From an uncultured Lachnospiraceae bacterium (GTDB taxonomy: Bacteria; Bacillota; Clostridia; Lachnospirales; Lachnospiraceae), in the NCBI GenBank assembly GCA_900318375.1, contig ONKG01000001.1:1-64000 (forward strand): a stretch of DNA of 64,000 bases, written 5' to 3'. Numbering within the stretch: position 1 is the stretch's first letter; each line of letters starts with the position of its first letter. Both the position numbers and the translations under genes were made by a program. A model generated the notes under the pieces. It did not search any database, had not been told where the DNA came from, and worked only from the letters and a program-made list of their open reading frames with translations. Positions 1-64,000 of this stretch are shown in pieces.

Positions 1-1780
1 CCTTCAGCTGATCCTTCTCCTTCGCCGGCTTCTTCTCCGGCTTCTTCTCCGGTGTCTTCGCCTTCGGCTGAGCCTTCTCCTTCGCCGGCTTCCTCTTCAT
101 AGTCTTCACCTTCGGCTGAGCCTTCTCCTTCGCCGGCTTCCTCTCCGGATTCCTCTCCTTCGGCTGAGCCAGCTCCTTCGCCAGCTTCTTCTCCGGTGTC
201 CTCGCCTTCGGCTGAGCCTTCTCCTTCGCCGGCTTCTTCTCCGGAGTCTTCGCCTTCGGCTGAGCCTTCTCCTTCGCCGGCTTCTTCTCCGGAGTCTTCA
301 CCTTCGGCCGATCCTTCTCCTTCGTCAGCTTCCTCTCCGGAGTTCTCACCTTCGCCGCTAGTTGCTTCCTCGCTTGCTTCTTCTCCGGTATCCTCGCCTT
401 CGGCTGAGTTTTCACCTTCACCAGTTTCTTCTCCGGAGTCTTCGCCTTCGGCTGATCCTTCTCCTTCGCTTGCTTCTTCTCCGGAGTCTTCACCTTCGGC
501 TGATCCTTCTCCTTCGCCGGCTTCTTCTCCGGTGTCCTCGCCTTCGGCTGTTCCTTCACCCTCGCCGGCTTCTTCTCCGGTGTCATCGCCTTCGGCTGAG
601 CCTTCACTTTCACCGGCTTCTTCTCCGGAGTCTTCGCCTTCGGCTGAGCCAGCTTCTTCGCCGGATTCTTCTCCGGAGTCTTCGCCTTCGGCTGATCCTT
701 CTCCTTCGCCGGCTTCTTCTCCGGTGTCTTCGCCTTCGGCTGAGCCTTCTCCTTCGCCGGCTTCCTCTCCAGAGTCCTCGCCTTCGGCTGAGCCTTCTCC
801 TTCGCCGGCTTCCTCTCCGGAGTCTTCACCTTCGGCTGATTCTTCTCCTTCGCCAGCTTGCTCTCCGGAGTCTTCGCCTTCGGCTGAGCCTTCTCCTTCG
901 CCGGCTTGCTCTCCGGAGTCTTCGCCTTCGGCTGATCCTTCTCCTTCGCCGGCTTGCTCACCGGTGTCCTCGCCTTCGGCTGAGCCAGCTTCTTCGCCGG
1001 ATTCTTCTCCGGTGTCCTCGCCTTCGGCTGATCCTTCTCCTTCGCCGGCTTCTTCTCCGGTGTCCTCGCCTTCGGCTGAGCCAGCTTCTTCGCCGGCTTC
1101 TTCTCCGGTGTCTTCTCCGGAGTCTTCTCCTTCGGCTGAGCCTTTACCTTCGTCAGCTTCCTCTCCGGATTCCTCGCCTTCGGCTGAGCCAGCTCCTTCG
1201 CCAGCTTCTTCTCCGGTGTCCTCGCCTATGGCAGAGCCTTCACCTTCGCCGGAGTTCTCGCCTTCGGCTGATCCTTCTCCTTCGCCGGCTTCTTCTCCGG
1301 TGTCTTCTCCGGTGTCTTCGCCTTCGGCTGAGCCTTCTCCTTCGCCTGCTTCCTCTCCGGATTCCTCGCCTTCGGCTGTTCCTTCACCCTCGCCGGCTTC
1401 TTCTCCGGTATCCTCGCCTTCGGCTGAGTTTTCACCTTCACCAGTTTCTTCTCCGGAGTCTTCGCCTTCGGCTGATCCTTCTCCTTCGCCGGCTTCCTCT
1501 CCGGTGTCCTCGCCTTCGGCTGAGCCTTCTCCTTCGCCGACTTCTTCTCCAGTATCCTCGCCTTCGGCTGAGCCTTCACCTTCGGCAACTTCTTCTCCGG
1601 TGTCCTCGCCTTCGGCTGAGCCTTCTCCTTCGCCGGCTTCCTCTCCGGAGTCTTCACCTTCGGCTGATTCTTCTCCTTCGCCGGCTTGCTCTCCGGAGTC
1701 TTCGCCTTCGGCTGAGCCTTCTCCTTCGCCGGCTTCTTCTCCGGATTCCTCGCCTTCGGCTGGGCCTTCTCCTTTATCTA
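1..1780. repeat. 48-bp tandem repeat array encoding a 16-residue acidic unit
   Basis: Roughly 35 degenerate units of 48 bp (plus-strand reading: CCTTCGGCTGAGCCTTCT, CCTTCGCCGGCTTCTTCT, CCGGAGTCTTCG) run from the left edge to about 1780. Some units have lost or gained in-frame blocks (for example at 645-670 and 975-1000). Length changes keep the minus-strand frame open, as expected for a repeat maintained as protein. Variant units such as GTGTCCTCG versus GAGTCTTCG are interspersed, suggesting repeated unequal exchange. Confidence 0.9.
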
Positions 1781-3395
1781 CTTCGCCGCCTTCTGACGCT
1801 TCGTTTCCGTCAGCTGCTTCCTCGCCGTTTTCTTCATCGTTTACAGATTCTTCACTTTCTCCGGCTTCTTTGTCTCCAACAGCTTCCTCGACATTCTGAC
1901 CTTCTCCTGAATCTTCTCCATCAGGCCAATCTTTGCCGGAAAGGTTGGTTTGATCAGCAGAATTATCCTGTGTATCAGAATTTAAGGCATCATTTTCCAT
2001 CGTATTGCCGGACGATTCTGTTCCACTGCCAGGATATGCTGCTTCATGCAGACGCTGCCACTCGGGATCTTTAGAATACTCCGGATAATCGCCGTACCCA
2101 TAATTGTGGTCCGACATATACTGTGTTAAATTATTCAGAGCCTCATTATTCCCTGCGGGATCCATCGCATTTCCTGATAGATTCTGTGTGTTCTCAGGAG
2201 CTGATGACACTGCATCGGATGAAAATTGATTATTCCCGGATGCCTCAGGTTCTGTACCGGATGGGTTCGGCTTCGCATTATAATTTTCCTGTATTCCTTC
2301 CGGCTCTCGATTTATGGTATTGACAGGAATGTTGTACCCGAGTTCCTGCGCTGCAGCAACTCTGTGACGTCCATCATCCTGAAATTCAAGACCGTTGGGG
2401 CCTTTTTCCACCTTGACCATTTTATTGGGATCGTAATACGCCACCGCAGTGTCTCTCAGGGCCGGATCCTGCTTAATCTGCTCCAAAGACTGTCCTGCCG
2501 CAAGTCTATCCTGCACCTCCGGTAACTTAGATGCCAATTTCATATAGTCATCTTTTGTATTTGTATGATGATTCCAGAAATGATCTCCGGAGCTGTCAAC
2601 ACCTTTGATAGAGGAAGCGGGGACAGTATCGTAGGGTTTTGAATCAGTAGAAGCAAAGACGTTTCCTCCGGATGGCAGATTATTGTTCTCAATACTGCCA
2701 CCGGATTTTTGATTGTTGTTTGAGGTGTCTCCGCCCGGAGGCATATTGTTTGGATCTGTGGGGCCTCTTCCCCCCGGCGGTGGCGGCGGATTGTTCGGAC
2801 CTGAGGGGCCGCTTCCCCCCGGCGGTGGCGGCGGATTGTTCGGACCTGAGGGGCCGCTTCCCCCCGGCGGAGGCGGCGGATTGTTCGGACCATCTTCTTT
2901 CCGAGGATCACCAAGTACTATATATCTTCCGTCTGCAATCGCCCCTTTCGGGTTGTTATTCGGCGTAAAAACCTGCTTTAAGCCGGGAACTGCCTCGTAT
3001 CCCGCCTCCTTTGCAAATTCCGGTTGAGGTTTGACTGTACTGATTACTCCGAGCTGAGGTCTTGTCGATTTTACCCGGTCCACATACAAGGCATCATTGT
3101 AAGAAGGAAGCTGTAGATTCTCCTGCCTCTGGTGCGGTGTCTCCCCCGGATTGTCAGGTGTCACATAATCGCCGGAAGCAAGTCCATGGGAACCGGATAC
3201 CATATTGAATTCACTCTCGGAACCGATCAGCTTCACTCTGTTGTTGATTCCGGAATCAATAGCCTGGTCGAATCTTTTCTTTCCCTCATCATCCAGCCTG
3301 TCCCTCATCCCGTTGAGGGTTTTCTCATTCGTCTCGGGAGTCATTTTATAATCGCCGGAATTTTTTTTGGGTCCTTTGATTTCTTTTTTACCCAT
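1..3395 (-). CDS. Large acidic-repeat protein with ParB-like motif (partial, 3' end outside window)
   Basis: An uninterrupted minus-strand frame of about 1131 codons starts at ATG 3395 behind a GAGGGAAAG ribosome site and is still open at base 1. It begins [16 protein letters not shown] and has no signal peptide. Residues about 167-213 are three 15-residue units built on [10 protein letters not shown]. Around residues 339-358 it reads [19 protein letters not shown], which resembles the conserved GRHR motif of the ParB/sulfiredoxin-like fold seen in nucleases and some polymorphic toxins. From about residue 500 it becomes extremely Glu/Gly/Ser/Ala-rich, with a 16-residue repeat ([16 protein letters not shown] type) to the edge. 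The first 150 residues, with [12 protein letters not shown] and a later PGLKQVFTP, loosely recall toxin-like domains; that is weak inference. Long frames on the opposite strand here are mirror images of the repeat. Function unknown. Confidence 0.85.
2755..2890. repeat. 45-bp proline-rich coding repeat, three units
   Basis: Three nearly identical 45-bp units on the minus strand encode [15 protein letters not shown] or close variants within the large acidic-repeat protein. The units are GC-rich (CCCCCCGGCGGTGGCGGCGG on the plus strand). They probably form an extended linker between the N-terminal part and the ParB-like region. Confidence 0.85.
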
Positions 3396-3525
3396 TTCTT
3401 TCCCTCACACTTTGTGGCTTTTGCTCTCAAAGCGTCCTTTTATTCCTGCCCCGAAGCAGTGTTTTTACCCTATATACAACAGAATATACAACAAACCATC
3501 CACAGCTCGTTCCATTTCCTAACAG

Positions 3526-3555
3526 AAAAGGGATGACACATACATCATCCCTTTT
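3526..3555. terminator. Bidirectional intrinsic terminator
   Basis: The arms AAAAGGGATGA and TCATCCCTTTT (11 bp) enclose an 8-nt loop and give a T run on either strand. It lies between the stop of the zinc-ribbon PH-domain gene (3624) and the start of the acidic-repeat gene (3395). The latter therefore probably has its own promoter within 3396-3525. Confidence 0.75.
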
Positions 3556-3623
3556 TCGTTGAACATTTTTTACAAAAAGTATAATGATCTAAACTAGACA
3601 GTATATCCGCTTCGATACCGCAG

Positions 3624-4898
3624 TTACTTCTTCCACTGCTTGATCGCTTCGTCTCCGTACTTCTGAATATCGCTCACCATAGCCCACAGTTCGATGATTG
3701 CCAGTTCTGTATCCCTCCAGGGAAGGACTTCGGCAAACCCGGTGTAATCAGGTTTCCGGAAAAAGTTCAGAATACCTGATTCTTTTCTGCGGATTTCCAC
3801 AGCGGGCTGTGTTCCCTTGGTCTCTATATTGACGATCAGATTAGGAACCCAGCAGATGATCCAGCCTATAAACAACAGGATCAAGCCTACCAATATTACC
3901 GGCAGTCCCCACATTTTTACCGCAAAGTCAGAACTATTGTATGCCATCCTGTAGAATATCATCCTTTGCTGTTGCGAAAGTATCATGCCGTATCCGACTG
4001 ACACCAGGAGCAGTTTCAGGGGAAACTTTTTATAGAGCAGGAAAAAGGGTATGAAGGCAAGTCCGGTAATCAACAGGGTGAGCAGGCCGATCAGCCAGCC
4101 AGGCATGCCCCACATATCAAAGCGATGGAAAATACCGGCTCCCACATATACACCAAATCCCACAACGATCGCCACACCCAGATAATTCAGGAAGCTGAAG
4201 CGATGGTCTTTGCGAAGCTTGATGCCGGAGATCTCATCGATGGCAAATTCATGCTGGAGAGTCGTACGTCCCATCAGGGAACGGCCGGTTGCACGGAAGA
4301 TCACGCGCTTATTGGTCACCTGCAGCCTTCCTTCCGCTCTGCTCAGGATCAGTCTGGTCCGAAGGACTGCCATATCATACTGCTTGATCGGCATCTCTCC
4401 GGAATCAGGGTCGATACATTGAGGGACAATCTCGAGATTTCTCTCATAATAATCAACATCGTTTGTCTCGGGTTCTCCCAGACCGACACGATTCTTAAAA
4501 CGGATCCATAGTGCTGAGATTGTGCTGATGATCCTTGCCAGGAAAGGCGCGATGCCGCTGATCACCTCGGAAGGATTTGCAGCTTTGATCCCGGGCTTGG
4601 GAGGCTCCGGAATATAGGAAGGTCCGTCATAAGGATTGTGACCGGCACCTCCTGCAGGTCCATATCCGCCATCATCATAGCCGGATCCCGGATCGGGATT
4701 GGCACCATAGCCTCCCATGTCTCCGGGATATGCATTGGGCATTCCCGCACCCGGAGCCGGATTCTCCGCATAGCGATAATCGGACCGATACATATGGGCA
4801 GGGTCCCTGCCTGCATAATTATCTGCTGCTGCAGCCGCTCCGCAGCTGCAGGTCTGGCCCTCTTCAAGCCATTTACCGCATTTTCCACAATAAGGCAT
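3624..4898 (-). CDS. Zinc-ribbon membrane protein with PH/GRAM-like domain
   Basis: 424 residues. The N-terminus MPYCGKCGKWLEEGQTCSCG supplies four cysteines (4, 7, 17, 19) for a short zinc ribbon. A Gly/Pro/Tyr/Asp-rich low-complexity linker follows to about residue 105. Residues about 175-225 (LQVTNKRVIFRATGRS and a following EFAIDEISGIKL) match the pattern of bacterial PH-like or GRAM-like domains. Several hydrophobic segments follow (about 233-255, 268-290, 300-315, 335-357), so it is probably an integral membrane protein. It is the last gene of a leftward cluster with the TcaA-like gene (66 bp upstream). Proteins of this zinc-ribbon plus membrane-domain layout are common in Clostridia, but their role is not established. 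Confidence 0.7.
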   Translation of the reverse strand: MPYCGKCGKWLEEGQTCSCGAAAAADNYAGRDPAHMYRSDYRYAENPAPGAGMPNAYPGDMGGYGANPDPGSGYDDGGYGPAGGAGHNPYDGPSYIPEPPKPGIKAANPSEVISGIAPFLARIISTISALWIRFKNRVGLGEPETNDVDYYERNLEIVPQCIDPDSGEMPIKQYDMAVLRTRLILSRAEGRLQVTNKRVIFRATGRSLMGRTTLQHEFAIDEISGIKLRKDHRFSFLNYLGVAIVVGFGVYVGAGIFHRFDMWGMPGWLIGLLTLLITGLAFIPFFLLYKKFPLKLLLVSVGYGMILSQQQRMIFYRMAYNSSDFAVKMWGLPVILVGLILLFIGWIICWVPNLIVNIETKGTQPAVEIRRKESGILNFFRKPDYTGFAEVLPWRDTELAIIELWAMVSDIQKYGDEAIKQWKK

Positions 4899-4964
4899 GT
4901 TGTCCTTCCTTTCCCTTTTTAGAGAAGTCCCGGCTCCCGCAGCATCTGTCCGGAGTCAATCTTC

Positions 4965-6626
4965 TCAAAAGTAAATATACTGGCAGCCAAGACTTGTCTG
5001 TACCCAGTTTCCGTTTTCCATCTTGAAATTGAAAGATAAGTCACAGTCTGCTTCTCCGGTGTAGCTCTCGACATCTCCGCTGTAGCTTTTCTCATGACAG
5101 CTTCCCGTACAGGAAAACATCAGATTTGAATACGGACTATATGCGCTGGCTTCTGCCGTAATCTCCTGAAATTCTATTGCGGAAACCCAGTAATCTTCAC
5201 CGCTCATACGGGACACCAGATTCTCGTAATCGTCCCTGATATATTCGAGATCCTCTGAATCTGCCGTAAACAGATCCGCAATCGTCTCAAAGTTCTGTTT
5301 TTGTATAGCAGCCTGATAAATTTTCTGCATATTGGCGACAGCCAGTTCGTTAATCTCCTCCATTGTTTCCCTGGAGAGCATCTGATCTGTCATATCACAT
5401 GAATTGTCATATCCGTCTACATAGTATGCGTCCCTGAGTTCCTGAAATCCATCCTGGGTGACACTGATATAATGCTGTCCTCTGAAAATCCTGGGAATTG
5501 TATAGACAAGGTATTCTTTCTCTGTATAATCATCTTCCTCTGCCTTCGCATACTTATCCGAAACATCAATACCGTCAATCTTCAGCTTTACTCCGGCAGG
5601 AACATATATCACAAAGTTTTCAACGATCAAATTTCCCGAAGAAACATACCATTTTCCGCTTTTTCCGGACTTCACCATATTGATATCCAGTTCGGTATTA
5701 TAAGAATCTCCTTTGTTCCTGTATAAGACGACATAGTTTTTCCCGAGTTCGTCTTCATAATCGCGATATCCGTAGGAACTCCCGTAATAGTCATTGGAAT
5801 CCTTCACCGTGTAATTGTCTACTTTCGAAAAATCGTAAGTTGACACAGCAAATTCCAGCTCCTTGGGATTGATGAAATCATCTTTGTCCAGATTCATGCA
5901 GGAAAATGCCTTTTTATAATTTCCGTTCACAAGCGAGACAAAGAATTTCTCCGCTGTCTTATCCGCCGACCCGGATCCGTTAAACAGTGTGACAACGATG
6001 ACAAAAACGATAAATGCTGCCACTGCCTCGCCGATCAGCGCAATAAGCCATTTGGACACCGGAAGCGATTTAGACACCGGGCCCGGTTTCACAGGGCCTC
6101 CAACAGGTCCGTCATAATCCATTCTTTCATAGGGACCGCTTCCGTAAGGCCCGCGCGCATTGGGATTTCCCATACCCGGACCGCCTCCATAGGGACCGTA
6201 GCCATTGGGATTCCCGCCATAAGGACCTCCTCCATAAGGGCCTCTTCCGACATCAGGGCCGCCTCCGTAGGGACCTCTTCCGACATCAGGGCCGCCTCCG
6301 TAAGGGCTTCTCCCGGCATCAGGACCGCCCCCGTAGGGACCGTAGCCATTGGGATTTCCTCTTGTATATCCGCGCGGATTACCAGCTGCTGCCTGTTCAT
6401 TCTCCATATTCATCAGCCTGGCATGGGCTGCCGACACACGTCTTTCGCCGGAATGCGGCGCAGGACTGCTGTCAGGAGCCGGTGCGTTATAGGCGGGATT
6501 ATCGTATCCTTCTTCCATGTTGGCTCCGGGTGCGGTAAATCCGCCTGCACTCTGCATCTTGTTTCCGCAGAATCTGCAGAAGGCCGCTCCATCCGGATTG
6601 TTATTTCCGCATTTTTCACAAATCAT
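4965..6626 (-). CDS. TcaA-like zinc-ribbon membrane protein
   Basis: 553 residues. It starts MICEKCGNNNPDGAAFCRFC, a four-cysteine zinc ribbon (C3, C6, C17, C20). Residues about 85-170 are a Gly/Pro/Tyr-rich stretch with repeated PYGGGPDVGRG units. One transmembrane helix follows (about 193-216), then a large extracytoplasmic part: an NTF2-like region, a segment containing IYVPAGVKLKIDGIDVSD and RGQHYISVTQDGF (PEGA-like), and a second NTF2-like region near the C-terminus. That order matches TcaA-type proteins, known in staphylococci for cell-envelope and glycopeptide-response phenotypes. The assignment is by architecture only; the Gly-Pro repeat is peculiar to this protein. It lies 45 bp downstream of a small membrane-protein gene and is probably co-transcribed with it. 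Confidence 0.7.
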   Translation of the reverse strand: MICEKCGNNNPDGAAFCRFCGNKMQSAGGFTAPGANMEEGYDNPAYNAPAPDSSPAPHSGERRVSAAHARLMNMENEQAAAGNPRGYTRGNPNGYGPYGGGPDAGRSPYGGGPDVGRGPYGGGPDVGRGPYGGGPYGGNPNGYGPYGGGPGMGNPNARGPYGSGPYERMDYDGPVGGPVKPGPVSKSLPVSKWLIALIGEAVAAFIVFVIVVTLFNGSGSADKTAEKFFVSLVNGNYKKAFSCMNLDKDDFINPKELEFAVSTYDFSKVDNYTVKDSNDYYGSSYGYRDYEDELGKNYVVLYRNKGDSYNTELDINMVKSGKSGKWYVSSGNLIVENFVIYVPAGVKLKIDGIDVSDKYAKAEEDDYTEKEYLVYTIPRIFRGQHYISVTQDGFQELRDAYYVDGYDNSCDMTDQMLSRETMEEINELAVANMQKIYQAAIQKQNFETIADLFTADSEDLEYIRDDYENLVSRMSGEDYWVSAIEFQEITAEASAYSPYSNLMFSCTGSCHEKSYSGDVESYTGEADCDLSFNFKMENGNWVQTSLGCQYIYF

Positions 6627-6671
6627 AGCTTATCTCCCTCAGAATACATGACCACAGTTTCATAGTAAGGC

Positions 6672-6896
6672 TCAGTTTCCGCTATTCTGGATCGTGAACC
6701 CCTCGTGGGTCGTGGTCACTTGTTCCTCAAAGGGCTGCTCTGTAAGGAAATCCCCCCATTTTTTGACAACTCCGTTTTCCTTGGGATGCAGAGAGCCGGC
6801 ACCTCTGGACATGATAGCAAAAAACATCAGAATAATTCCAAGTCCGATGGCAGCTGCCAGAGCAAGCACAGCCATCTTTAAATTTCGTTCACTCAT
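6672..6896 (-). CDS. Small single-pass membrane protein
   Basis: 74 residues with one transmembrane helix near the N-terminus (MAVLALAAAIGLGIILMFFA) and a polar tail. It has a good ribosome site (ACGGAGGTACGTA before ATG). It is the first gene of the leftward cluster with the two zinc-ribbon proteins, so it may belong to the same envelope complex. No family is recognised. Confidence 0.6.
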   Translation of the reverse strand: MSERNLKMAVLALAAAIGLGIILMFFAIMSRGAGSLHPKENGVVKKWGDFLTEQPFEEQVTTTHEGFTIQNSGN

Positions 6897-7001
6897 TACG
6901 TACCTCCGTTACTGCCTGACAGGGAGCATGAACAACTCCTGTTATATGGAGAAAACCGCAGCCGGACACGATCCGCATGGGAAGGATCCGGTTACGTACT
7001 G

Positions 7002-7031
7002 ATTGTATTGTAGCTTCCGGCAGATTAACAA
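7002..7031 (-). promoter_or_regulatory. Candidate promoter for the small-membrane/TcaA-like cluster
   Basis: On the minus strand a TTGTTA -35 and TACAAT -10 are separated by 18 nt, about 105 bp upstream of the ATG at 6896. The surrounding DNA (7021-7080) is very AT-rich. Position and spacing fit a SigA-type promoter, but the -35 is weak. Confidence 0.4.
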
Positions 7032-7137
7032 AAAATATATAATTATTAACAAAATTGCTTTTGATCTTAACACAATTCCTTCAAAGCAGACACACAGCAA
7101 TATTCCTTCTCATAAGGATATTGACGTAGGGAATATG

Positions 7138-8634
7138 TCAAAAGACAAAATACGTCAGATAATAAATCGGATCTTCGAATTGATAATCTTCATCCGATGT
7201 GACACAGAGGAAGTAAACTTTATCCTTTTCCACTTCTGCAACTGTCGCCAGCACAACAGAATCGTCCAGATCATATCTTTCCAATACTGCCACCACCTCG
7301 AAATCACTGTCCGAAATCTCCAGAATCCCGCAATACAGATGCTCCACATCTTCTGCATCTTCCGGTATTACGAAAGGCGTAATAGTCCCGTCCTGATCAA
7401 TATCCAGATAATAGAAATCCACATCCTGATTATCAGAGACCGCGGCTCCAAATGTTTCATCATTCTTCATTGCGTCAGCTGTCAGCATGCTATTGTTGGA
7501 TTCCACTTCTATCTTATCCGATAACTCATAAACAACGGAGTCCGTGGCAGTTTCTTTTGCAGGAGGATGAATTTCTTCGTTAAGTTCGGCAAGTGTTCTG
7601 ACAGCCTGACCTTCTTTCTCCAGAGCATCGAGTTCTTTGACAGAAATAGCAAAGTTCAGGTTCTGCCCCTCCCTGGAGGTCATGCAATTGACTCCGACGA
7701 CTTCTCCGTATACATCAACCAGCGGACCTCCGCTGTTGCCCTGTGATATAGGTGCAGTGGTCTGGATATACCAGACATCCTCTATCTCACGGGAAGCCTT
7801 GGAAACGATTCCTGACGAAAACGTGTCATCCAGGCCGAGCGGAGCTCCCAGAGTATAGACATTTTCACCCGTCTCAACATCCTTATCCGAGATCCAGAGG
7901 TAGGGGTTATCCATACAATCGATGTCCAGAATGGCAAGGTCCTTCTTTTCGTCGTAGTCCTTTACTCCGAGGATATCGTATTCTTCTCCGTCGGGAAAAG
8001 TCACATGGCCGGAAACAGCAGTATCGATCACATGATAATTGGTCACAAGTGTCCCGCTGTCATCGATGAAAAAACCGGATCCGAGTGCTTCATTGCCGTC
8101 AGAAAGCTGAACATGGATGACAGGAACGGCAGGGGAGATCAACTCATAGATCTCTTTTGAAGAAAGTTCCCTCCATCTCCATTGAGCCACATAGGTAGTA
8201 TCACTATCGGCAGCCTTGATTTCGGGCTCCCATCCCTCCAGTTCCGCGTACTCCATTTCCACTTCCGGTGCAGAGGGCATTTCCCCTGCGCGCACTTCCT
8301 GCTTGTCCTGGCCGGATACGAGTTCACCTCCGTTTACGTCAAAGGTGATATCGTAGATTTCATCCCAGTTTGCCTTGATGACCATATCCTCACTGATATC
8401 GTCCGTTTCCTGGTCCCAGCCGGCGAATACGAAGCCGTCTCTCTTCACAACCGGCTCTTCCGCATCGTCTCCGTCCTTCACCTTCTGTTCAAGTTCTCCG
8501 GAAACAAGCTCTCCGCCGTTTGGGTCGAAGGTTACCTCGAACGTCTTCTGCAAGAAAGACATTGGGGTGCAGGATGTCATACTCAGCATAAGAGCTAATA
8601 TAACCCCGGTAAATACTGCAGCTTTCCTTTTCAT
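7138..8634 (-). CDS. Trypsin-like serine protease lipoprotein with InlB-type repeats
   Basis: 498 residues. A signal peptide ends in a lipobox (LMLSMTSC), so it is probably anchored outside the cell membrane. Two Listeria-Bacteroides (Flg_new/InlB B-type) repeats follow (VTFDPNGGELVSG and ITFDVNGGELVSG). The next part is an HtrA/DegP-like protease domain with all three catalytic motifs: NYHV (His), KKDLAIL (Asp) and QGNSGGPL (Ser). There is no recognisable PDZ domain; instead the C-terminal 125 residues (VESNNSMLTADAM, DVDFYYLDIDQDG) resemble a pre-peptidase C-terminal (PPC-like) beta domain. It probably degrades or processes surface proteins. It is read as a single gene with its own upstream region. 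Confidence 0.85.
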   Translation of the reverse strand: MKRKAAVFTGVILALMLSMTSCTPMSFLQKTFEVTFDPNGGELVSGELEQKVKDGDDAEEPVVKRDGFVFAGWDQETDDISEDMVIKANWDEIYDITFDVNGGELVSGQDKQEVRAGEMPSAPEVEMEYAELEGWEPEIKAADSDTTYVAQWRWRELSSKEIYELISPAVPVIHVQLSDGNEALGSGFFIDDSGTLVTNYHVIDTAVSGHVTFPDGEEYDILGVKDYDEKKDLAILDIDCMDNPYLWISDKDVETGENVYTLGAPLGLDDTFSSGIVSKASREIEDVWYIQTTAPISQGNSGGPLVDVYGEVVGVNCMTSREGQNLNFAISVKELDALEKEGQAVRTLAELNEEIHPPAKETATDSVVYELSDKIEVESNNSMLTADAMKNDETFGAAVSDNQDVDFYYLDIDQDGTITPFVIPEDAEDVEHLYCGILEISDSDFEVVAVLERYDLDDSVVLATVAEVEKDKVYFLCVTSDEDYQFEDPIYYLTYFVF

Positions 8635-8686
8635 ATCCCCCTCCTGCGTCGATCATGATTAAAAACCTGTCTTCAGTACGCAGAAA

Positions 8687-8735
8687 CAGCGCACACATCT
8701 GTATTCATCTTAAAATGAACAATCTGTGTGCGCTG
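8687..8735. other. Inverted repeat upstream of the protease gene
   Basis: CAGCGCACACA (8687-8697) and TGTGTGCGCTG (8725-8735) form a perfect 11-bp inverted repeat around a 27-nt spacer, within the 235-bp gap between the Ig-like gene and the protease gene. No T run follows on either strand, so an operator or a structured leader is more likely than a terminator. A second short hairpin, GCAGCC-TTCG-GGCTGC type, lies at 8851-8865 directly after the stop of the Ig-like gene. Confidence 0.5.
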
Positions 8736-8869
8736 TCATAACCGTCATATCTGTTTCCTCTGGAGCAATCTGCTTCTGTGTATTATTCTGGAATTCAGGT
8801 TTGCCGGACTGTAGTGGTTTCAGGCTGGACGCCGTGCACCATTCCGACAGGTTTGCAGCCTTCGGCTGC

Positions 8870-10252
8870 TTACTTTACGAACACACTTATTTCCTTGATT
8901 GCGACAGGATATACCTCGTTGGAATCATCCTTGTACTGATAAAGCACAAGACTCACTTTACCTGATCCGTTTCCGCGGAAATCATGAAGTGTCAGGGATT
9001 TCAGATAGCCTTCATTGAAATTCCAGTTGGTGCAGCCAACTCCAAGGCCGTCTTCAATGTAAAGTGCACAGTCTGCATACTCTTCTTCCTTCTCGGTAGT
9101 TACGTTGCAGTCCCATTCATAGTCACCTCTTGAGGGAATTGTGACCCTGTCACTGCCTTCGATTGTCCAGCCATTGGAGGAATCAGGTTTTTCGAACACA
9201 GTGATTGTTTCAGTAACAGAAAGTGTATCGCCGGAAGGTGCAGTATACGTCATTGTCACATCAGCTGTACCGGCCGCCTTCGGATGATAGATGACCAGTT
9301 CGTTCTTGTTGTCAAGTTCTATGCCCAATACGGAAGGATCCGAGCTCTTAAAGGTGAAATCCGAGAACTTATAATCCTCGGAAATTTCGCCCTCCACAAA
9401 ATACTCAATTCTGTCGGAAAGAGTCCAGGCGTCTTCTACATCGACGATCTGGCACTTGTTCTGGATCCAGTCGCTTGAGAATGCAATTTTCTGAGAATCA
9501 TCTCCCTCTTCGGAGGCTGTTGCATCCGCAGTTTTGGAGACCCGCAGGAACACATCCGCCGTCTTATCCTCTCCTATTGAGGAAGAGATCATGTTCATAG
9601 CGTATCTGCCGTTTACCAGCATGATCATACGCTCATAGACATCATAGCCGCTGACAGAACCGGTGACTACGATCGAGGGAGTATCCTCTCCCATAAACAT
9701 AGTATCTTCAATATGTAATTCGACATTCTCAATTCCCTGCGCAGTGAGCTGCTGCTTTATACTCTCTCCCTGCTCTCCGCTGATGATCTCCTCGTAGAAG
9801 GCTGAAGGATCCAGATTCATAAGTGCTGCCAGAGGCCCGAAGTCACTCATCTGCGTCAGGAACTGTGAGAGACTGCCATCCTGAAAAGTGGAAGCCATGA
9901 CATCGTTGACAATGTCGCCATTCTCAATCATATTTCTTGCGTTTTCATCAGTAACAGCGTCCATACCGGAAGACAGTTCTTCCTCACTGGCGAACTGCCA
10001 GTTTTCATCAAATTCCACTTTGATTCCGAAATACTCGTTGATATAAGTATAGTCTTCTACTTTTCCTCTGGTAGGTATACCGGAAATCACAGCAGTATCG
10101 TCAGAATCCGCAGATGCAAGAACAGAGGCCGTTCCGACAGAACCTGCGAAGGCGGCCTGCTGCAGCGGCTGTTCAATACATCCTCCAAAAACCGGCGTTG
10201 CCGACAACAGAACCGCTAATACGGATAAAAAACACAGCAGCTTCTTTTTCAT
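8870..10252 (-). CDS. Secreted Ig-like-domain protein of unknown function
   Basis: The start is taken at ATG 10252 because AGGAGG lies 8 nt upstream and the signal peptide (MKKKLLCFLSVLAVLLSATP) begins there, giving 460 residues. A cysteine at the end of the hydrophobic stretch (VFGGC) is a poor lipobox, so it may be secreted or a lipoprotein. The middle region (NEYFGIKVEFDENWQF) resembles small surface-protein domains seen in Clostridia. Residues about 315-385 (SDPSVLGIELDNKNELVIY, AAGTADVTMTYTAPSG) look like a bacterial Ig-like (Big_2) domain. The neighbours are also exported proteins. No enzymatic motif was seen. Confidence 0.65.
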   Translation of the reverse strand: MKKKLLCFLSVLAVLLSATPVFGGCIEQPLQQAAFAGSVGTASVLASADSDDTAVISGIPTRGKVEDYTYINEYFGIKVEFDENWQFASEEELSSGMDAVTDENARNMIENGDIVNDVMASTFQDGSLSQFLTQMSDFGPLAALMNLDPSAFYEEIISGEQGESIKQQLTAQGIENVELHIEDTMFMGEDTPSIVVTGSVSGYDVYERMIMLVNGRYAMNMISSSIGEDKTADVFLRVSKTADATASEEGDDSQKIAFSSDWIQNKCQIVDVEDAWTLSDRIEYFVEGEISEDYKFSDFTFKSSDPSVLGIELDNKNELVIYHPKAAGTADVTMTYTAPSGDTLSVTETITVFEKPDSSNGWTIEGSDRVTIPSRGDYEWDCNVTTEKEEEYADCALYIEDGLGVGCTNWNFNEGYLKSLTLHDFRGNGSGKVSLVLYQYKDDSNEVYPVAIKEISVFVK

Positions 10253-10559
10253 ATCCAATTCCTCCTTTGTCCTTTTGTCCTCTGTCATGATAGATGAAAC
10301 GTTCCGCAGAAACTATCGCGGAAAGTCAGACACACAGTTCTTAATATGTTCATATTTAATAATAAACTAATTAAAAGCAGATGTCTATTTGTAAATATAA
10401 TACATATTGTTAAATCTGCCGATACTTAGCCGGCTCAATCTCCATATGCATCTGCAGGCCGCAGAAACGAAAATAATCCTGCACAGGGGGCAGGTCCGCG
10501 ATGCTCCCTTTGCAAAAAATCGCGTCTTCTCCGCAGCCTGTGCAGGATTGATTCCGGTT
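10253..10559. other. 307-bp intergenic region
   Basis: This separates the metalloprotease gene (stop at 10560) from the downstream Ig-like gene, both on the minus strand. The half next to 10560 contains the nested inverted repeat described separately. The half next to 10253 is AT-rich (10330-10400) and probably carries the promoter of the Ig-like gene. No reading frame with a ribosome site was found. Confidence 0.6.
10475..10549 (-). other. Nested inverted repeat in the 3' region of the metalloprotease gene
   Basis: AATCCTGCACAGG (10475-10487) and CCTGTGCAGGATT (10537-10549) are a perfect 13-bp inverted repeat. Inside it CGCGAT (10497-10502) pairs with ATCGCG (10519-10524). On the minus strand the outer stem is followed by ATTTTCGTTT, so it may act as a long terminator or a 3' stabilising structure for the mRNA ending at 10560. 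Confidence 0.6.
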
Positions 10560-12374
10560 TTATTTTCCGATAAAGATTTTGCCTTCAATAGGCTTGAAGT
10601 TTTCATCCAGGCCGATGTAGACCAGGCCGGGATCGGCTGATTCAGGAACAACAAAGTTTCCGTCAAGTGTCTTGACCAGCATGCGGCCGCCGCCCTGGAT
10701 CAGCTGCGGGTTGACCTCATTATAGAGTGTATACGCATGCAGTGCCTCTTCAAATTCCTCAAGATGAGCCAGTTTTCCGGAAAGTGTCTCCATGTAGAAG
10801 GAAAGCGTCATTTTGCTCATCCATTCCTCCTCGGGGCAGGTGAAGAAAGTGCTGAGCTGTTCCGGATAGTCATATGCCTGATCGATTCCCTGGTAAAAGC
10901 TCTCCGGTACGGAAGAGGCAAGTGCCTTGGCCTCAGTGATCGAAGGATCAAATGACGACCGCCAGAATTCATGTACCTTTGTGAACACATCCTTGCCTGC
11001 CGTCTGATCCATATACTGTGAGAAGAGATAGACCGCGCCGTATGCACCGATATATTCGTCATCCTTTGTACTGAAATTATAGAGGGACTGACCGGTGCGG
11101 TAGGCATTGGAAAGATACATCATCTGATTGTAGTATCCCTGATCCTTGATTCCCGGATAGACGTTCTCTTCCGCATATGCGGACATGGCCTCATTGAGCC
11201 AGGTGCGCATGATGGGCGTTCCGTCAAAATAAAAGTACTCGGAAGCACAGATCAGATGCTGGAATTCATGCGCAAGTGTAGATTTGACAAAAGCCATATC
11301 TTCCAGCATGTCCGAGTTGACATTGATGATGGCGTGATCATAATTGGGGTGATATTGCTCTGCCATTTCAGGAGACATCTCTCCTTCAGCTAACAAATCC
11401 AGCATAGTAAAGAAACCACCCATGCCCTTCTGCATAGGATACATGAGGATATTGACCTTGCCGTCCTCGTCAGTAAATCGACCGGTGCCGAAAGTATCTA
11501 CATCTTTCTGATAGATGTTTGTATCAAATTCTGTCCCAAGTTCTGCAGCCTGCTCCTCTGACACAGAATCGTTCCATGACCAGACATAACAGTTTTCTCC
11601 TTCGTAGACACATACAAAGGTCTCCAGAGTCCGATTCTGCATGTTGAGGTCCGACGCCCAGCAATAAAAGTCGTGCGTGTCTCCCTTGGAATAAAGCGGA
11701 GCCATTCCTCCTGCCTTATCACCGCTTCTGTCAAGATCTTTGCCTTCTATCCCTGCATTCAGCTCAGCCTGTGAAAGCAGAACGGGCACCTCCAATTCCA
11801 TTTCGTCCGCCCGTGTCATGCTTACATCGATCTGGGTGGAAATGTCTCCCGTGTCCAGAGAAGTCACAAGTGTCATCTGTCCAGGATCATTTTCATCATA
11901 AATAAGCGGATCATACATCAAGACATATGCAGCGCCTTCCATGGATTCCCCAAAAGGAATCTCACCGGGCTGCGTCGTCGTATCAGAAAATCCTGCAGAC
12001 CTTCCGGAATCATTTAAACCGCCTATCAGCGTAGACCCGCCTGAAGAACCGTTGTCTCCCGTCCCTGGATTCTCCTGCGTAGCACCAGTTCCGGGATTCT
12101 CCTGCGAGACGCCAGTTCCGGGATTCTCCTGCGTACTGCCTGATCCGCCGCTGATGTCGCCTTTGATATTGCTGTCTGTTTTTGCAACATCCTGTCCTGC
12201 TGCGCCTGTTCCTGCGTCAGAACTGTCCTCTGCCGTGGAACCCTTGTCCTGTGCAGCCCCTTCTGTTTCAATCTGCTTTTCAGCCGGTTCGCTCTGGCCG
12301 GAACCTCCGCATCCTGCCAGGAGGCTGAATGACAGTACTGCTGCCAGTATTGCTGCTGTTACTTTTCTCTTCAT
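10560..12374 (-). CDS. M30-like zinc metalloprotease lipoprotein
   Basis: 604 residues. MKRKVTAAILAAVLSFSLLAGC is a lipoprotein signal with a clear lipobox (LLAGC). A low-complexity Ser/Gly/Thr/Glu region contains three copies of ENPGTG. The zinc site is HEFQHLICASE followed by WLNEAMSAYAE, matching the HEXXH-plus-distant-Glu layout of hyicolysin-type (M30) peptidases; the two motifs are spaced as in that family. The likely role is extracellular proteolysis at the cell surface. The start codon has GAAAGGGAATG upstream. The gene lies divergently from the lipoprotein gene at 12737. Confidence 0.8.
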   Translation of the reverse strand: MKRKVTAAILAAVLSFSLLAGCGGSGQSEPAEKQIETEGAAQDKGSTAEDSSDAGTGAAGQDVAKTDSNIKGDISGGSGSTQENPGTGVSQENPGTGATQENPGTGDNGSSGGSTLIGGLNDSGRSAGFSDTTTQPGEIPFGESMEGAAYVLMYDPLIYDENDPGQMTLVTSLDTGDISTQIDVSMTRADEMELEVPVLLSQAELNAGIEGKDLDRSGDKAGGMAPLYSKGDTHDFYCWASDLNMQNRTLETFVCVYEGENCYVWSWNDSVSEEQAAELGTEFDTNIYQKDVDTFGTGRFTDEDGKVNILMYPMQKGMGGFFTMLDLLAEGEMSPEMAEQYHPNYDHAIINVNSDMLEDMAFVKSTLAHEFQHLICASEYFYFDGTPIMRTWLNEAMSAYAEENVYPGIKDQGYYNQMMYLSNAYRTGQSLYNFSTKDDEYIGAYGAVYLFSQYMDQTAGKDVFTKVHEFWRSSFDPSITEAKALASSVPESFYQGIDQAYDYPEQLSTFFTCPEEEWMSKMTLSFYMETLSGKLAHLEEFEEALHAYTLYNEVNPQLIQGGGRMLVKTLDGNFVVPESADPGLVYIGLDENFKPIEGKIFIGK

Positions 12375-12736
12375 AAATCATTCCCTTTCAGTAGTAATAA
12401 GAAGAGGCTGTCACTGTACAACCTGAAAACAATATTCCTGCTAAAAGCAAAGAAACCTTCTGCAAATAATAATAGCATATCCTCTAAAAAAATACACAAA
12501 AACATCCTCACGGAGCGATCTGTTCATCTGCACCTGTAATTATAAGATCCAGTGCCGGCTGCTGCCCCGGACTTATGTATAACTTGTGTTAAACTTGTGT
12601 TAACTTGTGACTGCCACTGTGCTCCTTAATCCCGATTGACAATATATTGTAATAACAATTATAATTAAATGAATATATCACTACCACTATACTTGTGGAT
12701 CAGCCCGGAAACCGGGTTGAGGAAGGGAGGACTACT
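12375..12736. other. 362-bp divergent intergenic region
   Basis: This lies between the metalloprotease gene (leftward) and the lipoprotein gene (rightward). It contains three close direct copies of AACTTGTG with TTA spacers at about 12580-12609, just upstream of the consensus promoter at 12636-12665. They could be an activator or repressor site. No coding frame is evident. Confidence 0.55.
12636..12665 (+). promoter_or_regulatory. Consensus SigA-type promoter of the lipoprotein gene
   Basis: TTGACA (12636-12641) and TATAAT (12660-12665), both perfect matches, are separated by 18 nt. The expected start is about 65 nt upstream of the ATG at 12737. Strong constitutive-type transcription is inferred. 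Confidence 0.85.
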
Positions 12737-13600
12737 ATGAAACGTAAACTTGCTTTACTTTGCTGCACTGCTCTTCTTGCCGCAATGGTCAGTGCCTGCG
12801 GCGGAAGTTCCGGAACAGCAACATCCGAAGCAGACAAGAAGACAGAGCCTGCTGCTCAGGAGACCACTACGGAAGCTGTCGTTGAAGAAGAGACCACCGA
12901 AGCAGTCGACACCTCTGCACCCGCCGAGACAGAAGCCGAAGCTCCCGCTGCAGCCGCAACAGAGGCTGTTGCTGAAGCTGCGACAGAGGCTGCTGCCGAG
13001 GCAGCTACAGAAGCTGCTGCTGAACCTGTTGAATTACAGCAGTCCAAATCTCTGGCTGACATCGATTTTGCCGCACTTCCCGAGCTGGATGAGAGCAAAA
13101 AGCTTGATGTCGAACAGGTTTCGGAGGATGCCCCTGAAGATAAGGCCATTGGTTATTCCGATGGTGAGTTCTATGAGTATTTCGCATTCCTCACCGATGA
13201 AGCAGCAAATTATTCCGAGTATATTATCGTATACACAGATAGTGACACACATGTACTGACAAACATTGTTGATCTGACACGCTTTAACAAATCCTCCGGC
13301 ATCACTGCCGACATGATCAGAAATCTTGATCTTGAGACCGTATATCCCAATTTCTACAGCATGAACTGCTCTTATGCAAACCTGTCAGAAACTTCCAGTA
13401 CTCTTGATCTGCTGATTGCCTTCAGAAATCTTGACGACCCTGCCAATCTCGATGAGATTGTACAGGCAGGATTGATCACGGTTCCCGGCTATTCCTATGG
13501 CGCCAAGGTCGATGGAAGAACTCTTGCACAGTCCTTCAGAAATAACGGATGCAAGGAACTGTCCGACTATGACCTTTCCCAGGCAGGAATTAATCCGTAA
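12737..13600 (+). CDS. Ala/Glu/Thr-rich lipoprotein
   Basis: 287 residues from ATG 12737, behind GGAAGGGAGG with 6-nt spacing. MKRKLALLCCTALLAAMVSAC gives a lipoprotein signal (lipobox VSAC). Residues about 30-100 are low complexity (repeated TEAAAEAA), probably a wall-spanning linker. The C-terminal 190 residues (DIDFAALPELDESKK onward) form a soluble domain that I cannot assign. A strong promoter and terminator isolate it as a single-gene unit. Confidence 0.8.
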   Translation: MKRKLALLCCTALLAAMVSACGGSSGTATSEADKKTEPAAQETTTEAVVEEETTEAVDTSAPAETEAEAPAAAATEAVAEAATEAAAEAATEAAAEPVELQQSKSLADIDFAALPELDESKKLDVEQVSEDAPEDKAIGYSDGEFYEYFAFLTDEAANYSEYIIVYTDSDTHVLTNIVDLTRFNKSSGITADMIRNLDLETVYPNFYSMNCSYANLSETSSTLDLLIAFRNLDDPANLDEIVQAGLITVPGYSYGAKVDGRTLAQSFRNNGCKELSDYDLSQAGINP

Positions 13601-13904
13601 TCCGGACTATCAACCGGCTGTTTCAGGGTCTATTCCAAGCGAGTTTAAAGAAAAGTGAAGATTATGCCTTTGCAGATGTTTGATAGTTCTGCAGAGGACA
13701 TGGATTCGAGTTTCATATTCGATTCATTTCAGCGAAAAGCGGGTGCTGTGTTTTCATCAGAACACAACACCCGCTCTTTTCATTTTACATTTTTCTTTCA
13801 TAACAGCTGTCTGTCCCTGCGCCATTCCCCTCCTGGCGAAAAACCTGTGCTGCTGTGAAGTGCTGTTTCTTGTTCCCGCCTGAGAAGCACACGACATGAG
13901 AGCA
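13601..13904. other. 304-bp convergent intergenic region
   Basis: This lies between the lipoprotein gene and the leftward helix-turn-helix gene. Apart from the terminator at 13738-13780 nothing with a ribosome site or family signature was found. Confidence 0.6.
13738..13780 (+). terminator. Intrinsic terminator of the lipoprotein gene
   Basis: AGCGGGTGCTGTGTT pairs with AACACAACACCCGCT (one central mismatch) and is followed by CTTTTC. It lies about 140 bp past the stop at 13600. Confidence 0.8.
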
Positions 13905-14366
13905 TCAGCGCAAAGCTCTTTTAAAATACATGTTCAGGTAAGCCGCACACCGAAGTTTCATAGGCCGGTCATGGGTGACGAGAAGATTTTCCATGCTGCA
14001 TCCCAGGAGTCTGTGCAGGACATACAGATTTTCCACGGACGGAAGGGCCTGACCGTCAAACCAGCGGTAAATACTCTGAGGGCACTCCAGCCCGGCCGCC
14101 TTCTGAACATCCCGCACAGATATTCCCGCTCTTCGCAGCCGCAGCCGCAAAAGACTCCCGGTCATGGGAAGGTCGACCCTGCGTCCCCATGCCTTTCCGC
14201 TTACAGGAAGGGACTTCTTTTCCTCAGGATATTCGATCCGGAGCTGAACAGGCGGATCATCATCTGTTCTTTCTCTCTTCTGCACGGCATCTTTATAGTA
14301 TGGATCCTGCTGCAGGTATACTGTGTGCTCATCGTTCTCTTTCATACCTGTCAATGACCTCATCAT
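13905..14366 (-). CDS. Helix-turn-helix DNA-binding protein
   Basis: About 153 residues. The C-terminal half (LLRLRLRRAGISVRDVQKA, then SIYRWFDGQALPSVENLYVL) has the pattern of a Cro/C1-type helix-turn-helix; the N-terminal 75 residues are charged and unassigned. The start is uncertain: ATG 14366 overlaps the upstream stop by one base (TGATG, translational coupling), while ATG 14345 (MKENDEH) is an alternative with a weak GAGG upstream. It is the last gene behind the DmpA-like peptidase and coaX. A local transcriptional regulator is likely. Confidence 0.65.
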   Translation of the reverse strand: MMRSLTGMKENDEHTVYLQQDPYYKDAVQKRERTDDDPPVQLRIEYPEEKKSLPVSGKAWGRRVDLPMTGSLLRLRLRRAGISVRDVQKAAGLECPQSIYRWFDGQALPSVENLYVLHRLLGCSMENLLVTHDRPMKLRCAAYLNMYFKRALR

Positions 14367-15481
14367 CACAATGGCAAATCTTTGAGCGCCCTGTATCCAT
14401 ACATGGACTCTGCACTTTGAACACCCTGAAGGATAGCTTCAGAGGCTGCCCAGGCGGCAAGGGTGCCGACTGTGTCGATCCCGGCAATGACAGGTTCTCC
14501 GCCGCTGGCTGAATGGCAGTTTTTATTGTCAACATCAGCAGCAGGGCCGAAACCCTTTCCGGAGCTCTGTGCAGGTACAGAGAGAGCTATAATACTGTCC
14601 CCGTCTCCGGAGGTATGTACAGGAGCAATCGATCTTGCAAAACCGTCATGGGCCATGGCGGCGATTTTGCAGAGCTGGGCTTTCTGAAAAGGCGCATTGG
14701 TAAAAACGATTCCAATCGTCGTATTGAGCGCTGTCCGAGTGGAATAGCCTGCCGAGGCACGGGCTTTATTCTCCTCCATCTGCCGCAGGCAGGTGACCAT
14801 TTCCACACGGTCAAGAAGCCTGCCGTCCCCGGAGCGGGCACCCGCGATCTTCTGTCCGGTCTTCCAATCGTAAATATCGCCAAAGGCATTGACAGCCACT
14901 ATTGCGCCTACCAGCAGATTTCCCTGGCGCAGTACACAGCAGCCGATTCCGGATTTCATGGCATGTTCGCCGCCGGCATATTTACCGATCGTCGCGCCGC
15001 AGCCGGCACCGTAGCATCCATCTCTGTAGTTTCCCCCTGCTTTTTCAGACATCCGGCAGGCCGCATAGCCCATGGCCTGATCCGGACGGACCCGGGGATC
15101 TCCCACAGGAAGATCAAAAATATCCACCTGGGCGACAAGGGGAACATGAATCTCCCTCACTTCAACACCGATCCCCTTCTCTTCCAGATAACGCATGACG
15201 CCGCCGGCAGCGTCCAGCCCGAAAGCACTGCCGCCGCCCAGAACTGCCGCGTGGATCCGCTGCGCTGTCGTTACTGGATCCAGCAGACCGGTCTCACGAC
15301 AGGCCGGACCGCCGCCGCCGATATGCAGACCCGCTGCCATTCCGGCCGGATCCTCGCACAGGACGACCGTGATCCCGGTCCCCCCGTCCTCATCCTGCGC
15401 CTGGCCCACCCGTATGCCGGGAAAGGCTGTCAACGGTACCTGCGTGATCTCATTGTCTCTTTCTTTTGCTGCTTCTATCAA
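14366..15481 (-). CDS. P1 family (DmpA-type) peptidase
   Basis: 371 residues. It starts at TTG 15481, overlapping the coaX stop (TTGA), with AAGGAGA upstream; no later Met precedes the conserved region. The family hallmarks are GITVVLC near the N-terminus, the Gly-rich LGGGSAFGLDAAGGV, and LNTTIGIV, where the Thr after Asn is the expected self-cleavage nucleophile that splits the chain into two subunits. Related enzymes are N-terminal nucleophile aminopeptidases such as L-aminopeptidase D-Ala-esterase. Substrate unknown. Coupling to coaX is positional only. Confidence 0.85.
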   Translation of the reverse strand: MIEAAKERDNEITQVPLTAFPGIRVGQAQDEDGGTGITVVLCEDPAGMAAGLHIGGGGPACRETGLLDPVTTAQRIHAAVLGGGSAFGLDAAGGVMRYLEEKGIGVEVREIHVPLVAQVDIFDLPVGDPRVRPDQAMGYAACRMSEKAGGNYRDGCYGAGCGATIGKYAGGEHAMKSGIGCCVLRQGNLLVGAIVAVNAFGDIYDWKTGQKIAGARSGDGRLLDRVEMVTCLRQMEENKARASAGYSTRTALNTTIGIVFTNAPFQKAQLCKIAAMAHDGFARSIAPVHTSGDGDSIIALSVPAQSSGKGFGPAADVDNKNCHSASGGEPVIAGIDTVGTLAAWAASEAILQGVQSAESMYGYRALKDLPL

Positions 15482-16473
15482 AATGTCTTCTCCTTATTAT
15501 CTGAAAGTTCACGAAGAGCTATCACTGCAGTGCCTTTTGAGGCCAATGACGACTCATATACAAAGGGACGGCGGATCCAGGGAGATACGTACCTGGCGTT
15601 GCCGCCCGTCAGGATCAGGGTTACCGGCCTTCCGAGCTGCTCTTCCACCCTGGATGCGAGCCCCTCGATCATGGCGGCCGTTCCTACGATTGCCGAGGAA
15701 AGCATGCATCCGTCAGTGTCGATCCCGATCAGATTCTCCGGTGGAACAGCTCGCGGCTCCAGGGCAGGCAGCTGAGCGGTTCCCGTCCGCAGGGCGTGCA
15801 GGGATGTGCTCACGCCCGCACCGATCATTCCTCCCAGAAATACACCCCTTAAGCCGGGGCGAAGCATATCATCACATCTGGCAGGACCGCAGTTTTCGAT
15901 ACTGTCTGCCTTTTTCCCGGGGAATTCTCTTTGTTCTACTCGTCCATCTTTTACAGCTTGTTCTGCAGCTTCAGCCTTCCCGTCTGCCTCTCCTTCTGCC
16001 GGCCCGATCACATTGATGGTCGTCGCAGTCCCCAGATCCACGGTCATAGCAGGCAGAGGATAGCATGCCGCCGCCCAGGCGGCATCAGCTATACGGTCCG
16101 TACCCACCTTGTCCGGTGCGGGAAGCCCTTCAAACGAAAGACCGCTGTCGCTTCTGCAGCTGATCACGACAGGAGGAGCAGCGCATATTTTTTCCGCGAG
16201 ACAGACAGCCGCAGGTGTGTCTGCAGGCACCACGCTGGAGATTGCGACAGCCTGAACAGTTTTTCCCTGCCCAAAAGAAATCCCATGCGGGCCGAGCAGA
16301 AGCTCCGCCTGCTGAAAAAATTCCCCCACATCTTTTCCCGATGCCGTGGGGAGCTTTTCCTCAAACAAAAGGGAGAAATCCGGATTCTCCGAAGCCCTCT
16401 TTCCCTCTTGGGAAAAGCCGGCAATGCCCGTGAACTTGATGTTTGTATTTCCAATATCAATGATGAGAATCAA
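15478..16473 (-). CDS. coaX: Type III pantothenate kinase
   Basis: It phosphorylates pantothenate, the first step of coenzyme A synthesis. The start is set at TTG 16473 because AAGGAGG lies 7 nt upstream and the family N-terminus ILIIDIGNTNIKF begins there (331 residues). It carries the Asp-containing phosphate-binding motif DIGNTN, DKVGTDRIADA, the DLGTATTINV motif and a C-terminal LILTGGNARY. Unusually, about 40 extra residues rich in Glu, Ala and Lys sit between GTATTINVIGP and LRPGLRGVFLGGMI; most family members are near 255 residues. The coaBC gene lies just upstream, so two steps of the pathway are clustered. Confidence 0.9.
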   Translation of the reverse strand: MILIIDIGNTNIKFTGIAGFSQEGKRASENPDFSLLFEEKLPTASGKDVGEFFQQAELLLGPHGISFGQGKTVQAVAISSVVPADTPAAVCLAEKICAAPPVVISCRSDSGLSFEGLPAPDKVGTDRIADAAWAAACYPLPAMTVDLGTATTINVIGPAEGEADGKAEAAEQAVKDGRVEQREFPGKKADSIENCGPARCDDMLRPGLRGVFLGGMIGAGVSTSLHALRTGTAQLPALEPRAVPPENLIGIDTDGCMLSSAIVGTAAMIEGLASRVEEQLGRPVTLILTGGNARYVSPWIRRPFVYESSLASKGTAVIALRELSDNKEKTF

Positions 16474-16645
16474 GGTATCTCCTCCTTGTCCCTGGTCTGC
16501 ATAACAAAGGCAGGCAAAAATAAGGCAGGCAAAAGCAGACAAAAGAAGTCTCAAACTGCGTGTCCTGCACGCCGTATTCGGATTAAAGCGTCTTTGTCCT
16601 GAAAAGCCCTTATAAAGGATGCACTGACCTCACTGCCGCCTACCG

Positions 16646-17884
16646 TCACTGTCTCATGGTGCTGATCTGATCGAAGATCCTGGCAGCGACATCTTCCTTG
16701 CTCATGAGAGGAAGCTCCTGCGCACCGTCTTTTGTGATCAGGGTGACGACATTTGTATCGACGCCGAATCCGGCTCCCGCAGTGCGCAGACTGTTGGCGA
16801 CGATCATATCCAGTTTCTTTTTTTCCAGCTTTTTGGAGGAATTGGCCAGAAGATTCTCGGTCTCCATGGAAAAGCCGCAGACAAAAAGTCCGGGATGGCG
16901 GTTTTGGGCAACCCAGCCCAGAATATCCTGTGTGCGTGCGAGGGGAATGGACATGCCTGTGTCCTCGGACCCCGCAATGGGATTTCCTTCTCCGGAAATA
17001 CCCTTTTTGATCTTCTGGTCCGCGACCTGAGCCGGCCGGTAATCCGCGACGGCGGCGGCCTTGATCAGGATATCCGTATCCGCGATCTCCTCGCGGATCG
17101 CTTCGAACATGTCCGCGGCGGAGGTGATATTTTTCTGTTTGACAAAGGGAGCCGCAGGCAGGGAGACAGGACCGGAAACCAGCGTGACATCGGCACCGCG
17201 CAGCATGGCCTCGTGGGCTATGGCGTATCCCATCTTGCCGCTGGAGTGGTTGGTCAGGTAACGGACCGGATCGAGGGCCTCCTGTGTGGGACCTGCCGTG
17301 ACCACGACTTTCTGCCCCTTCATGGGCTTGTCCATATAGGCGATCTCTCGCTCGATCCACTGGCAGAGGACCTCCGGCTCAGGGAGCTTTCCGCTTCCGG
17401 TATCCCCGCAGGCAAGGTAGCCGCTGGCGGAGTCGATAATGGTAAAGCCGTATTTTCGAAGCAGACCGATATTATCCTGCGTGATGGAATTCTCCAGCAT
17501 TGCCGTATTCATGGAGGGAGAAACAAGCTTTCTGCACTTGGCGGCGAGGACGACCGTCGTCAGCATATCGTCGGCGATTCCGTGTGCCATCTTTGCGATA
17601 ATATCGGCCGTCGCGGGCGCGATCAGGATCACATCGGCTTCTTTTGCGACGGAAATATGGCGCACATCAAACTCAAACTCACGGTCAAAGGTGTCGACCA
17701 TGCATTTTGAACCCGTAAGCGTTTCAAAAGTCAGCGGTGTGATAAATTTGGTCGCGTTTTCTGTCATGATCACATGGACCTTTGCTCCCGCCTTGTGAAG
17801 GGCGCTCGCCACATTTGCCATCTTATAGGCGGCGATCCCGCCTGTAATACCCAGGAGGACACATTTTCCAGTCAGATTTTTCAT
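16646..17884 (-). CDS. coaBC: Bifunctional phosphopantothenoylcysteine synthetase/decarboxylase
   Basis: 412 residues. The N-terminal CoaC half is a flavoprotein of the HFCD family (LLGITGGIAAYKMA, then SPSMNTAMLEN and ASGYLACGD), which decarboxylates phosphopantothenoylcysteine. The C-terminal CoaB half (VVVTAGPTQEALDPVRYLTN, then KAAAVADYRP) adds cysteine to phosphopantothenate using CTP. Full length and both halves intact. It precedes coaX in the same direction with a 172-bp gap that contains short AAGGCAGGCAAAA repeats. Confidence 0.95.
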   Translation of the reverse strand: MKNLTGKCVLLGITGGIAAYKMANVASALHKAGAKVHVIMTENATKFITPLTFETLTGSKCMVDTFDREFEFDVRHISVAKEADVILIAPATADIIAKMAHGIADDMLTTVVLAAKCRKLVSPSMNTAMLENSITQDNIGLLRKYGFTIIDSASGYLACGDTGSGKLPEPEVLCQWIEREIAYMDKPMKGQKVVVTAGPTQEALDPVRYLTNHSSGKMGYAIAHEAMLRGADVTLVSGPVSLPAAPFVKQKNITSAADMFEAIREEIADTDILIKAAAVADYRPAQVADQKIKKGISGEGNPIAGSEDTGMSIPLARTQDILGWVAQNRHPGLFVCGFSMETENLLANSSKKLEKKKLDMIVANSLRTAGAGFGVDTNVVTLITKDGAQELPLMSKEDVAARIFDQISTMRQ

Positions 17885-17971
17885 TTTTCATTTCTCCCGA
17901 AAGCTTTTTTGATTGATCAGTATTATTTCCGCAATGAACAGCTGCTGTCTTTTTCAGTAACTGTCAGTGTA

Positions 17972-19426
17972 TCAGTAATGGCGCACAACTTCAAACCTCT
18001 CCAGCTCATAATTTTCCTCATCCGTGTCGAGTCCGGCCTTCTGCAGAGCGATGCTGATCTGCTCTTCCACTGTATCCACACCGTCGAGGTTGGGCAGAAG
18101 AAGGCCTCTGCGGCGTCCCTTGGACACGATCACACCGTAGCGCTTCACATCCAGCTGGTCCGGAGAGGAAATCTCTTCTGTATCTCCCAGGACATCGACA
18201 GTGATCTCCAGCTCATCCAGCTCCGAGGGACGGATTGCCGAAAAGCGGGGATCTTTGGTGGAAGCGCTCACAGCATTCTGAGCGATCTCCTGCGCGATAC
18301 TGCTGCAGGTCGGTGAGATCGTGCCGATGCAGCCGCGGAGGCTCCCGTTCTTATGGATCGACACAAAGACGCCCGCCCGGCGATAAAGAAGATCGCGCTG
18401 TGCTTGCATGATCTGCGCGGGATCCATATCCAGATCTGCCGCCTCTGTTCTGATCAGTTCGGCGATGTCCCTGTCGGGAAGTTTTCGTCCGGAGCGAACC
18501 GCAGACTCCACGCCTGCGCGGGCCAGACGCACGAACAGATCTTCCTTACTGCGCGCCGCCGCCAGCTCTTTTTTCCTTTTTTCCGACCATTTATGTAAAA
18601 AATGACGCATATCATCCTGCCCCGTGACCTGATAAGTACATACACCGTAGCCGACACCGAAGGTTCCCTCATGAGACAGCCTGCATGTCCGCACTGCTGT
18701 GCCGTCCAGAGCGCCCGCCATCATTACAAAGCTGCGGTGGCCGCACTCGGCTGCCCGGTCGCAGAAGCCCTCGTCAAAATCAAGCAGTTCATCAAACTGC
18801 GCTCTGCCCATGACGTCCATGATGCGGTCGTCATAGACAGGTCCATTGGGGTCAAACCCGTAGGGTCCCTCTTCTTTGAGCTTATGGGACAGATCGCCGC
18901 TGGCGATAAATACCACGCGCCTGCCCAGACGCTCCGAGGCCTCGCGGACCTTGAGTCCCAGCCTGTAATGATCCGCCAGAGGCAGACCTGAGAGCCCGAT
19001 CCTGACAACCCTGAAGCTCGAAGGATCCATGTACTGATTCAGGAAGTACAGGGGGATCATTGTCCCATGATCCAGCTGCGGATCCCGCTCTCCCATGGTA
19101 CCTGCCGGAAACTCATCCCGGTCACAGAGCCCGCAGAGGGTATGGACAAACTCATAATCGTAGTCCGCGTGGATATAGACATTGCGCGCACGGAAGCGGC
19201 GGAAATCCCCTTCCGCCTCCACACCCGGAGAAATATGAAAATAATCTGCGTACATCACACTGTGGGGGGACGCGATCACCACTGTATCCGGCTTCAGAGA
19301 TGCGGTAAACGCCATGGCCGTTTTATAGGCGTCCGTCGTCGCCTGTATCTTTTTTTCCTCGCCGTGTCCGATTTCCGGAAGGATGATCGGAGGGTGCGGA
19401 ACCATTACTGCACCGATCACTGCCAT
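17972..19426 (-). CDS. AmmeMemoRadiSam system fusion: MEMO-like plus AMMECR1 domains
   Basis: 484 residues. Residues about 1-270 form a MEMO-like domain of the class III extradiol dioxygenase fold (VMVPHPPIILPEIGHGE, IASPHSVMYADYF, FIASGDLSHKL). Residues about 295-480 are an AMMECR1 domain with the signature LRGCIGTISP. Such fusions usually travel with a dedicated radical SAM protein, which is present at 22663-23637 but separated by two other genes. The biochemical role is still unsettled. A hairpin at 19451-19472 (CCTGCCTG/CAGGCAGG) separates it from the preceding gene. Confidence 0.9.
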   Translation of the reverse strand: MAVIGAVMVPHPPIILPEIGHGEEKKIQATTDAYKTAMAFTASLKPDTVVIASPHSVMYADYFHISPGVEAEGDFRRFRARNVYIHADYDYEFVHTLCGLCDRDEFPAGTMGERDPQLDHGTMIPLYFLNQYMDPSSFRVVRIGLSGLPLADHYRLGLKVREASERLGRRVVFIASGDLSHKLKEEGPYGFDPNGPVYDDRIMDVMGRAQFDELLDFDEGFCDRAAECGHRSFVMMAGALDGTAVRTCRLSHEGTFGVGYGVCTYQVTGQDDMRHFLHKWSEKRKKELAAARSKEDLFVRLARAGVESAVRSGRKLPDRDIAELIRTEAADLDMDPAQIMQAQRDLLYRRAGVFVSIHKNGSLRGCIGTISPTCSSIAQEIAQNAVSASTKDPRFSAIRPSELDELEITVDVLGDTEEISSPDQLDVKRYGVIVSKGRRRGLLLPNLDGVDTVEEQISIALQKAGLDTDEENYELERFEVVRHY

Positions 19427-19507
19427 TTTTATTCCTCCTCTTTTCTCTTCCTGCCTGACATAACAGGCAGGTTGATTTCCTTTTGTTTTGCGTCTTCCCG
19501 GTTCTGC

Positions 19508-21514
19508 TCAGAACAGGGAGCCGCCGTCATACAGACGGCAGCTTCCGTCTTCAAAATAAACGTAATATACCAGCCTGATCCCGGAGCCGCATTCCTCAAA
19601 AGGCAGCAGTTCCAGCGTCCTGTTTCCCCCGTCCACAGGGATCTCGGTCTCTACTGTGTAATAACCAGTAGACATTCCCTCAGGCTGATTCTGAAGGGTT
19701 CCATCCTCCTCATGTACAAATGCAAGTGCCGTCAAAGTATATTTCATGGATTCAAACCAGTTCAGGGGCGCGATCGAATAGGGAACTGCATATTCACTGC
19801 CATTATTTTTTCTGTCATGTATTGCAAACTCATCCAGGATGGCAGAACCGCCCTGCAGTGTTATAGTCATATCATATTCCACACCATCAATAAAAGTATC
19901 ATCACACCAGTCTTTTGGAACTATATACCAGGTATCAAAAACATCGCTGTCCTTCTTAATAAATCTGGTTTTTCCATCCTCGTCGACGGATTCCAGCATT
20001 ACATAGCTGATCTCCGGCTGATCCTGATGCACACACATCAGTCCCGAAAGAGAACCGCTGAAGGTATCCGGATCATCTTCACTCCTTTCCATCCCGGCAT
20101 ATGTGAGGAACTGCAGACACAGGGGAGATGGATCTTCAATCCCCTTCTTGGACAGGGTATCCTGAATATCCTTTGCATCCTCAGGACTGGCTTCCGCCGT
20201 GCAGTCACGATATGCAGTCACAACTACAGTCCGCACTGATTTCTTCTCTTCATCGGACAAAGAATCAGGAAGCCTAAAGGAGACCTGCTTTCTGTACTGG
20301 CCGGGGTTTTCAGGGCATGAAACCTTCTTCTCAAAGAGATCCCCTTCCGCCTTCTCATCGGTCAGGCAGGTGACAGTAATACCCGTATCTTCGAAACCAA
20401 ATGATCTGCCTCCGTCGACATTAAAGGCCGTTCCCGCCGGGAGGGACAGATCGACCTGCCGGATGATCGGCAGTCCCCTTGTCCGCTTCTTGTCCTCATT
20501 TCCGCTGTTCTGATCGCTGCCGGTTTTTTCTTCCTCCCCGCTCTGTGATCCTGCTTCTTCCTGCCCTTGTGTGTCCGGGAGCGGTTTAGTATCCAGCCAG
20601 ATCAGCATAGACATATTATTGACAGAATTATTCTCTATTTCCCCATATTCTGCCGCGTCCACTATAATTCTTCTTCTGGAAGAGGCATAGGAAATTTCAT
20701 TTTCAGAAAAAGCGGTGAATTCCCTGTCATCCATATTCAATCCATAAAACCTGACGATCCTGTTTTCCTCACTCTTGTTCTCCAACAGGAAGGACATCAT
20801 AACAGTCTGATCTGCAAGAAGGATATGCTCGCCGTATACTGTCAGTCCATCCATGGAAAAAATCTCGGTGAGGACGGGTGTATTCCCGCCGAAATCCAAA
20901 GCCCTGGTCATCTCCTCCGCGGAAAGTTCATCCCGGCTTTCCTCCCCCGAAGGCAGGCCCGGATCATCCCTCATGAGACTGTTGTTCCTGTTATTCAAAG
21001 GAACAGGATCCGACAGGGCAAAATATACCGGAGGACTCTCCCAGTCCCCTTTCGGCATCTCAAATTTATACATATATTCATTCAGCAGATAGAAAGAGAC
21101 TGTCCTGACTTCCCTCACGCCCTCTGTCCCGAGAATGTCGGATATTGTCAGATGATTTGATCCTCCCATATGTTCAAAAAAACCAGGCCTGGATTGGCTG
21201 TTGACTGCCCGTACCGTGAAAGAGCATTCCTCTTCAGGATTGATCACCGGATCATCTGATCGTACATGTAAGGATGCGTACAGCGTGATCCCATTGACCG
21301 AAATCTCTTCAGGGAACTTCACTGCCGCCGGTTCTGTGCTCTCGTTTTTGACAACTACCGCAAATTCAATGTTCCCTCCCCGCTGCTGCTCTGCGGAACG
21401 AAGTGTCCACAGCATCTGATCTTTACTGCAGGAAGCAAGCCCTCCAGGATTATCATTATACTCTTTGCCGCCCGAAACAGCACTCACGTCCAGGTCGACA
21501 GGATGCAGGACCAC
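19508..21514 (-). CDS. Secreted-type protein of unknown function lacking its N-terminal signal
   Basis: 668 codons from a GTG at 21514. The frame is open further upstream but offers no ribosome site, Met or signal peptide there. The body is composed of beta-rich segments (ITLYASLHVRSDDPVINPEE, FYLLNEYMYKFEMPKG, GSGIRLVYYVYFEDGSCR), typical of an exported protein. Its 5' end overlaps the truncated clostripain gene by 31 bp in another frame. A deletion that fused the 5' part of one gene to the 3' part of another would explain both ends; a frameshifted single gene is an alternative. A paralogous copy of its last 39 codons lies at 23670-23793. No family recognised; probably not normally expressed or exported as it stands. 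Confidence 0.6.
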   Translation of the reverse strand: MVLHPVDLDVSAVSGGKEYNDNPGGLASCSKDQMLWTLRSAEQQRGGNIEFAVVVKNESTEPAAVKFPEEISVNGITLYASLHVRSDDPVINPEEECSFTVRAVNSQSRPGFFEHMGGSNHLTISDILGTEGVREVRTVSFYLLNEYMYKFEMPKGDWESPPVYFALSDPVPLNNRNNSLMRDDPGLPSGEESRDELSAEEMTRALDFGGNTPVLTEIFSMDGLTVYGEHILLADQTVMMSFLLENKSEENRIVRFYGLNMDDREFTAFSENEISYASSRRRIIVDAAEYGEIENNSVNNMSMLIWLDTKPLPDTQGQEEAGSQSGEEEKTGSDQNSGNEDKKRTRGLPIIRQVDLSLPAGTAFNVDGGRSFGFEDTGITVTCLTDEKAEGDLFEKKVSCPENPGQYRKQVSFRLPDSLSDEEKKSVRTVVVTAYRDCTAEASPEDAKDIQDTLSKKGIEDPSPLCLQFLTYAGMERSEDDPDTFSGSLSGLMCVHQDQPEISYVMLESVDEDGKTRFIKKDSDVFDTWYIVPKDWCDDTFIDGVEYDMTITLQGGSAILDEFAIHDRKNNGSEYAVPYSIAPLNWFESMKYTLTALAFVHEEDGTLQNQPEGMSTGYYTVETEIPVDGGNRTLELLPFEECGSGIRLVYYVYFEDGSCRLYDGGSLF

Positions 21515-22626
21515 CTCCAGTTTCTGTCCAGCTTCTCCTCGACCTCGGCCAGCTGTGACAGGTCCATACAGGCAAGGGTCAGGGAGGATTCCTTATCAGC
21601 CGCCTCGCTGGCAGCTTCTCCGGCAGCCATGAAGGAATCGACGATCCTCACACCTGTCTCCCCGCCGTTTTTGTCCTTTTCGATCTCAGCCAGATAATCA
21701 TAAGACCATCCGACACAAGGCTCTGTCTCTTCGGATGCGATCATGTACTCCGCGTAGGGAGCGATCAGATGGGCTGTCTCCACTGAGGACATGAGGCAGG
21801 CGTCAAAACCGATCCAGCTGAGTTTTTCCTCCGCAAAAGGACTGTCTTTGAGGGCACCTGTAAGTTCCTCCATGGTCAGGCAGTCCTTGGCCCATGCCGT
21901 ATCCCAGCACAGCCCGCGCATGGGTCCTCCGCCGTGATCCCACAGGATCAGGGCATACTTATCCGCAGGAAACCGGTCATGGCTGTAGTCCAGAAAAGCC
22001 TTGAGGGTACTTGATTCCCCCATGTTGGCCGGCGCATACTCTACCTCCTGCGAAGCGAAGGTCTCCTTCTTTTCCCAGGTAAGACCACTTCCTGCTTTTG
22101 TTGTTCCGGCAGTTCCGCCTGTACCTCCTGCTTCAGTTGTCCCGATAGTCCCGCCTGTTCCGGTTGTTCCTCCGTCAGCGGTACTGTCTCCTGCCGTCAG
22201 GAAATAGACTGCCGTCTCTTCATGGGAAAAGCCGTTCTGCCACTGTGTCGTTCCGCCGGCCATGACAACCACGTTTACAAGGTCTGTGTTGACACCTGAA
22301 GCAACTATTTCATCCAGATCTTTGGTAGCCGCCCCTGTCTTGCTCTCCAGATCGCTGCCGCAAAGGTAGATCATCAGTGTGAGCGTATTTCCGGTCGATC
22401 CGCCGTCTTCAGAAGAGACGGCTTTTGACGCAGGATCATCTGTCGTATTTCCAGCAGAAGAAGCGCCCGCAGGAGATGCGGACTGCGGTGAAGCTCCGCA
22501 TCCCGAGATCACAATGACCAGAATGAGCATCAGAGACAGGAGAAAGGTTCCTCTTCCTCCTCTTTTTCTTTTGCTGCCTCTTCCGGAAGAATCAGCACGC
22601 TTTAAATACTTTGCGTACAGCCCCAT
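21484..22626 (-). CDS. Clostripain-like (C11) cysteine protease lipoprotein, C-terminally truncated
   Basis: 380 residues. A polybasic N-terminus, a membrane segment and the lipobox VISGC indicate surface anchoring. The C11 catalytic residues are present: His in LILWDHGGG (about 231) and Cys in WIGFDACLM (about 277). A Thr/Gly-rich insert (TGGTIGTTEAGGTGG type) lies within the domain at about 150-180. After CMDLSQLAEVEEKLD the sequence turns into an unrelated NWRWSCILSTWT and stops. Related proteins normally continue well beyond this point, so the C-terminal part is missing. It may be inactive or altered. Confidence 0.75.
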   Translation of the reverse strand: MGLYAKYLKRADSSGRGSKRKRGGRGTFLLSLMLILVIVISGCGASPQSASPAGASSAGNTTDDPASKAVSSEDGGSTGNTLTLMIYLCGSDLESKTGAATKDLDEIVASGVNTDLVNVVVMAGGTTQWQNGFSHEETAVYFLTAGDSTADGGTTGTGGTIGTTEAGGTGGTAGTTKAGSGLTWEKKETFASQEVEYAPANMGESSTLKAFLDYSHDRFPADKYALILWDHGGGPMRGLCWDTAWAKDCLTMEELTGALKDSPFAEEKLSWIGFDACLMSSVETAHLIAPYAEYMIASEETEPCVGWSYDYLAEIEKDKNGGETGVRIVDSFMAAGEAASEAADKESSLTLACMDLSQLAEVEEKLDRNWRWSCILSTWT

Positions 22627-22662
22627 CTCCCTTCCTCCATATTCCTCTTACATGGATTCCAT

Positions 22663-23637
22663 TCAGCAGTTCCCTGTGTAGACGTAGTCCAGTTTTTCCC
22701 GTGCGACATCCGCGAGACCATATACAGTCTTCACCGGTGTCGCCGGCGCTGTCCACTTATATCTCGGGAAATAGCGCGATACATGAAGCGGGATCCGGCG
22801 GCCTCTGCCGCCGCGCAATGAAGCGATCCACTCCGTCATCCGCCGCATATCCTCCTCGCTGTCATTTTTGTCCGGTATGATAAGTTTTGTAATTTCTATA
22901 TGACAGCTTTCTGCAGCCGTCCTGATAAAAGCCTTTACCATCTCCAGGTCTCCGCCCACGAAATCTCTGTAAAACTCCGGTGTAAAGCCTTTGAGATCGA
23001 TGTTCATGGCGTCGATATAAGGCAGGATTTCCTGCAGAATTTCCTGTGAAGCCATGCCGTTGGAGACTAAAACCGTTTTCAGATCGTGACGGTGAAACAA
23101 TTTTGCCGTATCACGTACAAATTCCCAGCCGACCAGGGGCTCATTATAGGTAAAGGCGATGCCGATATTGCCGCGTTCCCGAAGATCCAGTGCTAGGTCA
23201 CAGAGCTCCTGCGGCGTGTAATATGCTGTATCGAGCGTCCTCTCCCGCCTGCCGTCATTATAGGTGACCGGATACATTTTTACCTGTGAGGAAAGGGCTG
23301 CAGTATGCTTCTTTTTGGCAGCACTTTCACTATTTCCTGATACGGACAGAAGACTGCTCTCTTCTTTCGGCCTGTGCTCTCCTGCCGACGCAATTTCATA
23401 GTTCTGGCAGAAGGGACAGCGCAGACTGCATCCAAAGCTGCCGACAGACAGGATCATGCTCCCGGGGTAAAAGCGCGAGAGCGGCTTTTTTTCTATAGGG
23501 TCGAGGGCCAGAGCCGTCAGTCTCCCATAATTGGTACATTTGATGACTCCTCTCTCATTTCGCCGGGCCCTGCAGGCACCGGTCTGCCCTTCCTCCAGTC
23601 TGCAGTGATGGCAGCAGACATTACATGCGGCTTTCAT
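22663..23637 (-). CDS. AmmeMemoRadiSam system radical SAM enzyme
   Basis: About 324 residues from ATG 23637 (GGGGAGG 15 nt upstream; an upstream TTG at 23673 is less likely). The N-terminal CNVCCHHCRLEEGQTGAC and the radical SAM motif CSLRCPFCQN are diagnostic of this family, as is GIAFTYNEPLVGWEF. A stretch of about 35 residues between the cluster motif and TAYYTPQELC (rich in Ser and Lys) looks like an insertion. It should act with the MEMO/AMMECR1 fusion protein at 17972-19426. It is followed at 37 bp by the clostripain gene. Confidence 0.9.
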   Translation of the reverse strand: MKAACNVCCHHCRLEEGQTGACRARRNERGVIKCTNYGRLTALALDPIEKKPLSRFYPGSMILSVGSFGCSLRCPFCQNYEIASAGEHRPKEESSLLSVSGNSESAAKKKHTAALSSQVKMYPVTYNDGRRERTLDTAYYTPQELCDLALDLRERGNIGIAFTYNEPLVGWEFVRDTAKLFHRHDLKTVLVSNGMASQEILQEILPYIDAMNIDLKGFTPEFYRDFVGGDLEMVKAFIRTAAESCHIEITKLIIPDKNDSEEDMRRMTEWIASLRGGRGRRIPLHVSRYFPRYKWTAPATPVKTVYGLADVAREKLDYVYTGNC

Positions 23638-23669
23638 AAGTATTGATCTGTGCCTCCCCTCTTTCCTGT

Positions 23670-23793
23670 TCAAAACAAGGATCCGCCGTCATACGTACGG
23701 CTGCTTCCGTCTTCAAAATATACGGTATATAAGAGTCTGATTCCGGAACCGCATTCCTCGAAAGGCAGCAGTTCCAGAGTCTTTTCTTTCCAC
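23670..23793 (-). pseudogene. 3'-terminal fragment paralogous to the gene at 19508-21514
   Basis: The minus strand encodes KTLELLPFEECGSGIRLLYT, then VYFEDGSSRTYDGGSLF and a stop (23670-23672). This matches the end of the 19508 gene (TLELLPFEECGSGIRLVYYV, then YFEDGSCRLYDGGSLF) almost residue for residue. At the DNA level most differences fall at third codon positions, so the source was a paralogue under selection before truncation. Upstream of about 23793 the similarity ends. It is a relic of a deleted second copy. Confidence 0.85.
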
Positions 23794-23940
23794 TTTTATA
23801 ATAACATACACGGTAATAATTACATGAAAAAAACTGTTGATATCCCGCTCCTTTTCCAGCGCTGTAACAGATTGCCGCAGCTTTCCCCACACTGCAATCG
23901 GCAAGCATTTTAATTTCCCCTTTTTGAAAAATAAGACCTG

Positions 23941-24130
23941 AAAGTTTTTAAGGGTCTCTCTTACCAGACTCTCGTGCCGATCGCAGCCGCTTCAACGATA
24001 TGCCTCCTTTCGAGCAAGTGCCGAATCCATCAAGCCGAAGTTTTGTCGTAGATTTTTGTCTCATAGGAAATCAACATTTCCGGTGAAACAGAAAAACAGG
24101 CTCTGTGTCTTCGCCGCCACAAAGCCTGTC
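23941..24130 (-). repeat. Extragenic structured element, copy B, with a 12-codon reading frame
   Basis: On the minus strand it has a hairpin CAGGCTTTGTG/CACAGAGCCTG followed by TTTTTC, then GATTTCCTATGAG (24060-24072), then a reading frame MDSALARKEAYR at 24030-23992, then CACGAGAGTCT and a degenerate terminator-like end. It aligns over its whole length with copy A at 38812-38998. No ribosome site is obvious, so translation is unproven. Confidence 0.65.
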
Positions 24131-24299
24131 TGCCTTCACAATCATTATTCAGTTTTCTCCGGTATCGTCGTCCCATTCATCAGACCTGTCGTCAATGATC
24201 TGATCAGCTGTCACCTTCAGCTGTTTTCGTCGGATGTGCCAGTATTTCATATTACACAGATCAATAAAAAAATGTTACAATATGCAATACTTTGATGGA

Positions 24300-24492
24300 A
24301 AGTTCAAAAGGTGGTCAAGCACCCCCGTCTCGTCAAGTTGCACAAACGCCTTGGGGACGCTCTCGCTCTACCCTCGCTGGAAGCGGTTCTGAGACCGCTA
24401 AAAACCAGCGGCCAAGTACCATCCGCTCGCCAAGGCCCTTCGGCTGTTTGTGCAACTTGACGAGACTCACTGCCTTTATGATACTTTTGACC
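24300..24492. repeat. Covarying inverted-repeat element, copy 1
   Basis: A perfect 20-bp inverted repeat (GTCTCGTCAAGTTGCACAAA at 24327-24346 and its complement at 24447-24466) encloses GCCTTGG/CCAAGGC and an inner hairpin CGCTGG-AGCGGT-ACCGCT-CCAGCG. The outer ends carry TCAAAAGG and CTTTTGA. Closely related to copy 2 at 58870-59082. It may be a miniature mobile element, a structured RNA, or both. Confidence 0.75.
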
Positions 24493-24562
24493 CTTACATC
24501 ATACCTTTAATCCCTGCAACAAACTGTGCTGTCATCAGTTTTCCAATAAAGAGGTAAACAGA

Positions 24563-25951
24563 ATGTCCACTCCTGTTTCCGCCGGAAAAAACGACCGGAA
24601 TATGGCCCTGTTTTATTCCGCCCCGATCCCTGTCGCCGTCATGACACTGGCGGTCCCCACGATCATCACACAGCTGATCAATATCATTTACAATTTTGCA
24701 GATACCTGGTATGTCGGCAGGACAGGAAACGCCGCCATGGTCGCCGCCCTTTCCGTCAGTATGCCTCTTTTTATTCTGCTGGCAGCCATTGCCAACCTCT
24801 TCGGCATAGGCGGTGCCAGTGTCATTTCCCGCGCCCTGGGACGAAAGAATCCCCGTTACGCCAGAAAAACCTTCACCTTCTGCTTTTACGGAGGGTTTGC
24901 TGCGGCAGTTGTCTACGCTGTGCTCATCATCCTCTTCCGCAGCCGTCTGATTCCGGTCATCGGCGGAGATGATTCCTCTTATCCATATATCTACGACTAT
25001 ATGTTCTGGACTCTGATCGTCGGCGCAGTCCCGACCGTCGGAAATGTCCTGTGCGGTCATCTGGTGCGCTCTGTCGGGGCTGCAAAAGAAGCCGGCTTCG
25101 GCATGTCCATGGGCGGTGTCCTCAATATCATACTGGATCCGCTTTTTATGTTTGTCATCCTGCCTCCCGGCAATGAAGTCACCGGTGCAGCCATCGCGAC
25201 CTGCCTGTCCAATACGGCCGCCCTCATTTATTTTCTGATCTATCTCTACAGACACAGAGACCACGAGGTGTTATCCCTCTCTCCTTCGGATTTCACCGTC
25301 GGAGAAGAGATTCCGGGGAATGTCATATCCATCGGGATTCCCGCGGCTCTCGCCACAAGTATGGCCATGCTTTCCAACATCGCCGCCAATTACCTGGTAA
25401 GTGATTACGGAAGCGCTGCTGTAGCAGGCATGGGCGTCGCCAAAAAGATCAACATGCTGGCCTTTAACACGACCATGGGCCTGACCCAGGGCGTCCTTCC
25501 CCTTCTGGGCTATAATTTCGGTGCCAGAAACTACGACCGTCTGAAAAAATCCATCATCTTCACAGCTGCAGCAGCCCTGGGATTCAACCTGATCTGCACA
25601 TTGTGCTTCCGCACCTTCGCTCCGACTCTGGTCGCCTTCTTTATCGCGGAGGAGGCATCGGTCAGCTTCGGAAGTGCCTTTCTGCGTGTCATTGCGCTGG
25701 CAACACCTCTTGCTTCCATTGTCTATCTGACCAACACGGTCTTCCAGGCAGCCGGCAGAAGGTTCAGTTCCTTCCTTCTCTCCATACTCCGCAAAGGCTG
25801 CATGGACATTCCCCTGATGTTCCTCTTCAAGTCCATGATCGGCATGTACGGTATTGTATGGGCGACTCCAACTGCCGAGATCGGTTCCATCCTGGTGGCA
25901 GTCTTCCTCATAAGGCTGATGGTCCGCGATATCAGGCGCGGTGATCTGTGA
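24563..25951 (+). CDS. MATE family efflux transporter
   Basis: 462 residues with about 12 hydrophobic segments. The N-terminal region (PIPVAVMTLAVPTIITQLIN, then YNFADTWYVGRTGNAA) and the repeat of the same layout around residue 240 (NVISIGIPAALATSMAMLSN) are typical of MATE antiporters, which export cationic compounds using Na+ or H+ gradients. It starts at ATG 24563 with AAGAGGT upstream. It is convergent with hemW; only a small GATAAC/GTTATC hairpin lies in the 66-bp gap. Confidence 0.9.
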   Translation: MSTPVSAGKNDRNMALFYSAPIPVAVMTLAVPTIITQLINIIYNFADTWYVGRTGNAAMVAALSVSMPLFILLAAIANLFGIGGASVISRALGRKNPRYARKTFTFCFYGGFAAAVVYAVLIILFRSRLIPVIGGDDSSYPYIYDYMFWTLIVGAVPTVGNVLCGHLVRSVGAAKEAGFGMSMGGVLNIILDPLFMFVILPPGNEVTGAAIATCLSNTAALIYFLIYLYRHRDHEVLSLSPSDFTVGEEIPGNVISIGIPAALATSMAMLSNIAANYLVSDYGSAAVAGMGVAKKINMLAFNTTMGLTQGVLPLLGYNFGARNYDRLKKSIIFTAAAALGFNLICTLCFRTFAPTLVAFFIAEEASVSFGSAFLRVIALATPLASIVYLTNTVFQAAGRRFSSFLLSILRKGCMDIPLMFLFKSMIGMYGIVWATPTAEIGSILVAVFLIRLMVRDIRRGDL

Positions 25952-26017
25952 GTGCAGTTGATAACAGCAGTTATCGGGAAAGATGTAGAAAGGACAAGAG
26001 CCTCAGGAGCCGGATCA

Positions 26018-27292
26018 TTACTGCAGATAATCCGCCATCACATAATTGCTGACGTCGGTCCCCCTCTCTGTCAGGCAAAAGCCCTCCGGTGTACGCTGCA
26101 GCAGCCCCTGTGCCAGATGTCTTCTGATCACATCCCCATACACTTCATCAAGGCTCTTTCCGAAGCGGGAGGCAAAATCCGACGTTTTTACACCTGCCGT
26201 CATCCTGAGCCCCAGGAACATGAACTCCTCCATCTTCTCCTGCTCAGTGAGGGAATGGATTTCCGTGCGGACCTTTCCGTATACTTGCTCGATTTCGGCC
26301 GGAATACCGGCCTTTTCCATCTCCACACTATAAGTCTCAAAATCCGTAATATTGGAAAAACGGGCTCCGTTCACATAAGACGCAGCTCCGATACCAAATC
26401 CCAGATAGGGATGTCCCGTCCAGTAGCCGCTGTTGTGGCGGCACTCCCTGCCTTTAAGAGCATAGTTGGAGATCTCATAGCGCCCATAGCCATGCTGGGC
26501 AAGGTATTCCCGGGTGTAGTGATACATCTTCCGGTCAGTCTCCTCATCCGGCAAGGGAGGCAGTTCTCCGGCCTCATAGAGCGCCGAAAAAGGCGTGCCC
26601 GGCTCGATGATCAGGCTGTAGGCGGAGATGTGCTCCGGCCTCCATTCCACTGCCTGCCGCAGGGAGTCCGCCCAGCTGTCAAAGGTCTGCCCGGGAAGGG
26701 CGCTCATAAGGTCGATATTAATATTGTCGAATCCGGCGGCGCGGGCAGTCTTAAAGGCCTCGAGGGCCTGTTCTGCTGTGTGGATCCTGCCCAGAAGATG
26801 CAGTTCTTCATCGTGCATGGACTGAACACCCATCGACAGACGATTGATCCCCGCCTCTTTAAAAGCACTGAGCTTTTCAAAGTCCGCGGTGCCGGGATTG
26901 GTCTCCAGACTGACCTCGGCATCCGGCAGGATTAAAAAGACTTCCCTCAGAGCGTCTATGATCCGTCCGATCTGGTCTGCAGACAGAACAGAGGGCGTGC
27001 CGCCTCCGAAAAATACTGTATCCACCGGCCGGCCTGCAGGGCAGTCTTTCTGCGTCTTTATCTCCCGGATCAGGGCTTTTACATACCTCTCCCGATCAAT
27101 ATCCGTCTGCGGTGCGGACAGAAAATCGCAGTACCGGCACTTGCGCAGACAAAAGGGTATATGGACATACAGGGAAATCAAATCAGTGCCGGAGAGAAAA
27201 TCTCCCCGGCACTTTGTGTTCTGCATATTATTTTCCGACGGACGAATCTCTATCACCTTTTCCCCCATCTTCTGTTCCGCTTCTGTCTTCAA
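26018..27292 (-). CDS. hemW: Radical SAM heme chaperone HemW
   Basis: Related to oxygen-independent coproporphyrinogen oxidase but, in this family, believed to insert heme. The radical SAM motif is CLRKCRYCDF, preceded by ISLYVHIPF, and DTVFFGGGTPSVL follows. The C-terminal HemW-type region (KMEEFMFLGLRMTAGV) is present. The family sequence starts at about residue 38; the first 37 residues (from TTG 27292) are atypical and include a 13-bp hairpin in the DNA at 27185-27213, so the true start may be later. The neighbouring upstream gene is lepA, a common arrangement in Firmicutes. Confidence 0.9.
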   Translation of the reverse strand: MKTEAEQKMGEKVIEIRPSENNMQNTKCRGDFLSGTDLISLYVHIPFCLRKCRYCDFLSAPQTDIDRERYVKALIREIKTQKDCPAGRPVDTVFFGGGTPSVLSADQIGRIIDALREVFLILPDAEVSLETNPGTADFEKLSAFKEAGINRLSMGVQSMHDEELHLLGRIHTAEQALEAFKTARAAGFDNINIDLMSALPGQTFDSWADSLRQAVEWRPEHISAYSLIIEPGTPFSALYEAGELPPLPDEETDRKMYHYTREYLAQHGYGRYEISNYALKGRECRHNSGYWTGHPYLGFGIGAASYVNGARFSNITDFETYSVEMEKAGIPAEIEQVYGKVRTEIHSLTEQEKMEEFMFLGLRMTAGVKTSDFASRFGKSLDEVYGDVIRRHLAQGLLQRTPEGFCLTERGTDVSNYVMADYLQ

Positions 27293-27444
27293 AATTATGC
27301 CTTCAAAAAATCCTTCCGGACTATATGGCGGATCTTCTCAGAAAAAGACAGAAATATTACTGAATACCCGATACCCGGAATAAAAACGCCCGGGAAAATA
27401 AATTGTGTACTCGAATGAATCCTCTCAGAAGACTTACTGCAGGC

Positions 27445-29262
27445 TTACTGTGTATCGAGCTTGAGGACATTCATAAAGGCTTCCTTGGGAATCTCTACGT
27501 TGCCGACAGTCTGCATGCGCTTCTTGCCTTCCTTCTGCTTCTCCAGCAGCTTTTTCTTTCGGGAAATATCGCCGCCATAGCACTTGGCAAGAACGTCCTT
27601 GCGCATCTGGCGTACTGTCTCGCGGGCGATGACACGTCCGCCGACAGCGGCCTGGATCGGGACGTCAAAGAGCTGGCGCGGGATCTCGTCCTTGAGCTTC
27701 TCGCACATCTTGCGGCCGCGTTCGTATGCCCCGTCCGCATGAACGATGAAGGAGAGGGCATCGACCGGCTCCTTGTTGACCAGGATATCCATCTTGACAA
27801 GTTTGGACTCCTCATAGCCCTTGAGCTCATAGTCAAAGGACGCATAGCCCCTGGACCTGGACTTGAGGGCATCAAAAAAGTCATAGATGATCTCGTTCAG
27901 AGGCAGCTCATACTTGAGGACCGCACGGGTAGTCTCGATATAATCCGTGCCCAGATATCTGCCGCGGCGCTCCTGGCAGAGCTGCATGATAGGGCCTATG
28001 AACTCGGTGGTGACCATGATCTCGGCACTCACGATCGGCTCTTCCATCCTGTCGATGGAGGAGGGCTCGGGAAGATTGGAGGGATTGGTCAGCTCGATCA
28101 TGGTGCCGTCTGTCTTATAGACCTTGTAGACAACGCCGGGCGCGGTGGAAATCAGGTCAAGATCATACTCACGCTCCAGGCGCTCCAGGATGACTTCCAT
28201 GTGCAGAAGTCCCAGGAAGCCGCAGCGGAAGCCGAATCCCAGGGCCAGAGATGTCTCAGGTTCGAAAAAGAGGGAGGCGTCATTGAGCTGGAGTTTTTCC
28301 AGGGCGTCCCGAAGATCCGGATAGCGCGGTGTCTCGGAAGGATACAGGCCGCAGTAGACCATGGGCTGGGCACCCTTATAGCCCGGAAGCGCTTCCTCAC
28401 AGGGACGGCTGTTCTCCGTCACCGTGTCACCCACACGGGCGTCCCTGATATTTTTGATGGAGGCAGTGAAGTATCCGACCATACCTGCAGAGAGCTCTTC
28501 GCAGGGGATGAACTGTCCGGGGCCGAAATAACCGACTTCGACCACTTCGGAGACCGCTCCGGTGGCCATCATCCTGACCTTCATACCACGGCGGATCCTG
28601 CCGTCGCGCAGTCGGCAGAAGACAATGACACCCCTGTAGGAATCGTAGAGGGAATCAAAGATCAGTGCCTTGAGGGGGGCATCCGGATCTCCGTCCGGTG
28701 CCGGAATATTGGTGATGACTGCCTCCAGGACATCATCTATGCCCAGGCCCTGTTTTGCTGAGATCAGGGGAGCCTCCGACGCGTCAAGTCCGATGACATC
28801 CTCGATCTCCTCTCTCACGACCTCCGGCTGGGCAGAGGGCAGGTCGATCTTGTTGATGACCGGGAAAACATCCAGGTTGTGCTCCAGAGCCAGATAGACA
28901 TTGGCCAGAGTCTGCGCCTGGATTCCCTGTGTAGCGTCAACCACCAGGATCGCGCCGTCACAGGCCGCCAGGGAACGGCTGACCTCATAGTTGAAGTCAA
29001 CATGTCCGGGGGTGTCGATCAGATTGAAAATATACTCCTGGCCGTCCTTAGCATTATAGACCAGACGAACTGCCTGGGATTTGATCGTAATACCGCGCTC
29101 ACGCTCCAGTTCCATGTTGTCGAGGACCTGATCCTGCATTTCCCGGCTGGTGAGCAGCCCGGTCTTCTCGATCATGCGGTCCGCAAGCGTGGACTTGCCG
29201 TGGTCAATATGCGCGACAATACAGAAATTTCTGATTTTATCCTGGGTAATTTCTTTTTGCAT
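27445..29262 (-). CDS. lepA: Elongation factor 4 (LepA GTPase)
   Basis: 605 residues, normal family length. GTPase motifs: AHIDHGKST (G1), DTPGHVDF (G3) and NKIDLPSA (G4). The C-terminal domain includes the conserved [33 protein letters not shown] segment. It binds ribosomes and promotes back-translocation or late steps of assembly. The ribosome site is AAAGGTAAGTGA before ATG. The gene precedes hemW with a 152-bp gap. Confidence 0.97.
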
Positions 29263-29348
29263 TCACTTACCTTTCAATCTGTCAGTACGGCAGTCTTTCA
29301 AGGAGTCCCTTCGACACTGCTGCCCGACATGCCGGAATCTGCGTCAAA

Positions 29349-29384
29349 CCTCCGGCAGACAATAGCGGGTATGTCTGCCGGAGG
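29349..29384. terminator. Strong hairpin downstream of the solute-binding protein gene
   Basis: CCTCCGGCAGACA (29349-29361) and TGTCTGCCGGAGG (29372-29384) are a perfect 13-bp inverted repeat. A T run is found on the plus side at 29393-29400 and only TTT on the minus side. It separates the ABC operon from lepA and probably stops or slows transcription leaving the operon. A second palindrome, TCGTGCATGCACGA, lies at 29432-29445. Confidence 0.6.
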
Positions 29385-29471
29385 CACAGTGTTGTTTTTT
29401 GTATAAGCGCCCGCCGGGGCCTCCCGACCGCTCGTGCATGCACGACGCTCTGTCGGCTTTAACCGGCTGCT

Positions 29472-32099
29472 TTATTCATTTTCTTTGAGGTAGACCTGGA
29501 TGCGGCTCTGGATGATATCGGAGACTTCCGCTGTCGTTTTCTGGCCGGCAAAGTAGGCGCCTGCTTCTTCCATGATGATGTTGAGGACTTCCTGTTCACT
29601 GTTTACAGAGAAGGTCAGATTCTCAAGGATCTTTTCCATTTCCTTCAGGTCATCTTCGCTGAATTCGGGCAGGGAATCGAGTCCATAGGCATCTGTGCTC
29701 TCTTCAATCTCGAGTTCTTCCGGCTCGGCAATAACTTCCTCGCCGGTCATAGCCTCTGCTGCTTTGGCATCAGCCTCGAATTCCTTGACGTATTCCTCGT
29801 ACTCCTCGTGGGTTCCGTCGAAGTCTTTTTCGGGAACGGGCTTGTTGGTATAGTCTTCAGACACTTTCTCGGTGGCTTCCATATCATCGGTAGCTTCAAT
29901 GACATCATCTCCGGAGAATCCCTCTGCAGCATCTCCCGAAGCATCTTCCTCGGAAATTTCCAGATCCAGTCCTTTCATGTATTCTTCGTATTCCTCCTGC
30001 TGCTCTTTCAGGCTCTCGAGGACAGTCTGGCCTTGTTTGTCGATCGATGCTTTGCTGAGCGGGAGGCAGCTTTCCAGGCTTCCCTGATAATCGGACAAGA
30101 GGAATCTGCGGACGAAATCCCAGCAGCCGTCAGCATTGGGAGAACTGCTGCTGATTCCAAGTTCAAAGCAGGGGGCAATCGAAGGACCCTTGTTTGTCTT
30201 GGAGGGGAAACCGGTAACAGTCATATTGATATCACCATACATGCGTCTGGTCATATAATAGTAATCAAAAGGAGTATTGATGTACTGAACGCCCAGCAGT
30301 GCCTTATCGGCCAGATACTGTGTTTCGTAATCCATGTACGCGTCATCGCCGATTGCAGCGGGGTATTTATTGGCAAACTCAAGCAGTTCCTGGAAATCTT
30401 CATTGTTGAAGCTGCAGGTATGCGATTCCATATCAATGAACTGATCGCCGGAGAACTCAATTGCAGTAGACAGAACTGTTTCCCTGTCCATGATGCCCAG
30501 CACACCGGTATCGTCAAGTCCCATGCCCTTTGCGATCTCTCTTGCCTTTGCGAGTGTCAGATCCTTGCCGTCACCGATATACTTGGCCTTGCCGGCAATG
30601 CCTGTCACGGTAAAGCCGGGAACGACCACATACATCTTGCCATCCGTCTTAAAGGCGTCCACAACGTTCTGGAGGAAATCCCCTTTGTCAATATCCTTGT
30701 CTGCTTCATAATAATCTGTCAGATCCATCAGCATGCCTTTGGAAATATAATTATTTACAGGCATGGAATCGCTCAGGACCAGGATATCCGGAATATCCCC
30801 TGAGATAATATCTGTATTCATCGTGGAGATGCCGGAAGGATTATTATATTCATCCTCAGCCATGTCATACTGGCTGTAATCACGGATAATAATTCTGAAA
30901 TCAGTGTTTTCCTTGTTGAACTTAATGATCTCACTGCGGACGTCGTAGGAAATATAATAGCCGCCGATCGTGATCTCTTTTCTGTCCTTTACATCTTCAG
31001 GAGCTATGGGTTCCATCAGATAGGTCTCAAGGACCACCTGAGAACCGTATGCCTGCATCTCGAATCTGCCGTCTCCCAGTTCGATCAGACTCGTCACGCC
31101 TTCGACATCCAGATCGGAATTGACGAAGTTGACAACCACATCCATTTTATCCGATCCGAGCTTAACACCGTAAATACCGTCCTGGGATGACAGATACAGA
31201 TCATAATTGCTGCCGGGGAAAATGTTGGCTTCGATCAGAGAAGAGGGCAGCGTAAGGCTGTCCGCAAACTCTTTTTTGCCGGCGTCATATTTGAGGATCT
31301 TTGACGCGGACCCGGTGTCATCCTTCATCAGTACAGTACCGTCAGGCAGGGCATAGAGCAGACCGGCGGCATCTTCAGGTTTGATCTGGCAGAGAGATTC
31401 GACAAAGGATCCGTCCTTCGTCGAATACTTGTCGACACCCTCTGTGGAAACAACCAGGATTCCGTCGTCTGTAGGGACAATGGATTCAATATAAAAATAC
31501 ATACTGTCCTGAGGTTCTTTGACATCCACCAGCCATTTCTGTTTGCCGTCCGCTGTGAGACAGCAGATCTGATAGGACACGGCAGCGTCTTCACTGAATC
31601 CCATAGGAATTTCTCCCTCGGCATCCAGTTCGTTATCAAGGGCATAGTCAAGCGCTTCGGAATTTGCCGTGTTGGCAAGTCCGACATAGTAGACGCCGTC
31701 CTTAAAAGCGGAGCAGGTCACATCCGTAACTTCTGAATCTTCAGGCTTAAAAACAGTTTTCTTCAGGTCCGATCCATCCTCTTTGAAGTTCACAAGTTCA
31801 TAGGCATTGAGACCGTCACCTTCATAGCTGTAATTAAAGCCGTAAAAAATGCCGTCTTCATAACGCAGAATCTGAAGTCCTTCTGTGTTGAAATCGTCTC
31901 CCAGAGAGATAAGATCCGATTTTACGACACCGTCCTTACTGGTCACTTCCGGCATGGCGGAAGACACAGAACCCTTGCCTTCGCTCCCGGAGCCGCCGGA
32001 TTCACTTTTTCCTCCTCCGCAGCCGACTGCAGTCATTGCCAGGATCATACAAAGCACGGCCGCAGCAAAACGTCTGAATTCTTTTTTCAATCTGATCAT
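29472..32099 (-). CDS. Very long ABC-type extracellular solute-binding lipoprotein
   Basis: 875 residues. The signal peptide ends in the lipobox TAVGC. Residues about 60-365 contain repeated beta-strand segments (YEDGIFYGFNYSYEG, AFKDGVYYVGLAN, LPDGTVLMKDDTG) suggestive of a propeller-like domain. From about residue 370 (ITIGGYYISYDVRSEIIKFN, then DIPDILVLSDSMPVNNYIS) it follows the family 1 solute-binding pattern. The C-terminal 150 residues are acidic. Sugar-type binding proteins are usually about 430 residues, so this one is doubled by the N-terminal domain. It is the last gene of the operon with the two permeases, HlyD-like and MacB-like proteins. Confidence 0.8.
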   Translation of the reverse strand: MIRLKKEFRRFAAAVLCMILAMTAVGCGGGKSESGGSGSEGKGSVSSAMPEVTSKDGVVKSDLISLGDDFNTEGLQILRYEDGIFYGFNYSYEGDGLNAYELVNFKEDGSDLKKTVFKPEDSEVTDVTCSAFKDGVYYVGLANTANSEALDYALDNELDAEGEIPMGFSEDAAVSYQICCLTADGKQKWLVDVKEPQDSMYFYIESIVPTDDGILVVSTEGVDKYSTKDGSFVESLCQIKPEDAAGLLYALPDGTVLMKDDTGSASKILKYDAGKKEFADSLTLPSSLIEANIFPGSNYDLYLSSQDGIYGVKLGSDKMDVVVNFVNSDLDVEGVTSLIELGDGRFEMQAYGSQVVLETYLMEPIAPEDVKDRKEITIGGYYISYDVRSEIIKFNKENTDFRIIIRDYSQYDMAEDEYNNPSGISTMNTDIISGDIPDILVLSDSMPVNNYISKGMLMDLTDYYEADKDIDKGDFLQNVVDAFKTDGKMYVVVPGFTVTGIAGKAKYIGDGKDLTLAKAREIAKGMGLDDTGVLGIMDRETVLSTAIEFSGDQFIDMESHTCSFNNEDFQELLEFANKYPAAIGDDAYMDYETQYLADKALLGVQYINTPFDYYYMTRRMYGDINMTVTGFPSKTNKGPSIAPCFELGISSSSPNADGCWDFVRRFLLSDYQGSLESCLPLSKASIDKQGQTVLESLKEQQEEYEEYMKGLDLEISEEDASGDAAEGFSGDDVIEATDDMEATEKVSEDYTNKPVPEKDFDGTHEEYEEYVKEFEADAKAAEAMTGEEVIAEPEELEIEESTDAYGLDSLPEFSEDDLKEMEKILENLTFSVNSEQEVLNIIMEEAGAYFAGQKTTAEVSDIIQSRIQVYLKENE

Positions 32100-32304
32100 A
32101 TTTCATTCCTTCTCTTTTGATTCGGTCGCGCTTCCCCACAGCGCCACACATGTATATGTGCCGAACGACAGGTTATCCCCCGGCCGGCAGCCATAAATGA
32201 CGGAATACTTTCCATCTCTCCTTTTGATTTTTATTTATCTTTCCATTGAATAACGATCCGGCAGAATATCGAACCATCAAATAATAGATTTGTCTCCCGG
32301 ATGA

Positions 32305-34164
32305 TCACTCCGGGGCTTTCCCTGCAGATTTGCTTTCCGGTTCTGTGTCCGGCTCATCCGCGGGGGCCATGCCTTCAGGGTCGATATCTCTTCCTTCCGG
32401 GGCGGCTCCGCTCTCAGAAGCAAAGTCCCCTTCTTCAGCAGAATTGTCCTCTTCCGGCAGGCTTTCAGTATCAACCGGACTGTTCTCCTCATCAGCAAGT
32501 GCTTCAGTGTCAGACGCATTCGCTTCCGCATCCTTTTCCGGATCGGCATCGATTGCTTCCGGATCATTGAGCGGCAGTGCGCCTGCAGAAGCTTTTCCGT
32601 AGATCCGCTCGGACTGACGGTCATAGATTCTGCCCTGAATGTCGGAGATCACACCGCCGACTGTCCAGCTCTTGTGCGTCGCGTACCAGATCAGGAGCCA
32701 GAGTAAAAACAGAAGCGGCGAATAGCGGAGGATCATCCACAAAAGTGCGAAAGGAATTAAAACATCCTCCCAGGCCAGAGCCACATTCTCCCAGTAAGGA
32801 TACCGGATCGCTGCAGTCTGCATACTTCTCACACCGGGCTGTGCCAGAAGGGAGATCAGGCGGATCACGTCATAGCGGTTGGTATTGTCGACAACTGTGA
32901 CATTGTCCATGGAAAATGAAATCTGCTCCAGACGGCTGCGGACTCTGCTGAGGGCAAAACCCTTGACAGGATTGGGAATAACCGCTTCATAGCAGGTTAC
33001 CCTGTTCCGGTTCACGGTCACTCTGTTCTCATCGTCCTCATCTTCGCCTCCCTGTCCGGATCCCGGCATTGTCCCGGATCCGTTTCCCGGTCCCAGATTT
33101 TCTCCGACGGGATCGTCATTGAGTTCCTCGTCCTTATCGGGAGCCACCTCTTCTTTTACATTGTCTGTATCGAGACCTTCTCCTCCATCGTCTCCGGCTT
33201 CCGCAGACTCATCCAAATCGGACAAAGCTGCCTTTTTTCCGGTGCTGTCCTCCCGGTTTTCCGGCATATAGGCTGCCGTCCTGGGAATGGCAGGCTCTTC
33301 GGCAGAGACCTGTCCGGATTCTGTATTCGGGACAAAGGCATCCAGGTTTTCAGATACATCCATATTGGTGTCATCCGTCGTGCCGCCTTCTTCTCCCGAG
33401 ACAGATGCTTCTGTATATTTGCACAGGGAATCATAGGACATGTATATAAGATAACTGCCCATCCCGGATTCCTTGTAAAAGCGATCCCGCGGCTGACGAA
33501 AGACGCCGGCAATATAATGAGGGGTCCCCCCGATGGACAGGGACATGCCGATCACGTTGGGAGAACCGAACAATCTCCAGGCTGTCTGATCATCGATCAG
33601 GATGCGGTCCTTCATCAGATCATCGTCAGCAAAATAATAGCCGTCGATCAGATCAAGGGGATGAAAATTAAAAAAATCACCTCCGACACCGATTGCGTTC
33701 ACTGTCACGTTCTCAGTATCTCTTGTCAGGTCTGCACTCCCCATGCCGCAGTAGCACGTTTCAATGAGACTGGCGCCGTTCTCTTCCTGGGTTTCCGACA
33801 GTGCGATCGAAGCCTGCTGAAGATCCATCATCAGGCCGGAATACATGGCTTTTACCGTTTCTTCGGATCCCCCGCTGCCGTCAGCCATAAAGCTGCTGAT
33901 CTGCGCATAGCCTTCAGATGAAGACCATCGCTCGGCAGCATTCTGATCCACAAGACCGCCGGTGATCTTTGTAAACACAGCGCCCAGTATCACCGAGGAG
34001 ATCCAGAACACCACACAAAGCACAAGCCCTGCCTTCTGCCAGAGACGCATCTTTTTCCATGTGCTGCGGACTGCGCGGGATGCGGCACCGGCTCCCCGGG
34101 CTGCGCCCCGGCCTCCTGCCCGGACAGCATCATGAAATTTGTTATTCAGTTTGCTGTCAGACAT
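32305..34164 (-). CDS. MacB-like periplasmic-core membrane protein with acidic tail
   Basis: 619 residues. A transmembrane helix at about 44-66 is followed by an extracytoplasmic region whose segment MKDRILIDDQTAWRLFGSPN and GMSLSIGGTPHYIAGVF is typical of the MacB periplasmic core domain of FtsX-like permeases. An acidic Pro/Gly-poor insert follows (about 260-385). Two hydrophobic segments lie at about 455-505, instead of the usual FtsX three-helix bundle, and an acidic tail of about 90 residues ends the protein. It therefore lacks a full permease core and any ATPase. Adjacent to an HlyD-like adaptor (86 bp upstream), as in MacAB-type systems. Confidence 0.65.
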   Translation of the reverse strand: MSDSKLNNKFHDAVRAGGRGAARGAGAASRAVRSTWKKMRLWQKAGLVLCVVFWISSVILGAVFTKITGGLVDQNAAERWSSSEGYAQISSFMADGSGGSEETVKAMYSGLMMDLQQASIALSETQEENGASLIETCYCGMGSADLTRDTENVTVNAIGVGGDFFNFHPLDLIDGYYFADDDLMKDRILIDDQTAWRLFGSPNVIGMSLSIGGTPHYIAGVFRQPRDRFYKESGMGSYLIYMSYDSLCKYTEASVSGEEGGTTDDTNMDVSENLDAFVPNTESGQVSAEEPAIPRTAAYMPENREDSTGKKAALSDLDESAEAGDDGGEGLDTDNVKEEVAPDKDEELNDDPVGENLGPGNGSGTMPGSGQGGEDEDDENRVTVNRNRVTCYEAVIPNPVKGFALSRVRSRLEQISFSMDNVTVVDNTNRYDVIRLISLLAQPGVRSMQTAAIRYPYWENVALAWEDVLIPFALLWMILRYSPLLFLLWLLIWYATHKSWTVGGVISDIQGRIYDRQSERIYGKASAGALPLNDPEAIDADPEKDAEANASDTEALADEENSPVDTESLPEEDNSAEEGDFASESGAAPEGRDIDPEGMAPADEPDTEPESKSAGKAPE

Positions 34165-34212
34165 GTGTGCCTCTTTTCCGTACTCTTTTCGTTTCTCTGA
34201 TTATGCACTGCA

Positions 34213-34238
34213 GTTCACGCCCTGTCGAGGGCGTGAAC
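34213..34238. other. Intercistronic hairpin between HlyD-like and MacB-like genes
   Basis: GTTCACGCCCT, a 4-nt loop GTCG and AGGGCGTGAAC form a perfect 11-bp stem. There is no T run. It may modulate mRNA stability between the two cistrons. Confidence 0.6.
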
Positions 34239-34250
34239 CTGTAACCTGCC

Positions 34251-35768
34251 TTATTGATCTTCCATTTCCTCTTCCTCTGACAATCGCACCTGATCACCCG
34301 AGGAAACAGCTCTCGTCGATGTCGTGACTACATAAGTGTAGGGGCCGATCGAACCGCTGATGGCGGAGTTGGTATCGTCTTTGGAAAGAACCTTGACACT
34401 TTCTCTCATAACAATGTAGCGGTTTCCCAGAGGGCTCTGTCTGGTCTGCAGGATCAGCACAAAGGTGCCGTTTGCGTCGCTGCGGACTGCAGAGTTGGGC
34501 ACGACCAGATCGTAGGTCTTGGAACTTTCCGCGATCTGAAGCTGTACATTGTCTCCGGCTGTCACCGCGTCACTGTCGATTTCAAATTTCAGAAGTCTGG
34601 AATTCTGCGGATCGCTGCTGTCCGCTGTGATCTGCCTGAGGACCGCCTTGAAGTCCTCATCATATTCCCAGTAATTCAGAGGCTGGGCCTCATCGCCCAC
34701 TTTCAGCTTCTGTGCCTGCTCTTTTGTGACAGCAAAGCTCACAGTGAGCTTTTTGCCGTCGATCCGGATGATGGCTGCGGAGGAATCCGCCGCGGCAGTC
34801 ATACCGGAGCTGTAGCTGAGATTGGTCACCACACCGTCAACAGGGGAAGTGATCGTTGCACCGATGTTCTCCTCTTCCAGCTTTGTAACCTTTGCCTGCG
34901 CAGTGTTGATCTGGTCCTGCAGACTCTTCAGTTCCAGCTCGGAACTGATACTGTTGACGACCTTTTCCTGTGCAGTCTTTGCAGCCTCAAGCTCTGCTTC
35001 CGCGTCAATATTGCGGGTCGTGGCCTTCTCAATCTTTTTCTCCGCGCTGCTCTTCTTTTTGCTCGAACCTCCCTCACCGCCGGAACCGGAGGAATCGTCC
35101 ATATCCTCTTCATCTTCCACATCAGGAGTATTGTTATTGCTGCTGGTAGTAACAGCAGAATCTGTGGAAGTCGGGGTGACACCGGAATCACCGGAACTCC
35201 CGGAATTCTCCGCGGCCAGTTTGTCCAGAGCGGCTTTTGCGGCGGCTGCTTCCGCAGTCGCGCTGTCCAGACGTCTGTTTGCAGATGCCAGTTCCGCCTG
35301 CATCTGATCGTCAGAGCGATAATTGCCGGCCCTGAGCCTGGTGATATCCGCGTCACTGAGTGTGCCGTCGAAAAGCTTCTTGGTATAATCCGACTGCAGA
35401 GTACTCAGTTCCTGCCTTGCTGTGCGCAGATCCTCGGACTCATTGTCCTCAAGATAATAGAGAACATCGCCGCGCTTGACTTTCTGGTCAACACGGACAG
35501 CCACGCTCTTGATCTGGCGGGACTGGGTCATCATGACATTATAGGGATCATCCACTTCCGCCGTACCCTGTCCGCGGATTCTGGGAGCGACTTCCCCCTG
35601 CGCGACCACATGTGTGGCGACCTGCGGAAGTGTGTAATTCATGATCGTTCTGGAAAAGAAAGTCAGTGCCAGAAGGATCAGCAAAAAGACAATGGTGATA
35701 TTTTTGATGATATCTTTTCGCCTCTGGGATTTTCGGAACTGTTCCAGCTCTTTATCTTCGATATTCAT
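34251..35768 (-). CDS. HlyD/MacA-like membrane-fusion adaptor protein
   Basis: 505 residues. One N-terminal transmembrane helix (about 20-42) is followed by a biotinyl-lipoyl-like half (VRVDQKVKRGDVLYYLEDNE), an alpha-helical hairpin region that contains a Ser/Gly/Asp-rich insert (about 185-240), the second lipoyl half (TITSPVDGVVTNLSYSSG) and a beta-barrel region. This is the architecture of periplasmic adaptor subunits, which in Gram-positives work with FtsX-type exporters. Ribosome site AAGGAAAAAGAG. It sits between the sugar-type permeases and the MacB-like gene. Confidence 0.85.
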   Translation of the reverse strand: MNIEDKELEQFRKSQRRKDIIKNITIVFLLILLALTFFSRTIMNYTLPQVATHVVAQGEVAPRIRGQGTAEVDDPYNVMMTQSRQIKSVAVRVDQKVKRGDVLYYLEDNESEDLRTARQELSTLQSDYTKKLFDGTLSDADITRLRAGNYRSDDQMQAELASANRRLDSATAEAAAAKAALDKLAAENSGSSGDSGVTPTSTDSAVTTSSNNNTPDVEDEEDMDDSSGSGGEGGSSKKKSSAEKKIEKATTRNIDAEAELEAAKTAQEKVVNSISSELELKSLQDQINTAQAKVTKLEEENIGATITSPVDGVVTNLSYSSGMTAAADSSAAIIRIDGKKLTVSFAVTKEQAQKLKVGDEAQPLNYWEYDEDFKAVLRQITADSSDPQNSRLLKFEIDSDAVTAGDNVQLQIAESSKTYDLVVPNSAVRSDANGTFVLILQTRQSPLGNRYIVMRESVKVLSKDDTNSAISGSIGPYTYVVTTSTRAVSSGDQVRLSEEEEMEDQ

Positions 35769-35875
35769 ACTCTTTTTCCTTCCCGAAGGGTTTTTCCGTT
35801 CCTCGATGCATCTGATGTGAAAAGGATGTATTGTTCCCTGCCATGACAGCAGTTTTGCAGTGGTTTACGGAGATT

Positions 35876-37411
35876 CTATTCCTTGATTCCGCCCTGATAG
35901 ACAATACCCTCTACAAGATATTCCTCTCCGTACAGGAAGACCATCATCGGCAGGACCATATAGATAACCGCAACCGCAAACGCCAGTGAGATCTCTCCCG
36001 AATTGATCTTGGACAGAAAGACGGACAGCGGATGCAGCTGATCATTTGAAAGCAGGATCAGCGGCTGTTCAACCATGTTCCAATAGTCTATGAAGAGCAG
36101 GATCGCAATGGATGCTATACCTCCCCGACAGTTTGGCAGACAGATCTTTGAAAAAATCTGCCATTCGCCGGCTCCGTCGATTTCCGCCGCCTCGTAGATA
36201 GACTTTGGAATCCTTCGCATATATTTTGTCAGCATATAGACCGCAAAAGGTGAGAAAAAGCCCGGAAGCCAGATTGCCCACCTCGTGTCCAGAATATTCA
36301 GCCACTTTGAAACCAGGTAGTTAGGGACCAGAGTGACCTGATAGGGCATCAGCATCAGGATAATGTAGGCGAAGAAGATGACCTCTCTCACCTTTCCCCG
36401 GTAACGGGCAAATCCATAGGCAGCCAGTGAAGCAATTGCCAGCTGAAATACCACAATGGGAACTACATATAAAAAGGAGTTCCAGAATTTCAGAAGATAC
36501 TCCGGACTCAGGATCAGCACCTTGAAATACTGTTCAAAAGATACAATATCCGGAATAAATTTCAGGTTCACCGTATTGCTGATGAAAACACGTACGCCGT
36601 TCCTGTTTCTGAAGATCACTCCGTAGTTGGCGTTAATCTCCGATTTGGTCATCAGGGAATTAGTGATCGTCAGCACAATGGGCATCAGGAACACCACTGC
36701 GAAAGCACCTACGACCGACGTCCGAATGACTGTGTGGAAATCGTCAGCCCGCTGTCTGGTCCAGAACCTGCGGAACTTTTTTGACACGCGTTCACGTTTT
36801 GAAATATCCGCCGCAGCAGGGGTGTCCGGCACAGCGGCCGCTGCGGTATCGAAGGTTCCGGATCTTTCTGTATCTGAAAAGTCCGGATCCGCTTCTTCTG
36901 TCCCGGGCTTTTCTGTATCATAGTATCCAGTATCAAGGTATTCAGTGTCATAGTCGTCTGTATCTGAATCCTCTGTTCCGGGATCCTCTGTCCCGGAATT
37001 CTCTGCTCCGGGGTCCTCTCCGTCAAAATGCCCTTTATCAAATTCCTCAGTGTAAAACTCTTCTTCAGCGAAATCTTCTGCACCGGAATCCTCTGTGTCA
37101 TAGTCTTCAGTGCCGAAGTCTTCTGTTTTTAATCCTTCCGGATTTAAGGTTTTCGGATTTAAGGCTTCCGGTCCTGAATAGTCCGAACCAGAATCCTCCT
37201 GTTCACAGCCTTCCTCAGCAGAGATTTCTATATCAGAGTTTTCTGTAACAGGAGCATCATCGTCATAAAAAGAGGCTTCTTCTCTTCTGCTCAGAGGATA
37301 CAGCTCTGACGTATCTATATCAAATTTCAGCCGGTCTCTCACCCTGCCGGCACCGCGTTTCTTTCGGGAACGCTTTTTCTTGTCTGAGGACAATTCTTTC
37401 TCCCCCTTCAC
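35876..37411 (-). CDS. Carbohydrate-type ABC permease (MalG class) with acidic N-terminal extension
   Basis: 511 residues; ordinary MalG-class permeases are near 280. The permease part begins at about residue 215 (VIRTSVVGAFAVVFLMPIVL) and contains the EAA-loop EAAEIDGAGEWQIFSKICLP, which contacts the ATPase. Residues about 50-190 are a degenerate acidic repeat built on five-residue TEDxD/GTEDP/DTEY-like units. The start is GTG 37411, overlapping the upstream stop, or TTG 37393, which has GGGGGAG 6 nt upstream. It pairs with the MalF-class permease just upstream. The function of the extension is unknown. Confidence 0.85.
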   Translation of the reverse strand: MKGEKELSSDKKKRSRKKRGAGRVRDRLKFDIDTSELYPLSRREEASFYDDDAPVTENSDIEISAEEGCEQEDSGSDYSGPEALNPKTLNPEGLKTEDFGTEDYDTEDSGAEDFAEEEFYTEEFDKGHFDGEDPGAENSGTEDPGTEDSDTDDYDTEYLDTGYYDTEKPGTEEADPDFSDTERSGTFDTAAAAVPDTPAAADISKRERVSKKFRRFWTRQRADDFHTVIRTSVVGAFAVVFLMPIVLTITNSLMTKSEINANYGVIFRNRNGVRVFISNTVNLKFIPDIVSFEQYFKVLILSPEYLLKFWNSFLYVVPIVVFQLAIASLAAYGFARYRGKVREVIFFAYIILMLMPYQVTLVPNYLVSKWLNILDTRWAIWLPGFFSPFAVYMLTKYMRRIPKSIYEAAEIDGAGEWQIFSKICLPNCRGGIASIAILLFIDYWNMVEQPLILLSNDQLHPLSVFLSKINSGEISLAFAVAVIYMVLPMMVFLYGEEYLVEGIVYQGGIKE

Positions 37412-38508
37412 TCAAGGTCCCTGCCGAACCAGTCCTCTGTAAGGAACAGGATGCCGATCACTACGATCATGAAAATAGCCATCAGAACGGCAGCAGAACT
37501 GAGTTTCTGGTAGTCCAGCGATTTAAAGGTGTTATTCATAAAATGCTGCAGCATATACAGCGCATCATAGGGATAGTCTCCCGCCATCAGATATATCTCG
37601 CGGAACACTTTAAAAGAGTTGATCAGGGACATGATCGTGACGAACATGATCGTTGACGAAAGATACCTGATCTTGATCAGCCAGAAGATCTGGAACTCTG
37701 TCGCGCTCTCAAGGCGGGCAACCTCAATCTGATCCTTGGGAATATTTGCCAGACCAGACATAAACAGTATCATATTATATCCGAGGTTCTTCCACAAAAA
37801 CAGCAGAATGATAGGAACCTGGGCATACGAAGATTTGAGCCAGTCTATCTTTGCCCCGGAAAAGTTTCCCAGGAAGACATTGACCAGACCGTTATAGTGG
37901 AAAAGGATCTGCCAGATCATAATGACCGAGGCAGTAGGAACCATCATCGGACTCAGAAAGAAAGACCGGAACCGGCTTTTCCATGGAAGTCTCTGCTCCA
38001 TGACCACGGCCAGCAAAAGCGACAGGCCGACAGCCAGCGGCACAGCCACAACGGAGAACTTCAATGTATTCCCCACTGCAACGCGGAATGCTTCATTGCG
38101 CAGCACCCTGCCGTAATTGGACAGTCCCACAAATCTGTGCCTGATCGGATTATCGATCAGCGAGTAATAGATGACCACTATAAAAGGCACAATGAAAAAC
38201 AAGCTGACACCGATGAGGCTGGGAGAAAGGAAAACCCAACTCACCCGGCGCTCCCTCCGCTCTTTCACAGACCGGTTGGTCCCTGAAGACGGATTTCCTT
38301 CCGTCCTGCTCTCCGCTCCCTTTTTCTTCTTTTTAAAGAATCTTTCCTTCAGGGAGGGTGTGCCTGCGCTTGGCCCGGCAGTCCCTCTGACGCGGCGGGA
38401 AACCGGCACATCCATGCCCTCCGCATTCCTGCGAAGATACCTGTTCAGTTTTTCTCCCACGCCTGGGCTTTCTTTGCCATAAGCGTCTTTTCTGCTCAGT
38501 TTCTTCAT
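37408..38508 (-). CDS. Carbohydrate-type ABC permease (MalF class)
   Basis: 366 residues. After a basic, low-complexity N-terminus of about 90 residues there are six transmembrane segments (from WVFLSPSLIGVSLFFIVPFI) and the EAA-type loop QIEVARLESATEFQIFWLIK. It overlaps the next permease by 4 bp. It is the first gene of the five-gene operon. No clear ribosome site precedes ATG 38508, so the start could lie downstream (MDVPVSR). Substrate unknown. Confidence 0.85.
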   Translation of the reverse strand: MKKLSRKDAYGKESPGVGEKLNRYLRRNAEGMDVPVSRRVRGTAGPSAGTPSLKERFFKKKKKGAESRTEGNPSSGTNRSVKERRERRVSWVFLSPSLIGVSLFFIVPFIVVIYYSLIDNPIRHRFVGLSNYGRVLRNEAFRVAVGNTLKFSVVAVPLAVGLSLLLAVVMEQRLPWKSRFRSFFLSPMMVPTASVIMIWQILFHYNGLVNVFLGNFSGAKIDWLKSSYAQVPIILLFLWKNLGYNMILFMSGLANIPKDQIEVARLESATEFQIFWLIKIRYLSSTIMFVTIMSLINSFKVFREIYLMAGDYPYDALYMLQHFMNNTFKSLDYQKLSSAAVLMAIFMIVVIGILFLTEDWFGRDLE

Positions 38509-38811
38509 GATTGTGACTATGGTCTCACGTTCGCAAAAAAATCAATAACTCGTTGTTTCAGCCATGCCGGGAACTATATCTCGTGTGCGCATAGTTCTAC
38601 ACATACAAATCTATAATAATTCATTTTTTTCGTTTTGGATATACCTGTGCCCATCTTTTCACACAAAAATCGTAAAAAAACCCAAAAAAACGGCCCATGA
38701 ACTACTAGATGTGCGAAGAAAAATACAATTTGCGACAATATCTGCCATCTTCCGGGGCCTTCTCCCGCCCCGGCCATCAGGCACAAGATATTTTGCGGCG
38801 GCCCTGCGATT

Positions 38812-38998
38812 AAAAAAGAGTCTCGCTTGGGAGACTCTCGCGCCGAGCGCGGTCGCCTCAGCGACATAATTCCTTGCGCGCGAGTGCTGCATCCAACACA
38901 CCTTCGGTGTGTCGGAGGGTTTTTAACTCATAGGAAATCGCAAATTCCTATGAGTTAAAAAAAACAGGCTCTGGCGGATCAACTCCGCGCAGAGCCTG
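38812..38998 (-). repeat. Extragenic structured element, copy A, with a 12-codon reading frame
   Basis: Read on the minus strand: terminator hairpin CAGGCTCTG/CAGAGCCTG plus TTTTTTTT (38957-38998), palindrome AACTCATAGGAAT/ATTTCCTATGAGTT, hairpin CCGACACACC/GGTGTGTTGG, reading frame LDAALARKELCR starting at TTG 38896 and ending at TGA 38858, hairpin GTCGC/GCGAC, and a second terminator AGAGTCTC/GAGACTCT plus TTTTTT (38812-38838). Homologous throughout to copy B at 23941-24130. Two terminators 120 nt apart suggest that a separate small transcript lies between them. Confidence 0.65.
38957..38998 (-). terminator. Intrinsic terminator downstream of gpmI
   Basis: CAGGCTCTG pairs with CAGAGCCTG around a GC-rich loop and is followed on the minus strand by eight T residues. 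It lies about 170 bp past the gpmI stop and forms the first part of element A. Confidence 0.85.
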
Positions 38999-39170
38999 CT
39001 GTCTTTCCTTCTATTCAATTTACAGTCTTCCGACTGCACTGCGGCATGCTGCCCGGCAGCTGCTTTCCCACGTCCGGACACCTGTCAAATGTCCGACGAT
39101 ATTCGGGCGTACCCGGCATTTTCGGCCGACTGATCCATATTGTCTGCTCATGTATGAGGGCAGGTATTGA

Positions 39171-40718
39171 TCAGGCTTTTTTCACCAGGAGAGACTTGCC
39201 GGTCATTTCCTTGGGCTGCTCTTTGCCCATGACATCGATCAGGGTCGGGACAATGTCCGCAAGGACGCCGTCCTCTGCCAGATCATAATCCTTGTCATAG
39301 TTCACAAGGATGAAAGGAACGGGATTGGTGGTGTGGGCTGTGTGAGGAGCACCTGTCTCATAGTTGACCATCTGCTCGCAGTTGCCGTGGTCGGCGCAGA
39401 TGAAGAGTACACCGCCCTTTGCGATGATCGCTTCCGCAGCCTTGCCCACGCACTCGTCGACGACTTCAACGGCCTTGATGGCTGCAGGCAGGACGCCCGT
39501 GTGGCCGACCATGTCGGGGTTGGCAAAGTTGATGACGATTGCATCATACTTGTCGGAATCGATTGCTGCAAGGAGTTTATCAAGAACGCCGTAAGCGCTC
39601 ATCTCAGGCTTGAGGTCATAAGTCGGAACATCCTTGGGGGAACGGACCAGAATTCTGTCCTCACCCTCATTGGGATCCTCGACACCGCCGTTGAAGAAGA
39701 ATGTGACGTGCGCATACTTCTCGGTCTCGGCGATCCTGGCCTGCTTCATGCCCTGGGATGCGAGCCACTCGCCGAAGGTATTCGTGACATCAACTTTCTT
39801 GAATGCGATCTCCTTGTTGGGAATCTCGGGATCATAATCCTTGAAGCAGACAAAGAAAACTTTCTTTCTGGGTCCTCTGTCAAAGAAATTGAACTCATTG
39901 TCACAGAAGCAGTGTGTGATCTCACGTGCGCGGTCGGGGCGGAAGTTGAAGAAGATCACGGAGTCGCCGTCTTTGATCAGGGATACAGGCTTGTCACCGT
40001 CCATGATAACGGTGGGCTTAACGAACTCGTCGGACTCGTCGCGGTCATAGGAAGCCTGGATCGCCTCTGCGGAGCTGGCTGCCTTGAGACCTTCGCCCTT
40101 TGTCATTGCATCATAGGCAATCTGCACACGGTCGTAGTTGTTGTCACGGTCCATTGCGTAATAACGTCCGCTGATCATGGAGATCTTGCCGACGCCGATC
40201 TCTTTCATCTTCTCCTCAAGCTGTGCAAGGAAATCAATACCGCTTCTGGGCGGTGTGTCGCGGCCGTCAAGGAAGCAGTCCACATAGACCCTGTCGAGAC
40301 CATTGCGTTTTGCCATTTCAAGGAGAGCATACAGATGCGTGTTGTGGCTGTGAACGCCGCCGTCGGAAAGAAGGCCGAAGATATGCAGATCCGAATTGCG
40401 GATCTTGCAGTTATTGATTGCCATCATCATCTCGGGGTTCTCAAAGAAAGTGCCGTCCTGAATATCTTTGGTTATTCTGGTCAGTTCCTGATACACGATA
40501 CGGCCTGCGCCCATATTCATATGACCGACTTCCGAGTTGCCCATCTGGCCGTCCGGAAGACCGACCGACATGCCGCTGGCATATCCCTTCTTAAAAGGAT
40601 ACTCAGCCATCAGTCTGTCCATCACAGGCGTATTCGCCATAGCAATGGCATTTGCCTCGGGATTCTCATTCAATCCATAGCCATCAAGAATCATTAAAAC
40701 TACAGGTCTGTGACTCAT
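39171..40718 (-). CDS. gpmI: 2,3-bisphosphoglycerate-independent phosphoglycerate mutase
   Basis: 515 residues from ATG 40718, behind AAGGAGA. It interconverts 3- and 2-phosphoglycerate in glycolysis using two Mn2+ ions. Conserved motifs: VVLMILDGYGLN, GNSEVGHMNMGAGR (with the phosphoserine Ser in the metal site), CFLDGRDTPP, NFRPDRARE and ICADHGNCE. Length is normal. A leftward single-gene unit with its own terminator. Confidence 0.97.
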   Translation of the reverse strand: MSHRPVVLMILDGYGLNENPEANAIAMANTPVMDRLMAEYPFKKGYASGMSVGLPDGQMGNSEVGHMNMGAGRIVYQELTRITKDIQDGTFFENPEMMMAINNCKIRNSDLHIFGLLSDGGVHSHNTHLYALLEMAKRNGLDRVYVDCFLDGRDTPPRSGIDFLAQLEEKMKEIGVGKISMISGRYYAMDRDNNYDRVQIAYDAMTKGEGLKAASSAEAIQASYDRDESDEFVKPTVIMDGDKPVSLIKDGDSVIFFNFRPDRAREITHCFCDNEFNFFDRGPRKKVFFVCFKDYDPEIPNKEIAFKKVDVTNTFGEWLASQGMKQARIAETEKYAHVTFFFNGGVEDPNEGEDRILVRSPKDVPTYDLKPEMSAYGVLDKLLAAIDSDKYDAIVINFANPDMVGHTGVLPAAIKAVEVVDECVGKAAEAIIAKGGVLFICADHGNCEQMVNYETGAPHTAHTTNPVPFILVNYDKDYDLAEDGVLADIVPTLIDVMGKEQPKEMTGKSLLVKKA

Positions 40719-40885
40719 ACACATCTCTCCTTTTCTAAACAGTTCCTTCCCTGGTCCGCAACAATCAATGAAACCAGCAAAAATATTATTGCAAAATCCA
40801 GCCGGACACGATGAAGCATGAAAGGCTTTTGCAGCGCTGTGCCTTATTAGCCCCGGCACATCATTGCATACATCTCTAAACAGTA

Positions 40886-40914
40886 ATTTTACTACGAAAA
40901 GACGCTCAGTTCAA
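40886..40914 (-). promoter_or_regulatory. Candidate gpmI promoter
   Basis: On the minus strand TTGAAC and TAAAAT are separated by 17 nt, which would give a leader of about 160 nt before the gpmI start. Confidence 0.45.
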
Positions 40915-41080
40915 CAAAAAAGAAACGGCAGGGGAACTGACCTTAAAGCGGAATTGAGGAAGATTCCATGCTGTCCTCAGACAGATCAGGATCTGTCCCC
41001 CTGTCCCTCTCAAAAACCCCGTTTACAGCCTTCTCCGGAAACCTGCTTCAAAAGTCCTTTCCGGAATCTGCTTCGGCAGA

Positions 41081-41139
41081 CTGCTTCAGAAACCCGGTCC
41101 GGAAATCCGCATGACCGGCCTGCTTCAGAAACCCGGTCC
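41081..41139. repeat. Two 20-bp direct repeats upstream of the glnN promoter
   Basis: CTGCTTCAGAAACCCGGTCC occurs at 41081-41100 and 41120-41139, spaced 39 bp apart, with further partial copies (CTGCTTC) at 41043 and 41069. The nearer copy ends 21 bp before the -35 box. It could be a regulator site or simple local duplication. Confidence 0.6.
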
Positions 41140-41160
41140 AAAAACTTGTAAAACGATTTG

Positions 41161-41189
41161 TTGCGTTAAATCCTGCTTTTCTGTATAAT
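41161..41189 (+). promoter_or_regulatory. glnN promoter
   Basis: TTGCGT and a perfect TATAAT are separated by 17 nt. Transcription would start near 41196 and produce a leader of about 195 nt. Confidence 0.65.
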
Positions 41190-41230
41190 GCGACTATCTG
41201 TTGAACAATACTGTTACAGGTCATTTTCCA

Positions 41231-41360
41231 CTGCCATGTATTTTCGCGGCAGTTTTTATTTATTTCATACATGCGGAAGGGGCGGCAGCCCGCTGATCTG
41301 TATAAATAAATTACACATTGCACCGCGCCGCGGGCGCTCCCGCAATGTTTATTTCATACA
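41231..41360 (+). promoter_or_regulatory. glnN leader with two hairpin/T-rich units
   Basis: Hairpin 1, CTGCC/GGCAG (41231-41252), is followed by TTTTTATTTATTT. Hairpin 2, CATTGC/GCAATG (41316-41347) with a GCGGG/CCCGC core, is followed by TTTATTT. The 13-bp sequence TTTATTTCATACA directly follows both (41259-41271 and 41348-41360). This resembles a tandem attenuator controlling the glutamine synthetase gene; I could not assign it to a known riboswitch or ANTAR-target class. Confidence 0.45.
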
Positions 41361-41391
41361 ATAATTGAATCATCTCAGGAGGTTACTTCAA

Positions 41392-43485
41392 ATGAGCAAA
41401 AAATCCAAGCGTCTTCCCGAGCTGTTCGGCAGCATGGTCTTCGATGAAGATACCATGAAAGACCGGCTCTCCCCGGCCTGTTACAAGGCCTGGAAGAAAT
41501 CGGTCTCCGACAGCACTCCCCTCGACCTCTCCACCGCCAACGAGATTGCGGAAGCAATGAAGCAGTGGGCTGTCGAAAAAGGCGCCACCCATTATACACA
41601 CTGGTTCCAGCCCATGACCGGCTTCACCGCGGAAAAACACGACAGCTTTATCCAGCCTGCCGGCGGCGGCCGCGTCATCATGGAGTTTTCCGGCAAGGAG
41701 CTGGTACGCGGAGAATCCGACGCCTCCTCCTTCCCCTCCGGCGGCCTCAGAGCCACCTTCGAAGCCCGCGGCTATACCGCATGGGACGCCACCTCCTTCG
41801 CTTTTATTAAGGAAAAATCTCTCTGCATTCCTACAATCTTCTGTTCCTACTCCGGACACGCTCTGGATAAAAAGACTCCCCTGCTGCGTTCCATGGATGC
41901 TGTCAGTAAGGCTGCCATCCGTATTCTCCGCCTCTTCGGAAATACCACTGCCAAGCGTGTTATCGCCCAGGTGGGCGCGGAACAGGAATACTTCCTCATC
42001 GATAAAGAGCAGTACAAGCTGCGCGAGGACCTGATCATGACCGGACGAACTCTTCTGGGTGCCAAGCCTCCCCGGGGTCAGGAACTGGAGGATCACTACT
42101 ACGGTGCGATCCGCCCCCGCGTCCAGGCCTACATGCAGGATCTGGACAATGAGCTCTGGAAACTAGGTGTTCTCTCCAAGACCAAGCACAATGAAGTGGC
42201 TCCTGCCCAGCATGAAATGGCGCCCCTTTACACAGACGCCAACATGGCCTGCGACCAGAATCAGATCACCATGGAGATCATGAAAAAGGTAGCTGACCGC
42301 CACGGTCTGGTCTGCCTGCTCCACGAAAAGCCCTTCGCCGGCGTAAACGGCTCCGGCAAGCACGACAACTGGTCCCTGGGAACGGACACAGGCGAGAATC
42401 TCTTTAAACCCGGTTCCACTCCCCGCGAAAACGCGCAGTTCCTGCTCTTCCTGACTGCTTTCATCAAGGGTGTCGACGAATACCAGGATATGCTCCGCGC
42501 CACCGTAGCCACCCCCGGCAATGATCACCGCCTGGGCGCGCAGGAGGCTCCGCCCGCCGTTGTCTCCATCTTCCTCGGCGAAGAACTGAGTGCCGTCGTG
42601 GAATCCATCATCGACGACACTGCCTATACCAATGCCGGAAAGCGCAGCCTTTCCATCGGTGTAGACACCATGCCTCCAATTCCCATGGACAACACGGACC
42701 GCAACCGCACATCGCCCATGGCCTTCACCGGCAACAAGTTCGAATTCCGCATGGTCGGATCGTCCCTCTCCATTTCCGGTCCCAACATCGTGCTCAACAC
42801 CATGATGGCCGAAGTACTGGACAAGTATGCCGAAGAGCTTGAAAAATCCTCTGACCTGCACGAGGATCTCAACAACCTGATCCGCCGTGAACTGACAGCG
42901 CACAAGCGTATCATCTTCGATGGCAACGGCTATGACGAAGCGTGGATCGAGGAAGCCAAGCGCCGCGGTCTGGCCAACAACATCTCCACCGTGGACGCCC
43001 TGCCCGCCTATATCACGGAGAAGAACATCGCGCTCTTCACCAACCACTCGATCTACACCCGCGACGAAGTATTCGCCCGCTACAACATCCATGTGGAGAA
43101 CTACACCGCCACCATTTTGATGGAGGCAAGGACCCTGATCGACATGCTGCGCAAAGATATCCTGCCCGCCGTCTCCGAGTACGGCACAAAACTCTGCCGC
43201 GGTCTGGAAAAGCGCAAAGCCCTTCATCTCCCGGCTAAATATGAGGAGACCAACGCGCTCAACAACTGCATGCTCTCCGACTGCCTCAGCGATGCCTGCG
43301 ACAAGCTGGAAAAAGACATCCGCATCGTACCGGCAGGCGCCGAAGAGGCCATGTATTTCTGCCACACCGTCATCGTCCCCGACATGAATGAGTGCCGCAG
43401 CTTTGCGGATGAGCTCGAAACCATCACCTCACGTGAAGCGTGGCCCATCCCGGTCTACTCAGACCTTCTCTTCAGCGAAATCTGA
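41392..43485 (+). CDS. glnN: Type III glutamine synthetase
   Basis: 697 residues from ATG 41392, behind AGGAGG with 9-nt spacing. Makes glutamine from glutamate, ammonia and ATP. Type III features are the length, the N-terminal LPELFGSMVFDEDTM and an SNARE-free extended C-terminus. Catalytic-region motifs visible: AQVGAEQEYFLID, HNEVAPAQHEMAPL, AGVNGSGKHDNWSLG and TGNKFEFRMVGSS. Codon use is strongly biased, suggesting high expression. It has its own promoter, leader and terminator. Confidence 0.97.
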   Translation: MSKKSKRLPELFGSMVFDEDTMKDRLSPACYKAWKKSVSDSTPLDLSTANEIAEAMKQWAVEKGATHYTHWFQPMTGFTAEKHDSFIQPAGGGRVIMEFSGKELVRGESDASSFPSGGLRATFEARGYTAWDATSFAFIKEKSLCIPTIFCSYSGHALDKKTPLLRSMDAVSKAAIRILRLFGNTTAKRVIAQVGAEQEYFLIDKEQYKLREDLIMTGRTLLGAKPPRGQELEDHYYGAIRPRVQAYMQDLDNELWKLGVLSKTKHNEVAPAQHEMAPLYTDANMACDQNQITMEIMKKVADRHGLVCLLHEKPFAGVNGSGKHDNWSLGTDTGENLFKPGSTPRENAQFLLFLTAFIKGVDEYQDMLRATVATPGNDHRLGAQEAPPAVVSIFLGEELSAVVESIIDDTAYTNAGKRSLSIGVDTMPPIPMDNTDRNRTSPMAFTGNKFEFRMVGSSLSISGPNIVLNTMMAEVLDKYAEELEKSSDLHEDLNNLIRRELTAHKRIIFDGNGYDEAWIEEAKRRGLANNISTVDALPAYITEKNIALFTNHSIYTRDEVFARYNIHVENYTATILMEARTLIDMLRKDILPAVSEYGTKLCRGLEKRKALHLPAKYEETNALNNCMLSDCLSDACDKLEKDIRIVPAGAEEAMYFCHTVIVPDMNECRSFADELETITSREAWPIPVYSDLLFSEI

Positions 43486-43487
43486 TG

Positions 43488-43550
43488 ACAAAAAAGTACC
43501 TCAGGCAGTGACACCCGCACAGGTGCCGCACTGCCGAAGGTACTTTTTTT
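43488..43550 (+). terminator. Strong glnN terminator
   Basis: AAAAAAGTACCT and CAGGCAGTG pair with CACTGCC and AAGGTACTTTTTTT, forming an extended stem with a T run immediately after the stop of glnN. Confidence 0.9.
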
Positions 43551-43589
43551 GTCTCAGTTTATATCAGGATATTTCTGCTTATTTCAGTG

Positions 43590-43737
43590 CAATCCTTTCC
43601 GTTTCACGAAGATCCGGAATTCAGTTCAACCCTTTCCGTTTCACGAAAATCCGGAATTCAGTTCAACCCTTTCCGTTTCGAAAAGATCCGGTATCCAGTG
43701 CGATCCTTTCCATTTCGCGGGGATCCGGAATCCCTCT
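43590..43737. repeat. 37-bp tandem repeat, four units, overlapping the 3' end of thiN
   Basis: Units CAAYCCTTTCCGTTTCACGA-ATCCGGAATTCAGTT occur at 43590-43626, 43627-43663, 43664-43700 and 43701-43737, with the first two nearly identical. The thiN stop (43663-43665) is at the boundary of units 2 and 3, so the last 20 or so residues of the enzyme are repeat-encoded. 37 is not a multiple of 3, so expansion would change the frame. Confidence 0.85.
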
Positions 43738-44478
43738 TCCGGAGAGTTCTACAGCACCTGCGCCGGTTTCCAGGATCATCAGGGCAAGGCCGCTGCGAAT
43801 GGTCACGGACGCGCGGCCGGACGCAGTCCCGCGAACCGTCTCCCTGTGGATCTCATTGCTGACACCGATTGGAAACGAATTGGTCATAACAGCCTCTGCA
43901 AGAGGATATTTCATTCCCTCCAGCGTGACACCGCTCACCTGTTCATCCAGCGCAAACAGAGAGAAGGTCCCGTCATAGTCTTCAGGCAGAAAGACCGTCT
44001 CCCGGCCGATCACGGCGGCAAGCGTCTTCTTTCCGATCAGATATCCCTCCGCCCCCTGTTTTTTCAGCCAGGCAAGGGTCTGGATATTGGCAAAAGTATG
44101 ATCCAGCCTTCCTCCCAGAGCTCCGTAAAACAAGAGTTCTGTACATCCCCTCTCCAGACACATCCTGGCCGCATAGACGGTGTCCGTGTCGTCCTTTTCA
44201 CAGGGAAGGCGCAGCAGACTCTGCGGGCGGGCAGATTCAAACTCGTCCAGATAGGGCCCGAACTTCCTGTCCAGAGAGTCAAAATCCCCCAGGACCAGGT
44301 CCGGCACGATATCCTGTGCCAGAAGTCTGGGGAGTCCCCCGTCCACTGCAACGACCAGAGGCTCGCTTTCCTCTCCATAGGCAAAAGCCTCCGCAGAACG
44401 AAGGCTTTTGTGTCTTTCTCCGACCGGAATCGGGATCGGTTCATATTCACCGGCGCACATAAGAATTGCACGTCTCAT
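43663..44478 (-). CDS. thiN: Thiamine diphosphokinase
   Basis: 271 residues, converting thiamine to thiamine diphosphate. Conserved features: VVAVDGGLPRLL, DLVLGDFDSLD, KDDTDTVYAAR, LLFYGALGGRLDHTFANI and, in the C-terminal domain, TFSLFALDEQVSGVTLEGMKY. The start ATG overlaps the pgsA stop by one base (TAATG), indicating translational coupling. The final residues are encoded by a tandem repeat and are unlike the family. Last gene of the yicC-to-thiN operon. Confidence 0.92.
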   Translation of the reverse strand: MRRAILMCAGEYEPIPIPVGERHKSLRSAEAFAYGEESEPLVVAVDGGLPRLLAQDIVPDLVLGDFDSLDRKFGPYLDEFESARPQSLLRLPCEKDDTDTVYAARMCLERGCTELLFYGALGGRLDHTFANIQTLAWLKKQGAEGYLIGKKTLAAVIGRETVFLPEDYDGTFSLFALDEQVSGVTLEGMKYPLAEAVMTNSFPIGVSNEIHRETVRGTASGRASVTIRSGLALMILETGAGAVELSGRGIPDPREMERIALDTGSFRNGKG

Positions 44479-45020
44479 TATTTAGTCTCCATTGTCCGGA
44501 CAACTTCCATATTCTGCATGATATAGGTCGCCAGAGAAATGATGGTCAGTGCCAGAGCGATCCACATCACAATGGTGGTCACCAGCTGCAGCGCAGGAAT
44601 ATTAATGATCATAAGGATGATCATGATCATCTGGAAGGTAGTCTTCCATTTGCCCCAGTAGTTGGCGGCAATGACAATACCATGCTCGGTGGCAATCAGT
44701 CTGAAGCCGCTGATGACAAATTCCCTGGCCACAATGATCACAACGATCCAGGAAGGGATCCGCCCGAGTTCGATCAGGCAGATCATTCCGGAAATTGTCA
44801 GGATCTTGTCTGCAAGAGGATCCATGAATTTTCCGAATGTGGTCACAAGATTCCGGCTCCTGGCGATATGGCCGTCCAGAAGATCCGTAAGAGAGGCAGC
44901 GATAAAGAGCACCAGCGCGATCCATTTCATTGATTCTGTCGTCTTCGAAAGAAGCAGGAAGACAACGAAAAACGGAACCAATATCACTCGAAGCACAGTC
45001 AGTTTATTTGGCAGATTCAT
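44478..45020 (-). CDS. pgsA: CDP-diacylglycerol-glycerol-3-phosphate 3-phosphatidyltransferase
   Basis: 180 residues from ATG 45020 with GGAGGAGG upstream. Synthesises phosphatidylglycerophosphate, the precursor of phosphatidylglycerol, in the membrane. The CDP-alcohol phosphotransferase signature is complete: DLLDGHIARSR followed by GKFMDPLAD. Several transmembrane helices. Its place after rimO is common in Clostridia. Confidence 0.95.
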   Translation of the reverse strand: MNLPNKLTVLRVILVPFFVVFLLLSKTTESMKWIALVLFIAASLTDLLDGHIARSRNLVTTFGKFMDPLADKILTISGMICLIELGRIPSWIVVIIVAREFVISGFRLIATEHGIVIAANYWGKWKTTFQMIMIILMIINIPALQLVTTIVMWIALALTIISLATYIMQNMEVVRTMETK

Positions 45021-45123
45021 AAGTAACCTCCTCCAATTTTTCCCGGAAAGATCCGAATACATGATCCCGATGGATTTCTGCATGCATATCAGATCAGACC
45101 GGATGCTATCAGATGCCTTGTAA

Positions 45124-46479
45124 TCAGTCCGCGATCAGGCCTACCAGGTCATACTCATCGGACCCGGTGATCTTCACCCGAACAAAATCACCTGTCATCA
45201 GTTCGCGCTGCGTCTCTATAAAGAGCATTCCGTCCACGCCGGGGGCATCCATATAGGTGCGGGCCGTGTAGACATTCTCTCCCACGATCCTGCCCTCGAC
45301 AATTGCGTCCACAATCTTTCCCTTCATACGGCGGGCCTTTTTAAAGGCGATGTCCTGCTGCAGGAGCATCAGCTCTTTGCGCCGTTTCTTTTTGACGGGC
45401 GCAGGAATCTGATCCGGCATCCTGGCTGCGGGAGTCCCCTCCTCGCGGGAATATGCAAAAACACCCAGGCGGTCAAATTTCATTTTGCGTACAAAAGATA
45501 CCAGAGTTCTGTGATCTTTTTCCGTCTCACCGGGAAATCCTGTGATGAGTGTGGTCCGTATACATATATCGGGTATTTCCTTCCTCAGCAGCCCAATGAT
45601 CTCTTCGAGCTCCTTTTTATTGGTGCGGCGTCCCATCCTCCCCAGGATGTTGTCGGAGGCATGCTGAACAGGCATATCGATATAATGGAGGACCTTAGGC
45701 TCCTGCCGTATGGTTTCCACCAGTTCCGGTGTGATCTCTTCAGGATAACAGTAGAGCAGACGGATCCAGCGGATCTGCTCAATCTGAGCCAGTTTGTGAA
45801 GCAGATCCGGCAGCATCTTCCTGCCATATAAGTCTGTTCCGTAGACCGTTGTTTCCTGTGCGACCAGAATCAGTTCACGCACACCCTGCGACGCCAGTTC
45901 CTCTGCGGTTGCAAGGACGCTCTCCATCGGAACACTGCGATAGGCTCCTCTGATGGACGGAATCACACAGTAGGTGCAGTGCTTGCTGCATCCCTCCGCG
46001 ATCCGGAGATATCCAAAACCGTTTGCAGTTGTCAGCACCCGCTTAGCGTCTGTGCGGGGCATTCTGCGCAGATCGTTCAGCCTGACAAGAACCGGATCTT
46101 TTTCCCGGTCCCGTTCAGATCCATCGCGGCCGATGATTTCCCCGAGCACCTGAAGAAGGGTATCCTGCGCCGTTGTGCCGATGACAGCATCGACCTCAGG
46201 AATCTCCCTCAGAATATCCTCGCTGTAACGCTGAGCGAGACATCCTGCCACAATAAGTGCCTTCAGCCTGCCGTCAGTCTTTCGCTGCGCCAGTTCCAGA
46301 ATACTCTCGATACTCTCCTTTTTAGCGTCATTGATAAAACAGCAGGTGTTGACGACAGCGGCTTCAGCTTCTTCCTCGTCGTCAGTGATCTCATATCCGG
46401 CCTGCGTCAGATCTCCGATCATTTCCTCGGAATCGACAAGATTCTTGTCGCATCCAAGGGATACAAACAGAATCTTCAT
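45124..46479 (-). CDS. rimO: Ribosomal protein S12 methylthiotransferase
   Basis: 451 residues. It adds a methylthio group to an Asp of ribosomal protein S12. N-terminal MTTase domain cysteines (SLGCDKNLVDSE, NTCCFINDAKKES, AGCLAQRY), radical SAM motif CSKHCTYC, and a C-terminal TRAM domain (KGKIVDAIVEG). The start overlaps the rpoZ stop by 4 bp (ATGA). The GCDKNLVDSE sequence separates RimO from MiaB. Confidence 0.95.
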   Translation of the reverse strand: MKILFVSLGCDKNLVDSEEMIGDLTQAGYEITDDEEEAEAAVVNTCCFINDAKKESIESILELAQRKTDGRLKALIVAGCLAQRYSEDILREIPEVDAVIGTTAQDTLLQVLGEIIGRDGSERDREKDPVLVRLNDLRRMPRTDAKRVLTTANGFGYLRIAEGCSKHCTYCVIPSIRGAYRSVPMESVLATAEELASQGVRELILVAQETTVYGTDLYGRKMLPDLLHKLAQIEQIRWIRLLYCYPEEITPELVETIRQEPKVLHYIDMPVQHASDNILGRMGRRTNKKELEEIIGLLRKEIPDICIRTTLITGFPGETEKDHRTLVSFVRKMKFDRLGVFAYSREEGTPAARMPDQIPAPVKKKRRKELMLLQQDIAFKKARRMKGKIVDAIVEGRIVGENVYTARTYMDAPGVDGMLFIETQRELMTGDFVRVKITGSDEYDLVGLIAD

Positions 46480-46895
46480 TCGTCAGCAACCTCATCCGCG
46501 GCAGCTTCTTCTGTATCATCGGCCTCCGTCTCATCGGCTGCAGGAACAAGTTCATCCTCCGCTTCAACAGAAATCTCGTCGCCATTGCCTTCAGCATCAG
46601 TCTGGTCAGTGATCTCATCAGAGCTCACCTCGGAGAAGGACTCGGAGTACTCCTCCTCGACCTCATCCTCAGCCAGAATACGGATCTCGCCCTGATTAAG
46701 CTCGTCGACGGCAGTGGAGAGGGGCTTCTCACCTCTGGACACCTTTACAAGAGGTTCGTCGCCGTCCACGATCTGGCGCGCACGTTTTGCAGTGGCCATA
46801 ACAATAGAATAGCGGCTGTTGATTACGGGAGTCTCTCCCTCTTCAACATCTTTGTTGACTACTTTCATAAGATCCACATAGGACGGATGAATCAT
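46476..46895 (-). CDS. rpoZ: RNA polymerase omega subunit with acidic tail
   Basis: 139 residues; the first 75 or so match omega (MIHPSYVDLMK, SRYSIVMATAKRARQI, KPLSTAVDELNQGEIRI). The remaining 60 are almost wholly Glu, Asp, Ser, Ala and Val, so the protein is about one and a half times the usual length. Omega assists assembly of RNA polymerase. It overlaps rimO downstream and follows gmk, as usual. Confidence 0.9.
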   Translation of the reverse strand: MIHPSYVDLMKVVNKDVEEGETPVINSRYSIVMATAKRARQIVDGDEPLVKVSRGEKPLSTAVDELNQGEIRILAEDEVEEEYSESFSEVSSDEITDQTDAEGNGDEISVEAEDELVPAADETEADDTEEAAADEVADE

Positions 46896-46920
46896 GGATA
46901 AAACCTTTCCTTTCTTTAAT

Positions 46921-46998
46921 CAGTATTTCAATCGATATTTCGAAAAACAGTATTTCGAAAATCAGTATTTAGAAATTTAGAAATCAGTATTTCGAATC
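46921..46998. repeat. Short degenerate CAGTATTTCGAAA repeats
   Basis: Four to five copies of CAGTATTT, mostly followed by CGAA, lie between gmk and rpoZ (46921, 46948, 46963, 46985). The rest of the 275-bp gap (to 47170) is AT-rich with TCTGTATT motifs. The repeats probably arose by slippage; a regulatory role is possible but unsupported. Confidence 0.6.
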
Positions 46999-47170
46999 AG
47001 TCTGTTGATCCGGCAGGCAGCGTCCGGTCATTACCGGACTCTGCCGGAGGACTGTTCTTATTTGTACTCTATTATCTGTATTTTTTGATTGTATTTTCTT
47101 TTTTGAATTATCTGTATTCTGTTTTGTATTCTGTTGGACATGCCGCCCGGACATGCCCTCCGCTTCCCGG

Positions 47171-47839
47171 TCAGTCTCCGAGAAGGTCCTTGAGCTGAGC
47201 AGCGAAATCTGCTGCAAACGCTTCTTTCTCGGATGCTTCCGTGATGATCTCACCGCCGACATGCGCCGAATCAGGGTTCCGGGGTGTCCATGCCCCGCTG
47301 ATGATGGAATGCAGGGACTGCGCACATGCATCCACATCCGTGTTCATGACCAGATAAGGGTATTCCGGAATCGATTCTACTTCCACAGCTGCCCTGCGGA
47401 GGCGTTTCATCGCTTTCTCGGCAGACTCAGTATCACGGCCGAACAGCCTTTTTTTGAGTTCCTCTGCGCTGGGGGGCGCGACAAAGACCATTATTGCATC
47501 GGGGAATTTCTCCCTGATCTGCATAGCACCCTGGACCTCGATCTCCAGAAGGACATCGCGTCCTGCGGCCAGATTCTCCTCCACGAATGCGCGGGGAGTC
47601 CCGTAATAATTGTCCACGTAGCCGGCATGCTCAAGAAAACCGTCTTTGCCGATCAGATCCTCAAAAGCCTCATTCGTGACAAAATGATATTGTACGCCAT
47701 CGGTCTCCCCTTTTCTGGGCTGACGGGTCGTCATGGAAACAGAGAGCGCATATCCATCATTCTCCTGCATCAGTCTCCGGATAACGGTTCCCTTACCCGC
47801 TCCGCTGAAGCCGGAGATAACAACTATTTTTCCAGCCAT
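47171..47839 (-). CDS. gmk: Guanylate kinase
   Basis: 222 residues, phosphorylating GMP to GDP. Walker A is SGFSGAGKGTV; the GMP-binding region SMTTRQPRKGETDGVQYHFV and the later LEIEVQGAMQIREKFPDA are typical. Ribosome site GGGAGG. Standard neighbour of yicC, remA and rpoZ. Confidence 0.96.
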   Translation of the reverse strand: MAGKIVVISGFSGAGKGTVIRRLMQENDGYALSVSMTTRQPRKGETDGVQYHFVTNEAFEDLIGKDGFLEHAGYVDNYYGTPRAFVEENLAAGRDVLLEIEVQGAMQIREKFPDAIMVFVAPPSAEELKKRLFGRDTESAEKAMKRLRRAAVEVESIPEYPYLVMNTDVDACAQSLHSIISGAWTPRNPDSAHVGGEIITEASEKEAFAADFAAQLKDLLGD

Positions 47840-47923
47840 TGTACTGCCTCCCTTCCCGAAAAATCCCGATGCCGTATATGTTTATCTCAGATCAGTGCGG
47901 AAGTGACGCTTTTCCTTCACGGC

Positions 47924-48193
47924 TCAGTCCTCGTCCTGTCCGGAATCCGACTCCTCAAGAGCCCGCCCCCGTATTGTCTCCGGAAGCAGGGCAGACAGGA
48001 CGATCCTGTCATTTTCCATAACGATCACCGACTTTGTCTTCCTGCCCTGGGTCGCATCGATCGTGCGGCCGTCGCTTTTGGCGTTCGAGACCAGACGGCG
48101 GACAGGCGCCGAATCCGGGCTGACGATCGCTATGATCTTTCCTGCATTTACTATATTGCCGAATCCGACATGTATCAGCTTATTCAATGTCAT
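47924..48193 (-). CDS. remA: RemA-type regulator (DUF370)
   Basis: 89 residues from ATG 48193 (GTG 48202 is an alternative with AGGAAA upstream). LIHVGFGNIVNAGKIIAIVS and IDATQGRKTKSVIVMEN are diagnostic. In Bacillus RemA is a DNA-binding activator of matrix genes that forms ring assemblies; the role here is inferred. The last 15 residues are acidic. Confidence 0.9.
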   Translation of the reverse strand: MTLNKLIHVGFGNIVNAGKIIAIVSPDSAPVRRLVSNAKSDGRTIDATQGRKTKSVIVMENDRIVLSALLPETIRGRALEESDSGQDED

Positions 48194-48368
48194 AATCTGC
48201 ACCAGAGAGTTTCCTGCTTATCGGCAGCCCCGTCCTTTCAGATACACCGCACACCGAAACGGCAGCGCCATGCTGTCACAGGATGTCCGGGCTGTCACGC
48301 GGAACAGGCATCCGGAGTGAAATAACAGTGTCGGTCCACCGGGCTCTGGAAGATGCTCGCACAGGCTG

Positions 48369-49247
48369 TCACTCGATATTCTGCACCTGCTCACGAATCT
48401 TTTCGACCGATGTCTTGAGCTCGATGGCATGATCGGCCACTTCCCGGTCATCCGACTTGGAGAGGATGGTGTTGGATTCTCTGTTCATTTCCTGGGCAAT
48501 AAAGTCAAGCTTGCGGCCGATACTTCCTCCGCGCGCAAGTTCCTGACGAGTCGCTTCGATATGGCTGCGCAGACGCACAAGCTCCTCATCCACACAGACC
48601 TTGTCCGCATAGATCGTCACTTCCTGAGCGATCCTGGACTCATCGATGCTGGTTGCTTCAAGAAGCTCCGCCACTTTTTCCTTAAGAGACTGTCTGTAAG
48701 CATCGACCAGACCGGGGGCGCGCTCCGTGATAAACTCCACATGCCCCATCATCTCATCCAGCTTACCGTTGAGATCATTTTTGAGGAATTCTCCCTCACC
48801 GATCCTGGTCTCATCAAACATCTTCGCCGCATTCCTGAGCACCTGCTCCAGGTTTTCCCAGATTCCTTCCGGATCCATAGGCTCTTCTTCCATGGTCAGG
48901 ACATCGGGAAACCTCGCGAGAGAGGAAACACGGACGTCATTTTCAATTCCGAACTCCTCTGCCATTTCGCTCAGGTACTTCCAATATTCTCTGGCAATGC
49001 GCGAATTGTACTTAACCTCCATATTGGATTCGGTCAGGTCCTGGTAGGAAATAAAAACATCCACCTTGCCGCGCTGCATATATTTTTTCAGTTCCTTACG
49101 GATCTGGGCCTCAAGCGGATTGAGGATCCTGGGCATTTTGATACTGATATCAAGATAGCGGTTATTGACAGATTTGATTTCCACAGCGATCCTGAAAGAT
49201 TCATTCTGCAGTTCGCTCCTGCCATACCCTGTCATGCTTCTGATCAT
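48369..49247 (-). CDS. yicC: YicC/YloC family endoribonuclease
   Basis: 292 residues. The N-terminus MIRSMTGYGRSE and the C-terminal GSIGRKLDFIAQEMNRE followed by NTILSKSDD are the two family signatures. E. coli YicC is an RNase involved in RNA decay. First gene of the operon: AGGAGG ribosome site, promoter at 49285-49312. Confidence 0.93.
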   Translation of the reverse strand: MIRSMTGYGRSELQNESFRIAVEIKSVNNRYLDISIKMPRILNPLEAQIRKELKKYMQRGKVDVFISYQDLTESNMEVKYNSRIAREYWKYLSEMAEEFGIENDVRVSSLARFPDVLTMEEEPMDPEGIWENLEQVLRNAAKMFDETRIGEGEFLKNDLNGKLDEMMGHVEFITERAPGLVDAYRQSLKEKVAELLEATSIDESRIAQEVTIYADKVCVDEELVRLRSHIEATRQELARGGSIGRKLDFIAQEMNRESNTILSKSDDREVADHAIELKTSVEKIREQVQNIE

Positions 49248-49607
49248 GAGCTGTCCTCCTCAAGGGTCTGTAAAATCAGTTTCCATTATAACATTATACT
49301 TTCAACCGTCAAGAAAGAAGTGTATACTTGTGGGTATGCCTGAACCGGCCCTGTCCGTGCTCTGCCCGGTGCTTTCCCGGAACTTTCCGACGCTTTCCGC
49401 GCGCTTTCCCGATGAGTGAAGACATCCCGCGGCCGGGTGCAGGTATGATTGTAACGGATACCTCCCTGTGTTTATAAGTAAGTGTTCATTAATAAATGTT
49501 CATAAACAAGTGTTCATAAATCAGTGTTGATAAGTAACAGACACTGATGTTTATAAACCGCTTATCTTCCACAAGTTCACAGGGAAAGAATATAAGGAGA
49601 AATCTTC
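49248..49607. other. 360-bp divergent intergenic region
   Basis: Between yicC and rqcH. Besides the yicC promoter it contains, at 49470-49556, several degenerate copies of AGTGTTCATAAA separated by short AT-rich spacers. No gene is evident. Confidence 0.55.
49285..49312 (-). promoter_or_regulatory. Promoter of the yicC operon
   Basis: On the minus strand TTGACG and a perfect TATAAT are separated by 16 nt. Initiation would be about 30 nt upstream of the yicC ATG. Confidence 0.7.
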
Positions 49608-51419
49608 ATGGCATTTGACGGAATCACCGTTGCCGGCCTCTGCAGCGAACTGCAGGACACCATCGGCGGCGGACGTATTTATAAAATCGCGCAGACGGAC
49701 AAAAATGAGCTCGTGATCACGATCCGCCCTCCGGCAGAGAGAGGCGGCGGACAGCTGCGTCTCTATCTGTGTGCCGACCCTTCCCTTCCTCTTGTCTACC
49801 TGACCCGGACCAGCCGGCAGGCCCCTCTGCAGGCTCCGGCTTTCTGCATGCTGCTGCGAAAACACCTGCAGAACGGCCGCATCGTTTCGGTCACCCAGCC
49901 CGGACTCGAACGGATCCTTCGCTTTGAAGTAGAGCATCGCAATGAGATGGGCGATCTCTGCACCCATTACCTCATTGTCGAGATCATGGGCAAGCACAGC
50001 AATATCATCTTTCTCGACGACAAGGACATGATCGTCGACAGCATCCGCCACGTTTCCTCCCTGGTCAGTTCTGTGCGCGAGGTTCTTCCCGGCAGGCCCT
50101 ATTTTATCCCCGACACTCAGTCCAAAAAAGACCCGCTGACCGAGACACGGCAGGGCTTTCTGTCCGTCCTGGACAATGGCAACATGGATGTGGCAAAGCT
50201 GCTCCTTCGCAGCTACACCGGTTTTTCGACTGTTGCCGCCCAGGAGCTTGCCCATCGCGCATATCTCACCCAGGACCGCAGCGCCGCTCTGCTGTCTCCA
50301 GAGGAAAAAGAATCCCTCCTGGACCAGTTCGAGAAGCTGATCCTGCAGATCAACGAAAAAAAATTCACCCCTGTTATGTACTGCCGGCAGGGTGAAGGGC
50401 ACAGCACGGGCGCCCCGGCGGAATTCTCCCTCATACAGCTCTCCCACTATGCAGACTGCATTGAGGTACCCTACGAATCCCCCTCTGCCCTGCTCGAAGA
50501 CTTTTATGCCCGCAAAAACGTCTATACCCGCATACGGCAGCGCTCGGCAGATCTCCGTCACATCGTCCAGACCATTCTGGAGCGCGATGTGCACAAATAT
50601 GATCTGCAGTGCCGCCAGATCAAGGATACCGAAAAGCGCGATAAATACAAGGTCTACGGAGAACTGCTGAACGCCTACGGCTACTCCGTGCCCGCCGGCG
50701 CGAAAAGCTGCGAACTTGACAATTACTACACCGGTCAGAAAATAACCGTTCCGCTGGATCCCACTCTGACACCTCAGCAGAATGCCCAGAAATATTTTGA
50801 CCGCTACGCCCGCATGAAGCGCACCAACGAAGCCCTCACCCGTCTCACCGCAGAAGTCAGCGCCGAGATCGAGCACCTGCGCAGCATCCAGAACGCCCTC
50901 GAATTTTCCACGACAGACGGAGACCTCTCCCAGATCCGCCGCGAGATGGAGGAAAGCGGATTCCTGCGCCGCAAGTACACCGGCAGCAAGAACCTGCGCG
51001 GCGAAAGCAAAAAAGGCCGCAGCCGCACCCCCCAGAGTAAGCCCCTCCACTATATCAGCAGTGACGGATACGACCTCTACGTGGGAAAGAACAATACTCA
51101 GAACGACGAGATCACTTTCCATATGGCAGACGGCCGCGACATCTGGTTCCATGCCAACGACATGCCCGGATCCCATGTCATTCTGCGCAGCGGAGGCCGT
51201 ACCATGGATGAGATTCCGGACCGGGTCTTTGAGGAAGCCGCATCTCTGGCAGCCTACTACTCCAGCGGCCGTGAACAGGGAAAAGTCGAAATCGACTACC
51301 TGGAGAGGCGAAATGTCAAAAAGCCCTCCGGCGCAGCTCCCGGTTTTGTCGTCTACTACACCAATTACTCCATCCTGGCCAGGACCGATATCAGCGCCCT
51401 ACGCGAAGTACAGGATTAA
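49608..51419 (+). CDS. rqcH: Ribosome quality control protein RqcH (NFACT family)
   Basis: 603 residues. It has NFACT-N (MAFDGITVAGLCSELQDTI, then MGKHSNIIFLDDKDMIVDSI), a coiled-coil middle and NFACT-R near the C-terminus (DGYDLYVGKNNTQNDEI, then DIWFHANDMPGSHVIL). In Bacillus RqcH binds stalled 50S subunits and adds alanine tails to incomplete peptides. Older annotations call it fibronectin-binding protein. Ribosome site AAGGAGA. Confidence 0.94.
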   Translation: MAFDGITVAGLCSELQDTIGGGRIYKIAQTDKNELVITIRPPAERGGGQLRLYLCADPSLPLVYLTRTSRQAPLQAPAFCMLLRKHLQNGRIVSVTQPGLERILRFEVEHRNEMGDLCTHYLIVEIMGKHSNIIFLDDKDMIVDSIRHVSSLVSSVREVLPGRPYFIPDTQSKKDPLTETRQGFLSVLDNGNMDVAKLLLRSYTGFSTVAAQELAHRAYLTQDRSAALLSPEEKESLLDQFEKLILQINEKKFTPVMYCRQGEGHSTGAPAEFSLIQLSHYADCIEVPYESPSALLEDFYARKNVYTRIRQRSADLRHIVQTILERDVHKYDLQCRQIKDTEKRDKYKVYGELLNAYGYSVPAGAKSCELDNYYTGQKITVPLDPTLTPQQNAQKYFDRYARMKRTNEALTRLTAEVSAEIEHLRSIQNALEFSTTDGDLSQIRREMEESGFLRRKYTGSKNLRGESKKGRSRTPQSKPLHYISSDGYDLYVGKNNTQNDEITFHMADGRDIWFHANDMPGSHVILRSGGRTMDEIPDRVFEEAASLAAYYSSGREQGKVEIDYLERRNVKKPSGAAPGFVVYYTNYSILARTDISALREVQD

Positions 51420-51470
51420 ACAATCCAGTGTCGGCAGGTACTTCTATTCCGTAAAATCCGTAAAATTTTT

Positions 51471-51497
51471 GAGTCTCGCAAGCGAGACTCTTTTTTT
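51471..51497 (+). terminator. rqcH terminator
   Basis: GAGTCTCGC, a short AA loop and GCGAGACTC are followed by seven T residues, 52 bp past the stop. The same stem sequence recurs in element A at 38817-38838. Confidence 0.9.
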
Positions 51498-51586
51498 ATG
51501 ACACGGCCTGTGCCATGTATATTTTCCGCCTCAGGGCAGACACCGGCCGGTCGGGGCCATAGAGCGGCAGGGCCGCCTGGATCCTC

Positions 51587-53293
51587 TTACAGCCAGTGAA
51601 GCTTTTTGAGAAGGCGCACGATGGCACCGCCCTTGGGAAGCCCCAGGATATCCTCCTGTGTAAAGCTCCCGAGACGGATCAGAAGGAAAAAGTAGACCGG
51701 CACTGCAACAGCAATCGACGGCATTGTGGCAATGAAGTTGGCAAAGTACTGTCCGCAGAAATGAGAGGCAAGGAAAAAGACTCCCCTGTAGACAAGGAAA
51801 ACGGCTGCGCCCATCACCAGGGCGCTGAAGATGGGTTTCCAGTAAACCCTTACCGCATCAAAGCGAAGTCCCAGATAGCGCCGCAGGAAGAGCTCATTGA
51901 GAGCAAAGATGATCGCCGCGTACAGAACGCTGACAAAGACCATGGCGTAGATCCCCCAGTCTGTAAAACGCAGGAAAAAGGCCAGAGCCGCAGTCTGTAT
52001 GATCAGGGCGACACTTGCGCTGACGATCGGCATATTCATCTTTCCGATCGCCTGCAGGATGGCATTGGTGATGGTTCCGACCGACAAAAAGATGACCGTC
52101 ACGGACTGCAGTGTGAGCAGAACCGAGGCAAGTTCCAGGGTGTCCCACTGCGGAAACATCAGCATAGTCACAGGGCGGGCCAGTACCAGAAGGCCGACCG
52201 CACAGGGTATGGAAATGATCAGAGCCATCCTTGATGCATTGATAGAACGGCGCCGCGTTTCCCTGATATCCCCTGAGGCATAGGCTGTCGCAATATTGGG
52301 AATAATAGCAGCCGAAACCGCAGTAGCGACCGAGATCGGAATGTTGGTGATGACTACCGCCTTATTGGAAAACAGACCGAACACTGTGGTGACCGCCGGC
52401 TCGGAAAGTCCCTTGACGTCGATCAGCATATTCAGATAGATCATCTGGTCCAGTGTCGTCGTCAGATTCAGGATAAAGCTGCTGGCGATAAAGGGCGTGA
52501 TCACCAGGATCGTACTCTTCATGATCCTGGAATAAGACTCGGTAAGTCCGCGATCAGCAGATATTCTTTGGAAAAAGCCTTTCCGATGCCTGAAATACGC
52601 AATTGCCATAAATACGAGAGCTGTGGCTACACCGCATCCCGTACCCAGAGCACTGCCCATGGCGCCGCGCACCGCGCGTTCCGTCTGATTCGCATGGATC
52701 GAAGCCGTGTGGATCAAAAGAGAAGCCGCACCGATACTGACCGCCGCATTGGCGATCTGCTCCAGGATCTGCGACACCGAAGTCTGCACCATGGATTGAT
52801 TTGCCTGGAAATAGCCGCGCACTGCGCCCAGAATTCCAAACAGAAAAATGGTCGGCGCAAATACTCTCAGGACCGGAACCGCATTGTGCTTGACCAGAAC
52901 CCCTGCCCCGAAATACAGCAGAAAGCTGCCCGCCGCGCCGACGATCAGGGAATAGATCAGCGCGCAGTGAAATGCCCTCTGTGCATTTTTATATTGACCG
53001 ACCGCAAGCTTTGTCGACATCTGCCTCGAAATCGCCGCCGGCAGGGAGTTGGAGGACAGGATCAGAACGATCATATAAATATTGTAGGCCGCTCCGTAAT
53101 AGCCGTTGCCTTCATCTCCAATGATCGCGGTCAGAGGTGCCCTGTACAAAAGTCCTATGATACGGACAACTATAGTCGCGATCGCGAGGATTCCCGCCTG
53201 GACCGCGATACTGCTTCCTGCAGACTTCTCCTTTACCGCCTTACTGCCGGCCTCACGCATATCTTCTCTTCTATCTCCTGTCATATCACCCAT
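51587..53293 (-). CDS. SpoVB/MurJ-like lipid flippase (MOP superfamily)
   Basis: 568 residues with about 14 transmembrane segments. The N-terminal segment (AIATIVVRIIGLLYRAPLTA, then GNGYYGAAYNIYMIVLILSS) is typical of the SpoVB/YtgP polysaccharide-exporter group that moves lipid-linked cell-wall precursors. An exact assignment among SpoVB, YtgP and MurJ cannot be made here. Start ATG 53293 with AGGAAAG upstream. Confidence 0.85.
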   Translation of the reverse strand: MGDMTGDRREDMREAGSKAVKEKSAGSSIAVQAGILAIATIVVRIIGLLYRAPLTAIIGDEGNGYYGAAYNIYMIVLILSSNSLPAAISRQMSTKLAVGQYKNAQRAFHCALIYSLIVGAAGSFLLYFGAGVLVKHNAVPVLRVFAPTIFLFGILGAVRGYFQANQSMVQTSVSQILEQIANAAVSIGAASLLIHTASIHANQTERAVRGAMGSALGTGCGVATALVFMAIAYFRHRKGFFQRISADRGLTESYSRIMKSTILVITPFIASSFILNLTTTLDQMIYLNMLIDVKGLSEPAVTTVFGLFSNKAVVITNIPISVATAVSAAIIPNIATAYASGDIRETRRRSINASRMALIISIPCAVGLLVLARPVTMLMFPQWDTLELASVLLTLQSVTVIFLSVGTITNAILQAIGKMNMPIVSASVALIIQTAALAFFLRFTDWGIYAMVFVSVLYAAIIFALNELFLRRYLGLRFDAVRVYWKPIFSALVMGAAVFLVYRGVFFLASHFCGQYFANFIATMPSIAVAVPVYFFLLIRLGSFTQEDILGLPKGGAIVRLLKKLHWL

Positions 53294-53413
53294 GCCATCT
53301 GCTTTCCTGCAATCTGTTTTAAACCTCTTATGTATCAGTCCTGCGTTCCTTTTTTCAGTCTATGTCCGGATAAATCCATACCACTATATCACAAGTCAGA
53401 AAAAAATCCACAG

Positions 53414-53451
53414 AAAAAACTGCGGCAGGACACGAAAGATGCCCTGCCGCA
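53414..53451 (-). terminator. glgA terminator
   Basis: TGCGGCAGG pairs with CCTGCCGCA around a 13-nt loop and is followed on the minus strand by GTTTTTTC. It lies between glgA and the flippase gene. Confidence 0.85.
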
Positions 53452-53561
53452 AAAGTCTTATTCACTTTTTGACTGTCATGCTTTTGTACACAGTATGCCG
53501 GAACACATCAATGCAAAGGCACTCTCATCGGGAAATTCCTATGGACGATTTCTCATTGCCA

Positions 53562-55010
53562 TCAGCCGATCAGCCAGTCATACATCTCCTGATACTTGGC
53601 AGCAGACTGTGCCCAGGAGAAATCAGCCTTCATGGCGCGCTCGACCATCTTATTCCACTCGAGACGCTTGTCATAGTAGACCTGCTCCGCATAGCGGATG
53701 GAATGCATCATCTCATGCGCATTGTAGTTCGCGAATGTGAAGCCTGTGCCGGTTCCTTCGAACTCGTTGTAAGGCTCGACAGTATCCTTCAGACCGCCGG
53801 TCTCGCGGACGATCGGAAGTGTGCCGTAACGCAGGGACATCAGCTGGCTGAGTCCGCAGGGCTCGAACAGGGAAGGCATCAGGAAAGCATCTGAGGAAGC
53901 ATAGATCTTATGAGACAGCTCATCCGAATAGTAGATGTTGGCGGAAATCTTGTCATTGTACTTCCAGTCGAAGTAACGGAACATATTCTCATAGCGCTCT
54001 TCACCGGTGCCCAGAACGACCATCTGGATCGCGTCAAGAGAAAGGATCTCTTCAAGCACATAAGCGATCAGATCGAAGCCCTTCTGGTCTGTCAGACGGG
54101 AGACAATACCGATCATGAAGCACTTTTCATCGACCTTGAGTCCCAGTTCCTTCTGCAGCGCAAGTTTGTTTTTGACTTTCATCTTGCGGAAGTTGTCAAC
54201 CGTATAAGGCTGAGGGATCTTCTTGTCATTATCCGGGGAGAAATCGGTGTAGTCGATACCGTTGATGATACCGCGCAGGTCATTGCTCCTTGCGTTCATC
54301 AGTCCGTCAAGGCCCTCGCCGTAGAACTGGGTCTTGATCTCCTCCGCATAGGTCGGGGAAACAGTTGTGATCGCATCCGCATATACCAGACCGCCTTTGA
54401 GAAGGTTGGCGTCCTTGTAAGCCTCAAGCTTGTCGGGTGTGAAATAGTAGCCGGAAAGGCCTGTGATATCCTCGACATCGCGCACATTCCACTTGCCCTG
54501 GAACTTGAGGTTATGGATCGTCATTACGGACTTGATACCCTGGAAGAACTCGTTTCCTGCGAAACGCTCTTTCAGATATACGGGAACAAGACCGGTCTGC
54601 CAGTCGTGGCAGTGGATCAGGTCGGGGCGGAAATCAACGGTGGGAAGTGCGGACAGCACAGCCTTTGAGAAGAACGAAAAACGGGTAATCTCGAAAAGCG
54701 GGTCATCCGTATAAGGCTTGTCACTGGTGAAGAATCCCTCATTATCGATAAAGTAGAAAGTAATTCCTTCTACTTCAGCCTTCAGCACACCAACATACTC
54801 GCTCTTCCAGTGGAAGTCCATGTAGAAGTGTGTGACATACTCCATCTTGTCTTTCATCTCCTGCTTCATGCAGGAATACTTGGGCATGATCACCCTGACG
54901 TCATAATATTCCTTGTCCAGTTCCTTCGGAAGAGAACCGACAACGTCCGCCAGTCCGCCAGTCTTAATGAAAGGAACGCCCTCAGATGCCACAAAAAGAA
55001 TCTTCTTCAT
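53562..55010 (-). CDS. glgA: Glycogen synthase (ADP-glucose type)
   Basis: 482 residues from ATG 55010 (AGGGGGT upstream). GT5 family, GT-B fold, elongating alpha-1,4-glucan. Motifs: MKKILFVASEGVPFIKTGGLADV with the K-T-G-G-L donor site, FFQGIKSVMTIHNLKFQG, and the C-terminal MPSLFEPCGLSQLMSLRYG and ETGGLKDTVEPY. No other glycogen gene is adjacent. Confidence 0.95.
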   Translation of the reverse strand: MKKILFVASEGVPFIKTGGLADVVGSLPKELDKEYYDVRVIMPKYSCMKQEMKDKMEYVTHFYMDFHWKSEYVGVLKAEVEGITFYFIDNEGFFTSDKPYTDDPLFEITRFSFFSKAVLSALPTVDFRPDLIHCHDWQTGLVPVYLKERFAGNEFFQGIKSVMTIHNLKFQGKWNVRDVEDITGLSGYYFTPDKLEAYKDANLLKGGLVYADAITTVSPTYAEEIKTQFYGEGLDGLMNARSNDLRGIINGIDYTDFSPDNDKKIPQPYTVDNFRKMKVKNKLALQKELGLKVDEKCFMIGIVSRLTDQKGFDLIAYVLEEILSLDAIQMVVLGTGEERYENMFRYFDWKYNDKISANIYYSDELSHKIYASSDAFLMPSLFEPCGLSQLMSLRYGTLPIVRETGGLKDTVEPYNEFEGTGTGFTFANYNAHEMMHSIRYAEQVYYDKRLEWNKMVERAMKADFSWAQSAAKYQEMYDWLIG

Positions 55011-55463
55011 ATTCAATGACCCCCTGTTACTGTAATGAGATTTGGGTATGATACCAACAGTTACTTACGAAAAATGCTCCCGCGAAGCTGCCATGCGGTT
55101 GTACATGCCCACACAGGCTGAACGCCGGAACAGTGTAGAGCTGCTGCATTCCCGCAAAGACAGCGGCAGATCAATCGAATGTGCCGCAATCTTGTATAAA
55201 TGCCGGAAACGGGGATATTTCCCGAAAATATCAATCTTTATTCATTATAACCCATTCTTTTGCATTTTGCTCAAAATTTTTATAAAAATAAAGGAATTTT
55301 TGGTATAAGTGATAAGCGCGCAGGCCAGTATGAAAGGCCGGGCGGTTTTCAATGCCCGCCTGCGAGACCTGCTGCCCTGCGCAGCATTGGTTCACATCTG
55401 CGGGACATACGTAAATGTATCCTCTTGCGGCCTGCATCGCAAAGATCCCGCCAGACACCGGAC
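55011..55463. other. 453-bp intergenic region between the recombinase-like gene and glgA
   Basis: It contains a possible glgA promoter (TTGAGC at 55269-55274, TATAAT at 55244-55249, minus strand, 19-nt spacing, hence weak). GC-rich stem-forming sequence lies at 55320-55460. A frame of 75 codons across it has no ribosome site and is not called. Confidence 0.5.
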
Positions 55464-56048
55464 TCAGGTCAGGTCCGCCCCCTTTTGTGCAAGGAAATAC
55501 TTGTGCATGGCTGCACTGCGGATTCCCAGAAGCGACTGTACTGTCGAAGGATCCGCCCCTCTTCGCAGCAGAGATACCGCCAATGCTGTCCTTAGATCCT
55601 CCGGTGATACGGGCTGCCTGATCCCGGCTGCAAGGGCATGTTTTTTAACAAGTTTCCAGACGGCCTGTCTGGTGATCATTTTTCCGCTCCTTCCGGGAAA
55701 CAGAAGGTCAGCAGGGCTTTCAATCTCCCTGCGGACATCGTACAGATATTTCATCAGACTCTCCCGTGTTTTCTTTCCGAAAGGAATCATTCTCTCAGGA
55801 CTGGCGCAACTCCCGATACTCTCAGGATTCTCAGGGAGCAGCACACAGGAAATCTGAAGGTCTATGTTTTCCACACGCAGCGGGACAAGCTCCTGCACCT
55901 TGAGACCCGCCCCGCCCAGAAGCTCCAGGATAGCCCTGTCCCTGATGCCCGCACGGGTCTGGGGATCCGGCGCATCGAGGATCCGGTCCAGCTCTTCCCG
56001 GGTCAGCGCTCTCTGTTCATTTTTCCGGTTTTCCCGGATCTCATCCAT
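55464..56048 (-). CDS. Degenerate tyrosine recombinase-like protein (catalytic domain only)
   Basis: 194 residues from ATG 56048, with GGAGGGG 6 nt upstream. It aligns with the C-terminal domain of XerC/XerD recombinases: LTREELDRILD, IRDRAILELLGGAGLKVQEL, EDLRTALAVSLLRRGADPSTVQ, then MHKYFLA. However the first catalytic Arg is replaced by Lys (GLKVQEL), the His of HxLR is Glu (EDLR), and the His of LGH is replaced (LGIRS); only the second Arg and Tyr remain. The N-terminal core-binding domain is absent. Probably not an active recombinase. Located between glgA and rny beside a 25-bp tandem repeat. Confidence 0.75.
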   Translation of the reverse strand: MDEIRENRKNEQRALTREELDRILDAPDPQTRAGIRDRAILELLGGAGLKVQELVPLRVENIDLQISCVLLPENPESIGSCASPERMIPFGKKTRESLMKYLYDVRREIESPADLLFPGRSGKMITRQAVWKLVKKHALAAGIRQPVSPEDLRTALAVSLLRRGADPSTVQSLLGIRSAAMHKYFLAQKGADLT

Positions 56049-56080
56049 CCCCGGCCCCTCCATTTTGTGACAAGTTATGC

Positions 56081-56180
56081 TGTGACATAAACTGATATGA
56101 AAAGCTGTGACATAAACTGATATGAAAAGCTGTGACATAAACTGATATGAAAAGCTGTGACATAAACTGATATGAAAAGT
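56081..56180. repeat. 25-bp tandem repeat, four copies
   Basis: TGTGACATAAACTGATATGA plus AAAGC is repeated exactly at 56081-56105, 56106-56130, 56131-56155 and 56156-56180 (last base differs). The repeat lies upstream of the recombinase-like gene and runs into the rny terminator. Confidence 0.95.
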
Positions 56181-56212
56181 GCTGCGGAATCCTACCGGGC
56201 CTCCGCAGCACT
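56178..56212 (-). terminator. rny terminator
   Basis: AGTGCTGCGGA pairs with TCCGCAGCACT and is followed by TTTTC on the minus strand and TATACTTTTC on the plus strand. It lies 41 bp after the rny stop. Confidence 0.8.
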
Positions 56213-56252
56213 ATACTTTTCAAATCTTCAATAATCTAATAAATATATGATA

Positions 56253-57803
56253 TTATTTCGCATAATCCGTAACTCTGGACTCACGGATTAAGTTTACTTT
56301 GATCTGACCGGGATATTCCATATCCGCTTCAATCTTCTTGGAAATATCTCGCGCCAGCAGTACCATATCAGCATCGCTGATCTGCTCAGGAACTACCATT
56401 ACGCGAACTTCTCTGCCTGCCTGAATGGCATAAGAATTACTGACCCCTTTAAAACTGTTGGTGATTTCTTCTAACTGTTTCAATCTCGTAGTATATGCTT
56501 CGAGAGTTTCTCTCCTTGCACCCGGACGGGCTGCGGAGATCGTGTCTGCCGCCTGCACAATGCATGCGATCAGACTTGCCGGTTCAACATCACCGTGGTG
56601 CGCTTCCACGGAGTTGATCACTGTCTGCGACTCTTTATATTTTCTGCAGAGCTCGGCGCCCAGCTGTACATGAGATCCTTCCATCTCATGATCGACAGCC
56701 TTGCCGATATCATGCAGAAGTCCGGCGCGCTTCGCAAGACGGACATCAAGTCCAAGCTCGCTTGCCAGAAGACCGGATAGCTGTGCAACCTCGATGGAAT
56801 GCTTGAGTGCGTTCTGTCCGTAACTTGTGCGGAAACGCATCTTGCCCAGAAGACGGACAAGCTCGGGATGGATCCCATGTACGCCGACTTCCAGCGTAGC
56901 TGCTTCTCCCTCTTCTTTAATCCTGGCTTCCACCTCACGCTGCGCCTTACCGACCATCTCCTCGATTCTGGCAGGATGAATTCTGCCGTCGACGATCAGC
57001 TTCTCCAACGCGACACGTGCGACTTCCCTGCGAATCGGATCAAATGCCGATATGACAACCGCTTCCGGTGTATCATCGATAATCAAGTCGACGCCTGTCA
57101 TCGTCTCAAGAGTACGAATATTGCGCCCTTCACGTCCGATGATTCTGCCCTTCATTTCGTCTCCGGGCAGCTGGACAACAGAAATCGTCGCCTCGGAAAC
57201 ATGATCTGCCGCACAGCGCTGTATGGCATTGACCACAAATTCCTTGGCCCGCTTGTCTGCTTCTTCCTTGGCTTCCGACTCGATCTCTTTGATCATTCTG
57301 GCGGAATCCAGTTTCACTTCATCTTCAACAATCTTTAAAAGGTGTTCTTTTGCCTGTTCGGAGGTTAGGCCTGAAATACGCTCGAGTTCCTGTATCCGCT
57401 GCTCATTAAGCATTGAAACTTCTTTCTGAAGTTTCTGCAGATTTTCTTCCTTGGCAGAAAGACTCTGTTCCCTGCGCTCCAGCTGCTCGACCTTATTGTC
57501 GATCTGCTCTTCCTTCTGCTGAATCCTGCGCTCATTTTTCTGAACTTCGTTTCTTCTGTTCTGGATTTCCTTTTCGAGTTCGTTCTTGGATTTGAACGTC
57601 TCCTCACGGATCTCCAGCATAGCTTCACGCTTTTTGGATTCTGCTTCACGAAGGGCTTCGTCGATAATAGCTCTCGCCCTTGCTTCTGCGCTGTCTACCT
57701 TGATCGCATCCTGCTTCCTGTGGTTGCTGGAAGTGACATACCAGGTAAGGGGAACTGCTGCTGCCAGAGTAAGAATCACTGCAATAATGATTCCTATAGC
57801 CAT
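56253..57803 (-). CDS. rny: Ribonuclease Y
   Basis: 516 residues. A membrane-anchoring N-terminal helix ([20 protein letters not shown]), a coiled coil (about 40-190), a KH domain ([16 protein letters not shown]) and an HD domain ([17 protein letters not shown]). It initiates mRNA decay in many Firmicutes. Normal length; all motifs intact. The recA-recX-rny order is a familiar Firmicute arrangement. Confidence 0.97.
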
Positions 57804-58094
57804 ACAGGAGCACCTCCATATTCAATTGAACTGTTTGCTTTATTGTATAGAATACATATAAAAATACACCCGATTTCCAGACAACAACGGAATATTAACT
57901 GCATTCTAACGAACAAACTTACAACAAATTGATTCTAATCTTAATAAGTGCACATGTCAAGTCATTCCTGAACGGGCGTTTTGGACAAAATCCTGTTATT
58001 TTTTGCTTCCCCATGCTTTTCCGGCGGCAATTTGCACCAAAAGCCGTTTTTTCAGAGCCGTCCGACAAGGGAAACCGGATCTTTCCGCGCGGCG

Positions 58095-58766
58095 TCAGTA
58101 ATCATCTCTGCAGCCTGTCATGCGCCGGATCAGATCAGCAGGATATCCCTTTCTGTGCAGAAAAGCCATGGTCTTCTGCCGCTCTTCATAGCCGGCTTCA
58201 CCGGGATCAAATCCCCTTTTCTTTAAAAGACGCATCACCTGCTGACGCTGCGCGTCCTCCAGATCTTCCTCTTCGGCAAACTCGGCAAACACTTCTTCAA
58301 TATCTGTTTCGGAGATTCCTTTTCCTGCCAGATCTCTGATGATCCGGAGTCTGCTTCTGTCCTGTATATGGCTTCTGATATAGCTGCGGGCAAAGCGTCT
58401 GTCATCCAGATAGCCGGCTTTCTGCAGCTTTCCGACAGCCTCTTCCACAATGGAGTCGGGAAATCCTGCCTCGATGAGCTTTTCCCGGAGACGGCATTCG
58501 GAATAATCTCTGGTCCCCAGAAGCGTACCGCACCGCTGCATACAAGCCGACCGCAGAGACTGCATGATCTGTGTATAGGTATCATCAGACAGTTCCTTCG
58601 CCTCTGCAAAGCCCAGACGGGCGGCTTTCAAAGACGGGAAAAGAAAGCTCTCTCCGTCATCCAGCGTCACTCTTATCCTTCCCCTGCCGGAACAGGATGG
58701 GCCGCTCTCCCCGCTCCTGCGGCGTGTCTTTGCCGCGATCTGTTCGATAGAAAGAATTACGTGCAA
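58095..58766 (-). CDS. recX: Regulatory protein RecX
   Basis: 223 residues from TTG 58766 with GGGGGA upstream. Three-helix RecX repeats: ECRLREKLIEAGFPDSIVEE, RRFARSYIRSHIQDRSRLRI, and QVMRLLKKRGFDPGEAG. It modulates RecA filaments. Separated from recA by 410 bp that hold copy 2 of the inverted-repeat element. Confidence 0.9.
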   Translation of the reverse strand: MHVILSIEQIAAKTRRRSGESGPSCSGRGRIRVTLDDGESFLFPSLKAARLGFAEAKELSDDTYTQIMQSLRSACMQRCGTLLGTRDYSECRLREKLIEAGFPDSIVEEAVGKLQKAGYLDDRRFARSYIRSHIQDRSRLRIIRDLAGKGISETDIEEVFAEFAEEEDLEDAQRQQVMRLLKKRGFDPGEAGYEERQKTMAFLHRKGYPADLIRRMTGCRDDY

Positions 58767-59176
58767 AATCTTCCCCCTGTGGTCAAACCGGGCCGGATCG
58801 GCACCATGCAGTCAGTCTGCACAGTCCCTTGCCGGCCCGGGTAATAATATTCCTACAGTAATGATGTTGAGGTCAAAAGGTGGTTAAGGGAACACCGTCT
58901 CGTCAAGCTGCACAAACGCCTTGGGCACGCTCTCGCTCTACCCTCGCCGGCAGCGGTACTGAGGCCGCTAAAAACCAGCGGCCAAGTACCTGGCACGCAG
59001 CATCTCCTTCGGAACTGCGCAAGGCCCTTCGGCTGTTTGTGCAGCTTGACGAGACTCAGAGCCATTGGATACCTTTTGACCTTTACATCACAGTAATTGT
59101 ATCTAAATATATCTATAATAATTGCAATAAGGATTAAAAATGTAATAAGGATTTAAACGAAAATGATAATCAGGAC
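58767..59176. other. 410-bp intergenic region between recA and recX
   Basis: 58870-59082 is copy 2 of the covarying inverted-repeat element. The remainder is AT-rich (59083-59176) or featureless (58767-58869). No gene seen. Confidence 0.65.
58870..59082. repeat. Covarying inverted-repeat element, copy 2
   Basis: The ends AGGTCAAAAGGT (58870-58881) and ACCTTTTGACCT (59071-59082) are perfect 12-bp inverted repeats. Inside, GTCTCGTCAAGCTGCACAAA (58897-58916) pairs with 59036-59055 across 20 bp. Relative to copy 1, one position changes T to C on one arm and A to G on the other, keeping the pair. The core (CTCTCGCTCTACCCTCG, then CTAAAAACCAGCGGCCAAG) is conserved. This copy has about 19 extra bases near 58991-59019. 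Confidence 0.8.
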
Positions 59177-60235
59177 TTACTCCTCATCCTTTTCCGCCTT
59201 ATCCTCTGAGGAAACAGGAATCTTTGCTCCGTCGGGATCGAGATTATAATGCTCACGGACCTTGCGGTCAATCTCGGCAAGCAGTTCCGGGTGATCCAGA
59301 AGGAACTGTTTGGAATTCTCACGGCCCTGACCGACACGATTGCCCTCATAGTTGTACCAGGCACCGCTCTTATTGACAATATCACAGCTGGCCGCCAGGT
59401 CCAGAACATCTCCTACATAGGAGATACCCTTGCCGTACATAATGTCAAACTCTGCCTCTTTGAAAGGAGGCGCAATCTTGTTCTTCACGATCTTGACCCT
59501 TGTGCGGTTGCCGATACTCTCACCGCTCTGCTTGAGGGTCTCGATCCTGCGCACATCCATACGAACAGAAGCATAGAACTTGAGCGCGCGTCCTCCGGTG
59601 GTCACTTCGGGATTGCCGAACATGACACCGACTTTCTCACGCAGCTGGTTGATAAAGACGACCGAGCAGTTGGATTTGCTGATCACAGCCGTAAGTTTGC
59701 GCAGTGCCTGTGACATCAGACGCGCGTGAAGGCCCACGTGTGAGTCACCCATGTCTCCGTCAATTTCCGCCTTTGGAACAAGAGCTGCCACAGAGTCCAC
59801 GACAACAATATCGATCGCGCCGGAGCGGACCATTGTCTCGGTAATCTCCAGTGCCTGCTCACCGCTGTCGGGCTGGGAAATATAGAGATTGTCAATATCA
59901 ACACCGATATTCTTTGCATAGACAGGGTCCAGGGCATGCTCCGCGTCAATAAATCCCGCAATGCCGCCCCGTTTCTGCACCTCCGCGATCATATGCAGGG
60001 TGACAGTTGTCTTACCGGAGGACTCGGGTCCGTAGATTTCGATGATCCTGCCGCGCGGGATTCCGCCCAGGCCAAGAGCGATATCAAGACTCAGGGATCC
60101 GGTGGGAATCGTCTCGACATTAAACTGTGCGGCGGGGTCGCCGAGCTTCATGACCGCGCCTTTGCCAAACTGTTTCTCTATTTGTGAGAGCGCTGCATCC
60201 AGCGCTTTCTGTCTGTCATCTTTTGCAATAGCCAT
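59177..60235 (-). CDS. recA: Recombinase RecA
   Basis: 352 residues. Walker [10 protein letters not shown], Walker [15 protein letters not shown], and the C-terminal RecA region are present. It forms filaments on single-stranded DNA for repair and drives LexA self-cleavage. Ribosome site AAGGAGA. A LexA box and a promoter lie directly upstream. Confidence 0.98.
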
Positions 60236-60257
60236 TTATCTGTCTCCTTTAAAATTC

Positions 60258-60271
60258 AGAACATCTGTTCG
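60258..60271. promoter_or_regulatory. LexA (SOS) box of recA
   Basis: On the minus strand CGAACAGATGTTCT fits the Gram-positive SOS consensus CGAACNNNNGTTCG with one terminal mismatch. It lies 23 bp upstream of the recA ATG, just downstream of the promoter. Confidence 0.85.
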
Positions 60272-60278
60272 CTTTATC

Positions 60279-60307
60279 AGTATAGCATTCCGTCTTACGG
60301 CCTGCAA
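60279..60307 (-). promoter_or_regulatory. recA promoter
   Basis: On the minus strand TTGCAG and TATACT are separated by 17 nt, with an extended -10 (TGCTATACT). The predicted start falls at the edge of the LexA box, so LexA would block initiation. Confidence 0.7.
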
Positions 60308-60510
60308 GTATTTTTTTATGAGTTTTTATGGCCGGTTTTTTATGGCATTTTCCTGCATTCGGCCATAGTCCCCTGTCTGCAGACATATACGAGCTTTCAT
60401 AGCTTTTATGATCAATCATCGCCTTTACAGCCATATTGTCTCTGTTTTCGGAGATTTTTTACAGATTCCCCTTTTTACGGACTCTGCAGCCGGAATCCTG
60501 TGCTGAAGTA

Positions 60511-60561
60511 AAAAAAAGAGACGCACGCAAAAAATCCCCATCGATCTTCTGCGTCCGACTC
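60511..60561 (-). terminator. Terminator of the sigma-like gene
   Basis: On the minus strand GAGTCGGACGCA pairs with TGCGTGCGTCTC (two mismatches) and is followed by eight T residues. Confidence 0.75.
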
Positions 60562-60739
60562 CCTGATCATCAAATATAGTACGACTGTTCCACTGTGTTT
60601 TGTCTGTTCAGAATGGACTTTTAGTATAAAACAAAGTTCGATTCCGGTCAATGACCTCCTTCAGCAGACGCCGCAGAGTTTTTCAGCCCTGAGTTTTTCA
60701 GCGATTATTGCCGCGGCTTTTACAGAAAATTTTTACAAA

Positions 60740-61498
60740 TTACAGAGGCTGGACATCCAGGTCCTCGATCCTTCCTCCTGTCAGCCGCACGGCCTCCTCA
60801 ATCTGTTCTGCTGTCACCTCGCCTTCGCCTGCCAGCTCCATGGGTGTAACTTTCCTTCCCAGTTCAGCCGCCAGTTCCCGCGCCTTGTCCGCTACCAGAT
60901 TGACCAGATCCTCCATCTGCCTGTCCTGCGCATGGTCATCCAGCATCATGGAGATCAGATCCTCCATGCTGTCCATGATCCTCCTGCCGAGCTCGCCTTC
61001 CACCTCCTGCGGGCTCTCCAGATGCCCCAGGAGCCTGACTCCTGTCACCAGAGCCTCGTTGCCCGCACCGATCAGTTCCTCAATACTGACGCCCTGACCC
61101 GCGTAGAGATGGGCAATATCCACAACAGCCTTCATCATCTGCTCCGACAGTTCCTTCTGCGCGAAATGCTCTCCCGCCATGGCGGAAATCTTCACCGCCT
61201 CCAGGACAGAGTCGGAAAGCTCCGGAATATCACTCAGCATTTCCATATAGGAGGTCAGAAAGTCCTTTTCCTCACGGGGGAGCGCATCCAGATCGCCCGC
61301 CTGTGTTCCCACGACGATTTTATGGGCCTTCAGATATCCTTCCACCTGCTCGAGCTGGCTCTTTTCCAGAGAAAGGGAAGCGAAAATCTCTTCGATCTCA
61401 TCTCTGGAAATCCTTCCGCCGTTCGCTCGCGCCTGCTTGAGGGTCTCCTGCAGCAGGGACAAAAATTTCTGCTCTTTCTGAATATTAGAATTCTCCAT
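60740..61498 (-). CDS. Sigma-70-like protein with degenerate core
   Basis: 252 residues from ATG 61498 (AAGGA upstream). Residues about 28-75 (ISRDEIEEIFASLSLEKSQL, then GYLKAHKIVV) resemble sigma-70 region 1.1. Residues about 125-160 (VVDIAHLYAGQGVSIEELIG, then AGNEALVTGVRL) resemble the core-binding part of region 2. Residues about 205-235 (KARELAAELGRKVTPMELA) resemble region 3. The expected aromatic promoter-melting and -10 recognition segment (WWIRQAI type) and region 4 are missing. It may bind RNA polymerase without directing it to promoters, or act as an anti-sigma-like decoy. Function unknown. Confidence 0.6.
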   Translation of the reverse strand: MENSNIQKEQKFLSLLQETLKQARANGGRISRDEIEEIFASLSLEKSQLEQVEGYLKAHKIVVGTQAGDLDALPREEKDFLTSYMEMLSDIPELSDSVLEAVKISAMAGEHFAQKELSEQMMKAVVDIAHLYAGQGVSIEELIGAGNEALVTGVRLLGHLESPQEVEGELGRRIMDSMEDLISMMLDDHAQDRQMEDLVNLVADKARELAAELGRKVTPMELAGEGEVTAEQIEEAVRLTGGRIEDLDVQPL

Positions 61499-61644
61499 CA
61501 ATAGTGATCCTTATGTAATCCTTACATCAATTACAATCTCTGCATTCAATTACAATCCTTGCATTCTATGTTATCCCTGCATTGGCACAGCATATACAGC
61601 GGCCTCTGCCGCGCAGCAAAACGGCTCCCACTGCGCACTATCAG

Positions 61645-62538
61645 CTACCGCTGCATCATGTGCGGGGTCTCTCCTTTTTTGACATGAACATGTGAAAAAA
61701 GATGATCCTGGCAGTATTCCAGCCCTCCCTCGCATTTGCTGCAGTAACGGAATTCAAGAGTATCGCCGTCCTTTTCAGTACGTCCGCAGATGGCACAGCG
61801 ATGAATAGAAGTCTTTCCCTGTACACTCTTTTTTCCCTCCGCGACTGAGCGGCGGAACTTCTGTCTCCTGCGGACCTGGCCGGGGGACAGACTCATCCAG
61901 CTGCGGGAGCGGATAAACAAAAGGACTACGTTAAGCAGAGCGGCCGCAATGACAAAGCGCTCCGCGCTGTTTCCCGAGATCATGCTCATGATGAGGAAGC
62001 CGGCGTCGATCCAGCCCAGATATTTGACCTTGATCGGCAGAATGAAAAGCAGATATACCTGTGCTTCCGGGAATGTCAGGGCAAAAGCAAGGAAAATCGA
62101 CATATTGATATAATATGTACTGAAATACCCGGCGCCCAGTCTGGTCAGCGTCGCAAGCTCAAGGCCCGAATAACCGCTGACGCGCAGGAAAAGAGTCCAC
62201 AGGAAAGCGCTCAGGACCGTCAGAATGATTCCCAGGAAGATATAGACATTGTACTTGTAATCTCCCCATACCCGTTCAAGGGAAGTACCGATACTATAGT
62301 AAAAATACAGCATGATCGCGACAAAAAAGAGATTGCCGCCTACTTCCGGCGGCACTAAAAGCCAGGTGATCACCCGCCAGAACTGCCCGTTGAGCAGGGC
62401 TGTCATATCCAGCACCAGATAATTGAAAATCTCCGGCCGCACGAAATACAGCACATAGCCGATAATATATAGGATCACAAGCTTCATCGACAGACTGCTG
62501 ACCGCATATTTGCCGAATTTTTTTTCAAAATTACTCAT
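61645..62538 (-). CDS. Rhomboid-like pseudoprotease with C-terminal zinc ribbon
   Basis: 297 residues with six hydrophobic segments up to about residue 212. Overall layout and segments such as NGQFWRVITWLLVPP and FFVAIMLYFYYSIGTSLERV resemble rhomboid/derlin-like folds. The catalytic GxSx of TM4 and the His of TM6 are not seen (YINMSIFLAFALTFP, ERFVIAAALLN), so it is probably not a protease. The tail has CAICGRTEKDG and FRYCSKCEGGLEYCQDH, a cytosolic zinc-binding domain. Ribosome site GGAGGAATC. The role is unknown; protein quality control is a guess. Confidence 0.7.
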   Translation of the reverse strand: MSNFEKKFGKYAVSSLSMKLVILYIIGYVLYFVRPEIFNYLVLDMTALLNGQFWRVITWLLVPPEVGGNLFFVAIMLYFYYSIGTSLERVWGDYKYNVYIFLGIILTVLSAFLWTLFLRVSGYSGLELATLTRLGAGYFSTYYINMSIFLAFALTFPEAQVYLLFILPIKVKYLGWIDAGFLIMSMISGNSAERFVIAAALLNVVLLFIRSRSWMSLSPGQVRRRQKFRRSVAEGKKSVQGKTSIHRCAICGRTEKDGDTLEFRYCSKCEGGLEYCQDHLFSHVHVKKGETPHMMQR

Positions 62539-62938
62539 CCGATTCCTCCGGGACCAGTGTCATCTTTGTATGATGATCCGCCTGATTGTTTTACAGCATT
62601 TTATCATCAGCTTCCCCGATTGTAAATGCCATGCTCTTCCGCGCATGCGGGCATACGGATCGCACCCATCCGAATCGCATCCGGGTCTGCTCAGCCAGTC
62701 TGCTCAGCTCTGCTCCCAGTCCATCTGCTGCTTTTCTGTTTTCCTTCTGCTTTTCTTCCGCTTTTCTTCTTTTCTGCTGTTCTTCTGATCAGCTTCAATT
62801 GATCAGCTTCTAATCAGCTTCTAATCAGCGCTTCCCGCCCGTCCGGTCATTGATTTTTATCCCTGTTTACATTATAATCATAAATTCAGAATTAATTTAC
62901 CTGATGCTTCTGAATCTACTTGAAAGGAGTAACCGGCT
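62539..62938. other. 400-bp divergent intergenic region
   Basis: Between the rhomboid-like gene and the activase gene. 62730-62830 contains pyrimidine-rich CTTTTCT tracts and four degenerate GATCAGCTTCTAAT copies. The activase promoter is at 62850-62878. Confidence 0.6.
62850..62878 (+). promoter_or_regulatory. Promoter of the activase gene
   Basis: TTGATT and a perfect TATAAT are separated by 17 nt, about 60 nt upstream of the TTG start. Confidence 0.75.
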
Positions 62939-64000
62939 TTGATTTCAAAAGACTATACACTTGGAATCGATATCGGATCCACGACGGTCAAAATCGCCAT
63001 CCTGGATCCTTCTTATAAAATCATGTTTGCCGACTACCGCAGACATCACGCGGACATTCAGGGAACTCTTCGCGGTCTTGTTCAGGATGCCCTGGCCAGG
63101 CTGGGGGATATCACGATCCACCCGGTCATCACAGGTTCCGGCGGACTGACCCTGGCGACACACCTTCAGGTACCCTTTGTCCAGGAAGTAGTCTCGGTCT
63201 CCACCGCTCTTGAGAAAATTGCTCCCAAAACCGATGTTGCGATCGAACTGGGAGGAGAAGACGCTAAGATCATCTACTTTGAAAACGGCAGCATCGAACA
63301 GAGAATGAACGGTATCTGTGCAGGCGGCACAGGCTCCTTTATCGACCAGATGGCCAGCCTTCTGCAGACTGATGCGGCAGGGCTTAACCGCTATGCCCGC
63401 GGATACCGCTCTCTCTACACCATCGCTGCGCGCTGCGGTGTCTTCGCCAAATCCGACATTCAGCCCCTGATCAATGAAGGCGCCACAAAGGAAGACCTGG
63501 CCGCCTCCATTTTCCAGGCTGTCGTCAACCAGACTATAAGCGGACTTGCCTGCGGCAAGCCCATCCGCGGCCACGTCGCGTTTCTGGGCGGCCCCCTGCA
63601 TTTCCTTCCGGAGCTCAAGGCATCCTTCGTGCGCACCCTCAACCTCGACGACGAACACACCATTGATCTGGAAAATTCCCACCTGTTCGCCGCCATGGGC
63701 AGCGCCATGAACGCACACGAAGACAATCATGTCCTCCTCTCCGAGATGGCGGACCGTCTGTCAGGACAGCTCCACATGGAGTTTGAGATCGGCCGTATGG
63801 ATCCTCTCTTTGCCAATCAGGAAGAGTATGACGAATTCTGCCGCCGCCACGAGAAGGCACGCGTCACTCGCGGGAATCTGGCCGATTACCACGGAAACTG
63901 CTTCCTGGGAATCGACGCGGGCTCCACGACGACCAAGCTCGCCCTCGTCGGAGAGGACGGCTCTCTTCTCTATTCATTTTACAGCAATAACAACGGCAGC
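62939..64000 (+). CDS. 2-hydroxyacyl-CoA dehydratase activase (BadF/BcrA family), partial
   Basis: The frame starts at TTG 62939 (AAAGGAG, 9-nt spacing) and is still open at the right edge after 354 codons. The first ASKHA ATPase domain has GIDIGSTTVKIAIL, IELGGEDAKI and the cluster-binding CAGGTGSFIDQMA and CGVFAKSDI cysteines. A second ATPase domain begins at about residue 322 (FLGIDAGSTTTKLALVG), so this is the long tandem type that usually exceeds 1,400 residues and ends with a dehydratase-like part. Activases use ATP to inject an electron into 2-hydroxyacyl-CoA dehydratases in amino-acid fermentation. Confidence 0.92.
   Translation, partial: MISKDYTLGIDIGSTTVKIAILDPSYKIMFADYRRHHADIQGTLRGLVQDALARLGDITIHPVITGSGGLTLATHLQVPFVQEVVSVSTALEKIAPKTDVAIELGGEDAKIIYFENGSIEQRMNGICAGGTGSFIDQMASLLQTDAAGLNRYARGYRSLYTIAARCGVFAKSDIQPLINEGATKEDLAASIFQAVVNQTISGLACGKPIRGHVAFLGGPLHFLPELKASFVRTLNLDDEHTIDLENSHLFAAMGSAMNAHEDNHVLLSEMADRLSGQLHMEFEIGRMDPLFANQEEYDEFCRRHEKARVTRGNLADYHGNCFLGIDAGSTTTKLALVGEDGSLLYSFYSNNNGS

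What the first reader, a model, noticed from the sequence alone, without database searches (positions are those of the whole stretch)
24300..59082. Two copies of a long inverted-repeat element with compensatory base change
Copy 1 (24300-24492) and copy 2 (58870-59082) share a 20-bp outer stem, inner stems and a conserved core. One pair in the outer stem is T-A in copy 1 and C-G in copy 2, so pairing is kept. Copy 2 also has perfect 12-bp terminal inverted repeats and splits recA from recX, which are usually close. This fits either a miniature inverted-repeat transposable element or a mobile structured RNA.
Basis: partly seen in the sequence, partly recalled or inferred. Interest (0 to 1): 0.75.

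Follow-up and report, generated by a model that had tools for sequence, protein, structure and literature searches.

The report
Shared structured-RNA module in jumping hairpins
The two copies belong to a small jumping DNA element of about 40 copies in this bacterium, and its middle is a strand-specific fold, likely a structured RNA, that recurs in 158 of 397 sampled genomes of the same bacterial family, reaches no Rfam family's own threshold and also sits inside jumping elements with quite different ends.

Summary
Copy 1 (24294-24500) and copy 2 (58863-59089) are two of about 40 copies of a MITE in this genome. Its ends are shared with an IS1182-like insertion sequence, and 26 of 33 copies with both ends have target duplications of 6-8 bp. 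The three relatives aligned lack it between recX and recA. Mobility is supported.

The larger result is the middle of the element. On the minus strand of both copies it is a roughly 130-nt fold: a long outer stem (P1) of any sequence, a conserved core, and a 2-bp mini-hairpin whose loop is GNRA in 102 of 102 distinct copies. It recurs in 25 of 62 genomes of the genus, 158 of 397 of the family, and one genome outside it. It lies inside MITEs with unrelated ends in other genera, and elsewhere as copies inherited at the same site.

Pairing is kept with strand polarity (G-T 47, A-C 16 in a strand-neutral count) and by compensatory changes at one locus between sister species. This favours a structured RNA over a mere hairpin. 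Its function is unknown; a cis role on read-through transcripts near gene ends is my inference.

The varied internal deletions of many copies are assembly artefacts.

The parts
24294..24500 (-). MITE copy 1, 207 bp, degenerate ends; strand given is that of the RNA-like fold
   Evidence: end motifs with 2 and 1 mismatches; 207-bp element
24332..24461 (-). structured core module of copy 1 (covariance-model match)
   Evidence: R1 139.5 bits, E 2.5e-28; R2 117.5 bits
24327..24347 (.). P1 arm, copy 1
   Evidence: sequence
24446..24466 (.). P1 partner arm, copy 1
   Evidence: sequence
24359..24366 (-). GC-GAGA-GC mini-hairpin of copy 1
   Evidence: sequence; GNRA loop in the family
24287..24293 (.). 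imperfect target duplication, left (ATACTTT)
24501..24508 (.). imperfect target duplication, right (ATACCTTT)
58863..59089 (-). MITE copy 2, 227 bp, between recX and recA; strand given is that of the RNA-like fold
   Evidence: exact end motifs on both sides, element
58902..59050 (-). structured core module of copy 2, long variant
   Evidence: R1 101.3 bits, E 1.7e-19
58897..58917 (.). P1 arm, copy 2
   Evidence: sequence
59035..59055 (.). P1 partner arm, copy 2
   Evidence: sequence
58929..58936 (-). GC-GAGA-GC mini-hairpin of copy 2
   Evidence: sequence
58855..58862 (.). target duplication ACAGTAAT, left
59090..59097 (.). target duplication ACAGTAAT, right
58095..58766 (-). recX (neighbour)
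   Evidence: RecX_HTH1-3
59177..60235 (-). recA (neighbour)
   Evidence: RecA 478 bits
24563..25951 (+). MatE transporter gene (neighbour of copy 1)
   Evidence: MatE 131.5 bits

Best explanation
It is a miniature transposon (MITE), likely moved by the transposase of an IS1182-like insertion sequence that shares its ends, and it carries in its middle a strand-specific structured module, likely an RNA, that recurs across what is taken to be the family Lachnospiraceae. Shown: many copies, shared ends, target duplications, absence at the recX-recA site in three relatives, a conserved and covarying fold with a fixed strand, and the same fold inside MITEs with unrelated ends and at inherited sites. 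Inferred: the transposase acts in trans. Also inferred: when a neighbouring gene's transcript runs through the element, the minus strand of these two copies folds into a long P1 stem, a P2-P4 arm and a GNRA mini-hairpin that docks on the arm, and the folded RNA (probably bound by a protein, or cleaving or protecting the transcript) changes the fate of that transcript near gene ends. MITEs that carry it would then be better tolerated, which would explain why unrelated MITEs hold it. The function step is the least certain one.
For: Mobility: 71 aligned pieces in own genome; 26 of 33 copies with both ends have target duplications of 6-8 bp (25 of them 7-8 bp) against a shuffled mean of 1.8, maximum 6; absent between recX and recA in G083, G011 and G008. 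Partner: L070 carries nearly the same terminal motif (1 and 2 mismatches) and a single 536-aa frame with DUF772 and DDE_Tnp_1 domains, nearest NCBIfam model IS1182. Module: 14 cores, 95.4% of cells paired, 71 both-side changes against 17.9 shuffled; 102 distinct copies, 95.2% paired, 1597 both-side changes against 447 shuffled, slid versions 31-41% paired. Strand: G-T 47 against A-C 16 (other 37) in P1 of 92 copies by a strand-neutral count, 10 further copies without an ungapped stem dropped; GNRA loop in 102 of 102, the inner pair of its stem 93 C-G, 7 U-A, 2 A-U. Same-locus compensation between sister species, L289 against L291; median core identity over 11 ortholog pairs 0.98, against 0.71 and 0.92 for the 5' and 3' flanks. 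Other MITEs: G031 and G549. Range. No Rfam match at gathering score in the window. Position: 120 copies with both neighbours (16 at locus edges dropped), 106 with both genes within 400 nt.
Against: No expression data. No promoter or terminator excess at the module. No strand preference relative to neighbouring genes (39 ++ against 42 --), which a purely cis RNA role would not predict. The transposase scores 136 bits, below the NCBIfam IS1182 cut-off of 270, and that IS copy shares only about 17 terminal bp with the MITE; it holds no module. The alignments A2 and A3 were fitted to a model, so the counts lean towards it. Young copies in this genome show 1 G-T and 2 A-C mismatches (18 copies), too few to show polarity. 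One sub-threshold Rfam hit with a low E-value overlaps a module (MIR1858, a miRNA hairpin model, 46 bits of 137 needed, E 4.4e-5). I ran no test of function.
Confidence: 0.6

Rival explanations
1. The module is a folded single-stranded DNA site, like REP palindromes or integron attC sites, recognised by a recombinase or transposase; the strand polarity reflects ssDNA recognition, not RNA.
For: From memory: G-T pairs are also better tolerated than A-C in DNA, and the GC-GNRA-GC hairpin is also very stable as DNA. Close pairs of copies are mostly divergent (11 divergent, 1 convergent, 2 same; 7, 0, 3; the G111 and G264 pairs are one orthologous site and occur in both counts), as in REP dimers. 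A polar boundary A[P1]G in 46 of 126 copies against 5 for the mirror image, CA before P1 in 41 and GTC after it in 20. No strand bias relative to genes.
Against: Loop position 3 is a purine in 102 of 102, the RNA GNRA rule. No replication-strand bias by local GC skew (39 of 83 positive). Y1 transposase genes are absent in 3 of 10 genomes that carry copies, including G755 with 16 copies; the nearest listed Y1 gene lies 3.5 kb from a copy, in G549.
Confidence: 0.2
2. An independently transcribed, multi-copy trans-acting small RNA gene that has been picked up by MITEs.
For: Vertical inheritance at the same site: 11 of 15 copies of G111 lie at the matching site in G264, core more conserved than flanks. 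Divergent pairs could share a promoter region.
Against: No excess of -35/-10 matches or T-runs beside the module relative to the mirrored flank in 118 copies (promoter score 9 or more: 10 against 11; T-runs 21 against 24).
Confidence: 0.12
3. An ordinary MITE whose long hairpin is a neutral by-product; paired changes arise by hairpin-templated repair, without selection on a fold.
For: Quasipalindrome correction can make compensatory changes (general knowledge). Young copies show no polarity, on three mismatches.
Against: Strand asymmetry 47 to 16, GNRA loop and conserved unpaired positions, persistence at inherited sites with the core more conserved than the flanks, and recurrence in unrelated MITEs.
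Confidence: 0.08

Closest known systems
MITEs mobilised in trans by IS transposases
   Same: Short, no gene, terminal inverted repeats shared with a complete IS, target duplications, many copies
   Different: Carries a conserved structured module that is not in the IS copy seen and that recurs in MITEs with other ends
bcr1 repeats of the Bacillus cereus group
   Same: From memory: about 155-bp repeat, mobile, with a conserved secondary structure. Here seen only as a search listing
   Different: Not compared by sequence; the host group differs, and I know of no recurrence of bcr1 in several unrelated MITEs
REP palindromes with GTAG or CGTC tags (PMC3733652, abstract and passages seen)
   Same: Dispersed, intergenic hairpins with a tag at one end, often in inverted pairs; some may act as RNA
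   Different: REPs are 20-40 bp; CGTC-REP stems are 8-9 bp with a tag at one end and a mostly CCA tail at the other, in the opposite order from here as I read it. Here about 130 nt, P1 median 22 bp, branched fold, no RAYT link
ERIC, Correia/NEMIS and similar structured bacterial repeats (recalled)
   Same: Intergenic elements transcribed with neighbouring genes that can act on mRNA
   Different: No family-wide core with a hypervariable outer stem and a GNRA mini-hairpin is known to me

Membership tests
MITE | Terminal inverted repeats | tested here: met
   Exact 17-bp end motifs at both ends of copy 2; 60 exact ends in the genome
MITE | Short target site duplication | tested here: met
   19 of 33 copies 7 bp, 6 of 33 8 bp, 1 of 33 6 bp; shuffled mean 1.8 at 6 bp or more
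MITE | No coding capacity, high copy number | tested here: met
   Copies that look complete are 207-251 bp, too short for a transposase gene; about 40 copies
MITE | Mobilised by a transposase of an IS with the same ends | not testable with these tools
   Candidate IS L070 found; transposition not assayed
IS1182 family (the partner IS) | Transposase reaches the NCBIfam IS1182 equivalog cut-off | tested here: not met
   136 bits against a cut-off of 270, but the best of four models; hence 'IS1182-like' only
Any Rfam family | Match at gathering score at the module | tested here: not met
   0 matches in the window. At E up to 5 (8 loci) and up to 1 (10 loci) two sub-threshold hits overlap a module: MIR1858 (46 bits of 137, E 4.4e-5, L043) and STnc420 (23.8 bits of 70, E 1.3, L036); the rest lie outside it
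REP / CGTC-REP | 20-40 bp palindrome with a terminal CGTC or GTAG tag | tested here: not met
   About 130-nt branched fold; GTC directly 3' of P1 in 20 of 126 copies, at the opposite end from the described tag as I read
REP / CGTC-REP | Linked RAYT (Y1) transposase | tested here: not met
   No Y1 gene in 3 of 10 genomes with copies, nearest one 3.5 kb from a copy; CGTC-REPs are themselves said to lack a dedicated transposase
bcr1 | Sequence or model similarity to bcr1 | not tested
   No bcr1 sequence was fetched

The most novel reading that the evidence does not exclude
A new class of mobile structured RNA: one fold, with a freely changing outer stem and a GNRA mini-hairpin, spread over a whole bacterial family and repeatedly taken up by unrelated MITEs because the RNA itself (a ribozyme or a scaffold for a host protein) makes insertions tolerable or useful.
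Probability: 0.35. Interest if true: 0.88.

Novelty: new variant of a known kind. Interest (0 to 1): 0.74.

Why it matters
Structured RNA classes with strong covariation and a family-wide spread often turn out to have a definite biochemical role (riboswitch, ribozyme, RNP scaffold). This one is unusual because it is dispersed, indifferent to the direction of neighbouring genes, and found inside MITEs with unrelated ends. It makes a concrete question testable: can a structured RNA be cargo that decides which miniature transposons survive? It also gives ready material: copies that differ in P1 but not in core, a sister-species pair with compensatory changes, and genomes with 1 to 41 copies.

Tried and rejected
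Internal deletions as biology: most short copies of the MITE seemed to have their own internal deletion. I rejected this: of 28 deletion copies of G000 and G008 counted, 23 keep 88-98 nt on the contig-left side whatever the orientation of the element, so these are assembly joins. Nine of the 37 non-full-length rows were left out of that count (one duplication, two with N stretches, two read in the wrong orientation, four very short).

Cis-regulatory leader: several copies lie just before a ribosome-binding site, but counts gave no strand preference relative to genes.

Own promoter or terminator: no excess against the mirrored flank.

Y1/RAYT mobilisation: not supported. Viral spread: 5 pattern matches in viral contigs, one of which the model accepts.

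Empty-site search for module copies outside MITEs: at the ilvC-side locus G264 keeps a short hairpin that resembles the outer P1 arms and G306 has nothing. This fits loss or gain and did not settle the ends. The G755/G465 comparison gave only distant flanks.

Literature: searches (0, 0, 1, 3, 0, 0 papers listed) named nothing like it; the listings and the paper PMC3733652 (abstract and passages) gave analogues only. That is a limited search of open-access papers.

The first consensus structure was replaced by a hand structure because three of the 14 sequences, copy 1 of the window among them, contradicted one of its pairs; the hand structure was chosen on the same 14 sequences that one search counts.

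A scan of G549 ends overcounted overlapping matches and is used only to show the terminal repeat; its duplication figures are not used.
Full report
Observation. With the ends defined by the other copies, copy 1 is 24294-24500 and copy 2 is 58863-59089. Copy 2 lies between recX and recA.

The MITE. A search of the window's own genome (193 contigs, 3.9 Mb, 82% complete) gives 71 aligned pieces and 60 exact end motifs. Of 33 copies with both ends in the loci I held, 26 have a target duplication of 6 bp or more (19 of 7 bp, 6 of 8 bp, 1 of 6 bp), against 1.8 on average when the right flanks are shuffled. In the same genome an IS at G000:C93 ends in nearly the same motif and encodes one 536-aa frame with DUF772 and DDE_Tnp_1 domains; the best NCBIfam model is IS1182, below its cut-off. 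That this transposase moves the MITE is an inference. In G083 and G011 the recX and recA matches lie 76-77 bp apart, against 447-449 in the window; in G008 the interval is 235 bp shorter, equal to the element plus one duplication, with a diverged spacer. Over 19 relatives' recA loci model R2 finds one copy, upstream of recA in G010 (not every locus reaches recX). The first DNA search found the element in 8 of 61 genomes (own included), all of one genus. By contig name and length, genome G008 matches the rumen MAG RUG12566, labelled uncultured Lachnospiraceae, so I take family f1 to be Lachnospiraceae.

A warning on lengths. Most copies look internally deleted, many differently. Mapped to a full copy, 23 of 28 keep 88-98 nt on the contig-left side irrespective of the element's orientation, while the right side varies; nine other short rows were left out. 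These are joins made by the assembler. The two copies in the window have full length.

The module. Weak matches in relatives showed that the middle recurs with entirely different outer stems. On one strand, called B here (the minus strand of both window copies), the fold is: outer stem P1 (median 22 bp in 115 copies), a short asymmetric loop, an arm P2-P3-P4 with the conserved sequence GYCGGUACUU ... GUACCGYURC, and a mini-hairpin GC-GNRA-GC. For 14 cores a hand structure of 44 pairs has 95.4% of cells paired and 71 both-side changes against 17.9 in shuffles. A covariance model found it in 25 of 62 genomes of the genus. A second model, built from 73 hits, found it in 158 of 397 family genomes, 139 of 334 genera. 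In a class sample all 7 matching genomes of 291 belong to the family. In a phylum sample 5 of 398 match, four in the family and one, G1109, in another. These are lower bounds: few candidates per genome were scored. In ten genomes, mostly well assembled and chosen because they had hits, copies number 1 to 41, 126 in all. At Rfam's own thresholds the window has no match; over 18 loci two sub-threshold hits overlap a module, MIR1858 at 46 of 137 bits (E 4.4e-5) and STnc420 at E 1.3, and I take both for chance likeness to an inverted repeat.

RNA or DNA? Over 102 distinct copies the structure holds in 95.2% of cells, against 31-41% for slid versions. The alignment was fitted to the model, so I also counted P1 mismatches by an ungapped, strand-neutral method: G-T 47, A-C 16, other 37 in 92 copies, 10 more dropped for lack of an ungapped stem. 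A neutral palindrome would give about equal G-T and A-C. The mini-hairpin loop is GNRA in all 102 copies; its inner pair varies (93 C-G, 7 U-A, 2 A-U). In the sister species G111 and G264, 11 of 15 copies of G111 lie at the matching site. At one of them (L289 against L291) a pair in P3, a pair in P4 and both pairs of the mini-hairpin have changed with pairing kept and the loop still GNRA; at two others the P1 arms have diverged strongly (identity 0.52-0.72) and still pair. Median identity over the 11 pairs is 0.98 for the core, 0.92 and 0.88 for the P1 arms, 0.92 for the 3' flank and 0.71 for the 5' flank. So copies seem to be kept under selection where they sit. DNA hairpins also tolerate G-T, so a single-stranded DNA role is not excluded; the purine at loop position 3 in every copy and the absence of a replication-strand bias (39 of 83) speak for RNA.

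Not tied to one MITE. In G031, eight of the nine copies scanned show both ends GGGGCTGTCGCATTATA. In G549 at least 12 of the 22 copies printed have ends like GGGGCTGTAAAAAATCAAAA. G023 copies have a further outer repeat. Other copies in G549, and those of G755, show none of these full ends and have unrelated P1 stems. A polar boundary, A before P1 and G after it, often CA[P1]GTC, occurs in 46 of 126 copies against 5 for the mirror image.

Context. Of 120 copies with both neighbours (16 dropped at locus edges), 106 have both genes within 400 nt; B is in the sense of both genes in 39, antisense to both in 42, between convergent genes in 25 and divergent genes in 14. The 3' end of B is nearer to a gene than the 5' end in 86 of 119, weaker without paired copies (54 of 83). 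Close copies are mostly arranged divergently (11 of 14, 7 of 10, with one orthologous site in both) and, where printed, differ from each other. There is no promoter or terminator excess. Y1 transposases do not go with it.

Reading. I conclude that the finding is a MITE carrying a structured module, likely RNA, of a class that reaches no Rfam family's threshold. What the RNA does is open. My preferred mechanism, a cis effect of the folded RNA on read-through transcripts near gene ends that makes insertions tolerable, explains its presence inside MITEs with unrelated ends, but it is weakened by the lack of strand preference. The most useful next facts are transcript data and a cleavage or pull-down assay.

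Noticed in passing
L008-L030, L056-L073 (copies of the MITE in G000 and G008): Apparent internal deletions mostly keep about 91-97 nt on the contig-left side: an assembly artefact that would mislead any count of deletion derivatives.
   Followed up: yes
L096, L099, L100, L118/L119, L127, L168, L175, L182, L214-L217: Pairs of copies of the module lie close together in divergent orientation, far more often than chance in G755 (5 close pairs, 4 of them divergent, against about 0.12 expected within 1.5 kb); the reason is unknown.
   Followed up: partly
L121:1240-1401 (-): A TwoAYGGAY RNA (RF01731, 85 bits) lies about 100 nt from a copy of the module.
   Followed up: no
L079, L080, L081, L083: Very short copies (63-66 bp) with the MITE ends but no module, one with a 6-bp target duplication; either assembly products or MITEs without cargo.
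   Followed up: no
L147, L148, L151, L152 (G031), L233 (G549): The flanks of some of these MITEs are complementary (such as AAAC ... GTTT) instead of duplicated, as if inserted into terminator-like palindromes.
   Followed up: no
G264:C15:143500-143530 (L308): At the site where G111 has a module before an ilvC-like gene (named from recalled sequence), the sister species keeps only a short hairpin GGGCGGAAATTACGCCC resembling the outer P1 arms.
   Followed up: partly
L050 (G017:C26): A copy whose tip stem has grown to about 30 bp while the core is recognisable.
   Followed up: no
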